The notes under the pieces were generated by a model, which searched no databases, was not told the DNA's origin, and worked only from the letters and a program-made list of their open reading frames with translations. A stretch of DNA of 64,000 bases from positions 124,001 through 188,000 of the forward strand of contig JAULBX010026718.1 of assembly GCA_032358255.1 (NCBI GenBank), given 5' to 3'. Of this stretch, positions 1 through 64,000 are shown piece after piece. This DNA comes from Heterotrichella gracilis (Eukaryota; Sar; Xanthophyceae; Tribonematales; Xanthonemataceae). The position numbers and the translations under genes were made by a program. Every line of letters begins with the position of its first letter. The stretch's first letter is position 1.

Positions 1-452
1 TATTAGGGCGCATTGCTGGCTGGTACTGTTGGGAGGGACCCTGCTAGGCAGGGGCAAAGAACACTTCTAGCTTGGAGCAACGTATACGCTACTGGTAAGT
101 CAGCACTTCGGCGACGCAGCAGGCTCCCAGGGCCTTGCAGAAGCAGCGTAAAGCGGAGGTTGTAGGGCTTTGTTCGTCAACAAGCCTAGGGCTTGTAGGC
201 ACCTTTGGCACTTGCTCTAGTCCTGAGTGTGTGGGGGGCATGGCGGCAGCACCTGGAACCTCCAGCCTAGTCCTGACCTTGTTGCCCAGGGGAGCAGGGA
301 GTACCACATTTGCTGCAACAAGCTCGCATGTGTGCCATACCACCGCCCGTTCAGTTTTCCTGGGACACATATAGGCTAGTAGCTGACTCAGTCAGCTACA
401 CCAGTCTGATATAAACCAGGACTGGCCTAACCCGGACCCACGTGACCTGCAG
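1..452. other. upstream region of the rhodanese gene, no gene seen
   Basis: Short open frames run on both strands, but none has a recognisable domain, a convincing splice structure or a homologous neighbour. The stretch probably holds the promoter and 5' leader of the gene starting at 453, or the tail of a gene outside the window. No TATA-like box was convincing. Confidence 0.4.
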
Positions 453-3400
453 ATGCACTCCGTGCGAGCGTTGCGCCTGGTAGCGAGCTCTGCAGCGCTC
501 TCTGCAGTGCAGCGCTGCAGGCACCAACCCAGGCGGGCGCTACCCTTCAACCACCACCTGCCACAACGCATGCAGGGCACAGGTATGGGGGGCACCCACC
601 CACACAATGCACTCACATGCAGCGACTTGCACGAGTTGCAGGAACATAGCTTGCGCCACTCGAATCTTTCTGGCCAGGCCTTGTGGCGTTTTTTGTGTTT
701 CCACGCAATGCATGCATATGCAGCTGAGGTACTGCATGCATATTTTTGGTTGTTGCCGCACACGCACATGGGCTGCTTGCAGCTGACCTGAGTGGCTCAT
801 ATGTCTATGTGCACTGGGTTATTTACCGCGTACACACTGCATTGCCTATTGCGTTCAAAGGTTGAAGGGCTTGACACGCACCCTAACCCTAGCCCACACC
901 CTAAAACCCTAACACCACCGTTCCCTCTCCCCTCCCCACAGGACCTTGCCAACCACTCACCACCCGCCACCTGCACTACCCCGCAGCACTACCACCATCC
1001 ACATCCGACGCCACAGCCACACCAGCACCCACAGCCGCCACCGCAGCGCCAGCCGAAACGGCCTCCACCCATGGCGACATAGCCCATGCCAATGAGGAAG
1101 TCTCAAGCTCCGGGTCGGATTCGGACGCTGAACCCCAGGGAGGGGCGATTGGGGATTTCAGTGTGATTAATTTCTACCACCTATCTGATATTGCCGATCC
1201 TTTCCAGGCAAGTGCAGTGCAGTGCTGTGCAATCTGCTACCGTTGGCATCGGTCTTATTGTCAATAAGAAATGAGCTGCAGTGGGGGAAACGCACTTTGA
1301 TGCAGTTGGGGACTAGCGCGGTGTGATTACAGGGATTCAGGGATTACAAAATTGTTGCAGTTCAGTGCAGTGTGCTACCGTTACCATCGGCCTGACAACA
1401 AGAAATGAGCCGCAGTGGTGGACTAACGCGGTGTGGGGATCAGGGATTCGAATGAATTAGGGATCAGAAAACCGCGGCCTGTTGTGGCCGCTGCGCGTCT
1501 ATCTAGGTGCGGCTAACCAGCATCACCATCACTGCTGGCATCGGCATTGCCATCAACCACCACCTCCGGCATCACAACATCTGCTGGTCTGTTGTTTCCG
1601 CTGCGCCATCGCCACGTGTGGAGTGTGGTGATGGCGCAGCAGGGGCAGGGCACTCGCAACTGTTCTGATGCCCGTGGGTGGTGGCGATGGCCATGCTGAT
1701 GCCAGCAGTAGTGGTCATGCTGGTTGTATGCCGATATACTCCATGTATGTGGCAGTGTCATATCTCGGCATTGAACCGATGCCGTACTGCAGTTGGATGG
1801 GAACATCGGCTGAGCACCGCAGTGAGACTGCTATGGCCTGTATAAATCACTCAACACTGCACTGGGTTGTGGCTACTCATGACTGGTTGCGCCCGCTCGC
1901 GCCACTCGGCACATAACTGAAGTTCTGGCTGATCATGTAAATTTTCAATATTGCACTGGACTGGTTGTTTCCAACGAAGCACTGAACACCCCTCCCTTTA
2001 CCTGGCCCCCAGATGGTGCGGGTGCATCGGGAGTATGTGGCAGCTGAGGGAGTGGACCTGCGGGGGCGCATCTACATCTCGGGTCAGGGGATCAACGCGC
2101 AGTTCAGCGGGCCTAGCCAGCAGGCTGTGGAGTACACAGAGTGGGTGGCGGGGCTGAAGGAGTTCCAGGTAAGGGTTTCCGCTAGGTTTTACGACTTGGC
2201 TTGAGGCGCCTCAAATGGCACAAGTGCACACTGTTCCCATTCGGCTCTGGGTAGGGTTTAGGGTTCCTGCATCTCTGCTAAATTGAAGTCTTTGGTGACC
2301 GCACAAGTTGTGACTGCTGACCTCATTCTGTCTCCTGTTGGAGCTGTCCCAATATGAAATGGAAAAGCAATAGAATAATGTACAGTAAAAAGTATATCCT
2401 TTATTCGTAATTGTAATTATTATCTTATTATTCTGTGCGCCTTGTTGCAGGGCCTGCGGTACTCTGTGCCGCCTATTGGAAAAGCAGATATTTCTAAAGC
2501 TGCACCCTTGACAAAAACATTTTATACATATCACACACACACATATACATTTAAGTTTAAGTATTATATGCAGGGCCTGCGGTACTCTGTGTGGCCCGTC
2601 GAGGAGCAGATGTTCCCAAAGCTGCGCCTCAAGTACAAGGAAAACCTCATCTCCCTAGCAGGGGGGGTGTCAAAACTACCCGTCACCGACCCCAGCGCCC
2701 GCGCCACCGCCCTCACCCCAGTGCAGTGGAAGGAGATGCTGCGGGACGCGCAGGCGGTGGGGCCCCAGGGGGGGAAGCAGGTGGTGGTGCTGGATGTGCG
2801 CAACGATTACGAGTGGGATGCAGGGCACTTCAAGGGGGCTGAGCGGCCGCTGGAGGTGCGGAATGCGGGGGGGAGAGAAATGCGCCCTGTGGGAAAACTG
2901 TCATTTCAATCTCAATTGTCTGCTTAGTTGTCCAATTTGGACCCCTCGCCATGCTGTATTGCACAACCAGAGCCTCTGTAAAGGGCTTTTTGGCCACATA
3001 CGCCTATACCATCGCCTGTAATGCCTACAGAACTAAATTTTAAACTATCATTTTGCAGGAGGAATTCAACGAGACCCCCACCGAGGACACCCCCGCCGAG
3101 GTGCCCCCCCACCTGTCCAATTTGGACCCCTCCACCCCCGTCATGATGTACTGCACGGGGGGCATCCGCTGCGACATCTACTCCACCTACCTCAAGCAAA
3201 AGGGGTTCCATAATTTGTACACCTTGGAGGGGGGGGTGCAAAATTACCTGAGGCAAGAGGGGGACGAGCTGTGGAATGGCAGCCTGTTTGTGTTTGATGG
3301 GCGCATGGCCATTTCAGCGGCCAGCATTGCGGAGCAGGATGGGGGGGAGGGTACGTGCGAATGGGAGGTCAGGGGTGGTGGGGGGTCACAGGTTTAGGTA

Positions 3401-5348
3401 CTTGGGGTATAATTATGGCGGCCGCATGGTTGTAAAAGGCAGGATTGGGGAGAGGGTAGAGTCAGCTGTGATGCGGAGGGGTTGCGCAAATAAAGGGTTC
3501 AGGTACAGGGGGTTTGTGGGTGTATGGCCATCTCAGTGGTCAGCATTGCAGAACGGGATGAGGGGGAGGGTACCAGGATAAGGGGCGCAGGGTTTGGGGT
3601 ATGGAGGCTGCGCAGGTCTATCACATCACCATTTTAAATCTGATCGCCATCCAATCTCATTTGGCGAGGGTGATAGCAGTAATAGAGAATCACGCGATCC
3701 ACATCCTTAGATCATTCACCCTCCATCCCAGGTGTATATCCCCATACTTTCCTCCTCCACCGCCTTGTTGGAACCTCTCTGAACCCCCGCTCACCCCCCC
3801 CCCACACACACCCCTGCAGCCTCTCCCGGAGCTGAGGACCTCCCAGCAGCGGTGGGGTGCCAGGTGTGCGACTCACCTTCGGCGCAGCTGCCGCACTGCA
3901 ACTGCGCCAACATCGACTGCAACAAGCTGTTTCTGGCTTGCTCTACCTGCAAGGTGGGTGCGGTGGGATGGGAGGGAGGGGGATGGGAACGGCGGGTGCT
4001 GCGTGGATAGGTAGGTAGGTTGGGGCGCTGGAGTTGAAATTGAGTCGTGGGTGCGTGGGTGGCTGGGGGGGCAAAATACTGGTGGTTGTCCATTGACCCG
4101 GCTGCTGCACTGCAACTGCGCCACGTTCGATTGCAACAAGCTGTTCCTGGCATGCGCTGCCTGCAAGGTGGGTGCGGTGGGTTGTGGGGAGTAGTGTCAG
4201 AGGGGTGGGGTGGTGGGCAGCAAGGTGGTTGCAGCAGGGGCAGATGGGTGTGGGGGGGGGGGGGCGCGGCCGGGGGTGGAGGGTGTGAAGGGGGGTACAG
4301 GGAGGGCAGGTGGTGGTGAGTGATCATCGTTCAGGCATGCTCGATCAGGAACAAAGGGGAATCATGCAGACATCACACCAGATGGGGCTTCCAGGACCCT
4401 GCCTGCCACCCCACCACGCCATCACCCGCACCACACCCACCCCACCCGCCTGAATCTTCCATATCACATGAATGAAATAACAAAATTTCATTATTTCTCT
4501 CTATATTTGTAAAATCTAAAAAACGAATGAATATTTTTGGCGCAGACCCAATACAAGGGCTGCTGCTGCGCCGCATGCATGGCCGCGCCCCGCCTGCTGC
4601 GCCCCGTCAAAACCGTCGGCTACTACGGTAACTGGGTACAGTACGCCGCTGGCGGCGCCGATGCCGACGCCGATGCCGATGGCGGCGGCGGGGATGTGGG
4701 TGCGCGCATGGCGTCGGGTCGCGGGCCCGGGCGCCTGTCGCGGCGACGGCGCCACGTGGCGGCTGCACGGGAGCGCGAGGCTGCCATCAGGGGGATCAAG
4801 GTGGAGCGGCGCAGGCTGGCCAAGGTGGGTAAACCCTAAAACCCTAAACCCTGAACCCTAGATCCAAAACACAAGATGAATTGTAGGGTAGGTGCAGCGG
4901 CGTCATGCTGTTACTGATTGTTGCAGCAGGCATCATGTAGTGACGAGGCTTAGCGCAGGGGGGATCAAGGGTAATGCACATCCTGGTGGTACACCATGAA
5001 GCAATTGGTGCATCAGTGTGGTGTGTACTCAATCACCGCCTTGCTCATGTGTAAATTTGCCTGCGCTAGGTGCACCCACCCCATGCTAACCCTCTTGGCC
5101 GCTATCACATGCTCATCCTCCTGCACTCCACATCATGCCAACCCCCCTTGAACCCCCCCCTCCCCCACCAGGAGCTGATGGCTGAGCGGGAGCGGTCAGG
5201 GCAAGGGGAGCAAGCGGAGGCTGCTGGTGGTGGTGGTGGTGGTGGTGGTGGTGAGGATGCGGGGGGGTTGACTGCCAAGGTTTCCCGCCTGGAGGAGGTG
5301 CAGCGGCGGCTGAGGGAGGTGCAGGTGGAAGGGGGCGCGCAGGGGTGA
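453..5348 (+). CDS. rhodanese-like protein with Cys-rich zinc-binding tail (TrhO/UPF0176, plant STR-like)
   Basis: Eight exons with matching phases give a 571-aa protein: 453-582, 942-1207, 2013-2168, 2574-2855, 3059-3350, 3820-3953, 4546-4824, 5172-5348. The first 90 or so residues are Ala/Arg/Pro-rich with few acidic residues, which suggests an organelle transit peptide. Next comes the N-terminal RNA-binding-like domain of the TrhO/UPF0176 family (RGRIYISGQGINAQFSGP in exon 3). The rhodanese domain follows, with LDVRNDYEWDAGHF near residue 255 and the active-site loop CTGGIRC (Cys about 310). After it lies a Cys-rich region (CQVC, HCNC, DCNKLF, CSTC, then GCCCAAC) that should bind zinc. The tail is basic, Gly-rich and coiled. 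TrhO enzymes hydroxylate U34 of tRNA; a plastid or mitochondrial tRNA role here is inference. The exon 2 donor is GC, not GT, and phase requires it. Two exon fragments are duplicated in its introns. Confidence 0.88.
2443..2510 (+). repeat. partial copy of rhodanese exon 4 start, with acceptor
   Basis: This intron segment repeats the acceptor CAG and the first ~20 codons of the exon at 2574. It reads GLRYSVPPIGKADISKAAP against GLRYSVWPVEEQMFPKLRL in the real exon. The frame stays open through to 2574, so use of the upstream acceptor would insert residues without a stop. The copy has diverged at conserved positions and looks decayed. Confidence 0.75.
4096..4181 (+). repeat. partial copy of rhodanese exon 6 end, with donor
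   Basis: About 80 bases repeat the 3' end of the exon finishing at 3953, including the Cys motif (HCNCATFDCNKLF against HCNCANIDCNKLF) and the donor GTGGGTGCGGTGGG. No acceptor precedes it, so it is unlikely to be a working alternative exon. Confidence 0.8.
4827..4863 (+). repeat. telomere-like CCCTAAA tract at a splice donor
   Basis: Immediately after the donor of rhodanese exon 7 lie four CCCTAAA/CCCTAAAA-type units. A similar tract (862-915) precedes the acceptor of exon 2. Confidence 0.75.
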
Positions 5349-5366
5349 TGGCGGAGGGGGGGGGGG

Positions 5367-5387
5367 GCTTTAATGTCACATTAAAGC
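5367..5387 (+). other. perfect palindrome in the rhodanese 3' UTR
   Basis: A 10-bp perfect inverted repeat (arm GCTTTAATGT, one-base centre) lies 19 nt after the stop codon, directly following a run of G. As RNA it would form a short stable hairpin. A role in 3' end formation or mRNA stability is only a guess. Confidence 0.7.
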
Positions 5388-7410
5388 ACCCAACCCAGCG
5401 GAGGTTGGGACGAAGGGTGGTGCAGTGTGCAGAAATCATTATGTTTTACGGTATTATTCATATCATGTGACATTTGCCTGCACCATCGATCATCAGCTGA
5501 GCTGGCTGGGATCTCCGAAAGGGCCAATGCATGCTGTAGGTATGTACCTATGGGCCATGCCGCATGCTGAGCGTTTGACTTTTCTCAGGCTGAGTGCGCC
5601 CATGCGCACTGTGAAATTTCTACTTGCAAGTGTATAACTATTTGGCAGCCATACCTCCTTGAAGGCGCTGCTGAGGCACACTGACAGTATATTTACACAA
5701 GATAAGGCTTTATGCCATTGTCAAAATACTAGTGGCGTACAGCCCAGACAACTAGGGGTTGTGTCACGATTCACCCATGTAGTACATCATCTGCAAATTT
5801 GGTGAAGCCAAGTTGAACCCGGTTTGGCAGAGAATCTGATGCAGCCTGTGTGTGTAACGTACAAGATGTTCAACAATGCTTGGCACAACTCATTTGCAGC
5901 GCACCACAACATCTGATCTAGTCTGGCTTAGCATGACCAGCTCATGTTGTTACAGCTGCTGCATTCAATTTGAATCATTATTAGATCCACTCGGACATCC
6001 ACACCTATACTCCAGGTCCTAATGGGACTTAATTAAGTGTTAATATGTGACACACATCGGCCACTGAAGATCATGGACTGTCTCGCCTGCCAGTCTGAGA
6101 GTAAAACTTTTTTGTCAGTGACACACGCAAGATAAGAAAGCAGACACCAAATTTGTGCCTTCAAAGGCGTAAATATCACAACCATCCATTACAAGCAGGC
6201 GGCTAGGATAATACATTGGAAGCAAGCGACGAGAAAGCGTCTGCATCATACACCATGCCCTCAAAAGCGTCAAGGTATTGAATAAACAATTTATGACGTT
6301 AATGGATCAATCCTGAATCCAGCCCTACCTGGCAAATTGATTCAGAATGCCTTCAACACCTATCCAGCATAAGATAAAAGGGGAAACCGTTACAGGAAAA
6401 AACAGGTGGCCGAACAATGTTCTTCTGCCACAGATGCCTTTTGAAAACATCTCCACAACATTTTGCCTGCTACCGCACAAGTTGACCCAAAATGAGTTGG
6501 GAGCTGGATGGGCAGCAACAAGCACCAGCGTTCGTATCGCAGATGAGACTCATTGGCAATGGGGACAGTGGTGGCTGTTGCGTATCCCTACTTTCGTCAC
6601 CCAGTGAGTTACAGCAAGGTAATGTCTGCTGCAGCTCCATCCAGCTCCAACGTATTGGGTCAGATCAAAAGCGTGCCTCCACCACAGCCTCAACCCACCA
6701 ATGAGGTGAAAGAGCATGATGAGCTCTGACAGGAGGAAGATCACCCATGTCCACTGTGAAAGGATGGACAGCAGCAGCAGGCTCAAGAGGCCAGGAGATG
6801 ACCGCCAGGCATGCCTGCACAATGGGATGCATTAACATGGTTCACTGAGTGCAAAATTCAGGTTAGCTTAAATCCAATCATAGGTGTGCTTAGCAAAACT
6901 GCATTAGGACCTTGTGCGGGGCTTCTAGTGCTGCTCAATGAGACTGACATAATGTTACCCTATTGGTGAACTGTTGGCCAATGATAGTAGCAGCTTGCAC
7001 TGCAAATGTTCAAACAGCGATAGCAGGCTACTTGAGTGCATATCACTTGCTTAAAATTGTTATATATACATTCTGGAAGGCCAAGGGCCTCCCGGGCTGA
7101 CATGGCGCACGTAGGAAAGCACGCGTGGTATAAGCAGTGTGAGCATAGGCCTGCCTGATATGTTATGTGCATGGGTTGACTGCTAACTTTGGCTTAGCAG
7201 AATAAATGTAATTAACTGTTAATAACTGTGATATACTTGTATAATATATAAGTAATCAATTTGATTGTGACTTTTAAATAAAATTACTTACTGGGGCTGT
7301 CTGCCCCGAGTATCGCTCCCAGCGAGGGTAAAGTATCTTGAGCTCGTGGAGTGGATGCCAACACTCCGCCAGAAAGCGGTGCATTCAACCCACTGTCAGG
7401 AAGGCTGCTA
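5388..7410. other. 2-kb stretch with no supported gene
   Basis: The composition is more AT-rich than the flanking genes. Open frames are short (under 95 codons), lack ATG starts in good context, and show no recognisable domain or spliceable continuation. It marks the start of the accessory region. Confidence 0.5.
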
Positions 7411-7414
7411 AGGT

Positions 7415-7553
7415 CGCACGCTGCCTGCATGCTGAAGCGCTTGGAGACGGTGGAGGAACAGCAGGTACAGGGTTTGCAAATGCATCGTATGCAAACCCTG
7501 TACCTGCTGTTCCTCCACCGTCCTAAAGCGCTTCAGCATGCGGGCGGCGTGCG
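7415..7553. repeat. long near-perfect inverted repeat (hairpin 1)
   Basis: Two arms of about 64 nt (7415-7480 and 7490-7553) are reverse complements with only a few mismatches, clustered near the foot; the central 33 or so pairs are perfect. The loop is about 8-10 nt. Length and pairing resemble an algal long miRNA or siRNA precursor, or a fold-back transposon. No coding function is seen. Confidence 0.9.
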
Positions 7554-7688
7554 TCCTTGACAGTTGCCTTGACTTGAACCCCTTCACCACCAACGCCGCA
7601 GCGGCTGCAGCTGCACTGACGCAGCGGGGTGGATGGACGAAGGCTTCAAATCCAGGCAACTGTCAAGGCCGCCCGCCGCCCGCATTGC
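7535..7688. repeat. second inverted repeat sharing an arm with hairpin 1 (hairpin 2)
   Basis: Segment 7535-7578 (CGGGCGGCGTGCG, then CCTTGACAGTTGCC) pairs with 7644-7688. Its first part is also the right foot of hairpin 1, so the two folds compete for about 18 nt. The loop between the arms is itself partly complementary. Confidence 0.8.
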
Positions 7689-7954
7689 CCTTGGATGCCC
7701 CTGCTGGAAACAGCAACGTGGTTACAAAACATGCTCAGCACACCAAGCAGCAATTGCCATAAATGCAACTATATACTTGCTTCACATTGCTTTCACTCAT
7801 AGGCACCCCCTAGCCTTTACTACGTAGAGCAGCACTGCAAACAGGTTTTGACATATCATCGTGCTGTGGCATCATGCATTGCAGGCATGACTGATCACAC
7901 AGTGCCCTGGAGCAGCATAGTGTGGCCGGCAGCATACAGGTCACTGGCAGGCTG

Positions 7955-8325
7955 CAATCATACAGTGCCCTTTTACCCAGCAGACCGGCAGCATTCCAGA
8001 CAAAGCTACAGGCTTCACTCCAGGAGGAATTGCCGGCATCTACCACACGCCTTGCAAGCCCTGGAGTGGACCAAGGATGTCAAGAAGGTGCTGAGAGTTG
8101 CAAAGGATGGGTTGCACCAGAGAGTATTGTGCTTATTCTTACGACCAACTACAGCTACAGGCGGATGTGGCGGGGGGAGCCCCATGGCAGATGCATTGTG
8201 AACACCCTGGCTGGATGGCGCTGTACTTAGCCTGCAGATGGTCCCATGTACTATGGCCCCTTCCTTTGCATACCCTTCTGTAGGGTTTGCCTGCTGTCCC
8301 TGTTGTTCAGGTGGGGGCCACCGGG
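7955..8325. repeat. segment paralogous to 15,900-16,170 and 14,640-14,710
   Basis: Sequence around CCCTTTTACCCAGCAGA, GCCGGCA and CACGCC(C/T)TGCAAG recurs at about 15,920-16,120. The part at 8235-8325 (ending in CACCGGGTCCCTGTTGCTCAC) recurs at 14,638-14,712. In both cases the copy lies beside an exon of the unnamed family, so whole segments, not only exons, were duplicated. Small frame-breaking indels separate the copies, so I do not call this part coding. Confidence 0.7.
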
Positions 8326-8330
8326 TCCCT

Positions 8331-8545
8331 GTTGCTCACATGATGGCACAGGCGTCCCTGTCTAAACCCTAAACCTTAAACCCCTTGCTCACCTGGTGCC
8401 ACAGGCATCCCAATTTAAACCCTAAACACTAAACCACTTGTTCACCTGGCGGCACAGGCGTCCCAGTCTAAACCCTAACCCCTAAACCCCTTGCTCACCT
8501 GGTGCCACACGCGTCCCAGCTCAAACCCTAAACCCTAAACCCCTT
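8331..8545 (-). repeat. four tandem exon-edge copies separated by telomere-like repeats
   Basis: On the minus strand the 3' edge of the unnamed-family exon plus its donor (GGGACGCCTGTGCCACCAG then GTGAGC) occurs four times, near 8331, 8385, 8439 and 8490, before the longer exon remnant at 8550. Each copy is joined to the next by one to three TTTAGGG-type units on that strand. Only about 25 nt of exon is kept each time. Confidence 0.88.
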
Positions 8546-8549
8546 GCTC

Positions 8550-8722
8550 ACCTGGTGGCGCAGGCGTCCCAGTCACAGCAATTGGATGCCCCTCGCTTGC
8601 CTCCCACGCCTAGCTCAATCACGTTCGCAGTGGACAGGCCGTCTGCCGCAGCGATCAGCCGCCTCCCCCACTGCTCTATGGGATCGTCCAGCAAGCCAAA
8701 GATCCTGTTCATCAGTGCATCA
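8550..8722 (-). pseudogene. broken copy of the unnamed ~84-codon exon
   Basis: The minus strand reads FGLLDDPIEQWGRRLIAAADG, then NVIELGVGG, clearly matching the C-terminal two thirds of the intact exons at 14.0-16.5 kb. A single extra base before the PIAVTGTP motif throws it out of frame, and the N-terminal third is missing. It is therefore a decayed copy. Confidence 0.7.
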
Positions 8723-9245
8723 AAATTTAATTAGTTCTAAGATCAACAGCAAATGCTTAATCAATGCCTTTGAGCCTCAAGGAGCAAGGGCTGAATATGA
8801 GTGTGCTTTACTTTACTTACATATTTAAATCTTGCTTCCGAAATTTAAGCATTCAGAGCCTACAGGTTTCACCCGCGTTTGAACCCTCTCAGCAGCCAAA
8901 GCAGCCAAAGCGCCAAATATCATAAAATTTCACTGGGGCGAGACAAATATCGATGAAAGGAGGCATATACCTGGGTGCATTTGTCCATCCCAGTCATGGG
9001 GCCATCTTGGCTGCCATCTTGGCCAAGCCCCCATGCTCGAGCAGTGCGCGTGGCACAGGTCTGTCCGGTTGGTTGCCGCCAGCTGGCGGGGGGTGGCAGG
9101 GTGCCAGGTGGCTGCTCCAGCTTCACACGTGCAGGCTGTGGAGAAGCTGTCCCAGTAGCTGCGGGAGCGGCGGGTGGGGGGGGTCCTGGGTAGCGGTGTG
9201 GGGTTTAGGGCAGATTAGGATTTGAGGGGGTGGCTGGAATCCTGG

Positions 9246-9268
9246 ATTAGGGTTTAGGGTTTAGGGTA
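9246..9268. repeat. interstitial telomere-like TTTAGGG tract
   Basis: Three TTTAGGG-type units in a row, in plus orientation, between two remnants of the unnamed exon family. Confidence 0.8.
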
Positions 9269-9426
9269 AAGATGACTGAGAGGCTGGGCATGGGCATGGT
9301 ACCTGTTGCCATACAAAGATCCAGCTGTTGTGGAGGCGGGAGGCCCATTTGTGACTGTGTGGAAGTTCACACGCAAGACCCGAGAAGATGGTCGACCTAC
9401 GTTTCTGCACAAATGGGGTACATTTC

Positions 9427-9612
9427 ACCGCCTGGTCATGAGGACCACTTCCACCATGGGTGCATGCTCTTGAGCGTGGGAGTAGACTTCCCACAGTGTG
9501 TCCACACAGGGCCCCTGCCAGCCAAACACTGTGCACAAAACACTGCCAGTACTGTGCACAAACCAGTGATGCACTTGCCCAACTACCAGAAGGCCTCCAG
9601 CATTGAACATGC
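9427..9612 (-). repeat. dispersed ~190-bp repeat, copy 1 (exon type 3 remnant)
   Basis: This block recurs at 10,878-11,073 at high identity, and a shorter piece recurs at about 13,256-13,310. On the minus strand it reads VDTLWEVYSHAQEHAP, then MVEVVLMTRR before a GTGAAA donor, so it may be an exon. The copy at 10.9 kb differs by one base in this frame, so at least one copy is dead. I recognise no domain. Confidence 0.65.
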
Positions 9613-9638
9613 GTGCAAGTTTTTCCTGCCCTACCTTC

Positions 9639-9759
9639 CCCATGTCCATGCGCTTTGTCATGCCTTCCATCCTGAAAATGTCTCCTGGCCCCACTCCACT
9701 GCCTCCACTTTATCCCGCAGCAATTTGTGCATCCTGTCAAAAGCATGAACCCCGGGATC
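9639..9759 (-). pseudogene. helical exon type 2, copy 1
   Basis: The minus strand reads DPGVHAFDRMHKLLRDKVEA and continues to a stop before the GTAGGG donor. It aligns with DSGCDIIDRAHSLLRGIW at 11.2 kb and DTGGSVFTSKQRNVGEKAEA at 13.6 kb. The shared pattern is D-x-G, then a basic amphipathic helix. This copy ends early and is probably decayed. The family is not recognised. Confidence 0.4.
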
Positions 9760-10655
9760 CTACTTCTCACTGCAGAAGTTTTTAATATAATTCTTACCCC
9801 GGTCAAAAAACAACAATGGAGATTACATCTTGGAGAAGTACCGGGCAAGAAATGGGACAACAGCCACAATTATCCTACCACAAATTGGCTTTGTATTTCC
9901 CACAACCTTGCGCAGAACCCACCAAAATCCCTATCCTTTTCGTTCGAACTGGGGAGGCAACTTGGCACACTAAACTCTAGTACGTTTTGTGACAAGTCAC
10001 CTACGCAAAGAGAAGGACAGGGACTTTGCTGGATCAGTGCAAGGTTGCGTGAGAAACGATTGCCATTTTTGGTAGGATATCTGTGGCTGTTGTTCCCACT
10101 CCCTTGCTTCATACTTTTATTTGGTGATATTCTTCAACAATGCCCATAATTTCAAGCTTGCAGCTAGCGTTCTTGGTTCAATTAAGAAAAATATTCTAAA
10201 GCCATGCAAAAAAGATGATATATGCAGGTGCGGGTGCAGCACCAGGAGAATGGCAGGTCATGGCAAGTTCATGACTCATCACTGTGACATAATGGGGCAT
10301 GCCTAATCCCTCCCCACCCACCGGACTAGGCACTGGCCCAGCGCCTGGTAGACTATCTGATGTACAAGTGCGTGCAGATGGTGGCTGAAAACCCTGACAG
10401 AACCCTACTTATATTGTCACAACCCTTGTACACCTCCCCAACCTGCTTCTGCACCCTAGGACTTGTGGTTGTAACCACTCATTTCCTCCCCTTTACCCAG
10501 GACACCTCCTTGCTCCACTTACATGCAGCACTCCTGGTTTGCATTGCGCTGGTGCCCCTTTACCATCTGCTTCAACCACCCAGGTTGCCCAGCTCTTCCA
10601 AACAGGGGTTGCGATACGCCACTCCTCCCATTGCCAGATTGCTTGGTTGCGTCAC

Positions 10656-10803
10656 CCAGTCATGCTCCACCACAGCCTGGAGACATCGACGGTGGGGAGG
10701 AACGCCACTGGGATACATCTGGTACCAGATTTTCCCACTGGTGAAGCTTCTGCTCCTGTTCCCCACCATCGATCCCTTTCAAGCTGTGGCGGAGCATGAC
10801 TGG
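10656..10803. repeat. 148-nt imperfect inverted repeat (hairpin 3)
   Basis: Outer arms start with CCAGTCATGCTCC and end with its exact reverse complement at 10,803; about 40 nt of each arm pair with a few mismatches, and an inner palindrome (ATCTGGTACCAGAT) closes the loop. Precursor-like RNA or a small fold-back element are both possible. Confidence 0.8.
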
Positions 10804-10877
10804 AGCCCAGAGCAGAGACATCAGCCATACCAGCGCAGCAAAGGCCAGACGAGGCCTACTTGGTATCCCTGCACATG

Positions 10878-11073
10878 GGGTACATTTCACCGCCTTGCCA
10901 TGAGGACCACTTCCACCAAGGGTGCATGCACTTGAGCGTGGGGAGTCAACTGTACACAGTGTGTCGACACTGGGCCCCTGCCAGCCAAACACTGTGCACA
11001 AAACACTGCCAGCACTGTGCACAAAACAGTGATTCACTTGCCCAACTACCAGAAGGCCTCGAGCATCAAAGAT
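10878..11073 (-). repeat. dispersed ~190-bp repeat, copy 2
   Basis: Second copy of the block at 9427-9612, keeping order and spacing relative to the helical exon next to it (11,098-11,231). The shared two-part arrangement shows that a segment of at least 350 bp was duplicated. One extra base relative to copy 1 changes the minus-strand frame. Confidence 0.75.
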
Positions 11074-11097
11074 GTGACACACTGTGCAAGCCTGTAC

Positions 11098-11231
11098 CTG
11101 TGCTGCCTCCACCATGTCCATGCGCTCGCCATGCCCTGTCTTCCTGGAGGTTTTCTCCTGCTCCCATATTCCCCGCAGCAAGCTGTGCGCCCTGTCAATA
11201 ATGTCGCAGCCACTATCCCTGGATGGCCTTG
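11098..11231 (-). CDS. helical exon type 2, copy 2 (unnamed family)
   Basis: An open exon-like stretch follows acceptor CTGCTGCAG and ends at donor CAG/GTACAG. It reads SRDSGCDIIDRAHSLLRGIW and continues with charged residues to MDMVEAAQ. It is predicted helical. It is the only type 2 copy with both splice sites and an unbroken frame in which the best residues match copies 1 and 3. I cannot assign it to a complete gene or family. Confidence 0.4.
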
Positions 11232-11494
11232 CTGCAGCAGGCAACGCCTCCTTCACAATTACAATTGCCCATTTTCACAAAACAACCAAAAGGACTTCAT
11301 CAAAACTGAGTGTCTTCATTTATCAAAATCGTCCTGAAACATCTGCCAGACAGCGTCCAATTGCCTGCGATGTTGTCCAGATATTATCCACAGCACGTAC
11401 CAAAATCCAAGACATTGTTAACAACAGTCACAGATAATATTTGTGGCTATAGTTCACACTGTTTTGGATAGTGGTGAATGTTATGGACATATTA

Positions 11495-11730
11495 TTGCAA
11501 AAACGTTTAGACGTAACCCCCCAAAAATATTTTGGTAAAACGTTTTGACCTGATCAAACTCGAAATCGTAACGGTCGGACGACTTGTAACGACTTCGAAT
11601 CGAGCTTTGACGACGTTGTACTAACTTGGATCAGGCATAGACGAGCGTTACAAACGTTTGATCACTTTTCGATCAGTTTGAAACTATCGATTTTTTTTTT
11701 TGAGGGGGTCATGTCTAAACGTTTTTGCAA
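11495..11730. mobile_element. MITE, Stowaway/mariner-like, with TA target duplication
   Basis: A 236-bp element begins TTGCAAAAACGTTTAGAC and ends with its reverse complement GTCTAAACGTTTTTGCAA; the inverted repeat covers about 28 bp including a run of C/G. TA flanks both ends (11,493-11,494 and 11,731-11,732), as expected for Tc1/mariner-related MITEs. The inside is non-coding. It is plainly non-autonomous. Confidence 0.85.
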
Positions 11731-12120
11731 TATGTGGGCAACATTCCAGGCATATCGTCCTACCACAGGCTCATGTTTTGGTGGATGCATCCATTTGGGG
11801 CCACGCATGTAGTGTAATGTAATGTAGGCTTAGTTTCTCGTATTATGTGTTACTAACCCTGCCCAAGAGCCAGAAAAATCCCTTTCCTTCTCAAGATCAC
11901 GGAGGGCTCTCACCACAATAAGGATCACGATGATGATAGCATGGACATGCAGGTACAGTACGTGCAAGTCCCGCACCCAAAACTTCATTCCAAAATGGGA
12001 CGAGTCTTGCAAGTCCTTGCCATAATCACGATGATATTCTCTGTGGTGAGAGTCCTGAGATCTTGAAAAAGATGGTGATATTGCAGGCTACTGCGCAAGG
12101 TTGCGGGAAACACGACCCCA

Positions 12121-12510
12121 GTTTGAGTAACTGTGGCCCGCAGCGTGTATATAAAAAACACCAAGCAACCTGGCAAGTCCTGGGCAAGTAGTCACCACCC
12201 CACCCGCACCTGGGAGAACCGCATCTGCAGAGCATTACCGGTAATGGGTCCCAAGCATGTTTGAACTCTTTTACACCCACACAACTGGACCAATCATCCC
12301 CAACGCACGTCGTACAATGCCTGGCAACACAAACAGTGTAAGTGAACCTCAGCAGAGAAGGGGTGCAGCAGCAATTGCAAAGAAGTCCTCTTCAAAGTGT
12401 AAAATTAACGCAATTTATTATTAAATTGCCCACGATCCAAGCAAGCCGGCTGATGTCCGCACTTGAACACGGTTCCCAAGATCGCCAACACTGCAAAGTA
12501 TTTAAACCCT
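12121..12510. repeat. dispersed repeat, copy A
   Basis: About 390 bp that recur at 17,271-17,815. The first 120 bp (around CGCAGCGTGTATATA and CACCAAGCAACCTGGCAAG) are nearly identical; the rest is more diverged but keeps order (CGTACAATGCCTGGCAA, CGCAATTTATT). No coding potential is evident. Confidence 0.85.
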
Positions 12511-12984
12511 ACACCAGCACTAGCCTAGTCCGCTTGGCAGTGACTTCAGTGTATGTTATTTTTTATGTGGTAAAAAAAGTCCTCCTAGTGCAGCGTGGCA
12601 ATGCCCTAGGATCAGCTGTCATCAGTGGCTGGGACTAGGAGGACCAGGATGACATATAATTAATAACACAGCAAAGCATATGTTAGTCTAACACCAAAAC
12701 TGCGTCATCCCTGCTTCAAAAGTCCCACCAATAAAACACAGACAAAAACCAGGACTCGCGTAGGGTCACCCTGGTAAAACCAGTGACACTGTGTGGAACT
12801 GACAGACTTCAGCTCTCATATTCTTTGCCCTCAGGAAGGGTAATCCTATAGACATGCCTGCAGTCACAATTTGTGAGGACAGAAAGAGTGATGCATTCCC
12901 TACCCAAAAATGGTACCCCGGCCTACACAGCAGTGCAGTTGCACTGTAAATTCTGCTTCTATCTCCCTGTATAAGAGGCAACCC

Positions 12985-13120
12985 CACAAAACACACATGG
13001 ATTACAAACCTGTACCCTAGGCTATAGAAAGCCTTCCAAATCAGGAGCATGAGCACAGCGACGACAAACACAAAGATGAAAAAAGCTCCAAAGGCTCCGT
13101 TGCAAGCCTACTAAACCCTG
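12985..13120 (-). repeat. segment similar to 25,290-25,500
   Basis: About 115-130 bp share ordered blocks (AGCACAGCGACGACAAA, TTGCAAGCCTACT) with the region near 25.4 kb. On the minus strand both read as a hydrophobic stretch (VVAVLMLLIWKAFYSLG here, VVAVLVHPFWKSF there), but stops and shifts differ between the copies. Probably remnants of a duplicated membrane-protein gene; not called as a gene. Confidence 0.55.
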
Positions 13121-13576
13121 CCAATATTAATAGCTTGCACTTGGGTCACACTGAAACTCGTCACTGACATTTATGCACTGCACTTCAACAAATCCAACTT
13201 TTCAAACCCTGATGGTAGCTCCCAGCAGAGGCGCTCGCTCATCAGCGGGTGGAATGGATGTGTCCACACTGGGGGTGCTGCTGGGACACTGCGCACAAAA
13301 CAGTGATTATTTAGTCACACGAATTTCAGCAATGCAGCCAGGTTAGCAGTCAGTCTTGGACATGTAGCACCATGCAATTTCCTCCTGGCACTGTTTTGCA
13401 AGCGTTTATTTTTGAGCAATTTGGGTCCAGCTGGATCACGTCAGCCCATATACTGGCCGGGACCCTAGGCATACCTAGGGCCCTGGACCCTACCAAACAT
13501 TGTGCAACAGTGGGTACATTGAACCAACTGCAAGAGGGATTTAAGCCTGAAATGAAACATGTGCTAAAGGCTGTAC

Positions 13577-13688
13577 CTGCCCCTCAGCTCTGCATCCCCT
13601 GCATTCGCTTGTGCTGCCTCTGCTTTTTCTCCCACATTCCTCTGCTTGCTGGTAAAGACGCTGCCACCAGTATCCCAGAACGTCGCTG
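13577..13688 (-). CDS. helical exon type 2, copy 3 (unnamed family)
   Basis: Runs from acceptor TTCAG to donor GTACAG. Read in phase 1 it gives ATFWDTGGSVFTSKQRNVGE followed by KAEAAQANAGDAELRG, a hydrophilic, probably helical peptide aligning with the copies at 9.7 and 11.2 kb. It lies directly downstream (minus strand) of the four intact exons and could be the next exon of that gene. The function is not known. Confidence 0.4.
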
Positions 13689-14015
13689 CTGAACACAAGA
13701 ACATGATTACAAAGTGCCCTTTGTGCATCAGTCAGTGCAGCTGCAATTGACGACTCGCACTTCACAAATTTTGGTGTGTGGGTAGTGATTTGCTTTGCAC
13801 AGCAAATGTGGTTGCAAACTAGCAGTGAGGGCTACTTTGATTATGAGTACATGAGGTTTGCCTACCTCTGGCCTCATGAAATGGGATCAAGCAAAAGGAG
13901 GGTTTGCGTGTTCACTGGATTCACCAACTTTTAAAGCATTGTCAAAGGTCCCCTCCGTCTCAGTACCTCACCTGGTGGCAAACCCTAAACCCTAAACCCT
14001 AAACCCCTTGCTCAC

Positions 14016-14267
14016 CTGATGGCACAGGCATCCCAGTCACAGCAATCGGTTCCTGCTCGCTGCCTACCAAGCCTAGCTCACACAAATTTTGGAGGTACAG
14101 CCCGTCTGCCCCAGTGGTCAGGCGTATCCCCCCCAGCTGCAAAGAAGACGCATCCAAGCCAAAAACTCCGGCGATGTCCATTGGATTCAGGCGCCCATTG
14201 TGTGGGACAAACTTCTGGCAGATCACCCCACACTGCAGGTAGATCAGCTGCGGAGGCATGGCGCAAA
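14016..14267 (-). CDS. unnamed family exon, copy 4 (symmetric phase 1-1)
   Basis: A 252-nt exon from acceptor CACCTGTAG to donor CCACCAG-type/GTGAGC, phase 1 at both ends. It contains MPPQLIYLQCGVICQKF, FGLDASSLQLGGIRL, GADGLYLQ and SEQEPIAVTGMPVPSG. Length, phase and frame are kept in four copies that differ at roughly half their residues, which argues for selection on the protein. The pattern (hydrophobic strand, helix, FGL, LGGR, ADG, final IAVTGTPV strand) resembles a small beta-grasp domain; a likeness to Crinkler-type 'header' domains is a weak inference. An exon-edge echo plus CCCTAAA tract lies just below it (13,966-14,015). Confidence 0.6.
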
Positions 14268-14710
14268 CTACAGGTGTGGAAGAAATGCTTATCAGTGACA
14301 GGAGTGCACACAACCAGCTGCCACAGTCACAGTATGATTGTGTGGCCACTAGTTTGCAAACAGGCTGCAGCGTGTGCGCATGGGCATCTTCAATGTGACA
14401 CACGCAGTATGCAGCAAGCAATCCGGCGCACATGGGCAAAAGTGAGGGACGTTGTCATTGATGACATCCACTTGCAGGCCGTGTGCTCCAGTGACCCTCA
14501 ACCCTAGACCCTAAAACAGGCCGTCTGCTATAGTGCAGAGGGCCGTCTGCTCCAGTGCAGATTTATTGTATTTATTATATATTTACCTATTTATGCATTT
14601 CCAGTGCAGAGGGGCTACGTTGCTGTACTCTTGTGTGCAGATGGTGCCGTGCACTATGCACCCTTCCTTGCAAGCTTCCCTTATTGGTTAGGTGGGGACA
14701 CCGGGTCCCT

Positions 14711-14816
14711 GTTGCTCACCTGATGCCACAGGCGTCCCATGTAAACCCTAAACCCTAAACCCTAACCGTTTGCTCACCTGATGCCACAGGCACCCCAGTG
14801 TAACCCTAAACCCTGC
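14711..14816 (-). repeat. two exon-edge echoes with telomere-like tracts
   Basis: Two short copies of the exon 3' edge and donor (near 14,711 and 14,770) precede the real edge at 14,824. They are joined by three CCCTAAA units and by CCCTAAACCC. Confidence 0.85.
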
Positions 14817-14823
14817 TGCTCAC

Positions 14824-15075
14824 CTGGTGGTACAGGCGTCCCAGTCACAGCAATCGGGTCCTGCTCGCTGCCTCCCACGCATATCTCAAACACATCTTCA
14901 GTGTACAGGCCGTCTGCCCATATGGGCATGCGTCTGCCCCCCAGCTTGATGGAAAAGGGCTCCAAGCCAAAACATCCGCCAATATCCTTTGGATTCAGCC
15001 GCCCATGATGTGGGACAAACTTTTGGCAGATCCCACCATACTGCAGGTAGATGAGCTGCGGAGGCATGTCGCAAA
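14824..15075 (-). CDS. unnamed family exon, copy 3 (symmetric phase 1-1)
   Basis: A 252-nt exon with the same splice phases and layout as its neighbours. It contains MPPQLIYLQYGGICQKF, GRLNPKDIGGCFGLEPFSIK, LGGRRMPIWADGLYTEDV and SEQDPIAVTGTPVPPG. It is closest to copy 4, with which it shares the MPPQLIYLQ start. Any number of such exons can be joined in frame because both ends are phase 1. Confidence 0.65.
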
Positions 15076-15147
15076 CTGCAAGTGTGGAAGAAACGCTTGT
15101 CAGTGACAGGGATTAACCAACTTTGAAAGCATTGTCAAAGACCCCCT

Positions 15148-15268
15148 GTCTCAGTTGCTCACCTGATGGCACAGGCGTCCCAGTTCAAACCCTAAACCCT
15201 AAACCCCTTGCTCACCTGGTGCCACAAGCATCCCACTTCAAACCCTACACCCTAAACCCCTTGCTCAC
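15148..15268 (-). repeat. two exon-edge echoes with telomere-like tracts
   Basis: Copies of the exon edge and donor near 15,160 and 15,212, each followed by CCCTAAA-type units, stand next to the true edge at 15,269. The sequence upstream of the first echo (GAAAGCATTGTCAAAG) is also shared with 13,930-13,950. Confidence 0.85.
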
Positions 15269-15529
15269 CTGGTGGCACAGGCGTGCCGGTCACAGCAAGT
15301 GGCTGCCCCTCACTGCCTCTCATGCGCTGCAGCTCAACGATATCCCAATAGGACAAACCATCTGCCGTGGTGATTGCGCGAGTGCCCCCAAGCTCCAAGG
15401 AAGAAACCACCAAGCCAAAACAGGCAGCGATGTTCTCCGACTTCAGCCTCCTACCCCTGGTGGCAAATCTTTTGCACACCCCTTCAATCTCCAACCAGAT
15501 GCGTTCCCAGCTTGATTCAATGGGCCATG
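15269..15529 (-). CDS. unnamed family exon, copy 2 (symmetric phase 1-1)
   Basis: A 261-nt exon, three codons longer than the others but again phase 1 at both ends. It contains WERIWLEIEGVCKRF, FGLVVSSLELGGTR, TADGLSYWDIVEL and SEGQPLAVTGTPVPPG. It is the most diverged intact copy; the in-frame length change supports coding constraint. Confidence 0.65.
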
Positions 15530-16209
15530 CTGCAAGTGTGAAAGGGCGCTGTAAGTGACAGGGGTGCATACACACGTTGCATGAGATGTACAGTAGCGGT
15601 GTGTCAAGAAAGGTGTTGACTACCTGTATACACGCAGGCTGCATGGTTGCCAAGTGCGGATTTTGCTTCCAAAGCAACGTTTGCAACTGCAACCAAACAC
15701 TCGCATATTGCTAGGGTTGGTGGGTGAGCAGAGATTTTACTACTAGTTCCATTAAAAATTTCCAATTTGCTAGCTAGCTAGTGTACATTGTAAAGAACTT
15801 GTCAAGAACACTGGGGGCCCCTCCTCTCACACCAGCACCACCAGCTACAGATACCTACTCATTGGACTAATCAAGGACATGCTAGACATGCACCGAGCAC
15901 AGCAAGGGCTGCAAGCAATTAGCTGTGCCCTTTTACCCAGCAGAGGGTAACAGGCAGCATTCCTGGTAGACGCTAAGGTGTTCAATTCGAGAGGAAATGC
16001 CGGCACCTACTACACGCCCTGCAAGCCTTGCAAGGCAATTGCAACTGTGCTGGGCCATGCAGAAATGCCACATGTGTGCACCATGTGTGTGCGGAGTGGT
16101 TCAAAGGATGGGTTGGACACAGAGGGAAGTGTGCGCCTTCACACCACCAAGCTACAGGAGGGTGTTTTGTGAGGAGCACCCTCCCATTAACCCTACATCC
16201 GTTGCTCAC

Positions 16210-16461
16210 CTGGTGACACAGGCGTCCCAGTCACAGCAATCGGATGGTGCTTGCTGCCTCCCACGCCTAGCTTGGTTACATCGTTGATGTACTTGCCGTC
16301 TGCCCCTGTGGGCACGCTTCTGCCCCCCAGCTGGACGGAAGCCTCCTCCAAGCCAAAGCAGGCGCCGATGGCCTTTGGACTCAACCTCCCATTCGACGAG
16401 GCGAATATCTCGCGGATCCCGTCACACTCCAAATAGATATCCTTCCAACTCATGACGCAAA
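16210..16461 (-). CDS. unnamed family exon, copy 1 (symmetric phase 1-1)
   Basis: A 252-nt exon with MSWKDIYLECDGIREIF, GRLSPKAIGACFGLEEASVQ, LGGRSVPTGADGKYINDV and SKHHPIAVTGTPVSPG. The internal ATG is followed by a good frame, so this could also be the first coding exon of the array, though the splice acceptor GTGCAG upstream is preserved as in the others. Intron sequence flanking it (GTGACAGGGGTGCATACACA, AAGAAAGGTGTG) is shared with the copy at 15.5 kb, showing tandem duplication of exon plus intron. Confidence 0.65.
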
Positions 16462-17270
16462 CTGCACGTGTGGAGGTATCATGTGACAGGGGTGCATACA
16501 CAGGCTGCGTCATAGACAGGGTTGTGCCAAGAAAGGTGTGTGACTCCCTGCATCAAGCAGGCTGCATGCAAGCGCAAAGTGACATTGTAGACACTGACAC
16601 TATGCAGAAAGCGGTCACCTGCACCCGCGCAGTATTGTATGCAGCAAGGGGTTCTAGTGCATGACCCAAACCACATTGTTGGTAGATCGTCTACACAGGA
16701 GAAAAGGTGAAGAAGAGTGGAGTTTGCAGGTATCACGGTGGAGCCTACGCTTTCTGTCAACTCTCTATGAGGGTTCCTGTAGTTTTTTTTTTTTTTATAT
16801 ATATATGCGTTGGGCATATGGGGCCAGCAGGAAGGCACAAACTGCACAGCAGGCCTCCTTCCACCTGCCGTACCGATGCTTTAGTGCCTGTTTCAATCGG
16901 TGTGCGTGCAGATATGGGAGCTTTCCCATTCAGGGTTGCAGGCGTACCTGGCAGTAAGTTGCCTTATCAGGGCTTGTTGTGTGGTCAGCCCACCTGGTCT
17001 ACCTGCAGGACGGGGCAGTGCGCTGGCGGGACGCGTAGTAACCCAGCTGGTCAGGCACAGCAATACTCACGAGCGTTCGCAGGCACCTTCACAACACCCT
17101 CTCGAGGAAAGCAACGCTGTGCATGACACAGCGCTCTGGATACCAGCAAATAGCGCACGTTGCACGGTAGCTGTATGGCACTGCTGCAAGTCACAAGCAC
17201 CGAGGCACGTTTGCATGCATCGGCCCGTTTATGCATGCATGCGTAACTCCTTGCGAGCCAACGTATAACC
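16462..17270. other. stretch with no supported gene
   Basis: Contains intron-like sequence shared with the exon array, a run of 13 T followed by (TA)n near 16,787-16,806, and a 140-codon plus-strand frame (16,707-17,126) that shows no recognisable domain and has no counterpart beside other copies. Not called. Confidence 0.4.
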
Positions 17271-17815
17271 GTTCGAGCAACTGTGGTCCGCAGCGTGTAT
17301 ATATAAAACACCAAGCAACCTGGCAAGTCCTGGGCAAGTAGTCACCACCCCACCCGCACCTGGGAGAACCGCATCTGCAGANNNNNNNNNNNNNNNNNNN
17401 NNNNNNNNNNNNNNNNNNNNNNNNNNNNNNNNNNNNNNNNNNNNNNNNNNNNNNNNNNNNNNNNNNNNNNNNNNNNNNNNNGCAACACCCACCCCCTCAG
17501 CTAGCTATCTAAAACCCTATAGGGTATTTGGTCCTGACCATATTTATTTCAACTCTTTTGTGCCCCCACAACCTGGATCTATAAACCCCACCGCACGTGT
17601 CGTACAATGCCTGGCAATCGGAACAGTGGACGTGAACATCAACAAATGGAGTGGCAGTAGCAAATGCAGCGCAATAGCACAGGTGTCCTTCCCAAAGTAA
17701 AAATTTATCGCAATTTATTGCTCACATTCCACGCCCACATCGGCAGTAAGCCTCTGATGTCCCCACTTGACCATAATTCCCAAAAATGCCAACGCTGAAA
17801 ATTTTTATTAACCCT
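17271..17815. repeat. dispersed repeat, copy B, interrupted by the assembly gap
   Basis: Second copy of the segment at 12,121-12,510. The sequence matches up to the last base before the N run and picks up again after it, so the gap falls inside a duplicated segment. Confidence 0.85.
17382..17481. other. assembly gap (100 N)
   Basis: Exactly 100 N, the usual placeholder for a gap of unknown length. Its position in a repeat with a near-identical copy 5 kb away suggests that the repeat itself broke the assembly. Confidence 0.98.
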
Positions 17816-17987
17816 GAAGCATTTCCTTGGCTGTGGCAACAGGAGGACTGCCAGATACATGTGATTTTATTAAAGTCCATCCTGTGGCCTCGCCCTGTCC
17901 TCAAGTGACTGGGATTTCAGTGTAGTGATATGCATGTAATGTGTACATGTCATAATTTTACGCCCTCCTGGTGGCAAAACCCTAGGG

Positions 17988-20900
17988 TCAGTTTTCCTCA
18001 AGTGGCTCGGACCCTGCACGGTGCACCAGCCTCCCCCCCCGCACATGGTGTATTATTTGCAGCCGAGCAACCTCCCCCTCCAAGGCTTCTTGATCTTCCT
18101 CCCCTGATTCTGGTTCGTCCCCCCTGCCAGCTGGCGCCAGCCCCTGGCTCACCGCCTCCTGCAGCGAGGGATGCAATATGTAAATTGGAGCACGAGGAAA
18201 GGCATCATGTACACACAGTTATCTACATGCGGACACCCATTCACACATTCTAAGTCTGACAGTACCAGATTGTCATATGCACAAAATGAGCTGAAATAGG
18301 TGAGAACTGCAATCAAGGATACCCATGACATTCCTTATAAATGTATGAGATCGCTAGTACTAGTGGTCCCCAGACAGGTGACTGTGCCTGCCAAACTGCA
18401 CCAGGGCGCCAGAAGCGGCTCCAACGAGGGATAGCTAGCATGCCACAGCTAAACGCCCACGTTTTATATGTTATGATACACCCGGATTTACACCAAGCAC
18501 TGCCTACAGGGCACGACTGCGGCGTAGAGTGACGTAGGAATAGCCAGTGCAAGTAATCAAGGCACAACCCATATCCAGCTTGTACCCAACTACACCAATT
18601 TCACTGAAACAATTCACAGTCTATCCCGAGCATTGCATCGGCCATTTGGGAATGCCAACTCAACCCCGCTCGCCATCGCTGCACCGCCACCGCCATACTG
18701 GCACCTCTTCAAAACCTAAAAACCCTACCTGCAGTGCATCTCGGTGCCCCAGCCCTGGCGCCTGCTCAGTCTCCATCTTGTCCAGCTCACGCAGGTGGTC
18801 AGGGGCCATGAGGCGGGGACCCAGGTGGTGGCGCAGGGGGACCAGCAGCATGATGGGGATGGGGAAGGCGATGCCGGCGATCTGCAGGCAGGGGTTGGGG
18901 ATGAGGGTTTCGAGGACTTTGTTTTTGTTGGGGGGGGATGGCGTGCAGGACGAAAGGGGGAGAGGAAAGGCAGAAAGCTGTGTGTGTTACTGAGTGCAGC
19001 ATATGCCACTGCCGCGATGCAGTAACCAGGCCGTGCCATTAGACATCAATGCCATGCTATCTGTAAGGTTTTTGTGCACCCATTCTAACCGTAATTAGAA
19101 AAGGAACATAAAGTTGTCACAATCCCAGCGCCAGCTCCAATCCCCGTCAATATATTTCAGCACACATCAACCCCCACACCCCCCCAACACAGCATGCCAT
19201 GACTGCAGGATAGGGTGTAGGTTCAAGCTTTAGGGTTTAGGGTTTCCAACCCCACTCACCCCGACCCACGTCAGCCCATACACCCCGCCCAGGTACACCA
19301 GCTGGAACAGCGTGAATCCTACGATAACCCTAAAGGGCACCGCCTCCAGGTAGGGCGCATGGGTGGCCTCCAAAACCCTAACCCGGCGCTTAGGGTCTGT
19401 CAGTAGAAGCAGGGTGCGATCCCAGAACTGGGACCCTGGGAGGGACTCTAGGGCCATGAATGCAAAGTATCCCCACAGGAGGGCTGAGGGGATGAGGCGC
19501 AGCAAGGGGGTTGCTGCCAGGCAAGCGCCTGCGGGGAGGGAACGGGGGGTTGTCAGGAGGGGTAGAGTAGACCTGTGCTACCCCAAACCCTAAACCCTAA
19601 AGCCGTTGTTTAAAGCATTGTGTCACCCTCTGACACATGGCAAAAAGTGACATGTCACTGCAATAGCAATATTAGCAATTCAGTTCCCCACCTGAAACAA
19701 GAATATTGGCAGCAAGGCTCCGACACATGATCCAGGGGATTGGGCAATGCATGCACTGCCATGAGGGCCACTGCAGCCCATGTGAATGCTGATGGTGTGA
19801 GACGAAGGATAGAGTGGAAAGAGATTGAGGTTGGATGCTCACAATTCGGGATGAGACCAGTGAGAATCGGGAGTTTGGAAAGGTCCCAAAGTTACTAATC
19901 ACTGGGGCACATTGAAAGGTACCCAAGGTTTAGAATTTGTAAGCAGGGTGACTATTGCCAGACACTGCAGCAGGACAGAGAGGGTGTAGGGTTTGGGTCT
20001 AGGGTTTTGGGTTAGGGTTTGCAAGCAGGCGTACCTACTGCCAGCGACTGCAGCAGATTTGACAGGCGCTGCTCCCTCACCACCAAGGGGATGACGCTGC
20101 CCCTGCTTAAGGCAAAAGGGGCGGGAACCGCCTTTGCTGCCGGCGGCGGGCCCTGCCCATTTTGCACCTCCAGGGCCCCTGGATGCTGGGCTTGCAAGGC
20201 AAAGGGGGTGCTGCGATACGCGGATGCTGTGTGGCTGGCGCCCAGGGCCGGGGGCTGAGGAGGGCTGTGGTTGAGGGTGCAATCCCCAGCCTGGGTTTCT
20301 GCCAGTAGATGCTGCCGGGAGGGGGACGGGTGGCAGGCCCCATTTTGTGCAGGCGCCCAGGGAGTTGTCGGTAGGAAACAGGGACTGGGTGGCAGCTGGG
20401 GATTGTTGGGCAGCGGTTCTGGGATTCGCGGTTGAGGGCGCCGGTCCCATGACCTGGCAGGTGAAAAATCATTACTGGAATAGGTGCCATGATTGGATCC
20501 CAGGCCTGGCTGTGGGGATTCGCCGCCAGTCCCCGGCTGCACGTCCCAACCCCTTGTGCCTTGACCAGCACCGTTTTGATGGGGATTGCCCGCCTGAACT
20601 GCCGTCCCCATTTGGATCCCGACACCCCCGCACCCCGCATCTCCACCGACCCCGACGCGGCCGACCTCCCTACTGCCTGATTGTGTCTGTTCCCCCCCTT
20701 GTTGTGCAATCTCCCCCCTTGACTGTGCGTTTTCCTCAATTGAAATGCTGCTGGGCAAGGAATCACCGGGAGTGGTGGTGGTGGTTCCTGGGATGGGTGA
20801 GGACCCGGGGACTGCAGGCGCTACCCTGGCCTTGTTGACAATGGCGAGGCTGCGGGTGTGCATGGGTGCCTGCGGGTCAACCAGGACATACATCATCAAA

Positions 20901-23900
20901 AATAGTATTATTGGCCAAAAAGGGTAAATGCTGGTAACGCAGATAACACCGATGTGCAGATCTGCTAATGTGGCTGTACTGCTGGACGTATGTACATGAT
21001 AACTGCACAGCTGTGCAGATAGTTCGCCACACATTGAGAAAAGTATCAACTGCTGTTTTCAGCTGCTATGATCTTGTGCTTGGTTAGGAGAGGGTCTTTG
21101 GTGCTGGAGCGCCTGCCTAACAAGGTACTACGTATCTCCACAAAAATTCCTTCCAGCTCTCGCCATGCTCATTACGATCCAGCGAGCTCGTGTCCGCAAA
21201 TAATTAAAGTAAATACATGAATATTGATTACCTGAGGCAGCACACCGTTGACAGGTGGCAAGCCCAGCAGCCCACAGCCCGCGGTCATGATCCCCAGCAG
21301 CAGGAAATCCCAGTGGTACCCTGGGGGCTTCTGCAGGTTGAACTCGGGTTGCTGCGCCAGCTGGGAGGACACGTTATGATCGAAGAAAAAGAGGATGGCG
21401 ACGATGGCGGCGGGGACCAGGGCGCTGGCGATGTGCACCCCCGGGACGGCCGACATGCGCTGCGGGGATGGGGAAGGATCAGGTTTGAGGTCAGTGGGAT
21501 CAGGGCTTTGTGCGCCCATGCTGCACCCCAGCCCACACAATGCCCTAAACCTGTAAACCGCACACGCCATCCCCTGAACCCTCCATCCCATTCCCCCAAC
21601 CCTACACCCCATGCGCTCCAAGCCCCACACCCCTCCCACGAGTCCTACATTCCATTCCCCCGTCCCTACACTCCATGCGCCCTAAACCCTAATCCCCATT
21701 TCCCGAACCCCAACCCCACCTTCACGGTGGTCCACACCCCATGCCCTAAACCCTACACCTCATCCCCAAACCCTAATCCTCACCCACCTTGGCGGTGGTC
21801 CACGTGTCGCCCATAGCCCACACATCTGGCGTGAACACGCGCCGAGGCACCCCTTGAACCCCACTTGTGGCGTAGGATAGGCCCGTCCACGATGCCAGCA
21901 CCACCGCAACGCCATAGTCAGCAAGGATGGCACGCAGGAAAGGGGTGCCGAAGCGCCACCGCCGGGCACGCCTGTGGATATGATGCGGATTGAGTGAGTA
22001 GTGTAATAAGAAGAGAAAGGAAGGCGACGCAATGAGATGTAGCTTCACCCTCTCACTCTCACAGCAACAAACATATTTAAAAGTAATATGTCACACATGT
22101 TGTTTGGCTCCGGTGCACTCACCTGGTACATTGCGCAAACAGCAAAACACAACAAGATAACAAAACATATATTATATTTCAACAACCTGATTTAGGTAAT
22201 AGTGGAAAAGCACACCCATGCCACTTCCTGCCAATGCACTCACCGTGTCAGCAGCGCCGTAAGCAGCAGGCCCCACGCCAGGAACAGGCTCCACAGCCCA
22301 TTGGCCAGCTGCCCCCCAGGCGCCACCCCCCCCTCCTCCCCACTCCCTTCCAATCCCCGGAACTCCCCCACCAACCCCTTGACGCTCTGCTGGACAAACA
22401 GGACCGCTATCAGCATGGCAAAGAGCTCCCCGCTCATCCTGGTGAACTTGTGGATGTACCTGCACCAGCCCGCCAGGGAGGCAATGATGATCAGGGCCGC
22501 TGCCCACACGCACACCCAGGCGGCCCAGGGAAGGAAAAGCGCGGGGCCCAGCTGGTCCTGGCCCTGCAAGGAGGGGTCATGCGAGGCGCTGTTAGTCCAG
22601 TCTGCTAATCTCAACAAGATTAAGCAATTGCATCGTATAAATACAGGAATTTTGTAGGAATTTGAGGCAGTCATGAGGGAGCCAACCCGGGCTCTGTGAT
22701 AAGTACCATTAATCAGCAAGTATTGTGCAATACACACGACACATTTATGTTGCTCGCCATATCAGCTGTAGGCATTGGGTTTAAAGTTGAGGGTTTTGGG
22801 TTTGTATTGCAGCAGCAGCCCCACGCGCCCACTTCGCAAAGCTGTACATACCAGCCCACAGGCATTGGGTTTAGGGTTTTAGGGTTTTAGGGTTCGTGTT
22901 GCGGCAGCAGCCCACCTTTGCGAAGCTGAACATGAATCCATAGATGATCACTATGGGCTCAGCCACCCCCACAATGAGCAGGGGCTGGCCGCCCAGCAGC
23001 GCCTGCGTGGTGCCGCATATGGCGGTGGCGGCCAGGACATGGATCACCGTGAGCACGCCACCTGGCAGGACAAGAGGGGATCAGTAAGTCACAGCATTTC
23101 AAGCAGGTTCTTTGTAAAGAGTGGACCTGATTAGTTTGGCACTGCAGACCAGATTAAACCAGGGGGTTACAGGGGTAAATTGGCGTGATCAATGATCACC
23201 ACATGAAGCAGCTGGGGGTGGTGATGGCATGGACCACCGTGAGCGCGCCACTTGGCAGGAAACGGGGGGGGGTGACAATTCATTAATGGCGTGTGAATGC
23301 CAGCAGCGGATAGCTGATGCTCTTGCGGGTTTTGGATGAGGGCTTGGATTAAGGGTTTTTGGGTTGCAAGACGAGGGTTTAGGGTCACCTGTTTCTTGGA
23401 ACAGCTGTTGGCCAAAGCTGATGGCGGGAAAGGCAGAAGCAAAGAAGATGTAGGTGGAAGGGGCGAGGAGCCTGTGAGAAAGCAATGCAAAAGTGGCTGG
23501 GCGATATGGCTACACCACCCAAGGGGTGAAGTCTCACAAGCAGGATGGGGGCAAGCAGGCTGTTGGGTGCTTAGGGGTGGAAGGGGGTTGGCACACAGGG
23601 CATGGTGTGCAAGGCAGGCGTGTGGTTTGTAATTAGAGTGCACAACATTGGGAAATAATGATCATAGTTATTAATTGCTGTCTGCTTGGCATGTCTCCTT
23701 TTAACTGTATGTCAAAGTATATTGGACAAGACCATTGGCGGTGAGGGAGCTGGCTGTGGGTGCTACAAGTATTATAAGGTGGGTGTTATAAGCAGTACAA
23801 GGTGGGTGCTACAAGTAATACAAGGTGGGTGCTATAAGTCGTAAAAGGTGGGTGCTACAAGTAATACATGGGGGGGTGCACGTGCGGTGCGCTGTGGCCC

Positions 23901-24546
23901 AACAAAACCGCGTCCAGCATGGCAAACGCACTGTGATGGCGCCACAGCAAAGTTGGATTATGAGCAAGGTGACAAAGGTTTGCTACATAGATTACACCTC
24001 CGGTGACGCAGACAAGGGTTTAGGGTTTAGGTTTAAGGTCGCGGGCGCTTGACGCTGAGTGACCAGTCTATAGGGTTTAGGGTTGAGGGTCTAGGCATGT
24101 AGGGCCTGCCCAACAAAAGCGGAATAGCACTGCGCGGGATGTATCTACAAATACTGTGGTGGTTTGCTCCACCGCGTATCACAAGTCCCTGCGTGCACTG
24201 GGTGTGCTGGTGTGAACACAGTGGCAGCTGCTAGTGGCAGGTGACAGTGGATATGCACCCGTTAGAGCCACTGGTTGAGGGCTCAACACCCCATACATAA
24301 GTTCAGGTCCAAGAAAAGCTAGGAACAATACACAGACGTCTGCGCCCACAGCTCAGGCAACCGCTGGTACCCAGCAAGTACCTGCACCTAGGTTGCACTA
24401 GTGACCATAGTGGGTGCAACATGTGCCCTGTAGGGTTTCCACTTCCCGCACCTGTGCCAACTTCGAAGCCCTACCACCCAGTCGTCCCTGTACACCGCAG
24501 CCCTGGCCACCAGGTCCTGTCGGATGCCCCTCCCAACCACCCACAT
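17988..24546 (-). CDS. BOR1: BOR1-like borate efflux transporter (SLC4 family)
   Basis: Ten exons in consistent phase give 827 aa: 24546-24452, 23471-23389, 23061-22916, 22563-22244, 21971-21788, 21459-21232, 20869-20035, 19528-19260, 18881-18729, 18158-17988. Family signatures run in order: [127 protein letters not shown], then [20 protein letters not shown]. Plant BOR proteins export borate across the plasma membrane; Arabidopsis BOR1 is about 704 aa. The extra length here is a roughly 200-residue Gly/Pro/Gln/Ser-rich insert in exon 7, in the large loop before the last membrane segments. The start is the first ATG after an in-frame stop. Introns carry several exon-edge echoes. Confidence 0.93.
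19930..20034 (-). repeat. echo of borate transporter exon 7 end plus telomere-like tract
   Basis: Positions 19,936-19,977 copy the last ~25 nt of exon 7 and its start of intron (AAGCAGG..., CTGCAGCAG). They are separated from the real edge at 20,035 by four TAGGGTTT-type units. Confidence 0.8.
21600..21787 (-). repeat. degenerate tandem echoes of borate transporter exon 5 end
   Basis: The clearest copy, at 21,719-21,745 (CACGGTGGTCCACACCCCATG), matches the exon edge CTTGGCGGTGGTCCACGTG at 21,788. Around it CCCTAAACCCTA units and ACTCCATGCGCCC-like repeats form an irregular array. Confidence 0.65.
22795..22915 (-). repeat. echo of borate transporter exon 3 end plus telomere-like tract
   Basis: Around 22,800-22,850 the intron repeats the exon 3 edge (MYSFAK against MFSFAK) and the following intron bases rich in CAGCAGCC. 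Between echo and exon lie three TTTTAGGG-type units and GGCATTGGGTTT, itself present twice. Confidence 0.8.
23195..23265 (-). repeat. echo of borate transporter exon 3 start, with acceptor
   Basis: The minus strand reads CCTGCCAAGTGGCGCGCTCA against CCTGCCAGGTGGCGTGCTCA at the real acceptor (23,061) and continues for about 50 more diverging bases. The acceptor AG has become AA, so this copy cannot splice there. Confidence 0.8.
23756..23870. repeat. minisatellite, 23-bp unit x 5
   Basis: Five 23-bp units starting GTGGGTG(C/T)TA(C/T)AAG, exactly in register, in the first intron of the borate transporter gene. Confidence 0.88.
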
Positions 24547-26076
24547 GATGGTTTCCCGGCCAGCTTCGCCTCACGATGCATGCATGCATATGTCCAAAAA
24601 GCACGGGCAACGTCAGGCAGTGTCAGGCTGACGTCAGGACACTGTTGGCAATAACAGTCCAGTGAATCGTGCAGCGCCTGATTTGGTTTATTAATACCAG
24701 TGGTTGACGCTGTGTAGCGTGTGCAAGGTTCTGTCCCGTGTTCCATGTGGTTTGTGGTGTCAACAAGTGTTCAAACGTGAATATACCGGGCTATTTCTTA
24801 CCAGTCATTTCTCTGCACGAAAAATATCGTTTCAGCAGAGTTACACGACTTTTGAAGTCATGGTAACTGTTACCCAGGCAGTTGCTTGAAGGACTGGCAG
24901 TAACTGTTACCCACACACTTACGTTGCTTGTCATTCAATATGATATTGCCAAGGGACTGTGCCACACTGTGGCCCTTGGAAAGCGTGCCCACTTTAGCCA
25001 CTGAGTACTCACGAGAGTCTTCTCCTCTTGCAACGCCACTCAACGCACTGCGACTGCCAAGTTCCCCTGCCCCAGTTCCCAGGATTTATTTGTCTAGGCT
25101 TTGGTTACAATGATGTCTTGGGCATACTCTGGACCCAGTTCCACCCCCCCTGCTTCAAAATACAGTAACCACCGCCAGAAACATGGCAACTGCACAAACC
25201 AGAACTTCCGTAATAAATAGGTAACCATACTGTATTGTCACTGTGGCTCTGTCAGCTCACACACTATTTTTTTTTAACCACATAAAAGCCCCCCGCTAGT
25301 CGTAGTGCGAGGCCAGAAACGTTGGATTTCCACCAAAAACAAATGGACCGCACAAACGAAATGGTCATACCCAAAACCACACCCAATGAAAAATACATGG
25401 AATACAAACCAGTACCTTAGGCTACAAAACTCTTCCAAAACGGGTGCACAAGCACAGCGACGACAAAAAGCTTTGAAGGCTCAGTTGCAAGCCTACTGTA
25501 CACTACACAAAGGTTAAACTCAGTCAATTTTCAAAAGGTCTTCACGAACGTGCTTGAGCGTGTGCATCGAGTGTGCCATAGCCTATGCAAAACGCTTTAT
25601 GGAATAATGGGTTTTAGGGCGAAAAGAATGCCGCAAGGTATGCGATGCGCAAGGACGACAGGGACCGGCGGTAGTATACAAAAAACTGTGCAAAATGCAT
25701 TTCAGGTTTGTTCACAGTGCTTTACGACACTGCCCATCCAATTTCAAATTAAAGCCTACAGGCCATGAAGATCACTCAGGATACAGTAAAGTGCTTGCAA
25801 ACCACAGGGGGGAGGGAAGGGGCGCCACATCAATTCTTTAGTTTTCAGGTTTTTGTCCAAAGTGCGCACGAGAGTGCAAAACACAGTCACACAATACCCA
25901 CATAACAGTGTGAGCGCACTAAGAAAAGAATGTCGACAACATACAAAACACCACGGCACCCTTCCCTGAGGGACTAGCCACTAATCAATATCACAAAAAA
26001 ACGCCAAGCAAGGCCTTGCACCAACACAGCGGCCAGGCAATTTATTAAATTCTGCTTCAATTTCCCACCGTGCACC
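24547..26076. other. 1.5 kb without a supported gene
   Basis: A minus-strand exon-like stretch lies at 25,085-24,918 (SALSGVARGEDSREYSVAKV, later SVAQSLGNIILND, ending at a GTAAGT donor), and a short frame at 25,240-25,107 starts MVTYLLRKFWFVQLPCFWRW. Neither can be built into a gene and no domain is recognised. The 25,290-25,500 part is related to 12,985-13,120. These may be remains of a duplicated membrane-protein gene. Confidence 0.4.
25290..25500 (-). repeat. segment similar to 12,985-13,120
   Basis: Shares ordered blocks AGCACAGCGACGACAAA and TTGCAAGCCTACT with the 13-kb region. The minus strand is mostly open and hydrophobic (MYFSLGVVLGMTISFVR) with one stop in the region that aligns. 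Likely a gene remnant. Confidence 0.5.
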
Positions 26077-28221
26077 CTACCCAGACACAGCTGCATGGCG
26101 GTGTGCAGACTTGAGCGCCCTCTTGAGCCGCCAGTAGCGCTCAAACAGCGGCTGAAGGTCCTCCTTCGAGGCCACCAGCTGCCCCCGGTTGCCATACAGC
26201 AGCCCAGCCTGCGCGCCCTTCAAAAACTTCTTCAGCACAGCTTTCTCCACCGCCATCTGGTCAAAGGACAGCTGGGACAGCGCCACAAAGGAGCCCTGGG
26301 TGATGACCGGCACGCCCTTGTCGCTGTGGCGGTCGCGGCTGCCGCCCAGCATGCGCCCCGCGTGCTCATCCTCAGCCAGCAGCGGGCACAGCACCGAATC
26401 TGGCGACGTGCCGGACAGGACGTCCTGTGCGCTGCGGGACGCGTGCACGCTGTGGACCACGTACGCTCCCGCCTGCTGCTCCACAGTGCCGCGCACGTCG
26501 TTGGAAAACGCCGCTGCGGGCTGCTGCAGGGGTTCTGCCTCCGAGTCATGTTGCTGGCTCATCTCCATATCCACAGCTGCAGGGGCTGGCGTGCCATTAT
26601 CGAAAAGTTCCAAGCTGGTTGCACACAGCAAGCTGTCCATGAGGTCATCCAGAACAGGATCCCCAGCGTGGAACTCCGTGCGTTCCGAGGTGGCCTCCAG
26701 CTCCACCCGGCACTGCAGCGCCGCGTTTTTGCCCTCAAACGCCGCCCGCGCCTGCGCGTAGCTGTCGGGTGGCGAGCTCGATGCCCAGTCTGCCTCTTCC
26801 TGGTTGTCCTGCCCGCTGAGCTGGAGGTGCGCTGCAGTGCACGCGCTGTCAGAGCTGTTTTCCGTGTCTGCGGAGGAGGAGCAGGCCATGTCCTCGCAGG
26901 TGGACTTGGAGGGCTCTGGCGGGGGTGGCGCAGGCGCGGCGGTGGGGAGGGCCAGCGAGCGGGTGAACAGGGCCCTGTGAAGGGGAGGAGCAGCAAATGA
27001 ATGAGCGAGGGTAGGAGGGGTCAACATGGAGGGTGGAAGAGGATGCATGCATCACGACAACTCCACAGGGAAGATCAGGCATACGAGGCAAGCAGCGCAA
27101 TGAAGGCCAGCATGTGCAGTCTACTCAAGCCATGTGCGATCAACTCCAAGCCATGCGCCCAATGAACGTCACCATGTGCATCCATTCAGCTACCACAAGC
27201 CCCAGCGCCCAGCGCCACTGCGCCAAGCTCACCTGTAGTTGACCATCATGAGCTCCAGCACCGCGCACGCCGAGCTCACCTCCTCCGCTGGCAGCTGCTG
27301 GTAGCTCTGGTGGCGGCGCAGCACCAGGGGGCCAAAGATGCGCAGCAGGTAGGAGGAGGAGTGCTTGGCCTTGCCCTGGTTGATGTAGTAGTGGTGCAAG
27401 AACTCCAGCAGGGGCAGCAGGACCTTGATGACGTGGCGCTCAAGCTGCAGGGTGCCACGGGGAGCGGGTGAGGTCGCGTGCTGGTGTACAGCGGAGGGCA
27501 TAGTCGGTGATTGCACTGCTGTTTTGGAAATTTCAGGGCGGCATTTGTTGATCCTCTGCTGGTGCAAAATGCATGGCATGGTTGTTGATCAGTGCTATTG
27601 CGAGTGTGGAGCCTGAAGAATGGGCATGCAGGAGCCTGCCATGGCCACAGAGTGCGCCATGGGAGTGAGGATCATGTCAGAGTGGGTGGTGTGCGTACCT
27701 GCTTCATGGCCTGCTGCAGGGCCACCAGCTGCTCCAAGCGGTTGGACTTGCCCACCAGTGCGCCAACCATGCGGTCGAAGAAGGGCATGGGGATGATGGG
27801 CTCAGGCAGGCACAGCAGCCACAGCTTGAGCACGCCAGCAACCTGCATATGCAGCCAAAGCGCTCAGGACAACCAACACTACTGCAGTGCTTGCGGCAAG
27901 ATGTTGAATAACCGTCACGGTGCACATATCATTACCAGAAGCACGAAGCACACAGTGCAGACATGTGGTGCAGCATGGGTACAGCAGCATGCCCACCCTC
28001 CAGTAAGTATGGAGTGTGCTACAGCTACTCACCACATAGGGGTCCAGGATCTCCTCCACCACGAGCGCATCCCTGCCCGAGTTGTACAGCTGCTTGGCCA
28101 GCAAAATCTTTTTGGAGTCTCCCCGGACCTTGAATAAGCCAGGCACTGTCAACGCGTTCTCAGCCAGCCACCTCAGCGGCCCCAGGAGCACATTGGGGAT
28201 GCCCTCCCGTGCCACCACAGC
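26077..28221 (-). CDS. RhoGAP-domain protein, 5' end not found
   Basis: Four exons are supported: 28221-28033, 27842-27699, 27444-27233, 26974-26077, giving 480 residues in phase. The first three encode a RhoGAP domain: GIPNVLLGPLRWLAENALTV, GLFKVRGDSKKI, DPYVVAGVLKLWLLCLPEPI, then YLLRIFGPLVLRR and ELMMVNY. Such proteins speed GTP hydrolysis by Rho/ROP GTPases. The arginine-finger motif usually reads G(I/L)FR; here it is GLFK, with an Arg two residues later. The last exon is a 299-residue tail, Ser/Ala/Gln-rich and acidic, ending in a helical basic region (KAVLKKFLKGAQ, RYWRLKRALKSAHRH). The exon at 28,221 begins with an acceptor-like CAG and starts inside the domain, so at least one upstream exon is missing; I could not identify it in 28.2-30.1 kb. 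Confidence 0.8.
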
Positions 28222-30095
28222 CTGTACAAGTTGGGCAGGATGGGTCAGCACTTACTGAAATTGCTCTGTCATGCGCCAAAGAACAAGGCAAGAGTGAGAT
28301 GCAGTGTGATGCTGAGAAAGGTAGCAGAGTGGATGTGGTTCCCCGTTCGCTTGTTCTTGCACACCATGATCAGCGGTTATTGTATGTACCTTGAGTGGCT
28401 TAGAGAAGCAGCCCTGCCCTTTAGCTGCTACTCCCTGGCTCATCTTGTTGGCAGGCTTCAAGGCGTGCTCCATTTGAATTTCAGGACATGTTGCACAGGG
28501 TGCCTGGAGGTGTGGGGTTTTTTGCCACAGGCCAGTGTGCCAGGCTGTACCCTGCGAACACCAAATGACCGTTGGGTAAGTTTGCATCAAGGAGCACAAA
28601 GCAGCGGGGGTGCATAGGAAACGCTATGCTGCTACACTAAACCACACAGCACCCTGTGCTGGAAGGACTTTTTGAATTCAAGTTTGAAAACCCTGATGAC
28701 AGGTGGCCAGATGGCCCTCGAAAATCAGCAGATCAGACATTTGTTGACAGTAACTGCCTTCGAACAGGCCTTAAGGCGTGATGCGGAAAGATGCAAGCAG
28801 AAAGCTGTAGTGAACATCACGCTTGATGCTTTTTCGCCGGAAGATCTCAGTCAAAACTGTTGTAGAACCCTAACCGACATCGTATGAAACGTTCGGGAAC
28901 AGCGGACAACATCTCGGTCAATCAAGGTCACCCAACCACGGAACTGGCAATGAACAACGAAAAGCAGGTTTAGACGGATGTTGACAACCTGGATATTCGT
29001 TAAATGTGCTTGTGGAGCAGCAATCTGTCGCCAACTCACGACCAGGGTAACGGTGCAACAGCCAGATTAAATACGCCACATCAACACTAGAGCACACGGA
29101 CGAGGCAAGTGAGTTCAACAAACCCGAAAACGCAACACCAGTCAAGGTAACACCCATGGCATTGCGCATTGAGCGTTACCAAAAATATCCAAACTGACAT
29201 GTGTGCAGTCAAAGGCCAAAATATAAGCCGGCTGCCAACCCTTGCCTAGACAGGTCCTTAAGAGGCAGGCCGACGAGAAACTCCACACGGCACAGTTTTC
29301 CTGCTCAAAGAGGCAACCTAACCGAACAATCCTTTGTACGCGTGGCAGCTGGTGTGCCGTGGCAGGAATGGTGGGCGCGGCCAGCTCGTGAGCCCTGAAC
29401 GCACGACCCTAGATCGCTGCCCACTGACTTAACTCCACCACGAGCTACAGTATCCCGGCACAGAACGACAAATGCACGGGAATTGCACCAGAATGCGAGC
29501 CCACCTGTTCGGAGGATCCCTCGCCGGTTTGCTAGGGGCGAAGCCCTTGCCCCCGCGATGCAGTGCGCCGTAATGTGGCAGCTTCAAGTCACGAGTTACA
29601 CAATACACAATGCTGGGAGCTGTTCACGGAAGCAGGCGAGCAGGAGGAAAGAATGGTTCTTGCACACCAGGTTGGCGACAACTTTGAAGAAGTGGCGCAG
29701 AACCCCCGTTCACAAATGGAGTCGTCAGCTGTTGTCTGCGCCCTGCTCGGATCTGGTTGCTGAGTGGCCGACCGGATCATGTGCCCGCTGTCGGCCGCCA
29801 GCGCTGCAGCCAGCTCAGCCCCCAATTTTGGGACGGGAGACACTGGATGGAGGAAAGGACGGGGGTGTCGCCAAGGGTTCAAACACCGCTGGGCTGAGCA
29901 AGGGTTTATTGACACCCACCACCCAAACTCCTTTGCACATTTTTGAAGCAGACAGGCAATGGTTTCCAGAGAAGGGGGTGTTTGCATTGGGATATGAAAG
30001 CCACACCATGAGCAACGCAGATCTTGAGAGTTGACATCAGTGGTGCAAGAGGGTGTGGTGTAAGAAGGGGGTCGCCCCCACCAACCTTTGTGGGT
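28222..30095. other. 1.9 kb without a resolved gene
   Basis: Should contain the 5' exon(s) of the RhoGAP gene and the upstream region of the gene at 30,096. Long frames are open on both strands at 29,483-30,190 (183 and 200 codons) with no recognisable domain on either; open on both strands usually reflects composition. The minus-strand part reading VPKLGAELAAALAADSGHMI is the better candidate for a missing RhoGAP exon, but this is speculative. Confidence 0.35.
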
Positions 30096-30725
30096 ATGCA
30101 CTGCGCAAGCGCCCGGGCTTCTGCCACTCTCTGCCACCTGCATGGTTCCACCAAAACTCAATTCACCCGCAACAAGCAGTCTGGCAAGCACAGCAATGGC
30201 CCAACATGCACCTCTAGGAGGGGCTTTTTGTTGGGCTGGGCGGCAGGCATCGCAACCACTCTGCTGCCAACAGCACAGGCTGCAGAGCCCCTGATCCTGG
30301 ATGAGCGGGAAGCCCTCCTCCTCTCCACCTTCGTCGTCCCTGCAAGGTCAGCGCACGAGTTTGTGTCCATCCTGTGCCAAGCTCGACCCGTCGCGTGGAG
30401 GCAGATTCAGGACTGGATAGACGATGAGGAGTACTCCCAGGTGGCCAACAGCCTGGTCCTGAGCCCTTTTGACGACGTGAAGCAGGCGTGTTTCTACTTC
30501 CCCTTCGCCCTTCTGCGAGAGCCCAGTGCCGATGTGCGCAAAGCCCTGGCATGCAGACAGCTCTACAACGAGATGTTGGAGCACCTGAAGGATTTTGATA
30601 GGGTGGCTATCTATGCATCAAACTTCAAGGCGGAGAAGGATCAGGTCCAAGACGCGTTCGACAGGCTCTCCGCCACGTTGGACAAGCTCGAGGGGGAGGC
30701 ACGGTCGTGGGCTGGCATGGTGTAA
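30096..30725 (+). CDS. Tat-targeted thylakoid lumen protein, PsbQ-like four-helix candidate
   Basis: An intronless 209-aa frame from the first ATG. Residues 1-40 resemble a chloroplast transit peptide (few acidic residues, Ser/Thr/Ala/Arg-rich). A twin-arginine lumen signal follows: SRRGFLLGWAAGIATTLLPT, with an AQA-A cleavage site near residue 63. The mature part of about 145 residues is charged and predicted all-helical, with no Cys-pair or metal motif. Its size, targeting and helical make-up fit PsbQ and the PsbQ-like subunits of the NDH complex. Sequence motifs alone do not prove that assignment, so it could be another lumenal helical protein. Lack of introns sets it apart from almost every neighbour. 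The stop overlaps a TGTAA motif. Confidence 0.7.
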   Translation: MHCASARASATLCHLHGSTKTQFTRNKQSGKHSNGPTCTSRRGFLLGWAAGIATTLLPTAQAAEPLILDEREALLLSTFVVPARSAHEFVSILCQARPVAWRQIQDWIDDEEYSQVANSLVLSPFDDVKQACFYFPFALLREPSADVRKALACRQLYNEMLEHLKDFDRVAIYASNFKAEKDQVQDAFDRLSATLDKLEGEARSWAGMV

Positions 30726-31394
30726 ATTTAGGGGTTGGGATCTACAACGCACCACGCACACTTTAAACTGAGTACTGTATCTTGTTTGATACGATTTGTT
30801 ACGTGTATATTACTAGTTAGTTTAACCGCGTTCTCCTGCCTTGTTGCCAAGCCTTTCCCAGTTCAATGTTGAGATTGCATGCACCCAACATGTGCATGTG
30901 CATGCATGCGTGATTGGGTTATCTTTGCCACAGTCTAGTGTGTGCACGGGTATTATTTGGAAGGCATCAGGCTCCCTTGTAACATATGAACACTGCTACT
31001 CCCTTCATCGCCACTGAATTATCTCGCGGCATCGCGATTGGCCGATAATGCCGTGCCACCGTCTGCATGCATGCCAAGCTCTGCAGCGGCCGCATAGCAA
31101 GGCGATCTACCGGTCTATCCACAACGCATCACACATCGGGCAGTCAATTCCCCCTCACACCGCCGTCTGGCGGACACATTCGGGTTGACTGCCAGTCAGG
31201 GGCGAAGCGAACAGCGGAGAACTCAACATCGAACTGCAGCTCCACAAAAACCTTCTAAGCCAAATCGTTCATGCCTTATACCGGCACGCGCATGAGTAGC
31301 AGTAAAGTGCCGCGTTTCAAAGCCACCATACGATTCAGCATTACGTGTGGCACCCCTGGTGCACATGCATGCATATGCACCTCTGACACACACC
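30726..31394. other. intergenic, no gene seen
   Basis: Contains CATGCATG-rich sequence (30,880-30,910) and the upstream region of the acetyltransferase gene. Nothing codes convincingly. Confidence 0.45.
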
Positions 31395-34300
31395 ATGCGC
31401 ACTGTTGCTATGGGCAGCAACACAGCAGTCGGCCCAAGGCCTGGGTCAGCCTACCAACGCCATGCTTTCAAAGGCTGTCCGCTGCGTGCGTCTGCAGCAC
31501 CCAGGAGCCGCAGCCAAGGCCAAACCACCCACCACCACCGGTGGCAACACCCCCATCCAGCCCGCTCCCACCACCCCCGCCCCCACCCCAACCGGTGTTC
31601 CGTGCAAGAGGGCCAACCAACAACCTCAGACCATCCTGTTCCAGCCACGCCCACCACCACAGACTCAGTGGCAGGTGGTGTTGGGGTGGAGGAGGTGACC
31701 CTCGACCAGAAGCCCACAAGCTACCGGTTACAGCCCTTTGTAATAGAGGTAAGGCTACAAAGTGAGCTAGGCCATCATTCCTTGACACCCTGAACCGTGT
31801 ATGTGGACCACCTAGTCGCCGCACCTGGCTAACCCTAGCTAGGGTGAGCTTGGTATGTGCACCCCACAATGGTATTTGGAACCGCCCTGCTGCAGCCCTT
31901 AGTAACTTGGCTGATGTTGGCGCTCACCTGCTGCTGGTGTGGTTTGTAGGGAGCGGCGAGAGACATGATGCTGCAGTTCCGGTCAGAGGTACGCACATCC
32001 CTGGGACGGGGCCGTTGGCGCCATTGCGAGTTTGATCGTGTGGCAGGCCACCCCGCCACACCCTAGTTCACCCCGTTGCCGCTTAACGCCTGAGCCGTTT
32101 ACTACTCTTTATACACACTGCCAACAAGGATCATATTTACGTGCAGATGGAGGTGGTGGTGTTAGGGGTTTTGTGGGTCTAGCCTACACCCTACACCCTT
32201 GGCAATGAGCTCACTAGCTAGAGTGGAGTCTCCCAGGGGCCACGGTGGCCCTGTCATTCCTCCCTTGCCATTCAGCAACGTGCTATGTATGTGTACTAGC
32301 CACCATGTTTCCACGCAGGTGGGGGTGGCGGGAGGCACCCTGCTGGTCCATCCGGTGACCCCTGCCTGGCTCAAGGACTCGTGTGACCTCCTCACAGACT
32401 CGTTTGCAGATGCAATGGGCTACCTGCCCGTGTACAGGTGACACATACATGTCGACCCTAGCATCAACCTGGCGCCTACCCTATTGTCAACCCTAACCAA
32501 TGGCCAACGTGGGGCTACCTGCACGTGTACATATACCACGCCACACTGGCAACTCGCAACACTAATCATTGATACTAATGCCAACCCTAGCATGAACTGT
32601 AGATGCAATGGGCTACCTGCCCGTGTACAGGTGACACGCCGCGCTTGAAGCCTACTCATCGACACAAATTGTTGACCTAGCATGAACACTAGCAGTGACC
32701 TGGCGCCAACCCTAGGGTCACCTCTAACCAGTGATAAACATGGGCCACCTGTATACGGGTGGATCACATGAAGTTGCAACCCTATTGTAACCCTAATGCC
32801 ACTTGCACCTTCATGCATTCCGGGACTGCCCACGCATTGGTGTCCATTTCTGATTGCATTATCAACCACATGCGTGCAGATATTTTTTCATTCCCATACC
32901 CCTCAAGCAAGTCCTTCTCTTTTCGACGCCTACACCAAGCGCAGTACGTCATCAGCCCCATGTGTGAATTGCAGGCGGTTTCTGCGCCGCAACATCGCCC
33001 AGTACCTGCATCACCACAAGGACCTACCCCCCAAGGCAGTGGTGCTAGTGGGCATCCTGCAAGAAAAAGGCCCCTCCTCCAGTGGCAGCAATGACACCCA
33101 CCGCAGCGGGTCAAGCTCTGAAACCAGTAGCAGTGGGAGCGGCAGCGATGGCGAAGAGGGTAACCTGGAGGGTAGCGTGATGACGTCTTTTGACATCAGT
33201 GGGGCGGCTGCGTTTGTGGTGAACCAACGGGAAGAGGGGGGGCGCTCTGACGGGGAGGAGGACATGCCGCCTTGTGTGTCGGAGGGCAAAGCGCGGCGAG
33301 CTGGCCTAGGTGCGCTGCTGGGGGCATGGGGTTGTCGTGGTTAGGGTAGGGATTTTAACTGGATTTTGAGGGTAGTACGGTCCCGCATCGTCAGACATCA
33401 GGGGCCCGGCTGCGCTTGTGGCGAGCCGGGAAGAGGATGGAAGCCCCCACTGCCTCTGCCCATGGCGTGCTCACGCTCCCCCTCATGTGGTGCCCACAGG
33501 CGCCCCTCCGCCTCCCGCTCCCAGCGGCCGCCTGGTTGCGATTGTGGAGGTGTCCTTCAGTGAGAGCAGCAGGTCAAAGTGAGTGTGGGGGTGCATGTGC
33601 TTGTGCATGAGCATGTGCAAGTTGGTGTGCTGGCGCATTTGCAGCAACGTGGAGAGGCGGTGAATTGTTGCATGTTGATAGCCGGTGGTTGTTGCAGATT
33701 GCAAGGAGATTATTGATCTGAATGCGTTTGAATGGCATCATGGATTATCGCCCCTATCCACAAGGTCCCCAAATTCAATATCAAAATTGAACGGTGGATT
33801 CCCTCCCCAGGTACCTGACCCTGAACGCCCCCCCTGACTGCGCTTACGTGTGCAACATGGCGGTGGACCCTAGTTACAGGCGGAGGGGGTATGGGCGGAA
33901 GCTGCTGGCGGCTGCGGAGGAGCTGGCGGCGCAGGCGGGCATGCGAGATATGTACCTGCACCTGCGGTGGGTGGGGGTGGGGGGATGGGGTTTGGGGTGG
34001 GTGTGGTAGGGTGGGGGGTAACGGGCATGAGGGATATGTACCTGCACCTGCGGTGGGTGTGGGTGGGGGGAGAGGCGGGCATGAGGGACATGAACCTGCA
34101 CCTGCGGTGTTTGGTGTTTGGGGTGGGGACGGTGGGGGTTGTGCATGCAGATCGTGGGGCGGGTGGGGCAAATGATTCATGTACCTGCGGTGGGTGGCTC
34201 CTGCATTGGCCCTGGTGTGCAGGATCACCCTAATATAACTAACCCCCTGGGCACCCGTCACTTACCCAGCCCTGGACCCTTATGTAGGGTGAAAGACCGC

Positions 34301-34441
34301 CCTGCCGCGCAGCTGTACCAGGCGTGTGGCTACCATGCCTCCGCCACCGACAACCCCCTGGTTGTGCTGCTGGGCATGGACAGGCGCCACCTCATGACCA
34401 AGCGGCTGGAGCCAAGGGGGGGCGGGGGCGCAAGAGGGTAG
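31395..34441 (+). CDS. GNAT-family N-acetyltransferase, probably plastid
   Basis: Seven exons in phase give 409 aa: 31395-31748, 31950-31988, 32319-32437, 32975-33309, 33500-33572, 33811-33966, 34288-34441. The N-terminal 100 residues are basic and Ser/Pro/Thr-rich, consistent with a transit peptide. The GNAT fold follows in pieces: RLVAIVEVSFSES (strand 4), CAYVCNMAVDPSYRRRGYG with the acetyl-CoA P-loop (R-R-x-G-x-G), KLLAAAEELAAQAGMRDMYL, then VKDRPAAQLYQACGYHA typical of the C-terminal end. Between strands 3 and 4 sits a Ser/Glu-rich acidic insert of about 70 residues (exon 4). The layout resembles plant plastid GNATs that acetylate N-termini and lysines; the substrate is inferred. The second exon is only 39 nt. 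Introns 3 and 6 hold multiple exon-edge copies. Confidence 0.85.
32140..32166 (+). repeat. possible echo of GNAT exon 3 start
   Basis: GTGCAGATGGAGGTGGTGGT resembles the exon 3 acceptor and start (CGCAGGTGGGGGTGGCGGG at 32,315) and is followed by AGGGGTTTTGTGGG and ACACCCTACACCC, telomere-like in composition. The similarity is short and G-rich, so chance is possible. Confidence 0.4.
32466..32765 (+). repeat. three echoes of GNAT exon 3 end
   Basis: The exon 3 edge with donor (32,408-32,444) recurs at 32,601-32,637 with all 37 nt identical, and in shorter diverged form at 32,509-32,532 and 32,740-32,763. Intervening sequence (CCTGGCGCC(T/A)ACCCTA) is duplicated too. The perfect copy must be recent or recently homogenised. 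Confidence 0.9.
34022..34197 (+). repeat. three echoes of GNAT exon 6 end
   Basis: The exon edge at 33,938-33,975 (CGGGCATGCGAGATATGTAC, then CTGCACCTGCGGTGGG) recurs at 34,022-34,057 and 34,076-34,110, and partly at 34,174-34,197. Each copy still has the GGTG(G/T)-type donor junction. The linking sequence is G-rich (GGGGTGGGG) instead of CCCTAAA. Confidence 0.9.
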
Positions 34442-35790
34442 AGGGTGTGAATCAAGAGTGCGGTGGGTTGACAGGTGCCGCGTGGTGGATATGGGGGCTG
34501 GTGCCGGTGGGGGTGAAGGGGAGTGAACTGAGCGTGGGGCTTCCTGCACTTCACCATCAAGCGGTTGGTGCCGGTTGGGGAGATGGGCGAGGAGATGGGA
34601 CGCGTGCGTGGGGTTATTGTGGGGCATAGGCCCCAGGAGCCATTGTTGGAAGAACATAATTGTTTTCTCAACGAGCTAGGGGGGTTGGGGTTGGGGTGAC
34701 ACCGTGCGCGCCCGTGCATATGGCTTTGGGAGGGGGGCCACCAGGATGCACATCCTCCAGTTGGGCGTCATTTTTCAGGGGTTGGAATCCAATATGCACC
34801 ACATCTGAAGAGGTGTGTGATTTGGAGTTGAGTGCGTGCGGGGGCAGTGTTGGGGTTGGCGTTGAAGCGGACCCCTCGGGGATGATCACACTTGGCAAGG
34901 GCAATTTGTTGGAATTTTTGGAGCAACATGCTGCAGCATGTGCCAATTTGGGATTCAGGGCCGATTTTGAAAACTGACATCACATAGGATCTGATCAGTA
35001 CTGCCGCCGTTGGCATTTTTTGAACTCGGGAGATACAAACGATATTACTGCAAATTGTCAATTGATCACTCGCCTGTCACTCGCTGTGAAAGCTGAGTTG
35101 AGAACTGTTGGACATTAAAAATTTTCCCGAAATTCGTTTTCAAAACAAGGCTGCAAAGATACATTCAGCAATTGCGGTCAGTCTGAGAATGCATTCAGTC
35201 CCTCAGGCTGCTTGCACTGCATGCCGTTAGCGCTGGCAAGATGATGCGCATTGATGGGTACAGTCACCCTGGACAATGGATGATCATCATTGATGTAAAT
35301 TAAAATACTATGTGCTGTTACAGTATACCCCAGGACCTGGGCCAGGTCTGGTCCATGATTTCGCTGCAGCCGTTCATATAGACACAGATCTGCAATGATT
35401 GCATAGCCGTCTACCGCACTGATGGGTGAGATTCTTAAGTTCTTTGCTGTACCGTCTGAAGGTTTGTGCTATACCTAATGTCAAGCTAAGGGAAGGCAAA
35501 GGAGCAACAGAAGACTGTCACAGGAAACTGTTTGCGCGTACAATGATTGTGTTAGTGCGGCCCGCACCCATCTACTGTAAACCCAGCCACCAAATTCCAC
35601 CGGGCCCGCACCGTGCAAGGTACACCAAAAGCATAACGTCAGTGAACACCGCAATCTGTTGCTAAGGCTCCCTGTGCTGACGTTGTCACTGGACGCCTTG
35701 CCTCTCCACTGCTGCTACTGCACCCCATCACGATGACCGCTAGCGCGCCCCCTCAAGGGTCAACCTAAACCCTAAACCCCTCGGGAGTGA
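34442..35790. other. intergenic between convergent genes, no gene seen
   Basis: Holds the 3' flanks of the acetyltransferase (+) and FIGNL1 (-) genes. One frame (34,660-34,977) has no ATG start in context and no domain. A CCCTAAACCCTAAACCC tract lies at 35,765-35,780, immediately beside the FIGNL1 stop. Confidence 0.45.
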
Positions 35791-40632
<4,842 letters not shown>

Positions 40633-41453
40633 GTCTACTGTGGGGGAGGCTTAGCAGGTTTGAGGGTCAGGTGTCACAATACTGGCTGTTTAACTTGTAA
40701 CTGCGTTTGCCCTTCCCAGGAGGTCAACCCTGCAATTGCTGCACGGCACGACCATCTGCTACATAGGTAGGTGGTGTGAGCTGCAAAGGAACCCACGAAG
40801 GACCCATGAAGGACAAACTATTTGGGGAACACAGTTTCATTCCACCCGAAGTTGCAATGCATGCATGCTGAGCGAAGGACCAGCCAGTGGGTTCTGCTAA
40901 GCGGGTGGCTGAGTGTTTCAGAGTGTTTCTGTGCACAGCTCGTTGGATCGACCACAGTGCACTTCACCACTGTCTTCAGTGAAAGTGGCCTACACTACTG
41001 TACACTACGCAATCTTTTATGCTTACGGTTTGAATATCAAATAAAATAAGAGGTGGCCTTTTTTCGAAAGCTATAGCGCGCTATTTCACACCTCTGTTGA
41101 ACAGCTGTCGCAGTATGTAGCCGTATGTTATGTTGTTGGCAACACTGTTACGTCCGTGCTTGTGGTGACCATTTGGTGACTATCTTTTTCCCACCTTCTC
41201 CGGCATTCGCTGCATGTCTGGCTGCGGGCGTGGCAGTGGGCACACAGGGTGCTTGCGCTGCAGCCATCTCGCACCTTGAGTGACTTTGTTACCTGCAATA
41301 CTCTGTGACACTCTTTCTCCTGTTAAGCCACACGAGAAGTGAGCGACTGAGTGGCAAGTGCATGCATGCCCATATATTGGGCAGGAGGTAAATTGAAACG
41401 TCACAGGAACCCACAGACACGTGCGGTTTTGCGAATACAGCACAAACACTGTT
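40633..41453. promoter_or_regulatory. shared upstream region of divergent FIGNL1 and Barentsz-like genes
   Basis: 821 bp separate the two start codons. The region has no convincing coding frame, so it must hold both 5' leaders and promoters. I see no clear TATA box or repeated operator-like motif. Confidence 0.5.
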
Positions 41454-42853
41454 ATGGAGTCACAACGGGAATTCGGGTGGCAGCAGAGAGGTGGCGGTCA
41501 CAGCCGTGGGTATGGGACAAGGGATTATCCACCCCATGGCACAGATCAGCCCTACTCGCACCAGGGTTACCAGCGGCAAGGTTACCAGCGGCAGGTTGAC
41601 GAGTATGACTACATAGTTCCAAGAAACTGGTCCCACTTTGAGGTGAACTTACTGCAGTGCTTTGAATGTCCAGCAGCTTGCCATTGGTGGTGCATGACCA
41701 TGTGCTGATGACAACTGCTAATGCCCCTTGCAGCATGATGACCGAGACACGTGGAAGCCTCGGCTTGGGAGAGGAGGTGAAGCATTTTTGTGTTGCCGGG
41801 CTGTGGGGCATATCTGGCAGGCCATCCCTTGACTGTTTGTGTTGTGTTTGCCCTAGGTGGCCCCGGGGTAGGCTCCGTCATCCAGCGTGATAGGGCTGGG
41901 CACCAACCAGCGCCAGCCTCCAGGCTTGAGAGGCATACAGACCACCTACCAGCGCCGGCATCTAGATCTGACAGGCACACAGACAGATCCAACAACCAGC
42001 ATGAGCCACAAGCTCCTGACAGCCGTCCAAGTTCTAAAATCGCCGTGGCAGCAGCAGATGCCACTGAAAGGCAGCCAGGCCGTGAACATGTGGGCCACAG
42101 AAGCAATGGCCACTTGGCGGCCAGCCACAACTCCGACAGACACAGACACAGGAGCAGAGAGAGGTCCCCTGCGCGTGGACAAGAGACAAGGTAGGTACAG
42201 GCATCTGCATGCTTGGCCGCTGCTGCACACCTGGCAAGTCAGTCAGCAACAAAGTGGAATGTAGGTCTGCTGGCAGAAACACAAGTGGGCGTCTTTTGTG
42301 CAGGCATGAACGCAGGGTTTACGGGGACCAGAGCCAACCTGGCCAGAACCCAGATGCACGTGGTGGCCACAGCCATGAGGGAAGAGCCAGTGACAGGGAG
42401 GGGCTGGCGGGGAGCAGGGGGCACTACCCTCCTGGCAGGTCAGCAGGGTGTTTTGCTGCTGAAGCTGCACCTTCTGCGCCCTCCTTTATAGGGGTGCACA
42501 GGCCTTAGTTGTGTTCCCGTGGGTACAGGTTTGAGGGGCAAGACCGGCAGGAGAACCAGTTTCGAAGAGACGACAGGGTGCGAACCCATATGGGCATGGT
42601 CGCTGACAGGTGGGTTAACTATAGGACCACGTCTGCAGCAACTCTATCCGCATGTGTTGTGCCCAGACGCTCAGGCAACAATAATTCATGGGCTCCTATG
42701 TGGTTGCACAGGTCTTACAACTCGGGCAGGCAGTTTTCAAGGGGCAGAGGCAGGGGAAGAAGCTGGGCTTCCAGGAACGAACCAGAGTGGAAGCATGACA
42801 TGTTTGAGGAGATAAACAAACCACCACAGGCGACAGAGCCGGTGGAACCCTAA
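41454..42853 (+). CDS. CASC3/Barentsz (MLN51)-like exon junction complex protein
   Basis: Six exons in phase give 307 aa: 41454-41642, 41734-41776, 41857-42190, 42304-42438, 42529-42609, 42712-42853. The Btz (SELOR) domain is recognisable as two separated parts. The first is YIVPRNWSHFEHDDRDTW near residue 55, matching the P-x-x-(G)-x-F-x-HDDR core that wraps eIF4A3. The second is EPEWKHDMFEEI at the C-terminus, matching the W-x-HD-x-F end. Between them lie about 200 residues rich in Arg/Ser/His/Gly (RSRERSPARG, RGRGRGRSW), as in other RNA-binding EJC factors. Barentsz proteins sit on spliced mRNA with eIF4A3, MAGO and Y14. The spacing between the two Btz parts is much longer than in animals, so the assignment is good but not certain. 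Confidence 0.65.
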
Positions 42854-43640
42854 GCTGGCACCAAGTTGCCCTTGGCTTGCCATGCCTCGTTGCTGCACCC
42901 TTGGCGCTTTCCCCTCATAGGTCGTAGGGGTCAGACCTGGGTACATGGGTGCAAGTATCACAGAGGCTATTATTGCCGCCATACAAGTATTTTGGATGAG
43001 GCAGTGCACAAACCTGCACCTGGAAGCAGCAAAAGGGTGGTAGAAGCAGTGGCCACAGTCGGGTCTTTCAAACTGCGCCAGTCACACCGGATTGCAAGCA
43101 GATCTGTTCTAAATCAATTGTGTGCTGTCACCAGTTGGACTTTTTTCAGCAGTCCCTACCCTGTAGTGCCTGGGCGTTGAGAAAGCACCCTTTGTGCACA
43201 CTTTTGAAGTGCAGCCTTGGAATACAGGGTGGACTGTGAGCCGTGTTCACTTTCAACTGCAGTTGGGTTTGTATGGCTGCTGAGACCAATACCCCAACCA
43301 CTGTACAACAGCACAGGGCACAACTCCCTGACAGCTTCTGCCTTCAGACACATGTGTTGGTGGCATCCCTTTTTTACACAGCTTGTCTCATCCAACACAC
43401 AACACAGCAAAGGGATGGGGAGGTTCCCAGATACTCAGGTTTAATCGATGTTACAGGCCCTGAATGGACAACTGTTGCAACAGTGTCTCCTGTGTCAAAC
43501 AAAATCAACAACCAAAACCAGTCATGAACACTGCCCACGAACTCTGCACTAGAGAATCGTGTCAGCTCACAGATATTCGACCAAAATCGTCCTCAAGTTG
43601 GCATCATTCGTTTCTTCTCATTGGACGGTGCGATGGGAGC
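42854..43640. other. intergenic between convergent genes, no gene seen
   Basis: 3' flanks of the Barentsz-like gene (+) and the small gene at 43,641 (-). Several short frames on both strands, none supported. Confidence 0.45.
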
Positions 43641-43850
43641 TTAGTTCTTCACGCCGGAGGCAGCGAAGCTGTGGGTGAAGGTCACCTTCTTCTCCATGGG
43701 AGAGTGTGCCACCGCAGACTTCTGCTGCTCCTCTGCGGCTGCCATTTGCATGGTCATCATGGCAACTCCGCTTCCAACCGCCACGCCAGCGCCCACCAGG
43801 GAGCACAGGGCAATGAGAGAAAGGCTGGCGTACATGGCCTGGCTCGACAT
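43641..43850 (-). CDS. small single-span membrane protein, 69 aa, unknown
   Basis: An intronless frame from ATG with a clean layout. A short N-terminus (MSSQAMYASL) is followed by one hydrophobic segment of about 25 residues (LSLIALCSLVGAGVAVGSGV), then a polar tail with EEQQKSAVAHSPMEKKVTF. Small size, one membrane span and a charged C-terminus are seen in minor subunits of photosynthetic or respiratory complexes, but I recognise no family. An in-frame extension upstream of the ATG has no ATG of its own. It faces the gene at 44,594 across a 743-bp divergent region. Confidence 0.6.
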   Translation of the reverse strand: MSSQAMYASLSLIALCSLVGAGVAVGSGVAMMTMQMAAAEEQQKSAVAHSPMEKKVTFTHSFAASGVKN

Positions 43851-44593
43851 TGTGATTGTGTATTCTGGGTGGAGAGGGATAAGACCTGCGCGGACCACAG
43901 CGAGCGTTGAGTGACCCGAAGGACGCGTAAACAGCTCCAAGGGCAACGGCGTTAAACAACGAAGGTGCCTGCAGGGTGCCAGCAGCAGAGAACCGTTGCA
44001 GATGTCAGGGCACCGTGGGAGAACTTCCGGCGCGCATGGCAGTGGAATTCCACAGCAGGGGCAACAGCGGTGGGTGACCTACCTTGGGAGTTGAGGGAAG
44101 GGGGAGGCGGGAGGAAGGCTTGTCACGCGCTTAGAGCAGCGTGGGGGAAGTGTGCGTAGGAAGGCGATTATGCTGCAACGCCAGCCTTATGTAGGGGAAA
44201 CGTTGGACGGCAGCAGGAGCTGCGTGCCAGGCCAGTCAATTCCCGCCCCAGTCCAGATGTGGACCGGGGATGCCTTTCCCGACCTCTGTGGATGCTGCAC
44301 ATCCCCATGTTCCTAATTCTGACTGGCATCCGTATACATTGCTAGGCATAAATCGATCGTATTGGGGGCTGAATTTGAAATCTTGGGGACGGATATTGTG
44401 GGCTGGGTGGATTCTTGGGCTTATCCAAACCGGTTTCCAAATAGTATCTGCCCACATATGGTCCGTTGTTTCGCCTTTGTGGCTGTCTTTCGCCTCTCCG
44501 CTGCATTCAGTTGCGCGGTCCAGCCCCCATCCCTCACCCCTACCAACACCAATTCCGCCCCTGTACCCGCCAGTGCGAGATCCAGCTGCAGCA
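43851..44593. promoter_or_regulatory. shared upstream region of two divergent genes
   Basis: 743 bp between the ATGs at 43,850 (-) and 44,594 (+). No coding frame is supported. Part of it presumably forms 5' leaders. Confidence 0.45.
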
Positions 44594-45807
44594 ATGGCCG
44601 CTTTCGGACCCAGGCTGCATGCCATGGAGGGCAAGTACTTCCGCGACGCGGAGCAGAGCACCATGAAGAACCTCGTGACCCGCATGGTCAAAGAGGGCAA
44701 ACTCCCGATAGAAGTTCTTGAGACCCTAGAGGGCAAGACAACAGCACCACTGGGCAACGCACCCTCCTTCGCCTCCATGCCCACCATCCACAAGGGCCGG
44801 CATGCAGCCGAGACGGTCTACACTTACGTGAAGGGCGTTTCCCCTGGTGAGCACACGCTATGCACCTCGGGAACTCGATACTGGGCTGTATTACCAGGTC
44901 CTTGCAGGGTGACAAGTGCACTTGCTTGTCCTAGACGGTCCAAGGCATTGCCATGCCACCAGATGCCCCATAGTGGGAACTGCACAGCAAACACACCCAG
45001 TCCCGGTGTTGTGGGTGCTCCTTGCACTTCCTGCACACTGTTGACGTGTGTCCCACTGCCCTAAACAGTAACCTAACCCTCTTTTTTGGTCCACTGCAGC
45101 TCCAGCACCTGGCCCCACTGGGGTTTTCACGCTGGGCACCCAAGTGAGCATGGGCAGGTCCAGGTGGTCAGCAGACAACACCTCCATCTTCTCAGTGGCT
45201 GACGGGAAGAAGCTGGCTTCAACCCCAGCCAGGCCCATAGACGCCTACCACATGGCCCGCATGGCACGCATTCAAGCACAGGCGGAGATGTCGCCACTGG
45301 TGGGAGGATACAGGTAAGCTACTCAGGGCGTCAGAGTTGGTTTTAGGGTTGCCAGGACAGGGTTGAGTGGCGCGTGCTGGTGCAAGGCTGACTGCTGACC
45401 TGGCAGTACCGCTAGAACGCTAGGAAATTTAAACTGAAATTAAGTTATTTACAACTCCTGGGTAGGAGCTATAGTGGTTTTGGTACACTCTGCTGCCAAG
45501 GTGCAGACACTAACCTGCACCCTGGTGCCCCTGCAGGTTGCTGCCAGAGCTCTCGCCTGGTCGGGCGTTGCTGTGGGGCACGATCCTGGCGATGTGGGGT
45601 ACGGCTGCAGTCACCGTCTTGACGTGCAGAAGGCTGGATATTCACAAACCAGAGGATGTGCCTGTGAAGTTCAGGGAGGCAATGCAGCCGTACATCGACT
45701 CAGCAGCTGGTGTTCTGTCACCGTTCAAGGGCCGGTTTCAGGTTCCAGACTTGGCAGCTGCGCAGGAGACGGAGATGGTCCGCAAGCTCAAGGCAATCTT
45801 GCACTAA
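44594..45807 (+). CDS. single-span membrane protein of unknown function, 245 aa
   Basis: Three exons in phase: 44594-44846, 45100-45313, 45537-45807. The first 85 residues are basic and helical (MEGKYFRDAEQSTMKNLVTR). The middle is Ser/Thr-rich with TPARPIDAYHMARMARIQAQ. A single hydrophobic helix follows (RALLWGTILAMWGTAAVTVL), then a conserved-looking tail RRLDIHKPEDVPVKFREAMQ. The helix and tail weakly recall the C-terminal part of TMEM242-like proteins (complex I/ATP synthase assembly), but that family normally has two spans, so I do not assign it. The start follows CTGCAGCA in good context. Confidence 0.7.
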
Positions 45808-46590
45808 CAGCTGGGTTGCAGTATCCGTAGCCTAGCTGGTGGGAGCAGTGTTTTTGAGCAGCATACATACCCGCCTTCCTGTACTGTTGTTTTATGTAGA
45901 ACAGATCAAGCCATTGAACGAGTCACCGTCTCAGTTGTCCCTATGAACCAGGATCCAGAGTTGTACCACTAGAATGTTATCGATAGTCTCATTGCCAAGC
46001 CTGTTGCGTCTTGCTGCCTGAGCAGCTTGCACTTCTTGATTACCGTACCCCCCCCCCCCCCCCCCCCCCCGCAGCTGATTGCCAACAAGTAGACACCGTC
46101 TGCCCATTTGAGCGCAAATGCGCACCCTAGAAGTTTGGTGGTGTTGTCCACTGTGATGCTTTTGTAAAGCCTGTCGTTCTATTCTGAATACTTGTCAAGC
46201 TGAGCGTGAACTTGGTAGGGTGGCACACAACGTGACCTCCTGACTACCGTATTGCAAGAAAATACTGAGAATCATTCAAAAAAATCCCAGCAGCGAACTT
46301 GATAGCAACAATGTCTACAAAATGGCTACAGACTGTACATGTTGGTATACGACGTGAGGCCGCATTGATGCACTCAAGTTGTTGCCACAAAAATAATTAG
46401 CAGGCCTGCTATAGTGGCTAAGCTGGAAAATAAGACAAAAGTGCATCTTACAAGCCTCGAGATCGCCGTCGGGCGTACCCTCCTCAGCCCAAAATTGCGC
46501 CGTTGGTAATCAGCCACAAAAGCTTCTGCAGCGCCCAACTTTTTTATTCCAGCGTTGTTGCACACGGCCGCTGCCCAACCCTGCCGCTAC
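45808..46590. other. intergenic between convergent genes
   Basis: 3' flanks of the membrane-protein gene (+) and the exonuclease gene (-). Contains the poly(C) run at 46,048-46,070. No gene seen. Confidence 0.5.
46048..46070. repeat. poly(C) run of 23
   Basis: An uninterrupted run of 23 C. On the complementary strand this is poly(G), able to form G-quadruplexes; length may also reflect sequencing slippage. Confidence 0.95.
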
Positions 46591-47901
46591 CTAACTGGCA
46601 CTGTGTTGGTTGTTGCCCGCCTGTAGATACTGTTGCGTGTAGTGCTGCACCATCTGGTCATAGTCCATCTCGTCTGTTTGCCCATGCACTTGCTCGAGGT
46701 ACAGCTGCATGGTGGCCAACGCATCCTCCCTGCGGTGCACAGGGTGCAGCGATTTAGGGCGGTGAAGCATGCTTGTCACAATAGCACTCCAGCGGTAAGC
46801 ATAAGTGAACTTGGGCAAGCCAAGTCATTCAAGACCTTGCAGTAACCCACGCCAGCAAGGCAATCATATCCTGTACCCACCTCCGTCCCGCGCACTCCAC
46901 CACAGACCTGCGCACGACATCACCCAACCTTACACCCCAAGCAACCAACAGCTTTGCATGCACTGGCTCCCATTCTGCACACCAGGCACGCCCCCACCCT
47001 CCACACACCTAGCGCTGTGCCGCACCCCCTCCCGCTGAATCTCCCTCCCCAGCTGCTGCTTAGCCAGGTCCTTGAGCTTGCGCGCGTGGCGCTTGCCTGA
47101 CTGCAGCCGCTTGAACCGCATCGTGTCCTTCAACAACCCCTCGGGGTGCTCCAGACCAAGCGCCGCCAGGTCCTTGGGCAAGCCATGGCCCACCAGGGTG
47201 CAGCCATGTAGTAACGTTTGCAGCTGTTGGCGCACCGTGGCGGCTGATGGTGCGGTGGCTAGGAGGGCGGCGGGCACACCCCCAGCGTGGTGGCTGACGC
47301 ACAGGTCGTAGTGCTCTGTGGGGAGGGAACACCGGACGCTGCGTTCAAGTTGAGCAGCGGGGTGGGTCATGCGCTGGTTGTGGCATCTACTGACTACCAT
47401 TGGTTGAGACAGCAGTGTGGTCAGGTGGGCTCCTGATACAGGAGCACCCTTCCAGTAGCTGCCGCTACCATACCATATGACTCTTTTGATGCAATGTGCC
47501 TTGTTTAAGCTGTGTGGCTCACCTGGCGCTATGTAGGTCTCCAGGAGCACCTCCCCGGTGGAGCTGACCATACACACCTCCGCAGCAGCGTGCCGCACCT
47601 TCCCCCCAATCCTGTAGTGCACATACTCCACATCCAGAGCAACTAGACCCTCAACTGCACTGGTGTGAGGGCTACTAGGCTGGGCTGTGCAGCACAATGT
47701 GTGTCGCTTGCGCCTTGGCCTTTGAGCCTGGCTGGGGCTGGCACACAGGAAGCAAAAGTACTTTACAGGAGTATGCACTGCAAGTTGAAAAGCACACTGT
47801 AAAGCTGGTATTGTGCTATGTTGGACAACGCCAGGTTGACGTTGCACAGCCCACAAACCCACCGGCACCAGGGTTACAGGGCTACGGCATGTCCATACCA
47901 T
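46591..47901 (-). CDS. REXO4/ISG20-like DEDDh 3'-5' exonuclease
   Basis: Three exons in phase give 274 aa: 47901-47523, 47315-47009, 46729-46591. All three exonuclease motifs are present: Exo I ALDVEYV (Asp90, Glu92), Exo II LVGHGLPKDL (Asp175) and Exo III HSAREDA (His226, Asp231, the H-x4-D spacing of DEDDh enzymes). The Exo III motif is created only by the exon 2/3 junction, which confirms that splice. These enzymes trim RNA, and the REXO4 group acts in rRNA maturation in the nucleolus. The first 80 residues are poorly conserved, with a basic patch RPRRKR that could serve as a nuclear signal; the true start could lie downstream or an extra intron could be present there. Confidence 0.85.
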
Positions 47902-48189
47902 TGGGTTGTAAGCCTTGCACTGCTGCCCAGTACGTTCCAGCAGGCCTCCTTGCGAGGTTATAGCTACACGCCTGCCTATGTTGGTGCTTCTTTGCGCTTC
48001 AAAACGTTTCTACATAAAGCATGCATGTACGTTCCAAGCAAAAAACAAATTAAACGCAATTAATATATTATTTCATGGAATAAACCAAAAATCGGTCGAT
48101 TATCGAACAGTATGAAGTGCACCCGAGCCGCCAACTTCGCCCTCTTTCAGTTGTGTTCAGGATTGTAGAGGAGGTGGTGCTGGTGCAAG

Positions 48190-50051
48190 ATGCCGCACAT
48201 ATCGTACTACCGTAACTGTAAGTACCACCCACAGCTGCGTTGGCAGCACGCAACGCCACCCATTCCTGCCCATGTCATCCTGCATATGCATGCACATGTG
48301 CAACACCCTTTCTGGCCAGTAATGTAACCTGCACGCCCCATCCCACCCTCCAGACGGTAAGACCTTCAAGAAGCCCAGACGCCCCTTCGAGAAGGAGCGC
48401 CTGGATGGCGAGCTCAAGCTGGTGGGCGAGTTCGGCCTGCGCAACAAGCGCGAGCTCTGGCGCGTGCAGATGGTTCTGTCCAAGATCCGCAAGTCTGCGC
48501 GGACACTGCTGACCCTGGACGACAAGGACGCCAAGCGCATCTTCGAGGGGGAGGCGCTGCTGAGGCGGATGTACAAGTATGGGCTCTTGGATGAGCAGCA
48601 AAACAAGCTGGATTACGTGCTGGCACTGACCCCCCAGGACTTCCTGGAGAGGCGCCTGCAGACGCTTGTGTTCAAGCTGGGCCTCGCCAAGAGCATCCAC
48701 CACGCGCGCGTGCTCATCAGGCAGCGCCACATCAGGTGGGTGCAGTGGGATGGGGGGGTAGATAGCGCAGATGGTGGCGGGAGGGGGGGGCTGCAGTGGA
48801 GCAGGGGGGTGCAGCAGTGGAATGGGTGGGGTATGGTATGGGTGTTGGTGATGTGGGTATGGGTATGGGTATGGATGGTGGTGATGTGGGTATAGTGGAG
48901 TGGTATGGATGGTGGTGGGGTGGGTATAACTGCACTGGTATGGGTGGTGTGCGGTGGGGAACGCTTGGCACGCAACGGAAGCAAACAGCTGGAACCTTCG
49001 TGAGCGGTCCTTCCAGCGGTCCTTCAAGCTGTGTGTATGAAAGCCCATTGTATGCGTTGCCAGCACTGTATACAAGGGTTTGCTATCAGTATGCGCTGGC
49101 ATGGTGAACTGACACCTGCAGCTGAAAAGCGCATCGCACACACTCCTGGGCACCCCCGTGTTACGACTCGTCATTAAGCAAGCTCTGCTATGTACTGCTG
49201 GGTGTGCCTCACATCGATGCATTTCACAAGAGAGTGCATTTCACAAGAGAGTACATTCATCAATGCCAGGGTGTGATGCGCGTGGTTTCCAACCCGAGGC
49301 ACCCCCTCAAAATTAACTGTGGGTGCTTGTGCCGCAGGGTGGGCAAGCAGATCCTGAACACCCCCTCCTTCCTGGCGCACGTAACCAGTCCCCTACACCC
49401 TAGTTAGTCACCTAACCCCTAAACCCTTGGTGCCGCAGGGTGGGCAAGCAGATTGTGAACATCCCCTCCTTCCTGGTGCGCGTGGACAGCCAGAAGCACA
49501 TCGACTTTGCGCTCAACAGCCCCTTCGGCGGCGGCAGGGCAGGGCGCAACAAGCGCAGGTCACAGAAGTGAGTGAAACCTTTAATTCCCTGAACCCTAAA
49601 ACCCTTTGGCGGCAGCTGGGCTGGACGCAACAAGGGCAGGTCGCAGATGGGAAATAAAGCATGGCACGTTCACCAAGCACTGCAGCTTTGGAGTGCATGC
49701 ACCATGTGCTTGCTCTGCCACCCATGTAATCATCCTGGGCCTGCTGGTGTAGTAACTGTCTCCCAAGACGATACACATGGCCACCTGTTTGCGTTACTGC
49801 TGCACCATCATCATGTATGCTGCACACGCAACACTGTGCCAGGGAGAGGAGTCTGACAGAGTCCTTGCATGTTGCTCAGTCCCGCTACTGAGACACCGCC
49901 CTGCAGGTCCAAGAAGGGCGGGAAACTCTAAACCCTAAACCTCAAACCACCTTAAACCCTACTTTTGTACCCTAAACCCTAATTTCCCTGTCACTGCAGG
50001 TCCAAGAAGGGCGGCGGTGGTGACGATGCTGGGTCCGACGACGAGGAATAG
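48190..50051 (+). CDS. RPS9: 40S ribosomal protein S9 (uS4)
   Basis: Four exons in phase give 196 aa, the usual eukaryotic length: 48190-48217, 48354-48735, 49439-49567, 50000-50051. The sequence is typical throughout: [32 protein letters not shown], the S4 domain [20 protein letters not shown], then [20 protein letters not shown]. It ends in an acidic tail [11 protein letters not shown]. uS4 is one of the first proteins to bind 18S rRNA. The first exon is 28 nt. Three partial copies of exon edges, with CCCTAAA tracts, lie in introns 2 and 3, although this is a highly conserved housekeeping gene. It is divergently placed to the exonuclease gene (288 bp between ATGs). Confidence 0.97.
49333..49438 (+). 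repeat. echo of uS4 exon 3 start with acceptor and telomere-like tract
   Basis: Copy at 49,333-49,386: GCCGCAGGGTGGGCAAGCAG, then ...CCCTCCTTCCTGG, matching the true exon at 49,433-49,486 for about 50 nt. CACCTAACCCCTAAACCC lies between them. If the upstream acceptor were used, the frame would read [16 protein letters not shown] and then reach a stop. Confidence 0.93.
49568..49660 (+). repeat. echo of uS4 exon 3 end with telomere-like tract
   Basis: At 49,608-49,650 the intron repeats the last ~40 nt of exon 3 (GGACGCAACAAGGGCAGGTC against GGGCGCAACAAGCGCAGGTC). The donor is lost in the copy. CCCTGAACCCTAAAACCC separates it from the exon. Confidence 0.88.
49893..49999 (+). repeat. echo of uS4 exon 4 start with acceptor and telomere-like tract
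   Basis: CTGCAGGTCCAAGAAGGGCG at about 49,902 exactly matches the acceptor and start of exon 4 (49,995). It is followed by about 55 bp made almost wholly of CTAAACCCTAAACC-type repeats, then the real acceptor. Use of the upstream acceptor would give SKKGGKL and a stop. Confidence 0.93.
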
Positions 50052-51029
50052 GCTGTGCGGGGAATTGAGGGAAGCACCACTCCTGTAACACACCCGTTTC
50101 CCTACCACATTAAATGCCACGCAAGGCTACGTCTCATAGACCCAGCAGAAGTACCTGGCGCACCTTGGCACTGGAGGCAGATGCTGTGTTTACCTGCCCC
50201 ATGGTGTGCTGTTTGGTGGAGTCTTTTGCATCATTCCCATTATGTGCTAGTATTCTTGCCTTCATGCGAGACTCGGTGGGCGGATGCAATGCATGCAGTA
50301 GCAACTGGGTTGCAACCAGTGGTGTCATCAACCATTGTATGCTCCTTGTCAGCCTGCAGTGCTGCAGAAGCACAGTGTGTGCGGTTGTGCAAATACCATT
50401 CACATGACAAGTGCTGCTTGGATTGCTTGAGCGCCTTCCACAGTTGGTAAGCTCGGCGGCGCACATGCACGACTCAGTAGGCACACGGTACAAGTGGTCT
50501 GCATTACATACGTAGGATGTGCGCAGGAAACCTCCTTAGGGTGCTGCACAACTAAGCAGAGCTTGGTATACAGTGCGTGATCGTCTGCGCCATATTCAAG
50601 AATCTGTCTTCAAGTGACCACATGTGGTCAAGCAAAAACCCTTTGACACTTTCCCAACACATTCAACACGCTGCTGTCACACTCGCTATGGATTCCACAA
50701 ATTTTACAAGTCACGCAACCCAGGAGCGCACCGCAAGGGGCCCAGAGCCAGGGATTCAAACCGTTTGAACACATTACCACAACGAGATCTTTCTTGCTCT
50801 ACAATAATCCGAGACACCTGGGATGCCAGGCGCCCCTGGCGATATAACGTAGAGCATATCAACAGTCCAATCCAGGCCAATGGCTGGCAGTAAGCATGGC
50901 CAGCGGCTGCAAGAGAGCTAGAATGAAGGTACAGTCCTCGTGCATGAAATGCACCACCGCGTGGTTGACTGCCGATGCCACAACCACCAATCCAATGGCC
51001 TAATGGCATATGTCCAGCAATGTAGATGT
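50052..51029. other. intergenic between convergent genes
   Basis: 3' flanks of uS4 (+) and the DUF1499 gene (-). No supported gene. A TGTAA algal polyadenylation-type motif lies at 50,084-50,088. Confidence 0.5.
50084..50088 (+). promoter_or_regulatory. candidate polyadenylation signal TGTAA of RPS9
   Basis: TGTAA is the usual polyadenylation signal in many green algae. It lies 33 nt after the RPS9 stop, a plausible distance. Most other genes in the window lack a clear copy at a similar place, so the evidence is modest. Confidence 0.4.
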
Positions 51030-51774
51030 TCAAGTGCTGCTTGTGGCTTCTTTGAGGCGCTGCAGGAAGCCCTGTATCCGTGCGGCGTTGGCTCCCAAGT
51101 CTCCTTTGCCAACCTGCACAAAAGTGCACAAGCTGCAGTGGTCACAAAGAAATGCAACCGCCATGAACCTGCCTTTCCCAACGTGCTAGGTAGAAATGAC
51201 TGTTACAAAACTGAATATATGACCGCACGCTGGGTGGCAATCCTCAGGGGGTCAAGCATACGGCATGGGCTGTCCACACGACGTGTGACACATGCATGCT
51301 CACCCTGCTTCTGCTCCGCATATCCACCACCGTGCCGGAGTCTCCAGAGCTTTGGATGCGAATGACAAAGTCGTCCTTGAAGCGGAGGATAGCTGTCGTC
51401 GCTACCCCCTCAATCACGCCTGCCTTCTCGTCCTTCGAAGTGATTTCCCATCGTGGCATGGTTGTGACCACGTTCTGAGCTGCCAGAAAGGTTTCACTGG
51501 CACTCTTGGAGACCTGAAGGGGCTTGAGGTCTGGATACCCTTTCCTTATGGCGTCCTTGAAAGAGGAAGGCAGGTCTCCTATGTTTCTGTTTGAAAACTG
51601 AGGTGGGTTGTCAACATCTGTCGTGACATCGTTTATGACAGGCGATCCCAACCCCATTGTGGCGCGTAGGTGGGATGTCTGAACCGCAGAGGAAATAACA
51701 CCTGTATACGTTTGTGTGTAGACAGTGGTTACTGGCTGAGCTGGGTGTTTTATGGGTTGGCTGGTGTCTTGCAT
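51030..51774 (-). CDS. DUF1499 family protein, 184 aa
   Basis: Two exons in phase: 51774-51304 and 51113-51030. Family signatures are clear: DVDNPPQFSNR, YPDLKPLQVSKSASETF, ARWEI-like PRWEITSKDEKAGVIEGVAT, ILRFKDDFVIRIQ, VVDMRSRSR, then the conserved end VGKGDLGANAARIQGFLQRL. DUF1499 proteins occur in bacteria, plants and algae, often in plastids or membranes, and have no settled function. No clear targeting peptide is seen upstream of the core. It is divergently paired with the DUF3054 gene (233 bp between ATGs). Confidence 0.88.
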
Positions 51775-52007
51775 GCATATGACTCATCCCGGCAGCAGGC
51801 ACGGTGGTGAGGAAGTTTGCACGATGCATGCAAACGCCGAGACCGAGTATTAATACCACGGTGGACACTCAACACCGCAGAACCTCTATAGCTTCGGTGT
51901 TGCATCCAATATTGTGTTCCACTCTGTGCTGTTCCACCACGAGCATCTTTGGTGTCGAACCTCACACCGCAGGATTACGTGTCTTGACACGCAGCTAGCC
52001 AAGCACT

Positions 52008-54590
52008 ATGCACTGCCAGCCCACCGTCGCGCACCTGCGTGGCGCAAGCAGCCTGCGATGCGTGTTCACCACCTCCTTGGCTCATGCCAGGCGGATGGCT
52101 GTACGGCGAGTGGCTAGGTGCGCAGCTGACCCACAGGAGAAACAGGCCGAGGGAGCAGCACCCTCATCTACCCCCGCCCCCAGGCCACAGGCGGCACAGC
52201 GCCCACCTGGTGGCGCACCTCCTGGGATGCAACCAAACATCAAGGTAGGTGTTTAGCCTGCTGCCAGCTCTGAGCGACACTGCCAGGCATGTGCATATGC
52301 ATGCCGCTAGCTAGCTAGCTGTGGGCTTGCCAACGTCAGCTAGCAAGGTGTACTACCCGGCAGTGCAATATTGATACAATGCAAAACGCACGTCAATAAC
52401 AGCAAAATAAACTGTCTTGCTTGATGTGGAGCACCCACCATATGCGTGAATATTGGCACACGCCTATGCACAGGCGCCTCGCTATGGCACTCACCAGGAA
52501 GCGGGACACGTTGTGGTTTGCTGGTATGACACAACTGTCTGATGTGACTCACCTGTCTTGTGTACAGGTTGAGCGCATTGAAAGGCTCGGGGAGGAGGCT
52601 TGGGCAGGTGTGGCAGCGATTGACAGGGGGGATGAGGACGCCAATGACTGGAGGTAATGCGCCTCTAAACGCTGGGAAGCATAACAATCTGTACCAAGAT
52701 CACTCACCACTTGGTGATGGACACATGTACATAAATCTTGCAGTATTTGTGGAGCACATTGTCCATCGCCGAGATGGTTTGAGCTGCGCCATGCCGGACG
52801 AAATCGCTCCCCATGCCTGTTGACAGATGTATTGCTTTGTGTGCTGCAGCCGCGTTGCGCTGCTGGTTGGGGGGGATGTATTGGCATTCCTCATCTTTGC
52901 TGCGATTGGGCGTGGCAACCATGGCGAGAGCTTGGGGCTGGGCGAGGTGTTTGGCACAGCACTGCCTTTCTTGATCGGTATGTGCAGGCTGTAGATTGAT
53001 CAACCTGAATCCAGGACAATTTGTGCAGGAAATTCTTGTCCGTGTCCTGCTTTCAAAATTCAAACGCCACCCCCACAAGCAACATCAATAGTTAGCTTTT
53101 CAATCAAGCACCAATCAACCACCAGCATGTGTACTTGTGCCGTTTTATTTGGGAACTGCCCTTGCATCACATGGATCTAGACTGCCGTGTGGAAGTGGAA
53201 AGGGTACACCAATGCTCAAGCAAATCGAGAAGAGCAATTTTTTGTGCATCATTTGCACACATAATCAAGTGGCCATCTTCACAATGGCTCTACCTTGCAG
53301 GCATTGCATACATTGATCATGCCCACAGGTTGCAAAAATGGCACAAGCAATCTCAGGACAGGGCTCGGTGGCGCAAGCTTGTGCCTGGCTGGTTGCTGAT
53401 GTGGATTTCTTGTCGGAATGCAAGTAAAAATAATAAATACTAGGTTGCATTTGTGGGCGTTATGATCATGATGCACAGATTGAGCAGTTTGCTATGTTTG
53501 AACCTGGCATGCTGGCCTTAACACGAGGATTGTACTTTGCATTTTGCAGGCTGGTTTGTTGCGGCGCCACTCATGGGGGGCTACAGCAGCGATGCACAGA
53601 AGGGCGCAGCAGTCCCCGCTGCAATCGCCGCAGCCAAGACGTGGGCGGTGGCAGCGCCGGTGGGTGATGCAGCGTAGTACATGCTGCATGCATGCAATAA
53701 CATGCCGCATGGTACATGCATCTAGGACGTGGGCATTGCACTGCTGTGGGCATACTTGCGATGGGCCGTCATGTCTGTCGGTTTGGCAAAGAAATGCGTG
53801 TGAATGCTGGCCATAGGCCCATGTGTATCATTGTCACTTCTAATTAGGTAATTGGATCGATCACCTACTAGGATCGATCATGGTCATCTTAGCCATGGTA
53901 CAAGGTCATCACCCCCCCCACCCACCTCGATAATGCAGCATGTTCCATTTGTGTGAGGTGCATCCCACCTGACAATTTGTGCATAGCTGCACTATACACC
54001 GGCTCGCTCCCTACCACCCATGTCGGCATCATTCCTTCGTGACATGCGCTGTGCATGGTACAGGCTGGCGTGGCGCTGCGCTCGATCTCCCGCGGCTACA
54101 TGCCTGACAAGGCCTTCGTCATCGTCAGCCTGGCAGTCACAGCGGTGTTCCTCATCGGCTGGAGGACAGGCCTGGCAGCGGCCACGCCAGAGGTAAGTAG
54201 CTACTGCACTACAATATATATGGCATAAGCCCATGTTTACTTTGGTGTTTAGCTTGGTTTTTGGCTTAAATACACGCATTTCAGTCATACAGTCAAATTA
54301 GCAGTCAGTCCTGCACATGCGGCTCCTAAGCTTGGTGGCCTTGCTCGAAATTGTCATCACTCCTAGGTAAAAACTACAAGAATGGGTAGTAGAAAGAAAC
54401 CAGAAAAACACTGTCTGTTGGTAGCGTGCACATTGCGCCTGAAGCGCCCTTACCAAGCTCCTTTTGGTTTCTCCCCTTGCAGGTGGAGGAGCCCAGCAGC
54501 CCGCTTGCCAAGGCCAAGGCCCGCAAGAACAAGCGCGGCAACCCCCTGGAGTTCCTGCAGCTGCTGACCTCGCTTACCAAGCGCTGGTGA
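52008..54590 (+). CDS. DUF3054 membrane protein, probably plastid
   Basis: Six exons in phase give 265 aa: 52008-52244, 52568-52653, 52850-52977, 53550-53659, 54064-54192, 54483-54590. The first 80 residues look like a transit peptide followed by a Pro/Ala-rich linker. The DUF3054 core has about four membrane segments: VALLVGGDVLAFLIFAAIGR with HGES, ALPFLIGWFVAAPLMGGY, KTWAVAAPAGVALRSISRG, then AFVIVSLAVTAVFLIGWR. It ends in a basic KAKARKNKRGN tail. DUF3054 proteins occur in actinobacteria, cyanobacteria and plastid-bearing organisms; the function is unknown. Pairing with another plastid-type DUF gene on a shared upstream region may mean co-expression, but that is inference. Confidence 0.88.
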
Positions 54591-56262
54591 GCACCGGCTG
54601 GAGCAGGGATACACAAGTGGCTACATCCAGGGGAGCGAGGGTTCAGGGTGTAGGGGATTGGGTCACTGCAGCAATCCAGGTCACCTGTGGAGCTCCAGAT
54701 CATCTGCCGGCCTGACTCAGGTGGGACAGCGACTGCTGGAGGGCGGTAGCAAGTCCTAGGGGAGCACTTGCGCTGACAGCACCTCCACCCATGCCCTCCA
54801 GTGCAGTGCAGTGCTAGTATTATATATGCTAGTATTGTCGGTGTACCCCCGGGCTGGGGGCAGGCGCTGGGTGCAGGATGGGATCCATGGTGCCGGGATT
54901 GGCTTGCTGTCCAGTTGGAGATGCTGCGCGGGAAATTTAATTGGGGCAGTTGGTTATGGGTGATTGGGTGCAGCACATGGCGTAGCGCGGGAGCTGTGAT
55001 GGCGCGGACCAACCGGGGTCTGGTGATGCCAATAGGGTTGTGCACAGGCAGGATGGGTTTCTTGGCTCATTGTAGGGTTGGACTTACTTCTTGTTTATGG
55101 GAGTCGCTTTGGACGTTCGGGATTTGGTGGTTTGCTGCTGTCAGTGGAGACTGGTTACGGAACGGTTGAGCATTGGGGATCATTCAAAATGCAGATGTGG
55201 GGCACACGTTTTTGCCAAGCAACAGATTGACGGTCAGCTGGCCGAATGATTCTATTACATGATGAGCTGAGCACGTGGGAGATCTTAAAAGCTGTGCCTG
55301 TCCTGCACACCCTCAGCAATCTGTTGTTTGTGAGGTGTTCCCCCCCATCTTCACCATCCACATATTACCCTAGTTGCCGCCATGTGCAATGCTGAACGGG
55401 AAGGAACTGCGTGCACTCAGCAGCCAGTATAGTTTCTTGAGTTTATCAACGATGCTGTGCCATTGATGAGCATCCATGTTGGTTCAGCAGTCAGGGGATA
55501 GGGGCATGGTGGTGGGTACCAAGGCAAGGCTGATCCTCTGCAAAATCTGTGGGGTGCCATTGTTGTATGGTTGCCAAGCGTGTAACGCACTTGTTTCTGC
55601 CCGTCAGAGTGCAACGTTGTTTTGGTTCACTCTGTGTGGTTTCAACACACAGAGCATTGCAGCGTGAGTTGCTAGTTTGGACAAAGCACAGCCAGCTGAA
55701 AATCACCTAAATAACCAGTCTGGTCTTTTAAAATAATTTCCGATTAAATTTTCAAACAAGCACGATTTTCAAACATGCAAACCACGAGCAAACCACGCCC
55801 ACTATAGTCTATGCAACCAACCTGTCGTCAAACTTGACAACATCTATTGACCTGCGAACGTCTGTTTATGAGTCGGAGGTGGTATCTGCCCGTTCAGAAC
55901 GTTCACTCTGGTTTCAGCCCCGGGTTCTCGTTATGTGGCACACTGTAACCAGTACCTGAGCTTTCGTAAAACAGCTCGACTCGTACCAGCGTGTCTTTTT
56001 AGTATCTTCCAGTAATCAGTAGCTAATAACTCGGGGCGTGCACCAGCAAAGTCTGTCGTATCTCCACTCTGGTCATGCCTTGATATGCATGCATTACAGC
56101 CTGCGATTGGTAAAACAATTTGCAGACTTTGGTAGCACTGCTACTCCTTGTACTATGTTACCATCTCTGCGATTTCAGTGCTCTCGGTTTGGTTGCTGCA
56201 CGCTACACTGAACGTTTGTTGCACACTGTTGCTGAGAACGAGAATGACAGGCCTGCAACATA
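54591..56262. other. 1.7 kb without a supported gene
   Basis: 3' flank of the DUF3054 gene and upstream region of the SUMO protease gene. A 122-codon plus frame (54,801-55,169) is Trp/Gly/Leu-rich with no domain and looks like a composition effect. Confidence 0.45.
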
Positions 56263-59200
56263 ATGGTCCCCAACGAGATATTCCTTGAGATGGCAACTGC
56301 AGCTGCTGCTGAGTTGCCAGGCAAGGGCACCGGGTCACTTTTGGATACATTGAGCCGCGACCTGGGGACAGGAGCTCAGCTGACTGAAGAGCAGCTCCAA
56401 AAGAAATTCCCAGAGCTAGTGAAACTGACAATAACCCAGTTGCACGCAAAACTGGAGCGCTTGAGGAGTTTTCCACCCAGTGCGTTTAAAGACAGCGGTG
56501 ATAAACTGCACAACCAGGTGACAGCGATCCAACAGGAGCTGGCTCGAAGAGGACCACTGGAAGGGGACAAGGCCAGCTCTGCCCCAGCAAGTGGTTCAAA
56601 CCAGGAACCAGGGCAGAGTGCAGAGGACACGAAAAGCAAGCAGTGGCTGGAACAGGTGAGCACTGCAGCGAGAACCGCATTATCTCTGGCTGTCTGTTGT
56701 TGGGATTGACTTGCAAGCTCGTTGTTGTGTCAACAGGCCAAGAGGAACCAGGCAGAGAGCCTCAAAGGCAACAAAAGGCAGCACAGGACAGGCGAGCATA
56801 GTGATGACATGCAAGAGCGCAGAAAGTTCACGCGGGACTATGGAGATCTATTTGATGACCCTGATTTCCAGGTACCGCTTACATTGAGCAAGTTATAGCT
56901 GGCTCATGGTGATGCACGTGTAGCTGTCCATTGCACCGCTGCCGCTGGTCAAATCGTTTGCCAGTCACAGCTAGTGCAGTAATGGGGTATTGCTTGCTGT
57001 TGTTACAGGTTCCGCAGGCAAAATCGTTTGCCAGGCATACATTTTCTGGCCGTGCCAGAGATATGGTGGAGAAGAGCTTGGCAGCGGGAGGTGGGTACTC
57101 GGCTATTCAGTTGTGCTCCTCGGCATGGTTGTGTGCACAGTGCATTGTATGCATCTATGTTAACATACATCATCTCCTTCGAGTATCTGCATGCCATTTT
57201 CCACAGCACAGCCTTACTGCAGCAGGAAGCGGTACTGGCAAGCCAAAAGCTCGCCTTGGGGGCATGCAGTCTCAGCCCTCAGGTCAAGGACAGCGGCTGG
57301 GCAGTTTGACACCCCTGCCTTCCAGGCAACGTACGTGGCTCCTCAATACATTACGTTCCATGGTTGGGTAGGTTGTGCTTGCTGTCCACATCGTAGCTTC
57401 CTCTCAATTGAGTTGTTTGCTGTTGCAGCAATTCCTTCCTCGGTGTTCTACGGCAAGGGTGATGGGGCACCAAAACGGCAGCAGAGGTATGTTGGTGGAG
57501 TCAGACCCAGCTGCAATGCATTTCTGTTCCATGCAAATGAGGTTGCGTTGCTGATGTGCTGAATGGATGTGTCATGTTTGGAAGCTCGAGTCATGTGGCC
57601 CCATGACTAATGCCGTGCTTATTGCAGTGCTCAACCTAACAAGAAGTGCAAACTCTGCAATAAGCTCGTGTCAGAGCTGAGAAAGGCAGTGGTACGTGAT
57701 GGTTTGTCAGGCCATTTGCATCGAATCTGTAGAAATGGTGGGCAGCAAGGTGTCATCGTCTGATGCATGTTGGTATTACTTGCAATGCTCTAATGAAAGG
57801 CAGGCGGGCCATGGTGCATTTACCGAGGGATTGCAATGCCAGACCCTCTTGCCTTTTCATTACATGCGACATAAATTTTCTGCTAAATTGGCTGTGTAAT
57901 CTTCAACCCCAATTTCCACCTAGCATTTATGATGACTTGCTCACCAAGGACACATTTATTTTGTCATCAAATCATAACTAGGTCTTATTGCTTAGGAGAG
58001 GCTCAAACTTCTTGTCCTGTTTGGCTGATAACCGCTTTTGTCATGCAGCACGACAGCGCACCCGATAATCCAGTATGCAAGCAGGGTGATTCTGTATGTT
58101 CGAGGTGCTGGGAATTTGCGGAGCAGAGCGTGCCCTTTGCCGAGGCCCCTACTGTGGTGAGACATCCTGCCCTTCTCGTGCATTGCGACAAGGGTAAACA
58201 ATATAAATTTCAGTGGTTTGTGGCACCTTGTTGCCCTTTACTGTGAGCAGTCATGAGGCGTGCACTTGACCACCGCATAGCGTGATGGTCCCAGTGGACC
58301 TGCGCTGCTGTTTGCCATGTTGCATACAATGCCCGTGGTGTATCGGGAGCACACAGAAGGTTGCCAGTAGGTCCTCCCTTGGATGCCACAGTGGGATGCC
58401 AGTCAGTAAGCATAACCATAGTGTATAGGTGACGTAGTACATGATGAAAGGCCAAGTGAATTCAGCCAATGCGTTGCCCATGCAGGAGGTCTTCAAGGCA
58501 CCCAGGCGCAAGTCAGCCAACCCGCCACGTCAGCCTAAGGTCACGGCACAGAAGAGGCCACCTATTGGCATGGAGGCGCTGGGATATGGGCATCTTTCGC
58601 TGACCTCAAGTGGGCGGCCCACCCGGGCAACAACAAGGGCTGCAAACAATGAGGTATAGTTGCAGGGTGCAGCAAATAAATTGTGCAGCATCCATATATA
58701 TGATTGATTTATGCCTAGCAATATATATGGATGCCAGGTGCAGCACAAACTCAGTTCATGCCCTTTCTTCTTCCATTGCAATCGTACATTCAGTGCGCTG
58801 AATTTTATCCTGCCTCCTATGCCCCTGTGGTGTCCTTTGGAGCAATAAATGTTCCTTTGCACCATGTAGTGAGCACATGCCGGGCTAGTGAAGGTATGCA
58901 GGCAGCCAATGACACTTTTTTTTGCTGCAGCCTGTGGACCTGTGCGACAGTGAGGAGGAGGAGGAGGAGGAGGAAATCAGGGCTGACAGTCCAAGGAGGC
59001 GATCGCAGCGCACCAACGCCTATGTCAGCATTGCACAGAAGGTGCAGGTGCGTAACGATGGCAACACACACCCAGCACACCAACCTGTGACAGCAACTCC
59101 ATGTCAGCATACCGTGATAGCGTATTCCTGGAGCCTATGAAAACCCTTGAGGGCTTGCATATTGGGTGACGAAGTGGTTGCATGATGCATGGCAGGGTAC

Positions 59201-62200
59201 ACTGGGCAAAGGGGTAGGTATGCCCAGGGCTGCACGGGCTGATTAGGCCAACAGGATTTGAGATCAGGCAAACTCAGCCATTGGGGTGAAATGTGCAAGG
59301 ATGATACCTGCAGTGCATTCCATGAATCTACTGATTCTGGTAGTGGACTGCCTGGTTAGGTTTCATACATCCTAGACTTCCAGCAGTGACACAGATTGTG
59401 GGGATGGATGTGATGCTGCAACTGTTCAACATGTGCAGGGTCTGCGGTGTGTGTACCCTTTGGGAGGTGGACCAGGCTCTGTGGAGGTCGTCCCCTCTGA
59501 CCTTACTCGGCTCGAGGATGGGGAGTTCCTGAACGACACAGTCATCGACTTCTACATCAGGTGCCGAGATATTTCTTTGGGCTGCCTCCAGTCACTGCAA
59601 ATAATCAGAAAAAAGCACAGCTGATTTTCACAATCATTGCCAGCAGTACAGCCAGCAGGAACCCTTGCATAGTGTGCTCACCATCGGTTAATCACAATTT
59701 TCATTCAAAAGTTCTGGGCATGACAGCATGCAATGTGTGTTGTTCAGGTACATCGAGTACAACCTGCCAGAGGAGGACAGAAAGAGGTGCTATTTTTTCA
59801 ACACCTTCTTCTACAAGAAGCTGTCGGAGAAGGCTGAAGGGTCCAAAGCGGAGCAGGGTCAGAAAGGCTATGGGCGCGTGAAGAAGTGGACAAAGGTAAA
59901 TCTGGTCAGGTGCATGCATTCCTGGCTGAACAGCTGATGCGGCATGTGCGGATGAGTAATAACCACTCAAATAAAATCAACTCATCCTCTCTACAGACAC
60001 TTGTAAAAACATTACTGTTGCTAATTATAGGGTTTTTAAATATACTTGGCCACTGTCTTATGGCGTGAGCTGGTCTTTGGGTTGTAAGCCATCCATGTAA
60101 TCTAAGAATGGATGGGTCACTGTTGCAGGGGATTGACATCTTTGGCAAGGACTTCCTCTTTGTGCCCATCCATGATGCGCTGCACTGGAGCCTGCTGGTC
60201 ATCTGCTTCCCCAAGGAAAAGGCCAGCACCGAGGACTATGGGTTCATTCTCCACTTGGACTCACTGAAAGGTAGCTGAACGTTTACTGCGTGGATAACAA
60301 TTATGTTTTTTCCCCCACTGCATCATAAGCTGACCATGGCTCCTGTAATGCTGTACAACCGGCATGCTGGTCAAGTAAACTTGTGTCAGTTGATAAATTA
60401 TTGTCTTTGCAGGTTGCCACACGCCATATGGCATGGCTGGCCACGTCCGGTCATACCTGCAGCACGAGTGGCAAGCTCAGGTAGGCAACAGCAGGATGAT
60501 CAAAATGGCTGATGAGGTCATGCCAGTGTGTTGCTGGTGCATTGGAACATTCAGAAGAATGCAAGATAAATTGTTGAGATGTACAGATGCATGCACAACC
60601 AAGTTCAATACAAGTCAACTTGGCCGAGGGCTAAATTACACTGTGGCAATAAAGTGGAATGTATCATTTTCAGTTGGGTCGGATCCCTACCTTGCAGGCT
60701 CAAGTTCTGACTCAAATCTTGGTAGCCACAAAAAATATAACAGCCCTGACTTGACCCACTGTCTGTGCACAGCTGCTTGAAGAGGGCAGCACTGCCCATG
60801 CGTGGCAGCAGGCAAACCCTGGTTTGACCAAGGAGTTCACCCCCGACACCTTCCCCCACAAGAGCTGGAACAAGCTGGCCCAGCAGGACAACCACTGCGA
60901 CTGCGGGCTGTACCTCCTGGCGTACATCGAGTACTTCACTGCCCAGCTGCCGGATGACCTGGACTACAAGCTGTTCGACGCAAAGCTCAGGAGAGGTGCG
61001 CTATGCGCTGTGTTTCGTGGTTGTTAGTTGATGATTAGGTTACAGGCGTTTCAGCAGAGCAGGCAGACGAGCAGTCAGCCTTGCAGGCTTGCACTAACAG
61101 CCACCACTGTCTGGGCAGACCTTGGACCAATGATGTGGAGTGGTGCTTCAAGACCTTTAGTAATTAGGGCAGCATGATTTTGGAGCCTTGTTTAATGTGC
61201 TGCATTCTTTATGAGGGCAGCTGTTGGCATCATACCATGCATGGCAGGAACTCAATTTTAGTGTCCATCCCAATGAGGCTGTAGATGACCAAAACGGCAT
61301 GTACATCAATGCTAGGAAGCAGCATGTCCGTATGCTGCATTGGATTACACACCGAGCGCTCAATGTTTAAGCCTGCGTGCTGCAGATCCCGACGACACCC
61401 CAGCCCTGTTCTTCTTGAGCACAAGGTGGTTCCCTGAGAACAATGGGACCTTCCTGCGTGGCTTCCTAAAGAAGACCATCCTCGAGCAGTTCAGGTTTCA
61501 GGCCACAAACCCAGAAGCAGACGCAGTCACCCACGCTGCAACGCTGATTGCGGACTATGATGAGCAGGAGGAGAGGCGAGTGGTTACCATACATGCACTG
61601 GGTGTATGATGAGGAGTTTGATTGCAAGCCGTGATCACCTAATATATTATTATCTTGTAGACTACTTGGGGCAAGTCTTAGGTGGTAAGACGTAACCTTA
61701 GTCTTGTTGGTTGGTGAACAGTACAGGATGGTGTTCACATCTCCCCTCTTTTGACAGCGCCGGGTACACCATCTCCTCTCTTTTAACAGCGCCGGGTACA
61801 GGTCTCACCTCCACAGAGTTATCCTAAGCAAGGGTGAACACTGCACTTTGCACAACTGTCCATTTGTGAGCTGCCAGTGACGCGACTGTATTCATTCCCT
61901 CGTCTGTTCAGAAAGTCTGGGGGATTTCTCTGGTTAAGGCCATAGGAAAGTCTTGTGGGTCTTCTTAGTGCCATGGCGATGATATATATTTGTTGCATCT
62001 TGCAGGGGAGGCGTTTTAAGCCAAGCATTGTGCCATTTCTATTGGGAAATGACTGAGTACACTATTTGTTGTGCAGGGTGAAGTACAAGCTGCCAGCCAA
62101 CGTGCTTCCTGCCATTAGCGAGGAGTACGCTGTCTTTGCCAGCAAGTGGCAGGTGCGCCATGTCATGACAGCGGTAGCTGCTGGGGCACACTGGGGTTTT

Positions 62201-63730
62201 GGCATCCAACCGCAATGTGGTGCTGGTTTGTGGGCCACTTGCAGCAGTGGGCATGGTGATGGCGAGACCTGTTGCCGGGACCGTGCAGTTATGGTGTATT
62301 CCCATCAGACTGTGCATTTGCTATGTTACATGATGAACAGGCACAGATATAGCTGTGGGGGACACAGGGGAGTAGTCAAATACAGGTTGCCTACTAGGCG
62401 TTGGTTGCTATTGGCAAGGTGTTCGTGTGGAGAGGCGTAAGGCAGATTGGAAGGGTGGTTTGGTTTCAAAGTCTAGTACGCAAATCCCATGATTATTGAT
62501 GGAGTGCAACATCAATAAATAATGATAATAATAATACTATTGAGAGTAAAATAAATTCCAAAGTAAATCAACTCTATTACACAAACCACAGGAGCAGCGG
62601 GAGGAGCGCAAGCGCAAGCTTGAGGAAAGGCAGGCCAAGAATCCCAAGCGCAGAAAGGCAAACGCCAAGTTCAGGGTCAGTGACGATGACGACGAGGGAG
62701 ACAAGGTGGGTGCTGTTTGCTCGCAAATGACGACGCTCCACTTGGGGGCTACTTGGCAGTGTCATTGTATGGCAATCTCCACCACCTGCGTGCGGGCTGT
62801 GCTCATCTTCCTGGTGTAGGATGCAAACTGTGTTTGATATTGTAAATGCCATTATGAGTGTGGTTTCAATTGTAATTTTGGATGTAGCTGCATTGGCACA
62901 CTATGGGGATAGCCAGTGCCGTTATTGTGCTCACGCTGTGGCAACCGCTCTGCACCACAGGCTGGCGACCTGGAGGATGTGCACCTGGAATTGGATGAGG
63001 GCGCCGCGCCAGCGGACGCAGACGCCATGGCGCAGGATGTGGTTCAGTCTGGAGCAGCAGGGGCCAGCACCAGCAGCTCATCAGACGAGGAGGAGGACAG
63101 GGTGGGGGGCCACGGCTTTCATGTCATTACCCACCACCAGCATGATGGCCTTGTGGACGATGCTTGGGACCACGGCTCGCAAGGTGGGGTTGGGGGGGGG
63201 GGGGCGCGAAGGATTGCTGTCGGTGGAGGGGTGTGGCTGTGCTGGTGGTTTGGTGGTGGCATGGCAAGGCCAATGTATGAGGATGCGTTGAACTTTTTTC
63301 TCACACTGTGTACAAAACACCTTCCAATTTGCACAAGCCCTTGGCTGTTGGACTGGGATGAGGCTGACTTCCATTGCTGGAATGCACACCTTTACATACT
63401 TACTGCCGTGCAGGGGAAGCATCCTCTCCCCCACCTGGTCCCACCCAGGCCAGGGAGCATGCCTTCATCGGCATTGGCCCCCAGGAGGCGCCCCATTCAC
63501 CGCCACCTGGCTCAGGGCTGGACACGGCGCATGCCCTTGCGGAGGGCGCTGTCCAGTGGGTGGCTGGCGCCTTCCTCCCTGCAGACGACTTCGACGAGGG
63601 ACTGGAGGGTTCTGCTGGGGAGGCCTCTGCTGGCGATGCTCAAGTGCGCAGCCATACGCACTATGGCGAGGATGGGCGCGTGGAGAGCCGCAGCGAGGCG
63701 AATGTGCAGGCTGGTGAGTTTTTTCGTTGA
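56263..63730 (+). CDS. Ulp1/SENP-type SUMO protease with upstream zinc-finger-like motif
   Basis: Nineteen exons in phase, about 949 aa: 56263-56655, 56737-56871, 57009-57090, 57223-57330, 57429-57486, 57628-57691, 58049-58156, 58486-58653, 58931-59041, 59439-59560, 59748-59895, 60129-60270, 60413-60480, 60773-60995, 61386-61575, 62077-62152, 62592-62705, 62961-63183, 63414-63730. The C48 domain is clear: [50 protein letters not shown], catalytic HWSLLVI (His518), HLDSLKG (Asp543) and [10 protein letters not shown] (Gln607, Cys613). It removes SUMO or matures it, probably in the nucleus. N-terminal helices (residues 1-175) and a Cys motif (KKCKLCNKL, then [12 protein letters not shown]) precede it; basic and acidic tails follow. 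The exon 15 donor is GC. A GTGAGT at 63,714 could lead to further exons, so the 3' end is uncertain. Confidence 0.9.
56947..56970 (+). repeat. echo of SUMO protease exon 3 start
   Basis: TCAAATCGTTTGCCAGTCAC in the intron matches exon 3 (CAAAATCGTTTGCCAGGCAT at about 57,017). No telomere-like tract lies between. Confidence 0.65.
61735..61802 (+). repeat. tandem duplication of 32-33 bp in an intron
   Basis: Two near-identical units built on CTCTTTT(G/A)ACAGCGCCGGG, each containing an acceptor-like ACAG. It lies in the intron between SUMO protease exons 15 and 16. Confidence 0.8.
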
Positions 63731-64000
63731 TGTTGACCACCTCGCTATGCGTTGTATTCTTGGAAAAGACATTTATCTTTGGCTGTTGGTTGCATGTTGG
63801 CAGTGGCTTTGGCAAGAATTAAGGATACCATTTAATTTTTAATTTTTCCTTTTACTTTGCGCGCATCAAATGAGAAGCATTGAGAACAGTATCGTAATGC
63901 CAGCATATGCCAACGGTCGGTATACACATGTCGCCCTGGCACCTTACAAATGGTGCCAAGAAATGAAAACAGCATCCAGCCTGGCCAATGTTTGTGACAC
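63731..64000. other. window end, no further gene resolved
   Basis: AT-rich for this genome, either 3' flank or intron of the SUMO protease gene. No exon recognised. Confidence 0.4.

Follow-up and report, generated by a model that had tools for sequence, protein, structure and literature searches.

Direct copies of exon edges and telomere-like tracts near splice junctions in a 64,000-nt window of the Heterotrichella gracilis genome

Introns in this Heterotrichella gracilis locus contain partial copies of the edges of their own exons, commonly with telomere-like repeats between copy and original, and the question is what process could have produced them. The window analyzed is a 64,000-nt stretch (contig JAULBX010026718.1, positions 124,001–188,000) and is a piece of plant-type nuclear genome with one assembly gap of 100 N at 17382; no tRNAs, and no RNA families at gathering scores, were found in it. 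All gene models are our own predictions. The set used has 131 exons (an earlier run with 615 was discarded as over-predicted), the edge tests excluded 34 exons scoring below 12, and homology-backed genes form a subset in which tract distances were rechecked. Copies are carried by a TrhO/rhodanese-like gene (assigned from exon fragments, some below curated cut-offs), an HCO3_cotransp/Bor1-like gene, an AAA ATPase gene, the gene for ribosomal protein uS4, and a GNAT-type exon.

All 16 exon-edge copies listed in a preliminary description were recovered, on the acceptor side near 2443, 23195, 36711, 49333, 49902, and 56947, and on the donor side near 4096, 8331, 14711, 15160, 19936, 21719, 22800, 32601, 34022, and 49608 (Table 1). 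Most start no more than 10 nt from the positions first reported; the copy listed at 23195 corresponds to 23228–23269 in a gapped alignment or 23214–23269 in an ungapped one. Identity between copy and original ranges from 46/61 (gaps counted) to 21/21, and 14 of the 16 aligned copies cross the splice site, those at 49602 and 56942 ending just before it. Donor 3350 (copy at 3512–3573) and an acceptor-like pair at 61738/61770 are additions to that list, and two copies (2929/3114 and 33192/33394) have an exon-interior origin. Searches for direct repeats found 48 pairs compared to none in five local dinucleotide shuffles, and, at higher sensitivity, 54 compared to 0.0 in ten shuffles. When both orientations were searched there were 19 direct families and three inverted pairs, and no inverted pair falls at a listed edge. 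The duplications are direct and tens of bases long, with 4–157 nt of filler between copies.

Table 1. Exon-edge copies, arrays and associated tracts in the window.
Feature	Coordinates	Strand	Identity	Filler and context
Copy of acceptor edge 2573 (original 2569–2628)	2446–2506	+	49/61	TrhO/rhodanese-like gene; 62-nt AT-rich filler without telomeric tract
Copy of donor edge 3350 (original 3292–3354)	3512–3573	+	53/63	
Copy of donor edge 3953 (original 3887–3978)	4101–4191	+	80/92	122-nt G-rich filler
Telomere-like tract 5 nt past donor 4824	4830–4870	+		No copy detected
Array beside donor 8551	8332–8551	-		Four copies of a 53-nt unit (exon edge, donor and telomeric filler)
Paralogous intron start, donor 14015	13967–14015	-		Telomeric tract, then one truncated copy
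Two copies of donor edge 14823	14707–14823	-		Telomeric filler; paralogous exon
Two copies of donor edge 15268	15155–15268	-		Telomeric filler; paralogous exon
Paralogous donor 16209, empty-like	16181–16209	-		No copy in 260 nt read; short degenerate telomeric stretch
Copy of predicted donor edge 20034	19930–19973	-	36/45	HCO3_cotransp/Bor1-like gene; telomeric filler 19974–20011
Copy of donor edge 21787	21715–21735	-	19/21	Telomeric filler 21736–21782
Copy of donor edge 22915	22790–22849	-	46/61 with gaps	Flanking telomere-like tract
Copy of acceptor edge 23061	23228–23269	-	36/42	148-nt filler without tract
Copy of donor edge 32437	32598–32637	+	39/40	Weaker copies near 32505 and 32740
Copy of donor edge near 33966	34022–34071	+	47/50	GNAT-type exon; further copy at 34076
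Copy of acceptor edge 36651	36708–36738	-	28/31	AAA ATPase gene; telomeric filler 36658–36707
Copy of acceptor edge 49438	49329–49382	+	49/54	uS4; telomeric filler 49383–49429
Copy of donor edge 49567	49602–49647	+	39/46	uS4; telomeric filler 49567–49601
Copy of acceptor edge 49999	49901–49921	+	21/21	uS4; telomeric filler 49922–49993
Copy of acceptor edge 57008	56942–56967	+	22/26	44-nt filler without tract
Near-perfect 32-nt tandem pair over acceptor-like site	61738–61800	+		No exon predicted there

The copies are local. At a score of at least 32, matches within the exon's own intron were found for 10/73 donor and 5/75 acceptor edges, compared to 0.23% and 0.02% of trials, respectively, when the same edges were matched to other introns. 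This cross-intron control agrees with the earlier proposal that each copy is specific to its own exon, and on that ground a dispersed element or introner was rejected. Intron birth by AG/GT tandem duplication was set aside for want of strong donor–acceptor matches in register (0/73 at a score of at least 9, with 0.32 expected); at low scores there is a slight excess (4 versus 2.3 at score 7, and 6 versus 2.9 at score 20 with gaps). Mutually exclusive or alternative coding exons are not supported either, since mismatches between copy and exon fall at all codon positions (17/172, 22/164, and 28/169 at positions 1, 2, and 3) and the slight third-position excess is not significant (chi-square about 3.3, by hand). 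The copies thus appear to be under no clear coding constraint, as expected if they decay freely. Relatives were also sought in viral contigs, where queries with the uS4 exon, the transporter exon and one unit pattern gave no match. A telomeric 21-mer scan of these contigs returned 22, all of which were profiled; the five read closely (L001, L003, L005, L014, and L017) have many tracts just before start codons, and because L003 and L014 look phage-like by eye from their ORF lists, they were dropped.

In a Trebouxia genome, misassemblies did arise from telomeric repeats (PMC12712428), and the window has its own gap; repeats of this kind could be products of assembly. However, most copies diverge from their originals, the difference reaching about a quarter when gaps are included, and do so differently from gene to gene, and we regard an artefact as very improbable.

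The window contains 36 telomere-like tracts compared to 0.4 in shuffles, with 17 in G-sense, 18 in C-sense, and one intergenic. None of the 36 lies inside a predicted exon, although one does when the gene finder is run on tract-masked sequence, and only 1/48 single heptamers is exonic. A tract is centred between copy and original in nine of the 16 listed cases (0.54 expected), and in a tenth (22790–22933) tracts overlap both the filler and the repeated unit; the remark that TTTAGGG/CCCTAAA units lie between the two in most cases is borne out to this extent, with seven of the 16 fillers having no tract centred in them. Only 5/17 tract clusters are flanked by copies of masked repeats, so many tracts lack a duplication visible to this search.

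The evidence for closeness to exon borders is strong for the tracts. In 16 of 21 tract-bearing gaps a tract lies no more than 30 nt from an exon edge (6.9 expected, P 0.0002), and the same is true of 11/13 gaps in homology-backed genes (3.9 expected, or 4.9 when the gene finder is given masked tracts). Under stricter exon cut-offs the excess is weaker but still holds (7/15 versus 2.4 at score 20; 6/13 versus 1.6 at score 25). It is conceivable that the tracts or duplicated sites are selected elements that aid or tune splicing, as 18/36 tracts are no farther than 30 nt from an edge, 5/6 of those within 40 nt of acceptors are C-sense, and an exact 9-mer is kept in 6/8 scored donor copies. However, tracts within 40 nt of donors are of mixed orientation (6 and 6), the junction is altered in the donor copies of 20034, 22915, and 49567, and the acceptor copy of 23061 has lost its AG; we give selection for splicing only a slim chance.

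For the copies themselves, the preference for borders is less marked. At a score of at least 32, the control rate was 1/79 for exon interiors and 2/46 for intron interiors, the latter both in introns that carry copies; within this window, the expectation that copies are commoner at edges holds against exon interiors (Fisher P 0.013) but not significantly against intron interiors (P 0.37). At score 26 the counts are 16/148 edges, 2/79 exon interiors, and 5/46 intron interiors, so edges there are no higher than intron interiors. Edges fall inside copies in 16/187 cases versus 7.9 by circular shift (P 0.003), and with clustering kept the border excess of duplications is 2- to 2.5-fold. In 13/23 loci a predicted edge lies within the best pair, compared to 11–13% when purging and decay are simulated.

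These numbers bear on two explanations. Exon–intron junctions may be true hot spots, a stronger form of the break-repair reading set out below, with R-loops, nicks linked to splicing, or telomerase priming by splice-site ends as examples of how they might be targeted; the position of the tracts, the circular-shift result and the simulation favour such targeting, whereas the modest fold excess and the comparison with intron interiors speak against it, and we hold it as a tentative possibility. Alternatively, duplications and telomeric insertions could both be random, with border cases standing out because exon-interior duplications are purged and intron-only ones decay about twice as fast. Such decay could imitate a border excess of up to about twofold, copies in intron interiors exist, and 7/23 loci lie outside exons and away from any confident edge. 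However, 13/23 keeps a P of 0.0002 when the edge rate is raised to 21%, and with the exon array counted once 12/22 has a P of 0.002 at 24%. The closeness of tracts to edges does not rest on exon conservation, though splice-adjacent bases may retain tracts longer. Ascertainment by itself is in our judgement unlikely.

The reading that we favour, and consider on balance probable, is that staggered breaks were mended by end joining with overhang fill-in, which duplicates sequence directly, and with telomeric filler, sometimes followed by array amplification. If both strands were broken in staggered fashion close to a splice junction, overhangs of some 20–90 nt would be left, and fill-in of both would duplicate the stretch between the nicks (T). 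The ends would then be joined with filler between them, either telomeric repeats (captured, or added to a free 3′ end by telomerase) or some other sequence, to give X-T-filler-T-Y. When a donor or acceptor falls within T, the protein would survive only with the exon-proximal splice site still in use, so the other copy would be left within the intron with a splice site of its own. The position of tracts near splice junctions may reflect frequent breaks there, or G-rich splice-site ends that are good telomerase primers. Break repair with telomeric DNA had been suggested at the outset and fits best; telomeric filler separates the copies in 9/16 cases. Many junctions are not cleanly telomeric, and target duplications are common here while being a minority in mammals; both count against this reading, as do the seven fillers with no centred tract, the tract clusters with no visible duplication, and the one tract that is exonic in the tract-masked gene models.

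The arrays offer a view of the ends of the duplicated unit. The intron-distal copy continues as GTGAGCAAC into non-array sequence in three array introns, and the empty-like paralogue 16209 has the same reading; copies beside filler read differently from the GTGAGCAAC junction. This is the arrangement that X-T-filler-T-Y predicts. Some units would have been multiplied afterwards into small arrays, and paralogous introns differ in copy number of the array unit. Slippage of the ordinary minisatellite kind, arising at tracts that are G-rich or telomere-like and involving no telomerase break repair, would suit the five of 18 aligned loci that are arrays (at 8.3, 14.7, 15.2, 32.4, and 33.9 kb, with 53-nt and other units in varying copy number); the other aligned loci have a single copy with its own filler, and as a general account slippage is distinctly unlikely.

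The initial view that no system of this form had been described is not supported, as published reports describe telomeric insertions at breaks with target duplications in mammals (PMC2246262, PMC7215372) and small tandem duplications by overhang fill-in (PMC8355091). Mammalian interstitial telomeric sequences are likewise short internal tracts in both orientations, absent from human exons and with some target duplications (4.6% of loci in rodents and 16% in primates, PMC2246262; ascribed to staggered breaks in horse, PMC7215372), but here duplications are common and tracts cluster at splice junctions. In human, 31% of tracts are in introns, a share that is called compatible with random insertion (PMC2246262, PMC7215372); random placement, reported there as an intron share and not as a defining property, does not describe the present tracts (16/21 gaps within 30 nt versus 6.9). 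Fill-in by CST-guided Pol alpha yields small direct tandem duplications, tens of bases long, where ends are staggered (PMC8355091); copies of that kind would be adjacent, with no long filler, whereas here they are 4–157 nt apart and the filler is often telomeric. Rogers and Bendich 2025 (PMC11782384) ascribe direct repeats near exon–intron borders to break repair but pair the 5′ with the 3′ border of one intron, while copies here share one border and matching 5′ to 3′ borders gave no strong hits. Telo boxes of Arabidopsis and rice have the same heptamer, and telomerase at free 3′ ends is proposed for them, but they favour 5′ UTRs (PMC3022908), whereas the present tracts occupy non-coding gaps close to splice sites. 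Duplicated splice sites can also arise through introners or when introns are gained by tandem duplication (PMC9860276, PMC4974935), but here there is no dispersed family and no donor–acceptor register. Among the matches listed from one open library, which lacks most subscription papers, no title or opening of an abstract mentions splice junctions with telomeric tracts or with copies of exon edges. The new features are the density and the clustering at splice junctions; the mechanism is known for mammalian interstitial telomeric sequences.

It is possible, if rather doubtful, that break repair by telomerase and fill-in favours splice junctions in this lineage, and that introns grow stepwise from their edges by telomeric filler and a duplicated splice site, which would provide a steady supply of spare splice sites. 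If general, this would connect telomere maintenance with the growth of introns and with the origin of alternative splice sites, and would provide datable scars for mapping break sites in genes.

All 16 exon-edge copies of the preliminary description are present in introns of the window, as found by repeat search, direct reading and gapped alignment of 18 loci. The aligned copies contain 9–67 nt of exon and 0–35 nt of intron, with the exon share exceeding the intron share in 14 of the 18. Local repeat pairs are absent from shuffled sequence (48 pairs in the window versus 0 in five shuffles; 54 pairs, in 23 loci, versus 0.0 in ten shuffles).

The 64 kb are intron-rich nuclear DNA with a GC content of ~54% and a single 100-N gap at 17382; recognizable genes are listed in the table. 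Every edge statistic rests on exon models from a small purpose-written gene finder using codon usage and splice-site weights. Its first version over-predicted and the second, with 131 exons, was used; 97 of these score at least 12, giving 187 edges and covering 24% of the window. By reading, the predicted uS4 exons joined in frame give the expected protein, whose best solved-structure relatives are presumably land-plant ribosomes; a green alga would be a likely source.

Genes, exon-edge copies and other repeats of the window
Feature	Position	Details
TrhO/rhodanese-like gene		profile match
HCO3_cotransp (Bor1-like) transporter		profile match
AAA ATPase		profile match
Ribosomal protein uS4		profile match
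DUF1499		profile match
Ulp1-type protease		profile match
GNAT-type exon		profile match below curated cut-offs
uS4 acceptor-edge copy		21 nt, exact; filler 72 nt, degenerate telomeric
uS4 54-nt copy		identity 49/54; filler 47 nt
uS4 donor-edge copy		46 nt, identity 39/46; filler 35 nt
Five paralogous exons	8552–16441	minus strand; ~80-aa unit
Exon-interior (not edge) local copies	2929–2947 / 3114–3132	
Exon-interior (not edge) local copies	33192–33225 / 33394–33427	
Two overlapping hairpin-type inverted repeats	7405–7685	74 nt at 89% and 66 nt at 80%; MITE-like
Inverted repeat	11493–11732	35 nt, arms 170 nt apart
Direct duplication	9410–9611 and 10872–11074	~1.46 kb apart, 90–93% alike
Minisatellite	23756–23875	23-nt unit with AAGGTGGGTG-type stretches, splice-donor-like

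Aligned with their own intron, 15 of 148 edges reach a score of 32, versus at most 0.23% of trials with other introns. The proposed enrichment at edges holds against exon interiors (1/79; Fisher P 0.013) and is not significant against intron interiors (2/46; P 0.37); at a score of 26 it again holds for exon interiors only (edges 16/148, exon interiors 2/79, intron interiors 5/46). The best pair spans a predicted edge in 13 of 23 loci, where uniform placement gives a mean of 4.9 (P 0.00005). Random duplications, simulated with neutral decay and with exon-interior events purged, yield edge rates of 11–13%; with the rate set to 21%, to take account of exon pairs decaying more slowly, P is 0.0002, and with the exon array counted once (12/22 at 24%) it is 0.002. 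By clustering-aware circular shift, 16 of 187 edges lie in copies (7.9 expected, P 0.003), or 13 versus 5.3 when the array is left out (P 0.0013). In exons, copies account for 8.2% of the bases up to 20 nt from an edge and 3.7% of those deeper than 60 nt; non-coding coverage is 5–7% out to 250 nt, the zone where the intronic copies themselves sit, and 1.9% beyond. The border excess of copies is therefore genuine but modest, and part of it may be detection bias.

The telomere-like heptamer matches the plant type of telomere repeat, and 48 perfect units occur in the window, one inside a predicted exon. There are 36 telomere-like tracts (0.4 in shuffles), none inside predicted exons; 17 are G-sense and 18 C-sense relative to the gene, and one is intergenic. 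Fourteen are centred between masked local-repeat copies (circular-shift mean 1.3, P 0.0006; 5/17 by cluster); the DNA between such copies amounts to 4.5% of non-coding bases. For 9 of the 16 copies a tract lies in the filler, the DNA between copy and original edge (0.54 expected; at three array loci filler was measured from copy to exon edge). Half of the tracts (18/36) are within 30 nt of an edge, versus 4.4 under uniform placement or 7.3 when each tract is placed in its own gap; counted per gap, the figure is 16/21 versus 6.9 (P 0.0002). This result is unchanged in homology-backed genes (11/13 versus 3.9) and in a gene-finder run with tracts masked. Because it is independent of exon conservation, tract nearness to splice sites is the firmest sign of something favouring borders, although splice-junction bases may be somewhat more constrained and hence retain tracts longer. 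In viral contigs (L001, L003, L005, L014, L017), phage-like by eye where read, AACCCCTAAACCC-type motifs often lie directly 5′ of start codons; this is a telomere look-alike without relation to the window.

Four stop-free ORFs over the copies of the five-exon array have no Pfam match at E 0.01. Four copies follow the paralogous donor at 8551, two each those at 14823 and 15268, and one, truncated, that at 14015; none occurs in the 260 nt read after donor 16209. The intron-distal copy of each of the three arrays passes into non-array intron with GTGAGCAAC, and donor 16209 does likewise. Filler-adjacent copies read GTGAGCAAG into a tract at 8551, 15268 and 14015 (one 8551 copy has GTGAACAAG), and GTGAGCAGC or GTGAGCAAA at 14823. 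Sequence beyond the copies is common to introns 14015 and 15268; copy number therefore changed later than the split between them. This polarity fits insertion of filler and a second copy first, followed by array growth and loss.

Copy–exon mismatches at codon positions 1, 2 and 3 number 17/172, 22/164 and 28/169. Among 13 scored splice sites, the exact donor 9-mer is kept in six of eight donor copies, and two of five acceptor copies score above the original. The copy of acceptor 23061 has lost its AG, and the junction is altered in donor copies of 20034, 22915 and 49567, outside the scored set. Codon-position mismatches and splice-site scores offer no good evidence for selection such as would suggest function in the copies.

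The view that no described system has this form gives way to mammalian precedents. Telomeric repeats inserted at breaks carry target duplications at 4.6% of rodent and 16% of primate loci (PMC2246262), and duplications in horse are attributed to staggered breaks (PMC7215372); both match the copies here in anatomy. Fill-in tandem duplications (PMC8355091) would account for how the copies were duplicated. The direct repeats described near splice sites (PMC11782384) pair opposite ends of a single intron and were rejected as a match, the window's pattern being different. Relative to described systems, the novelty lies in the density, in how often duplication occurs and in the clustering at splice junctions.
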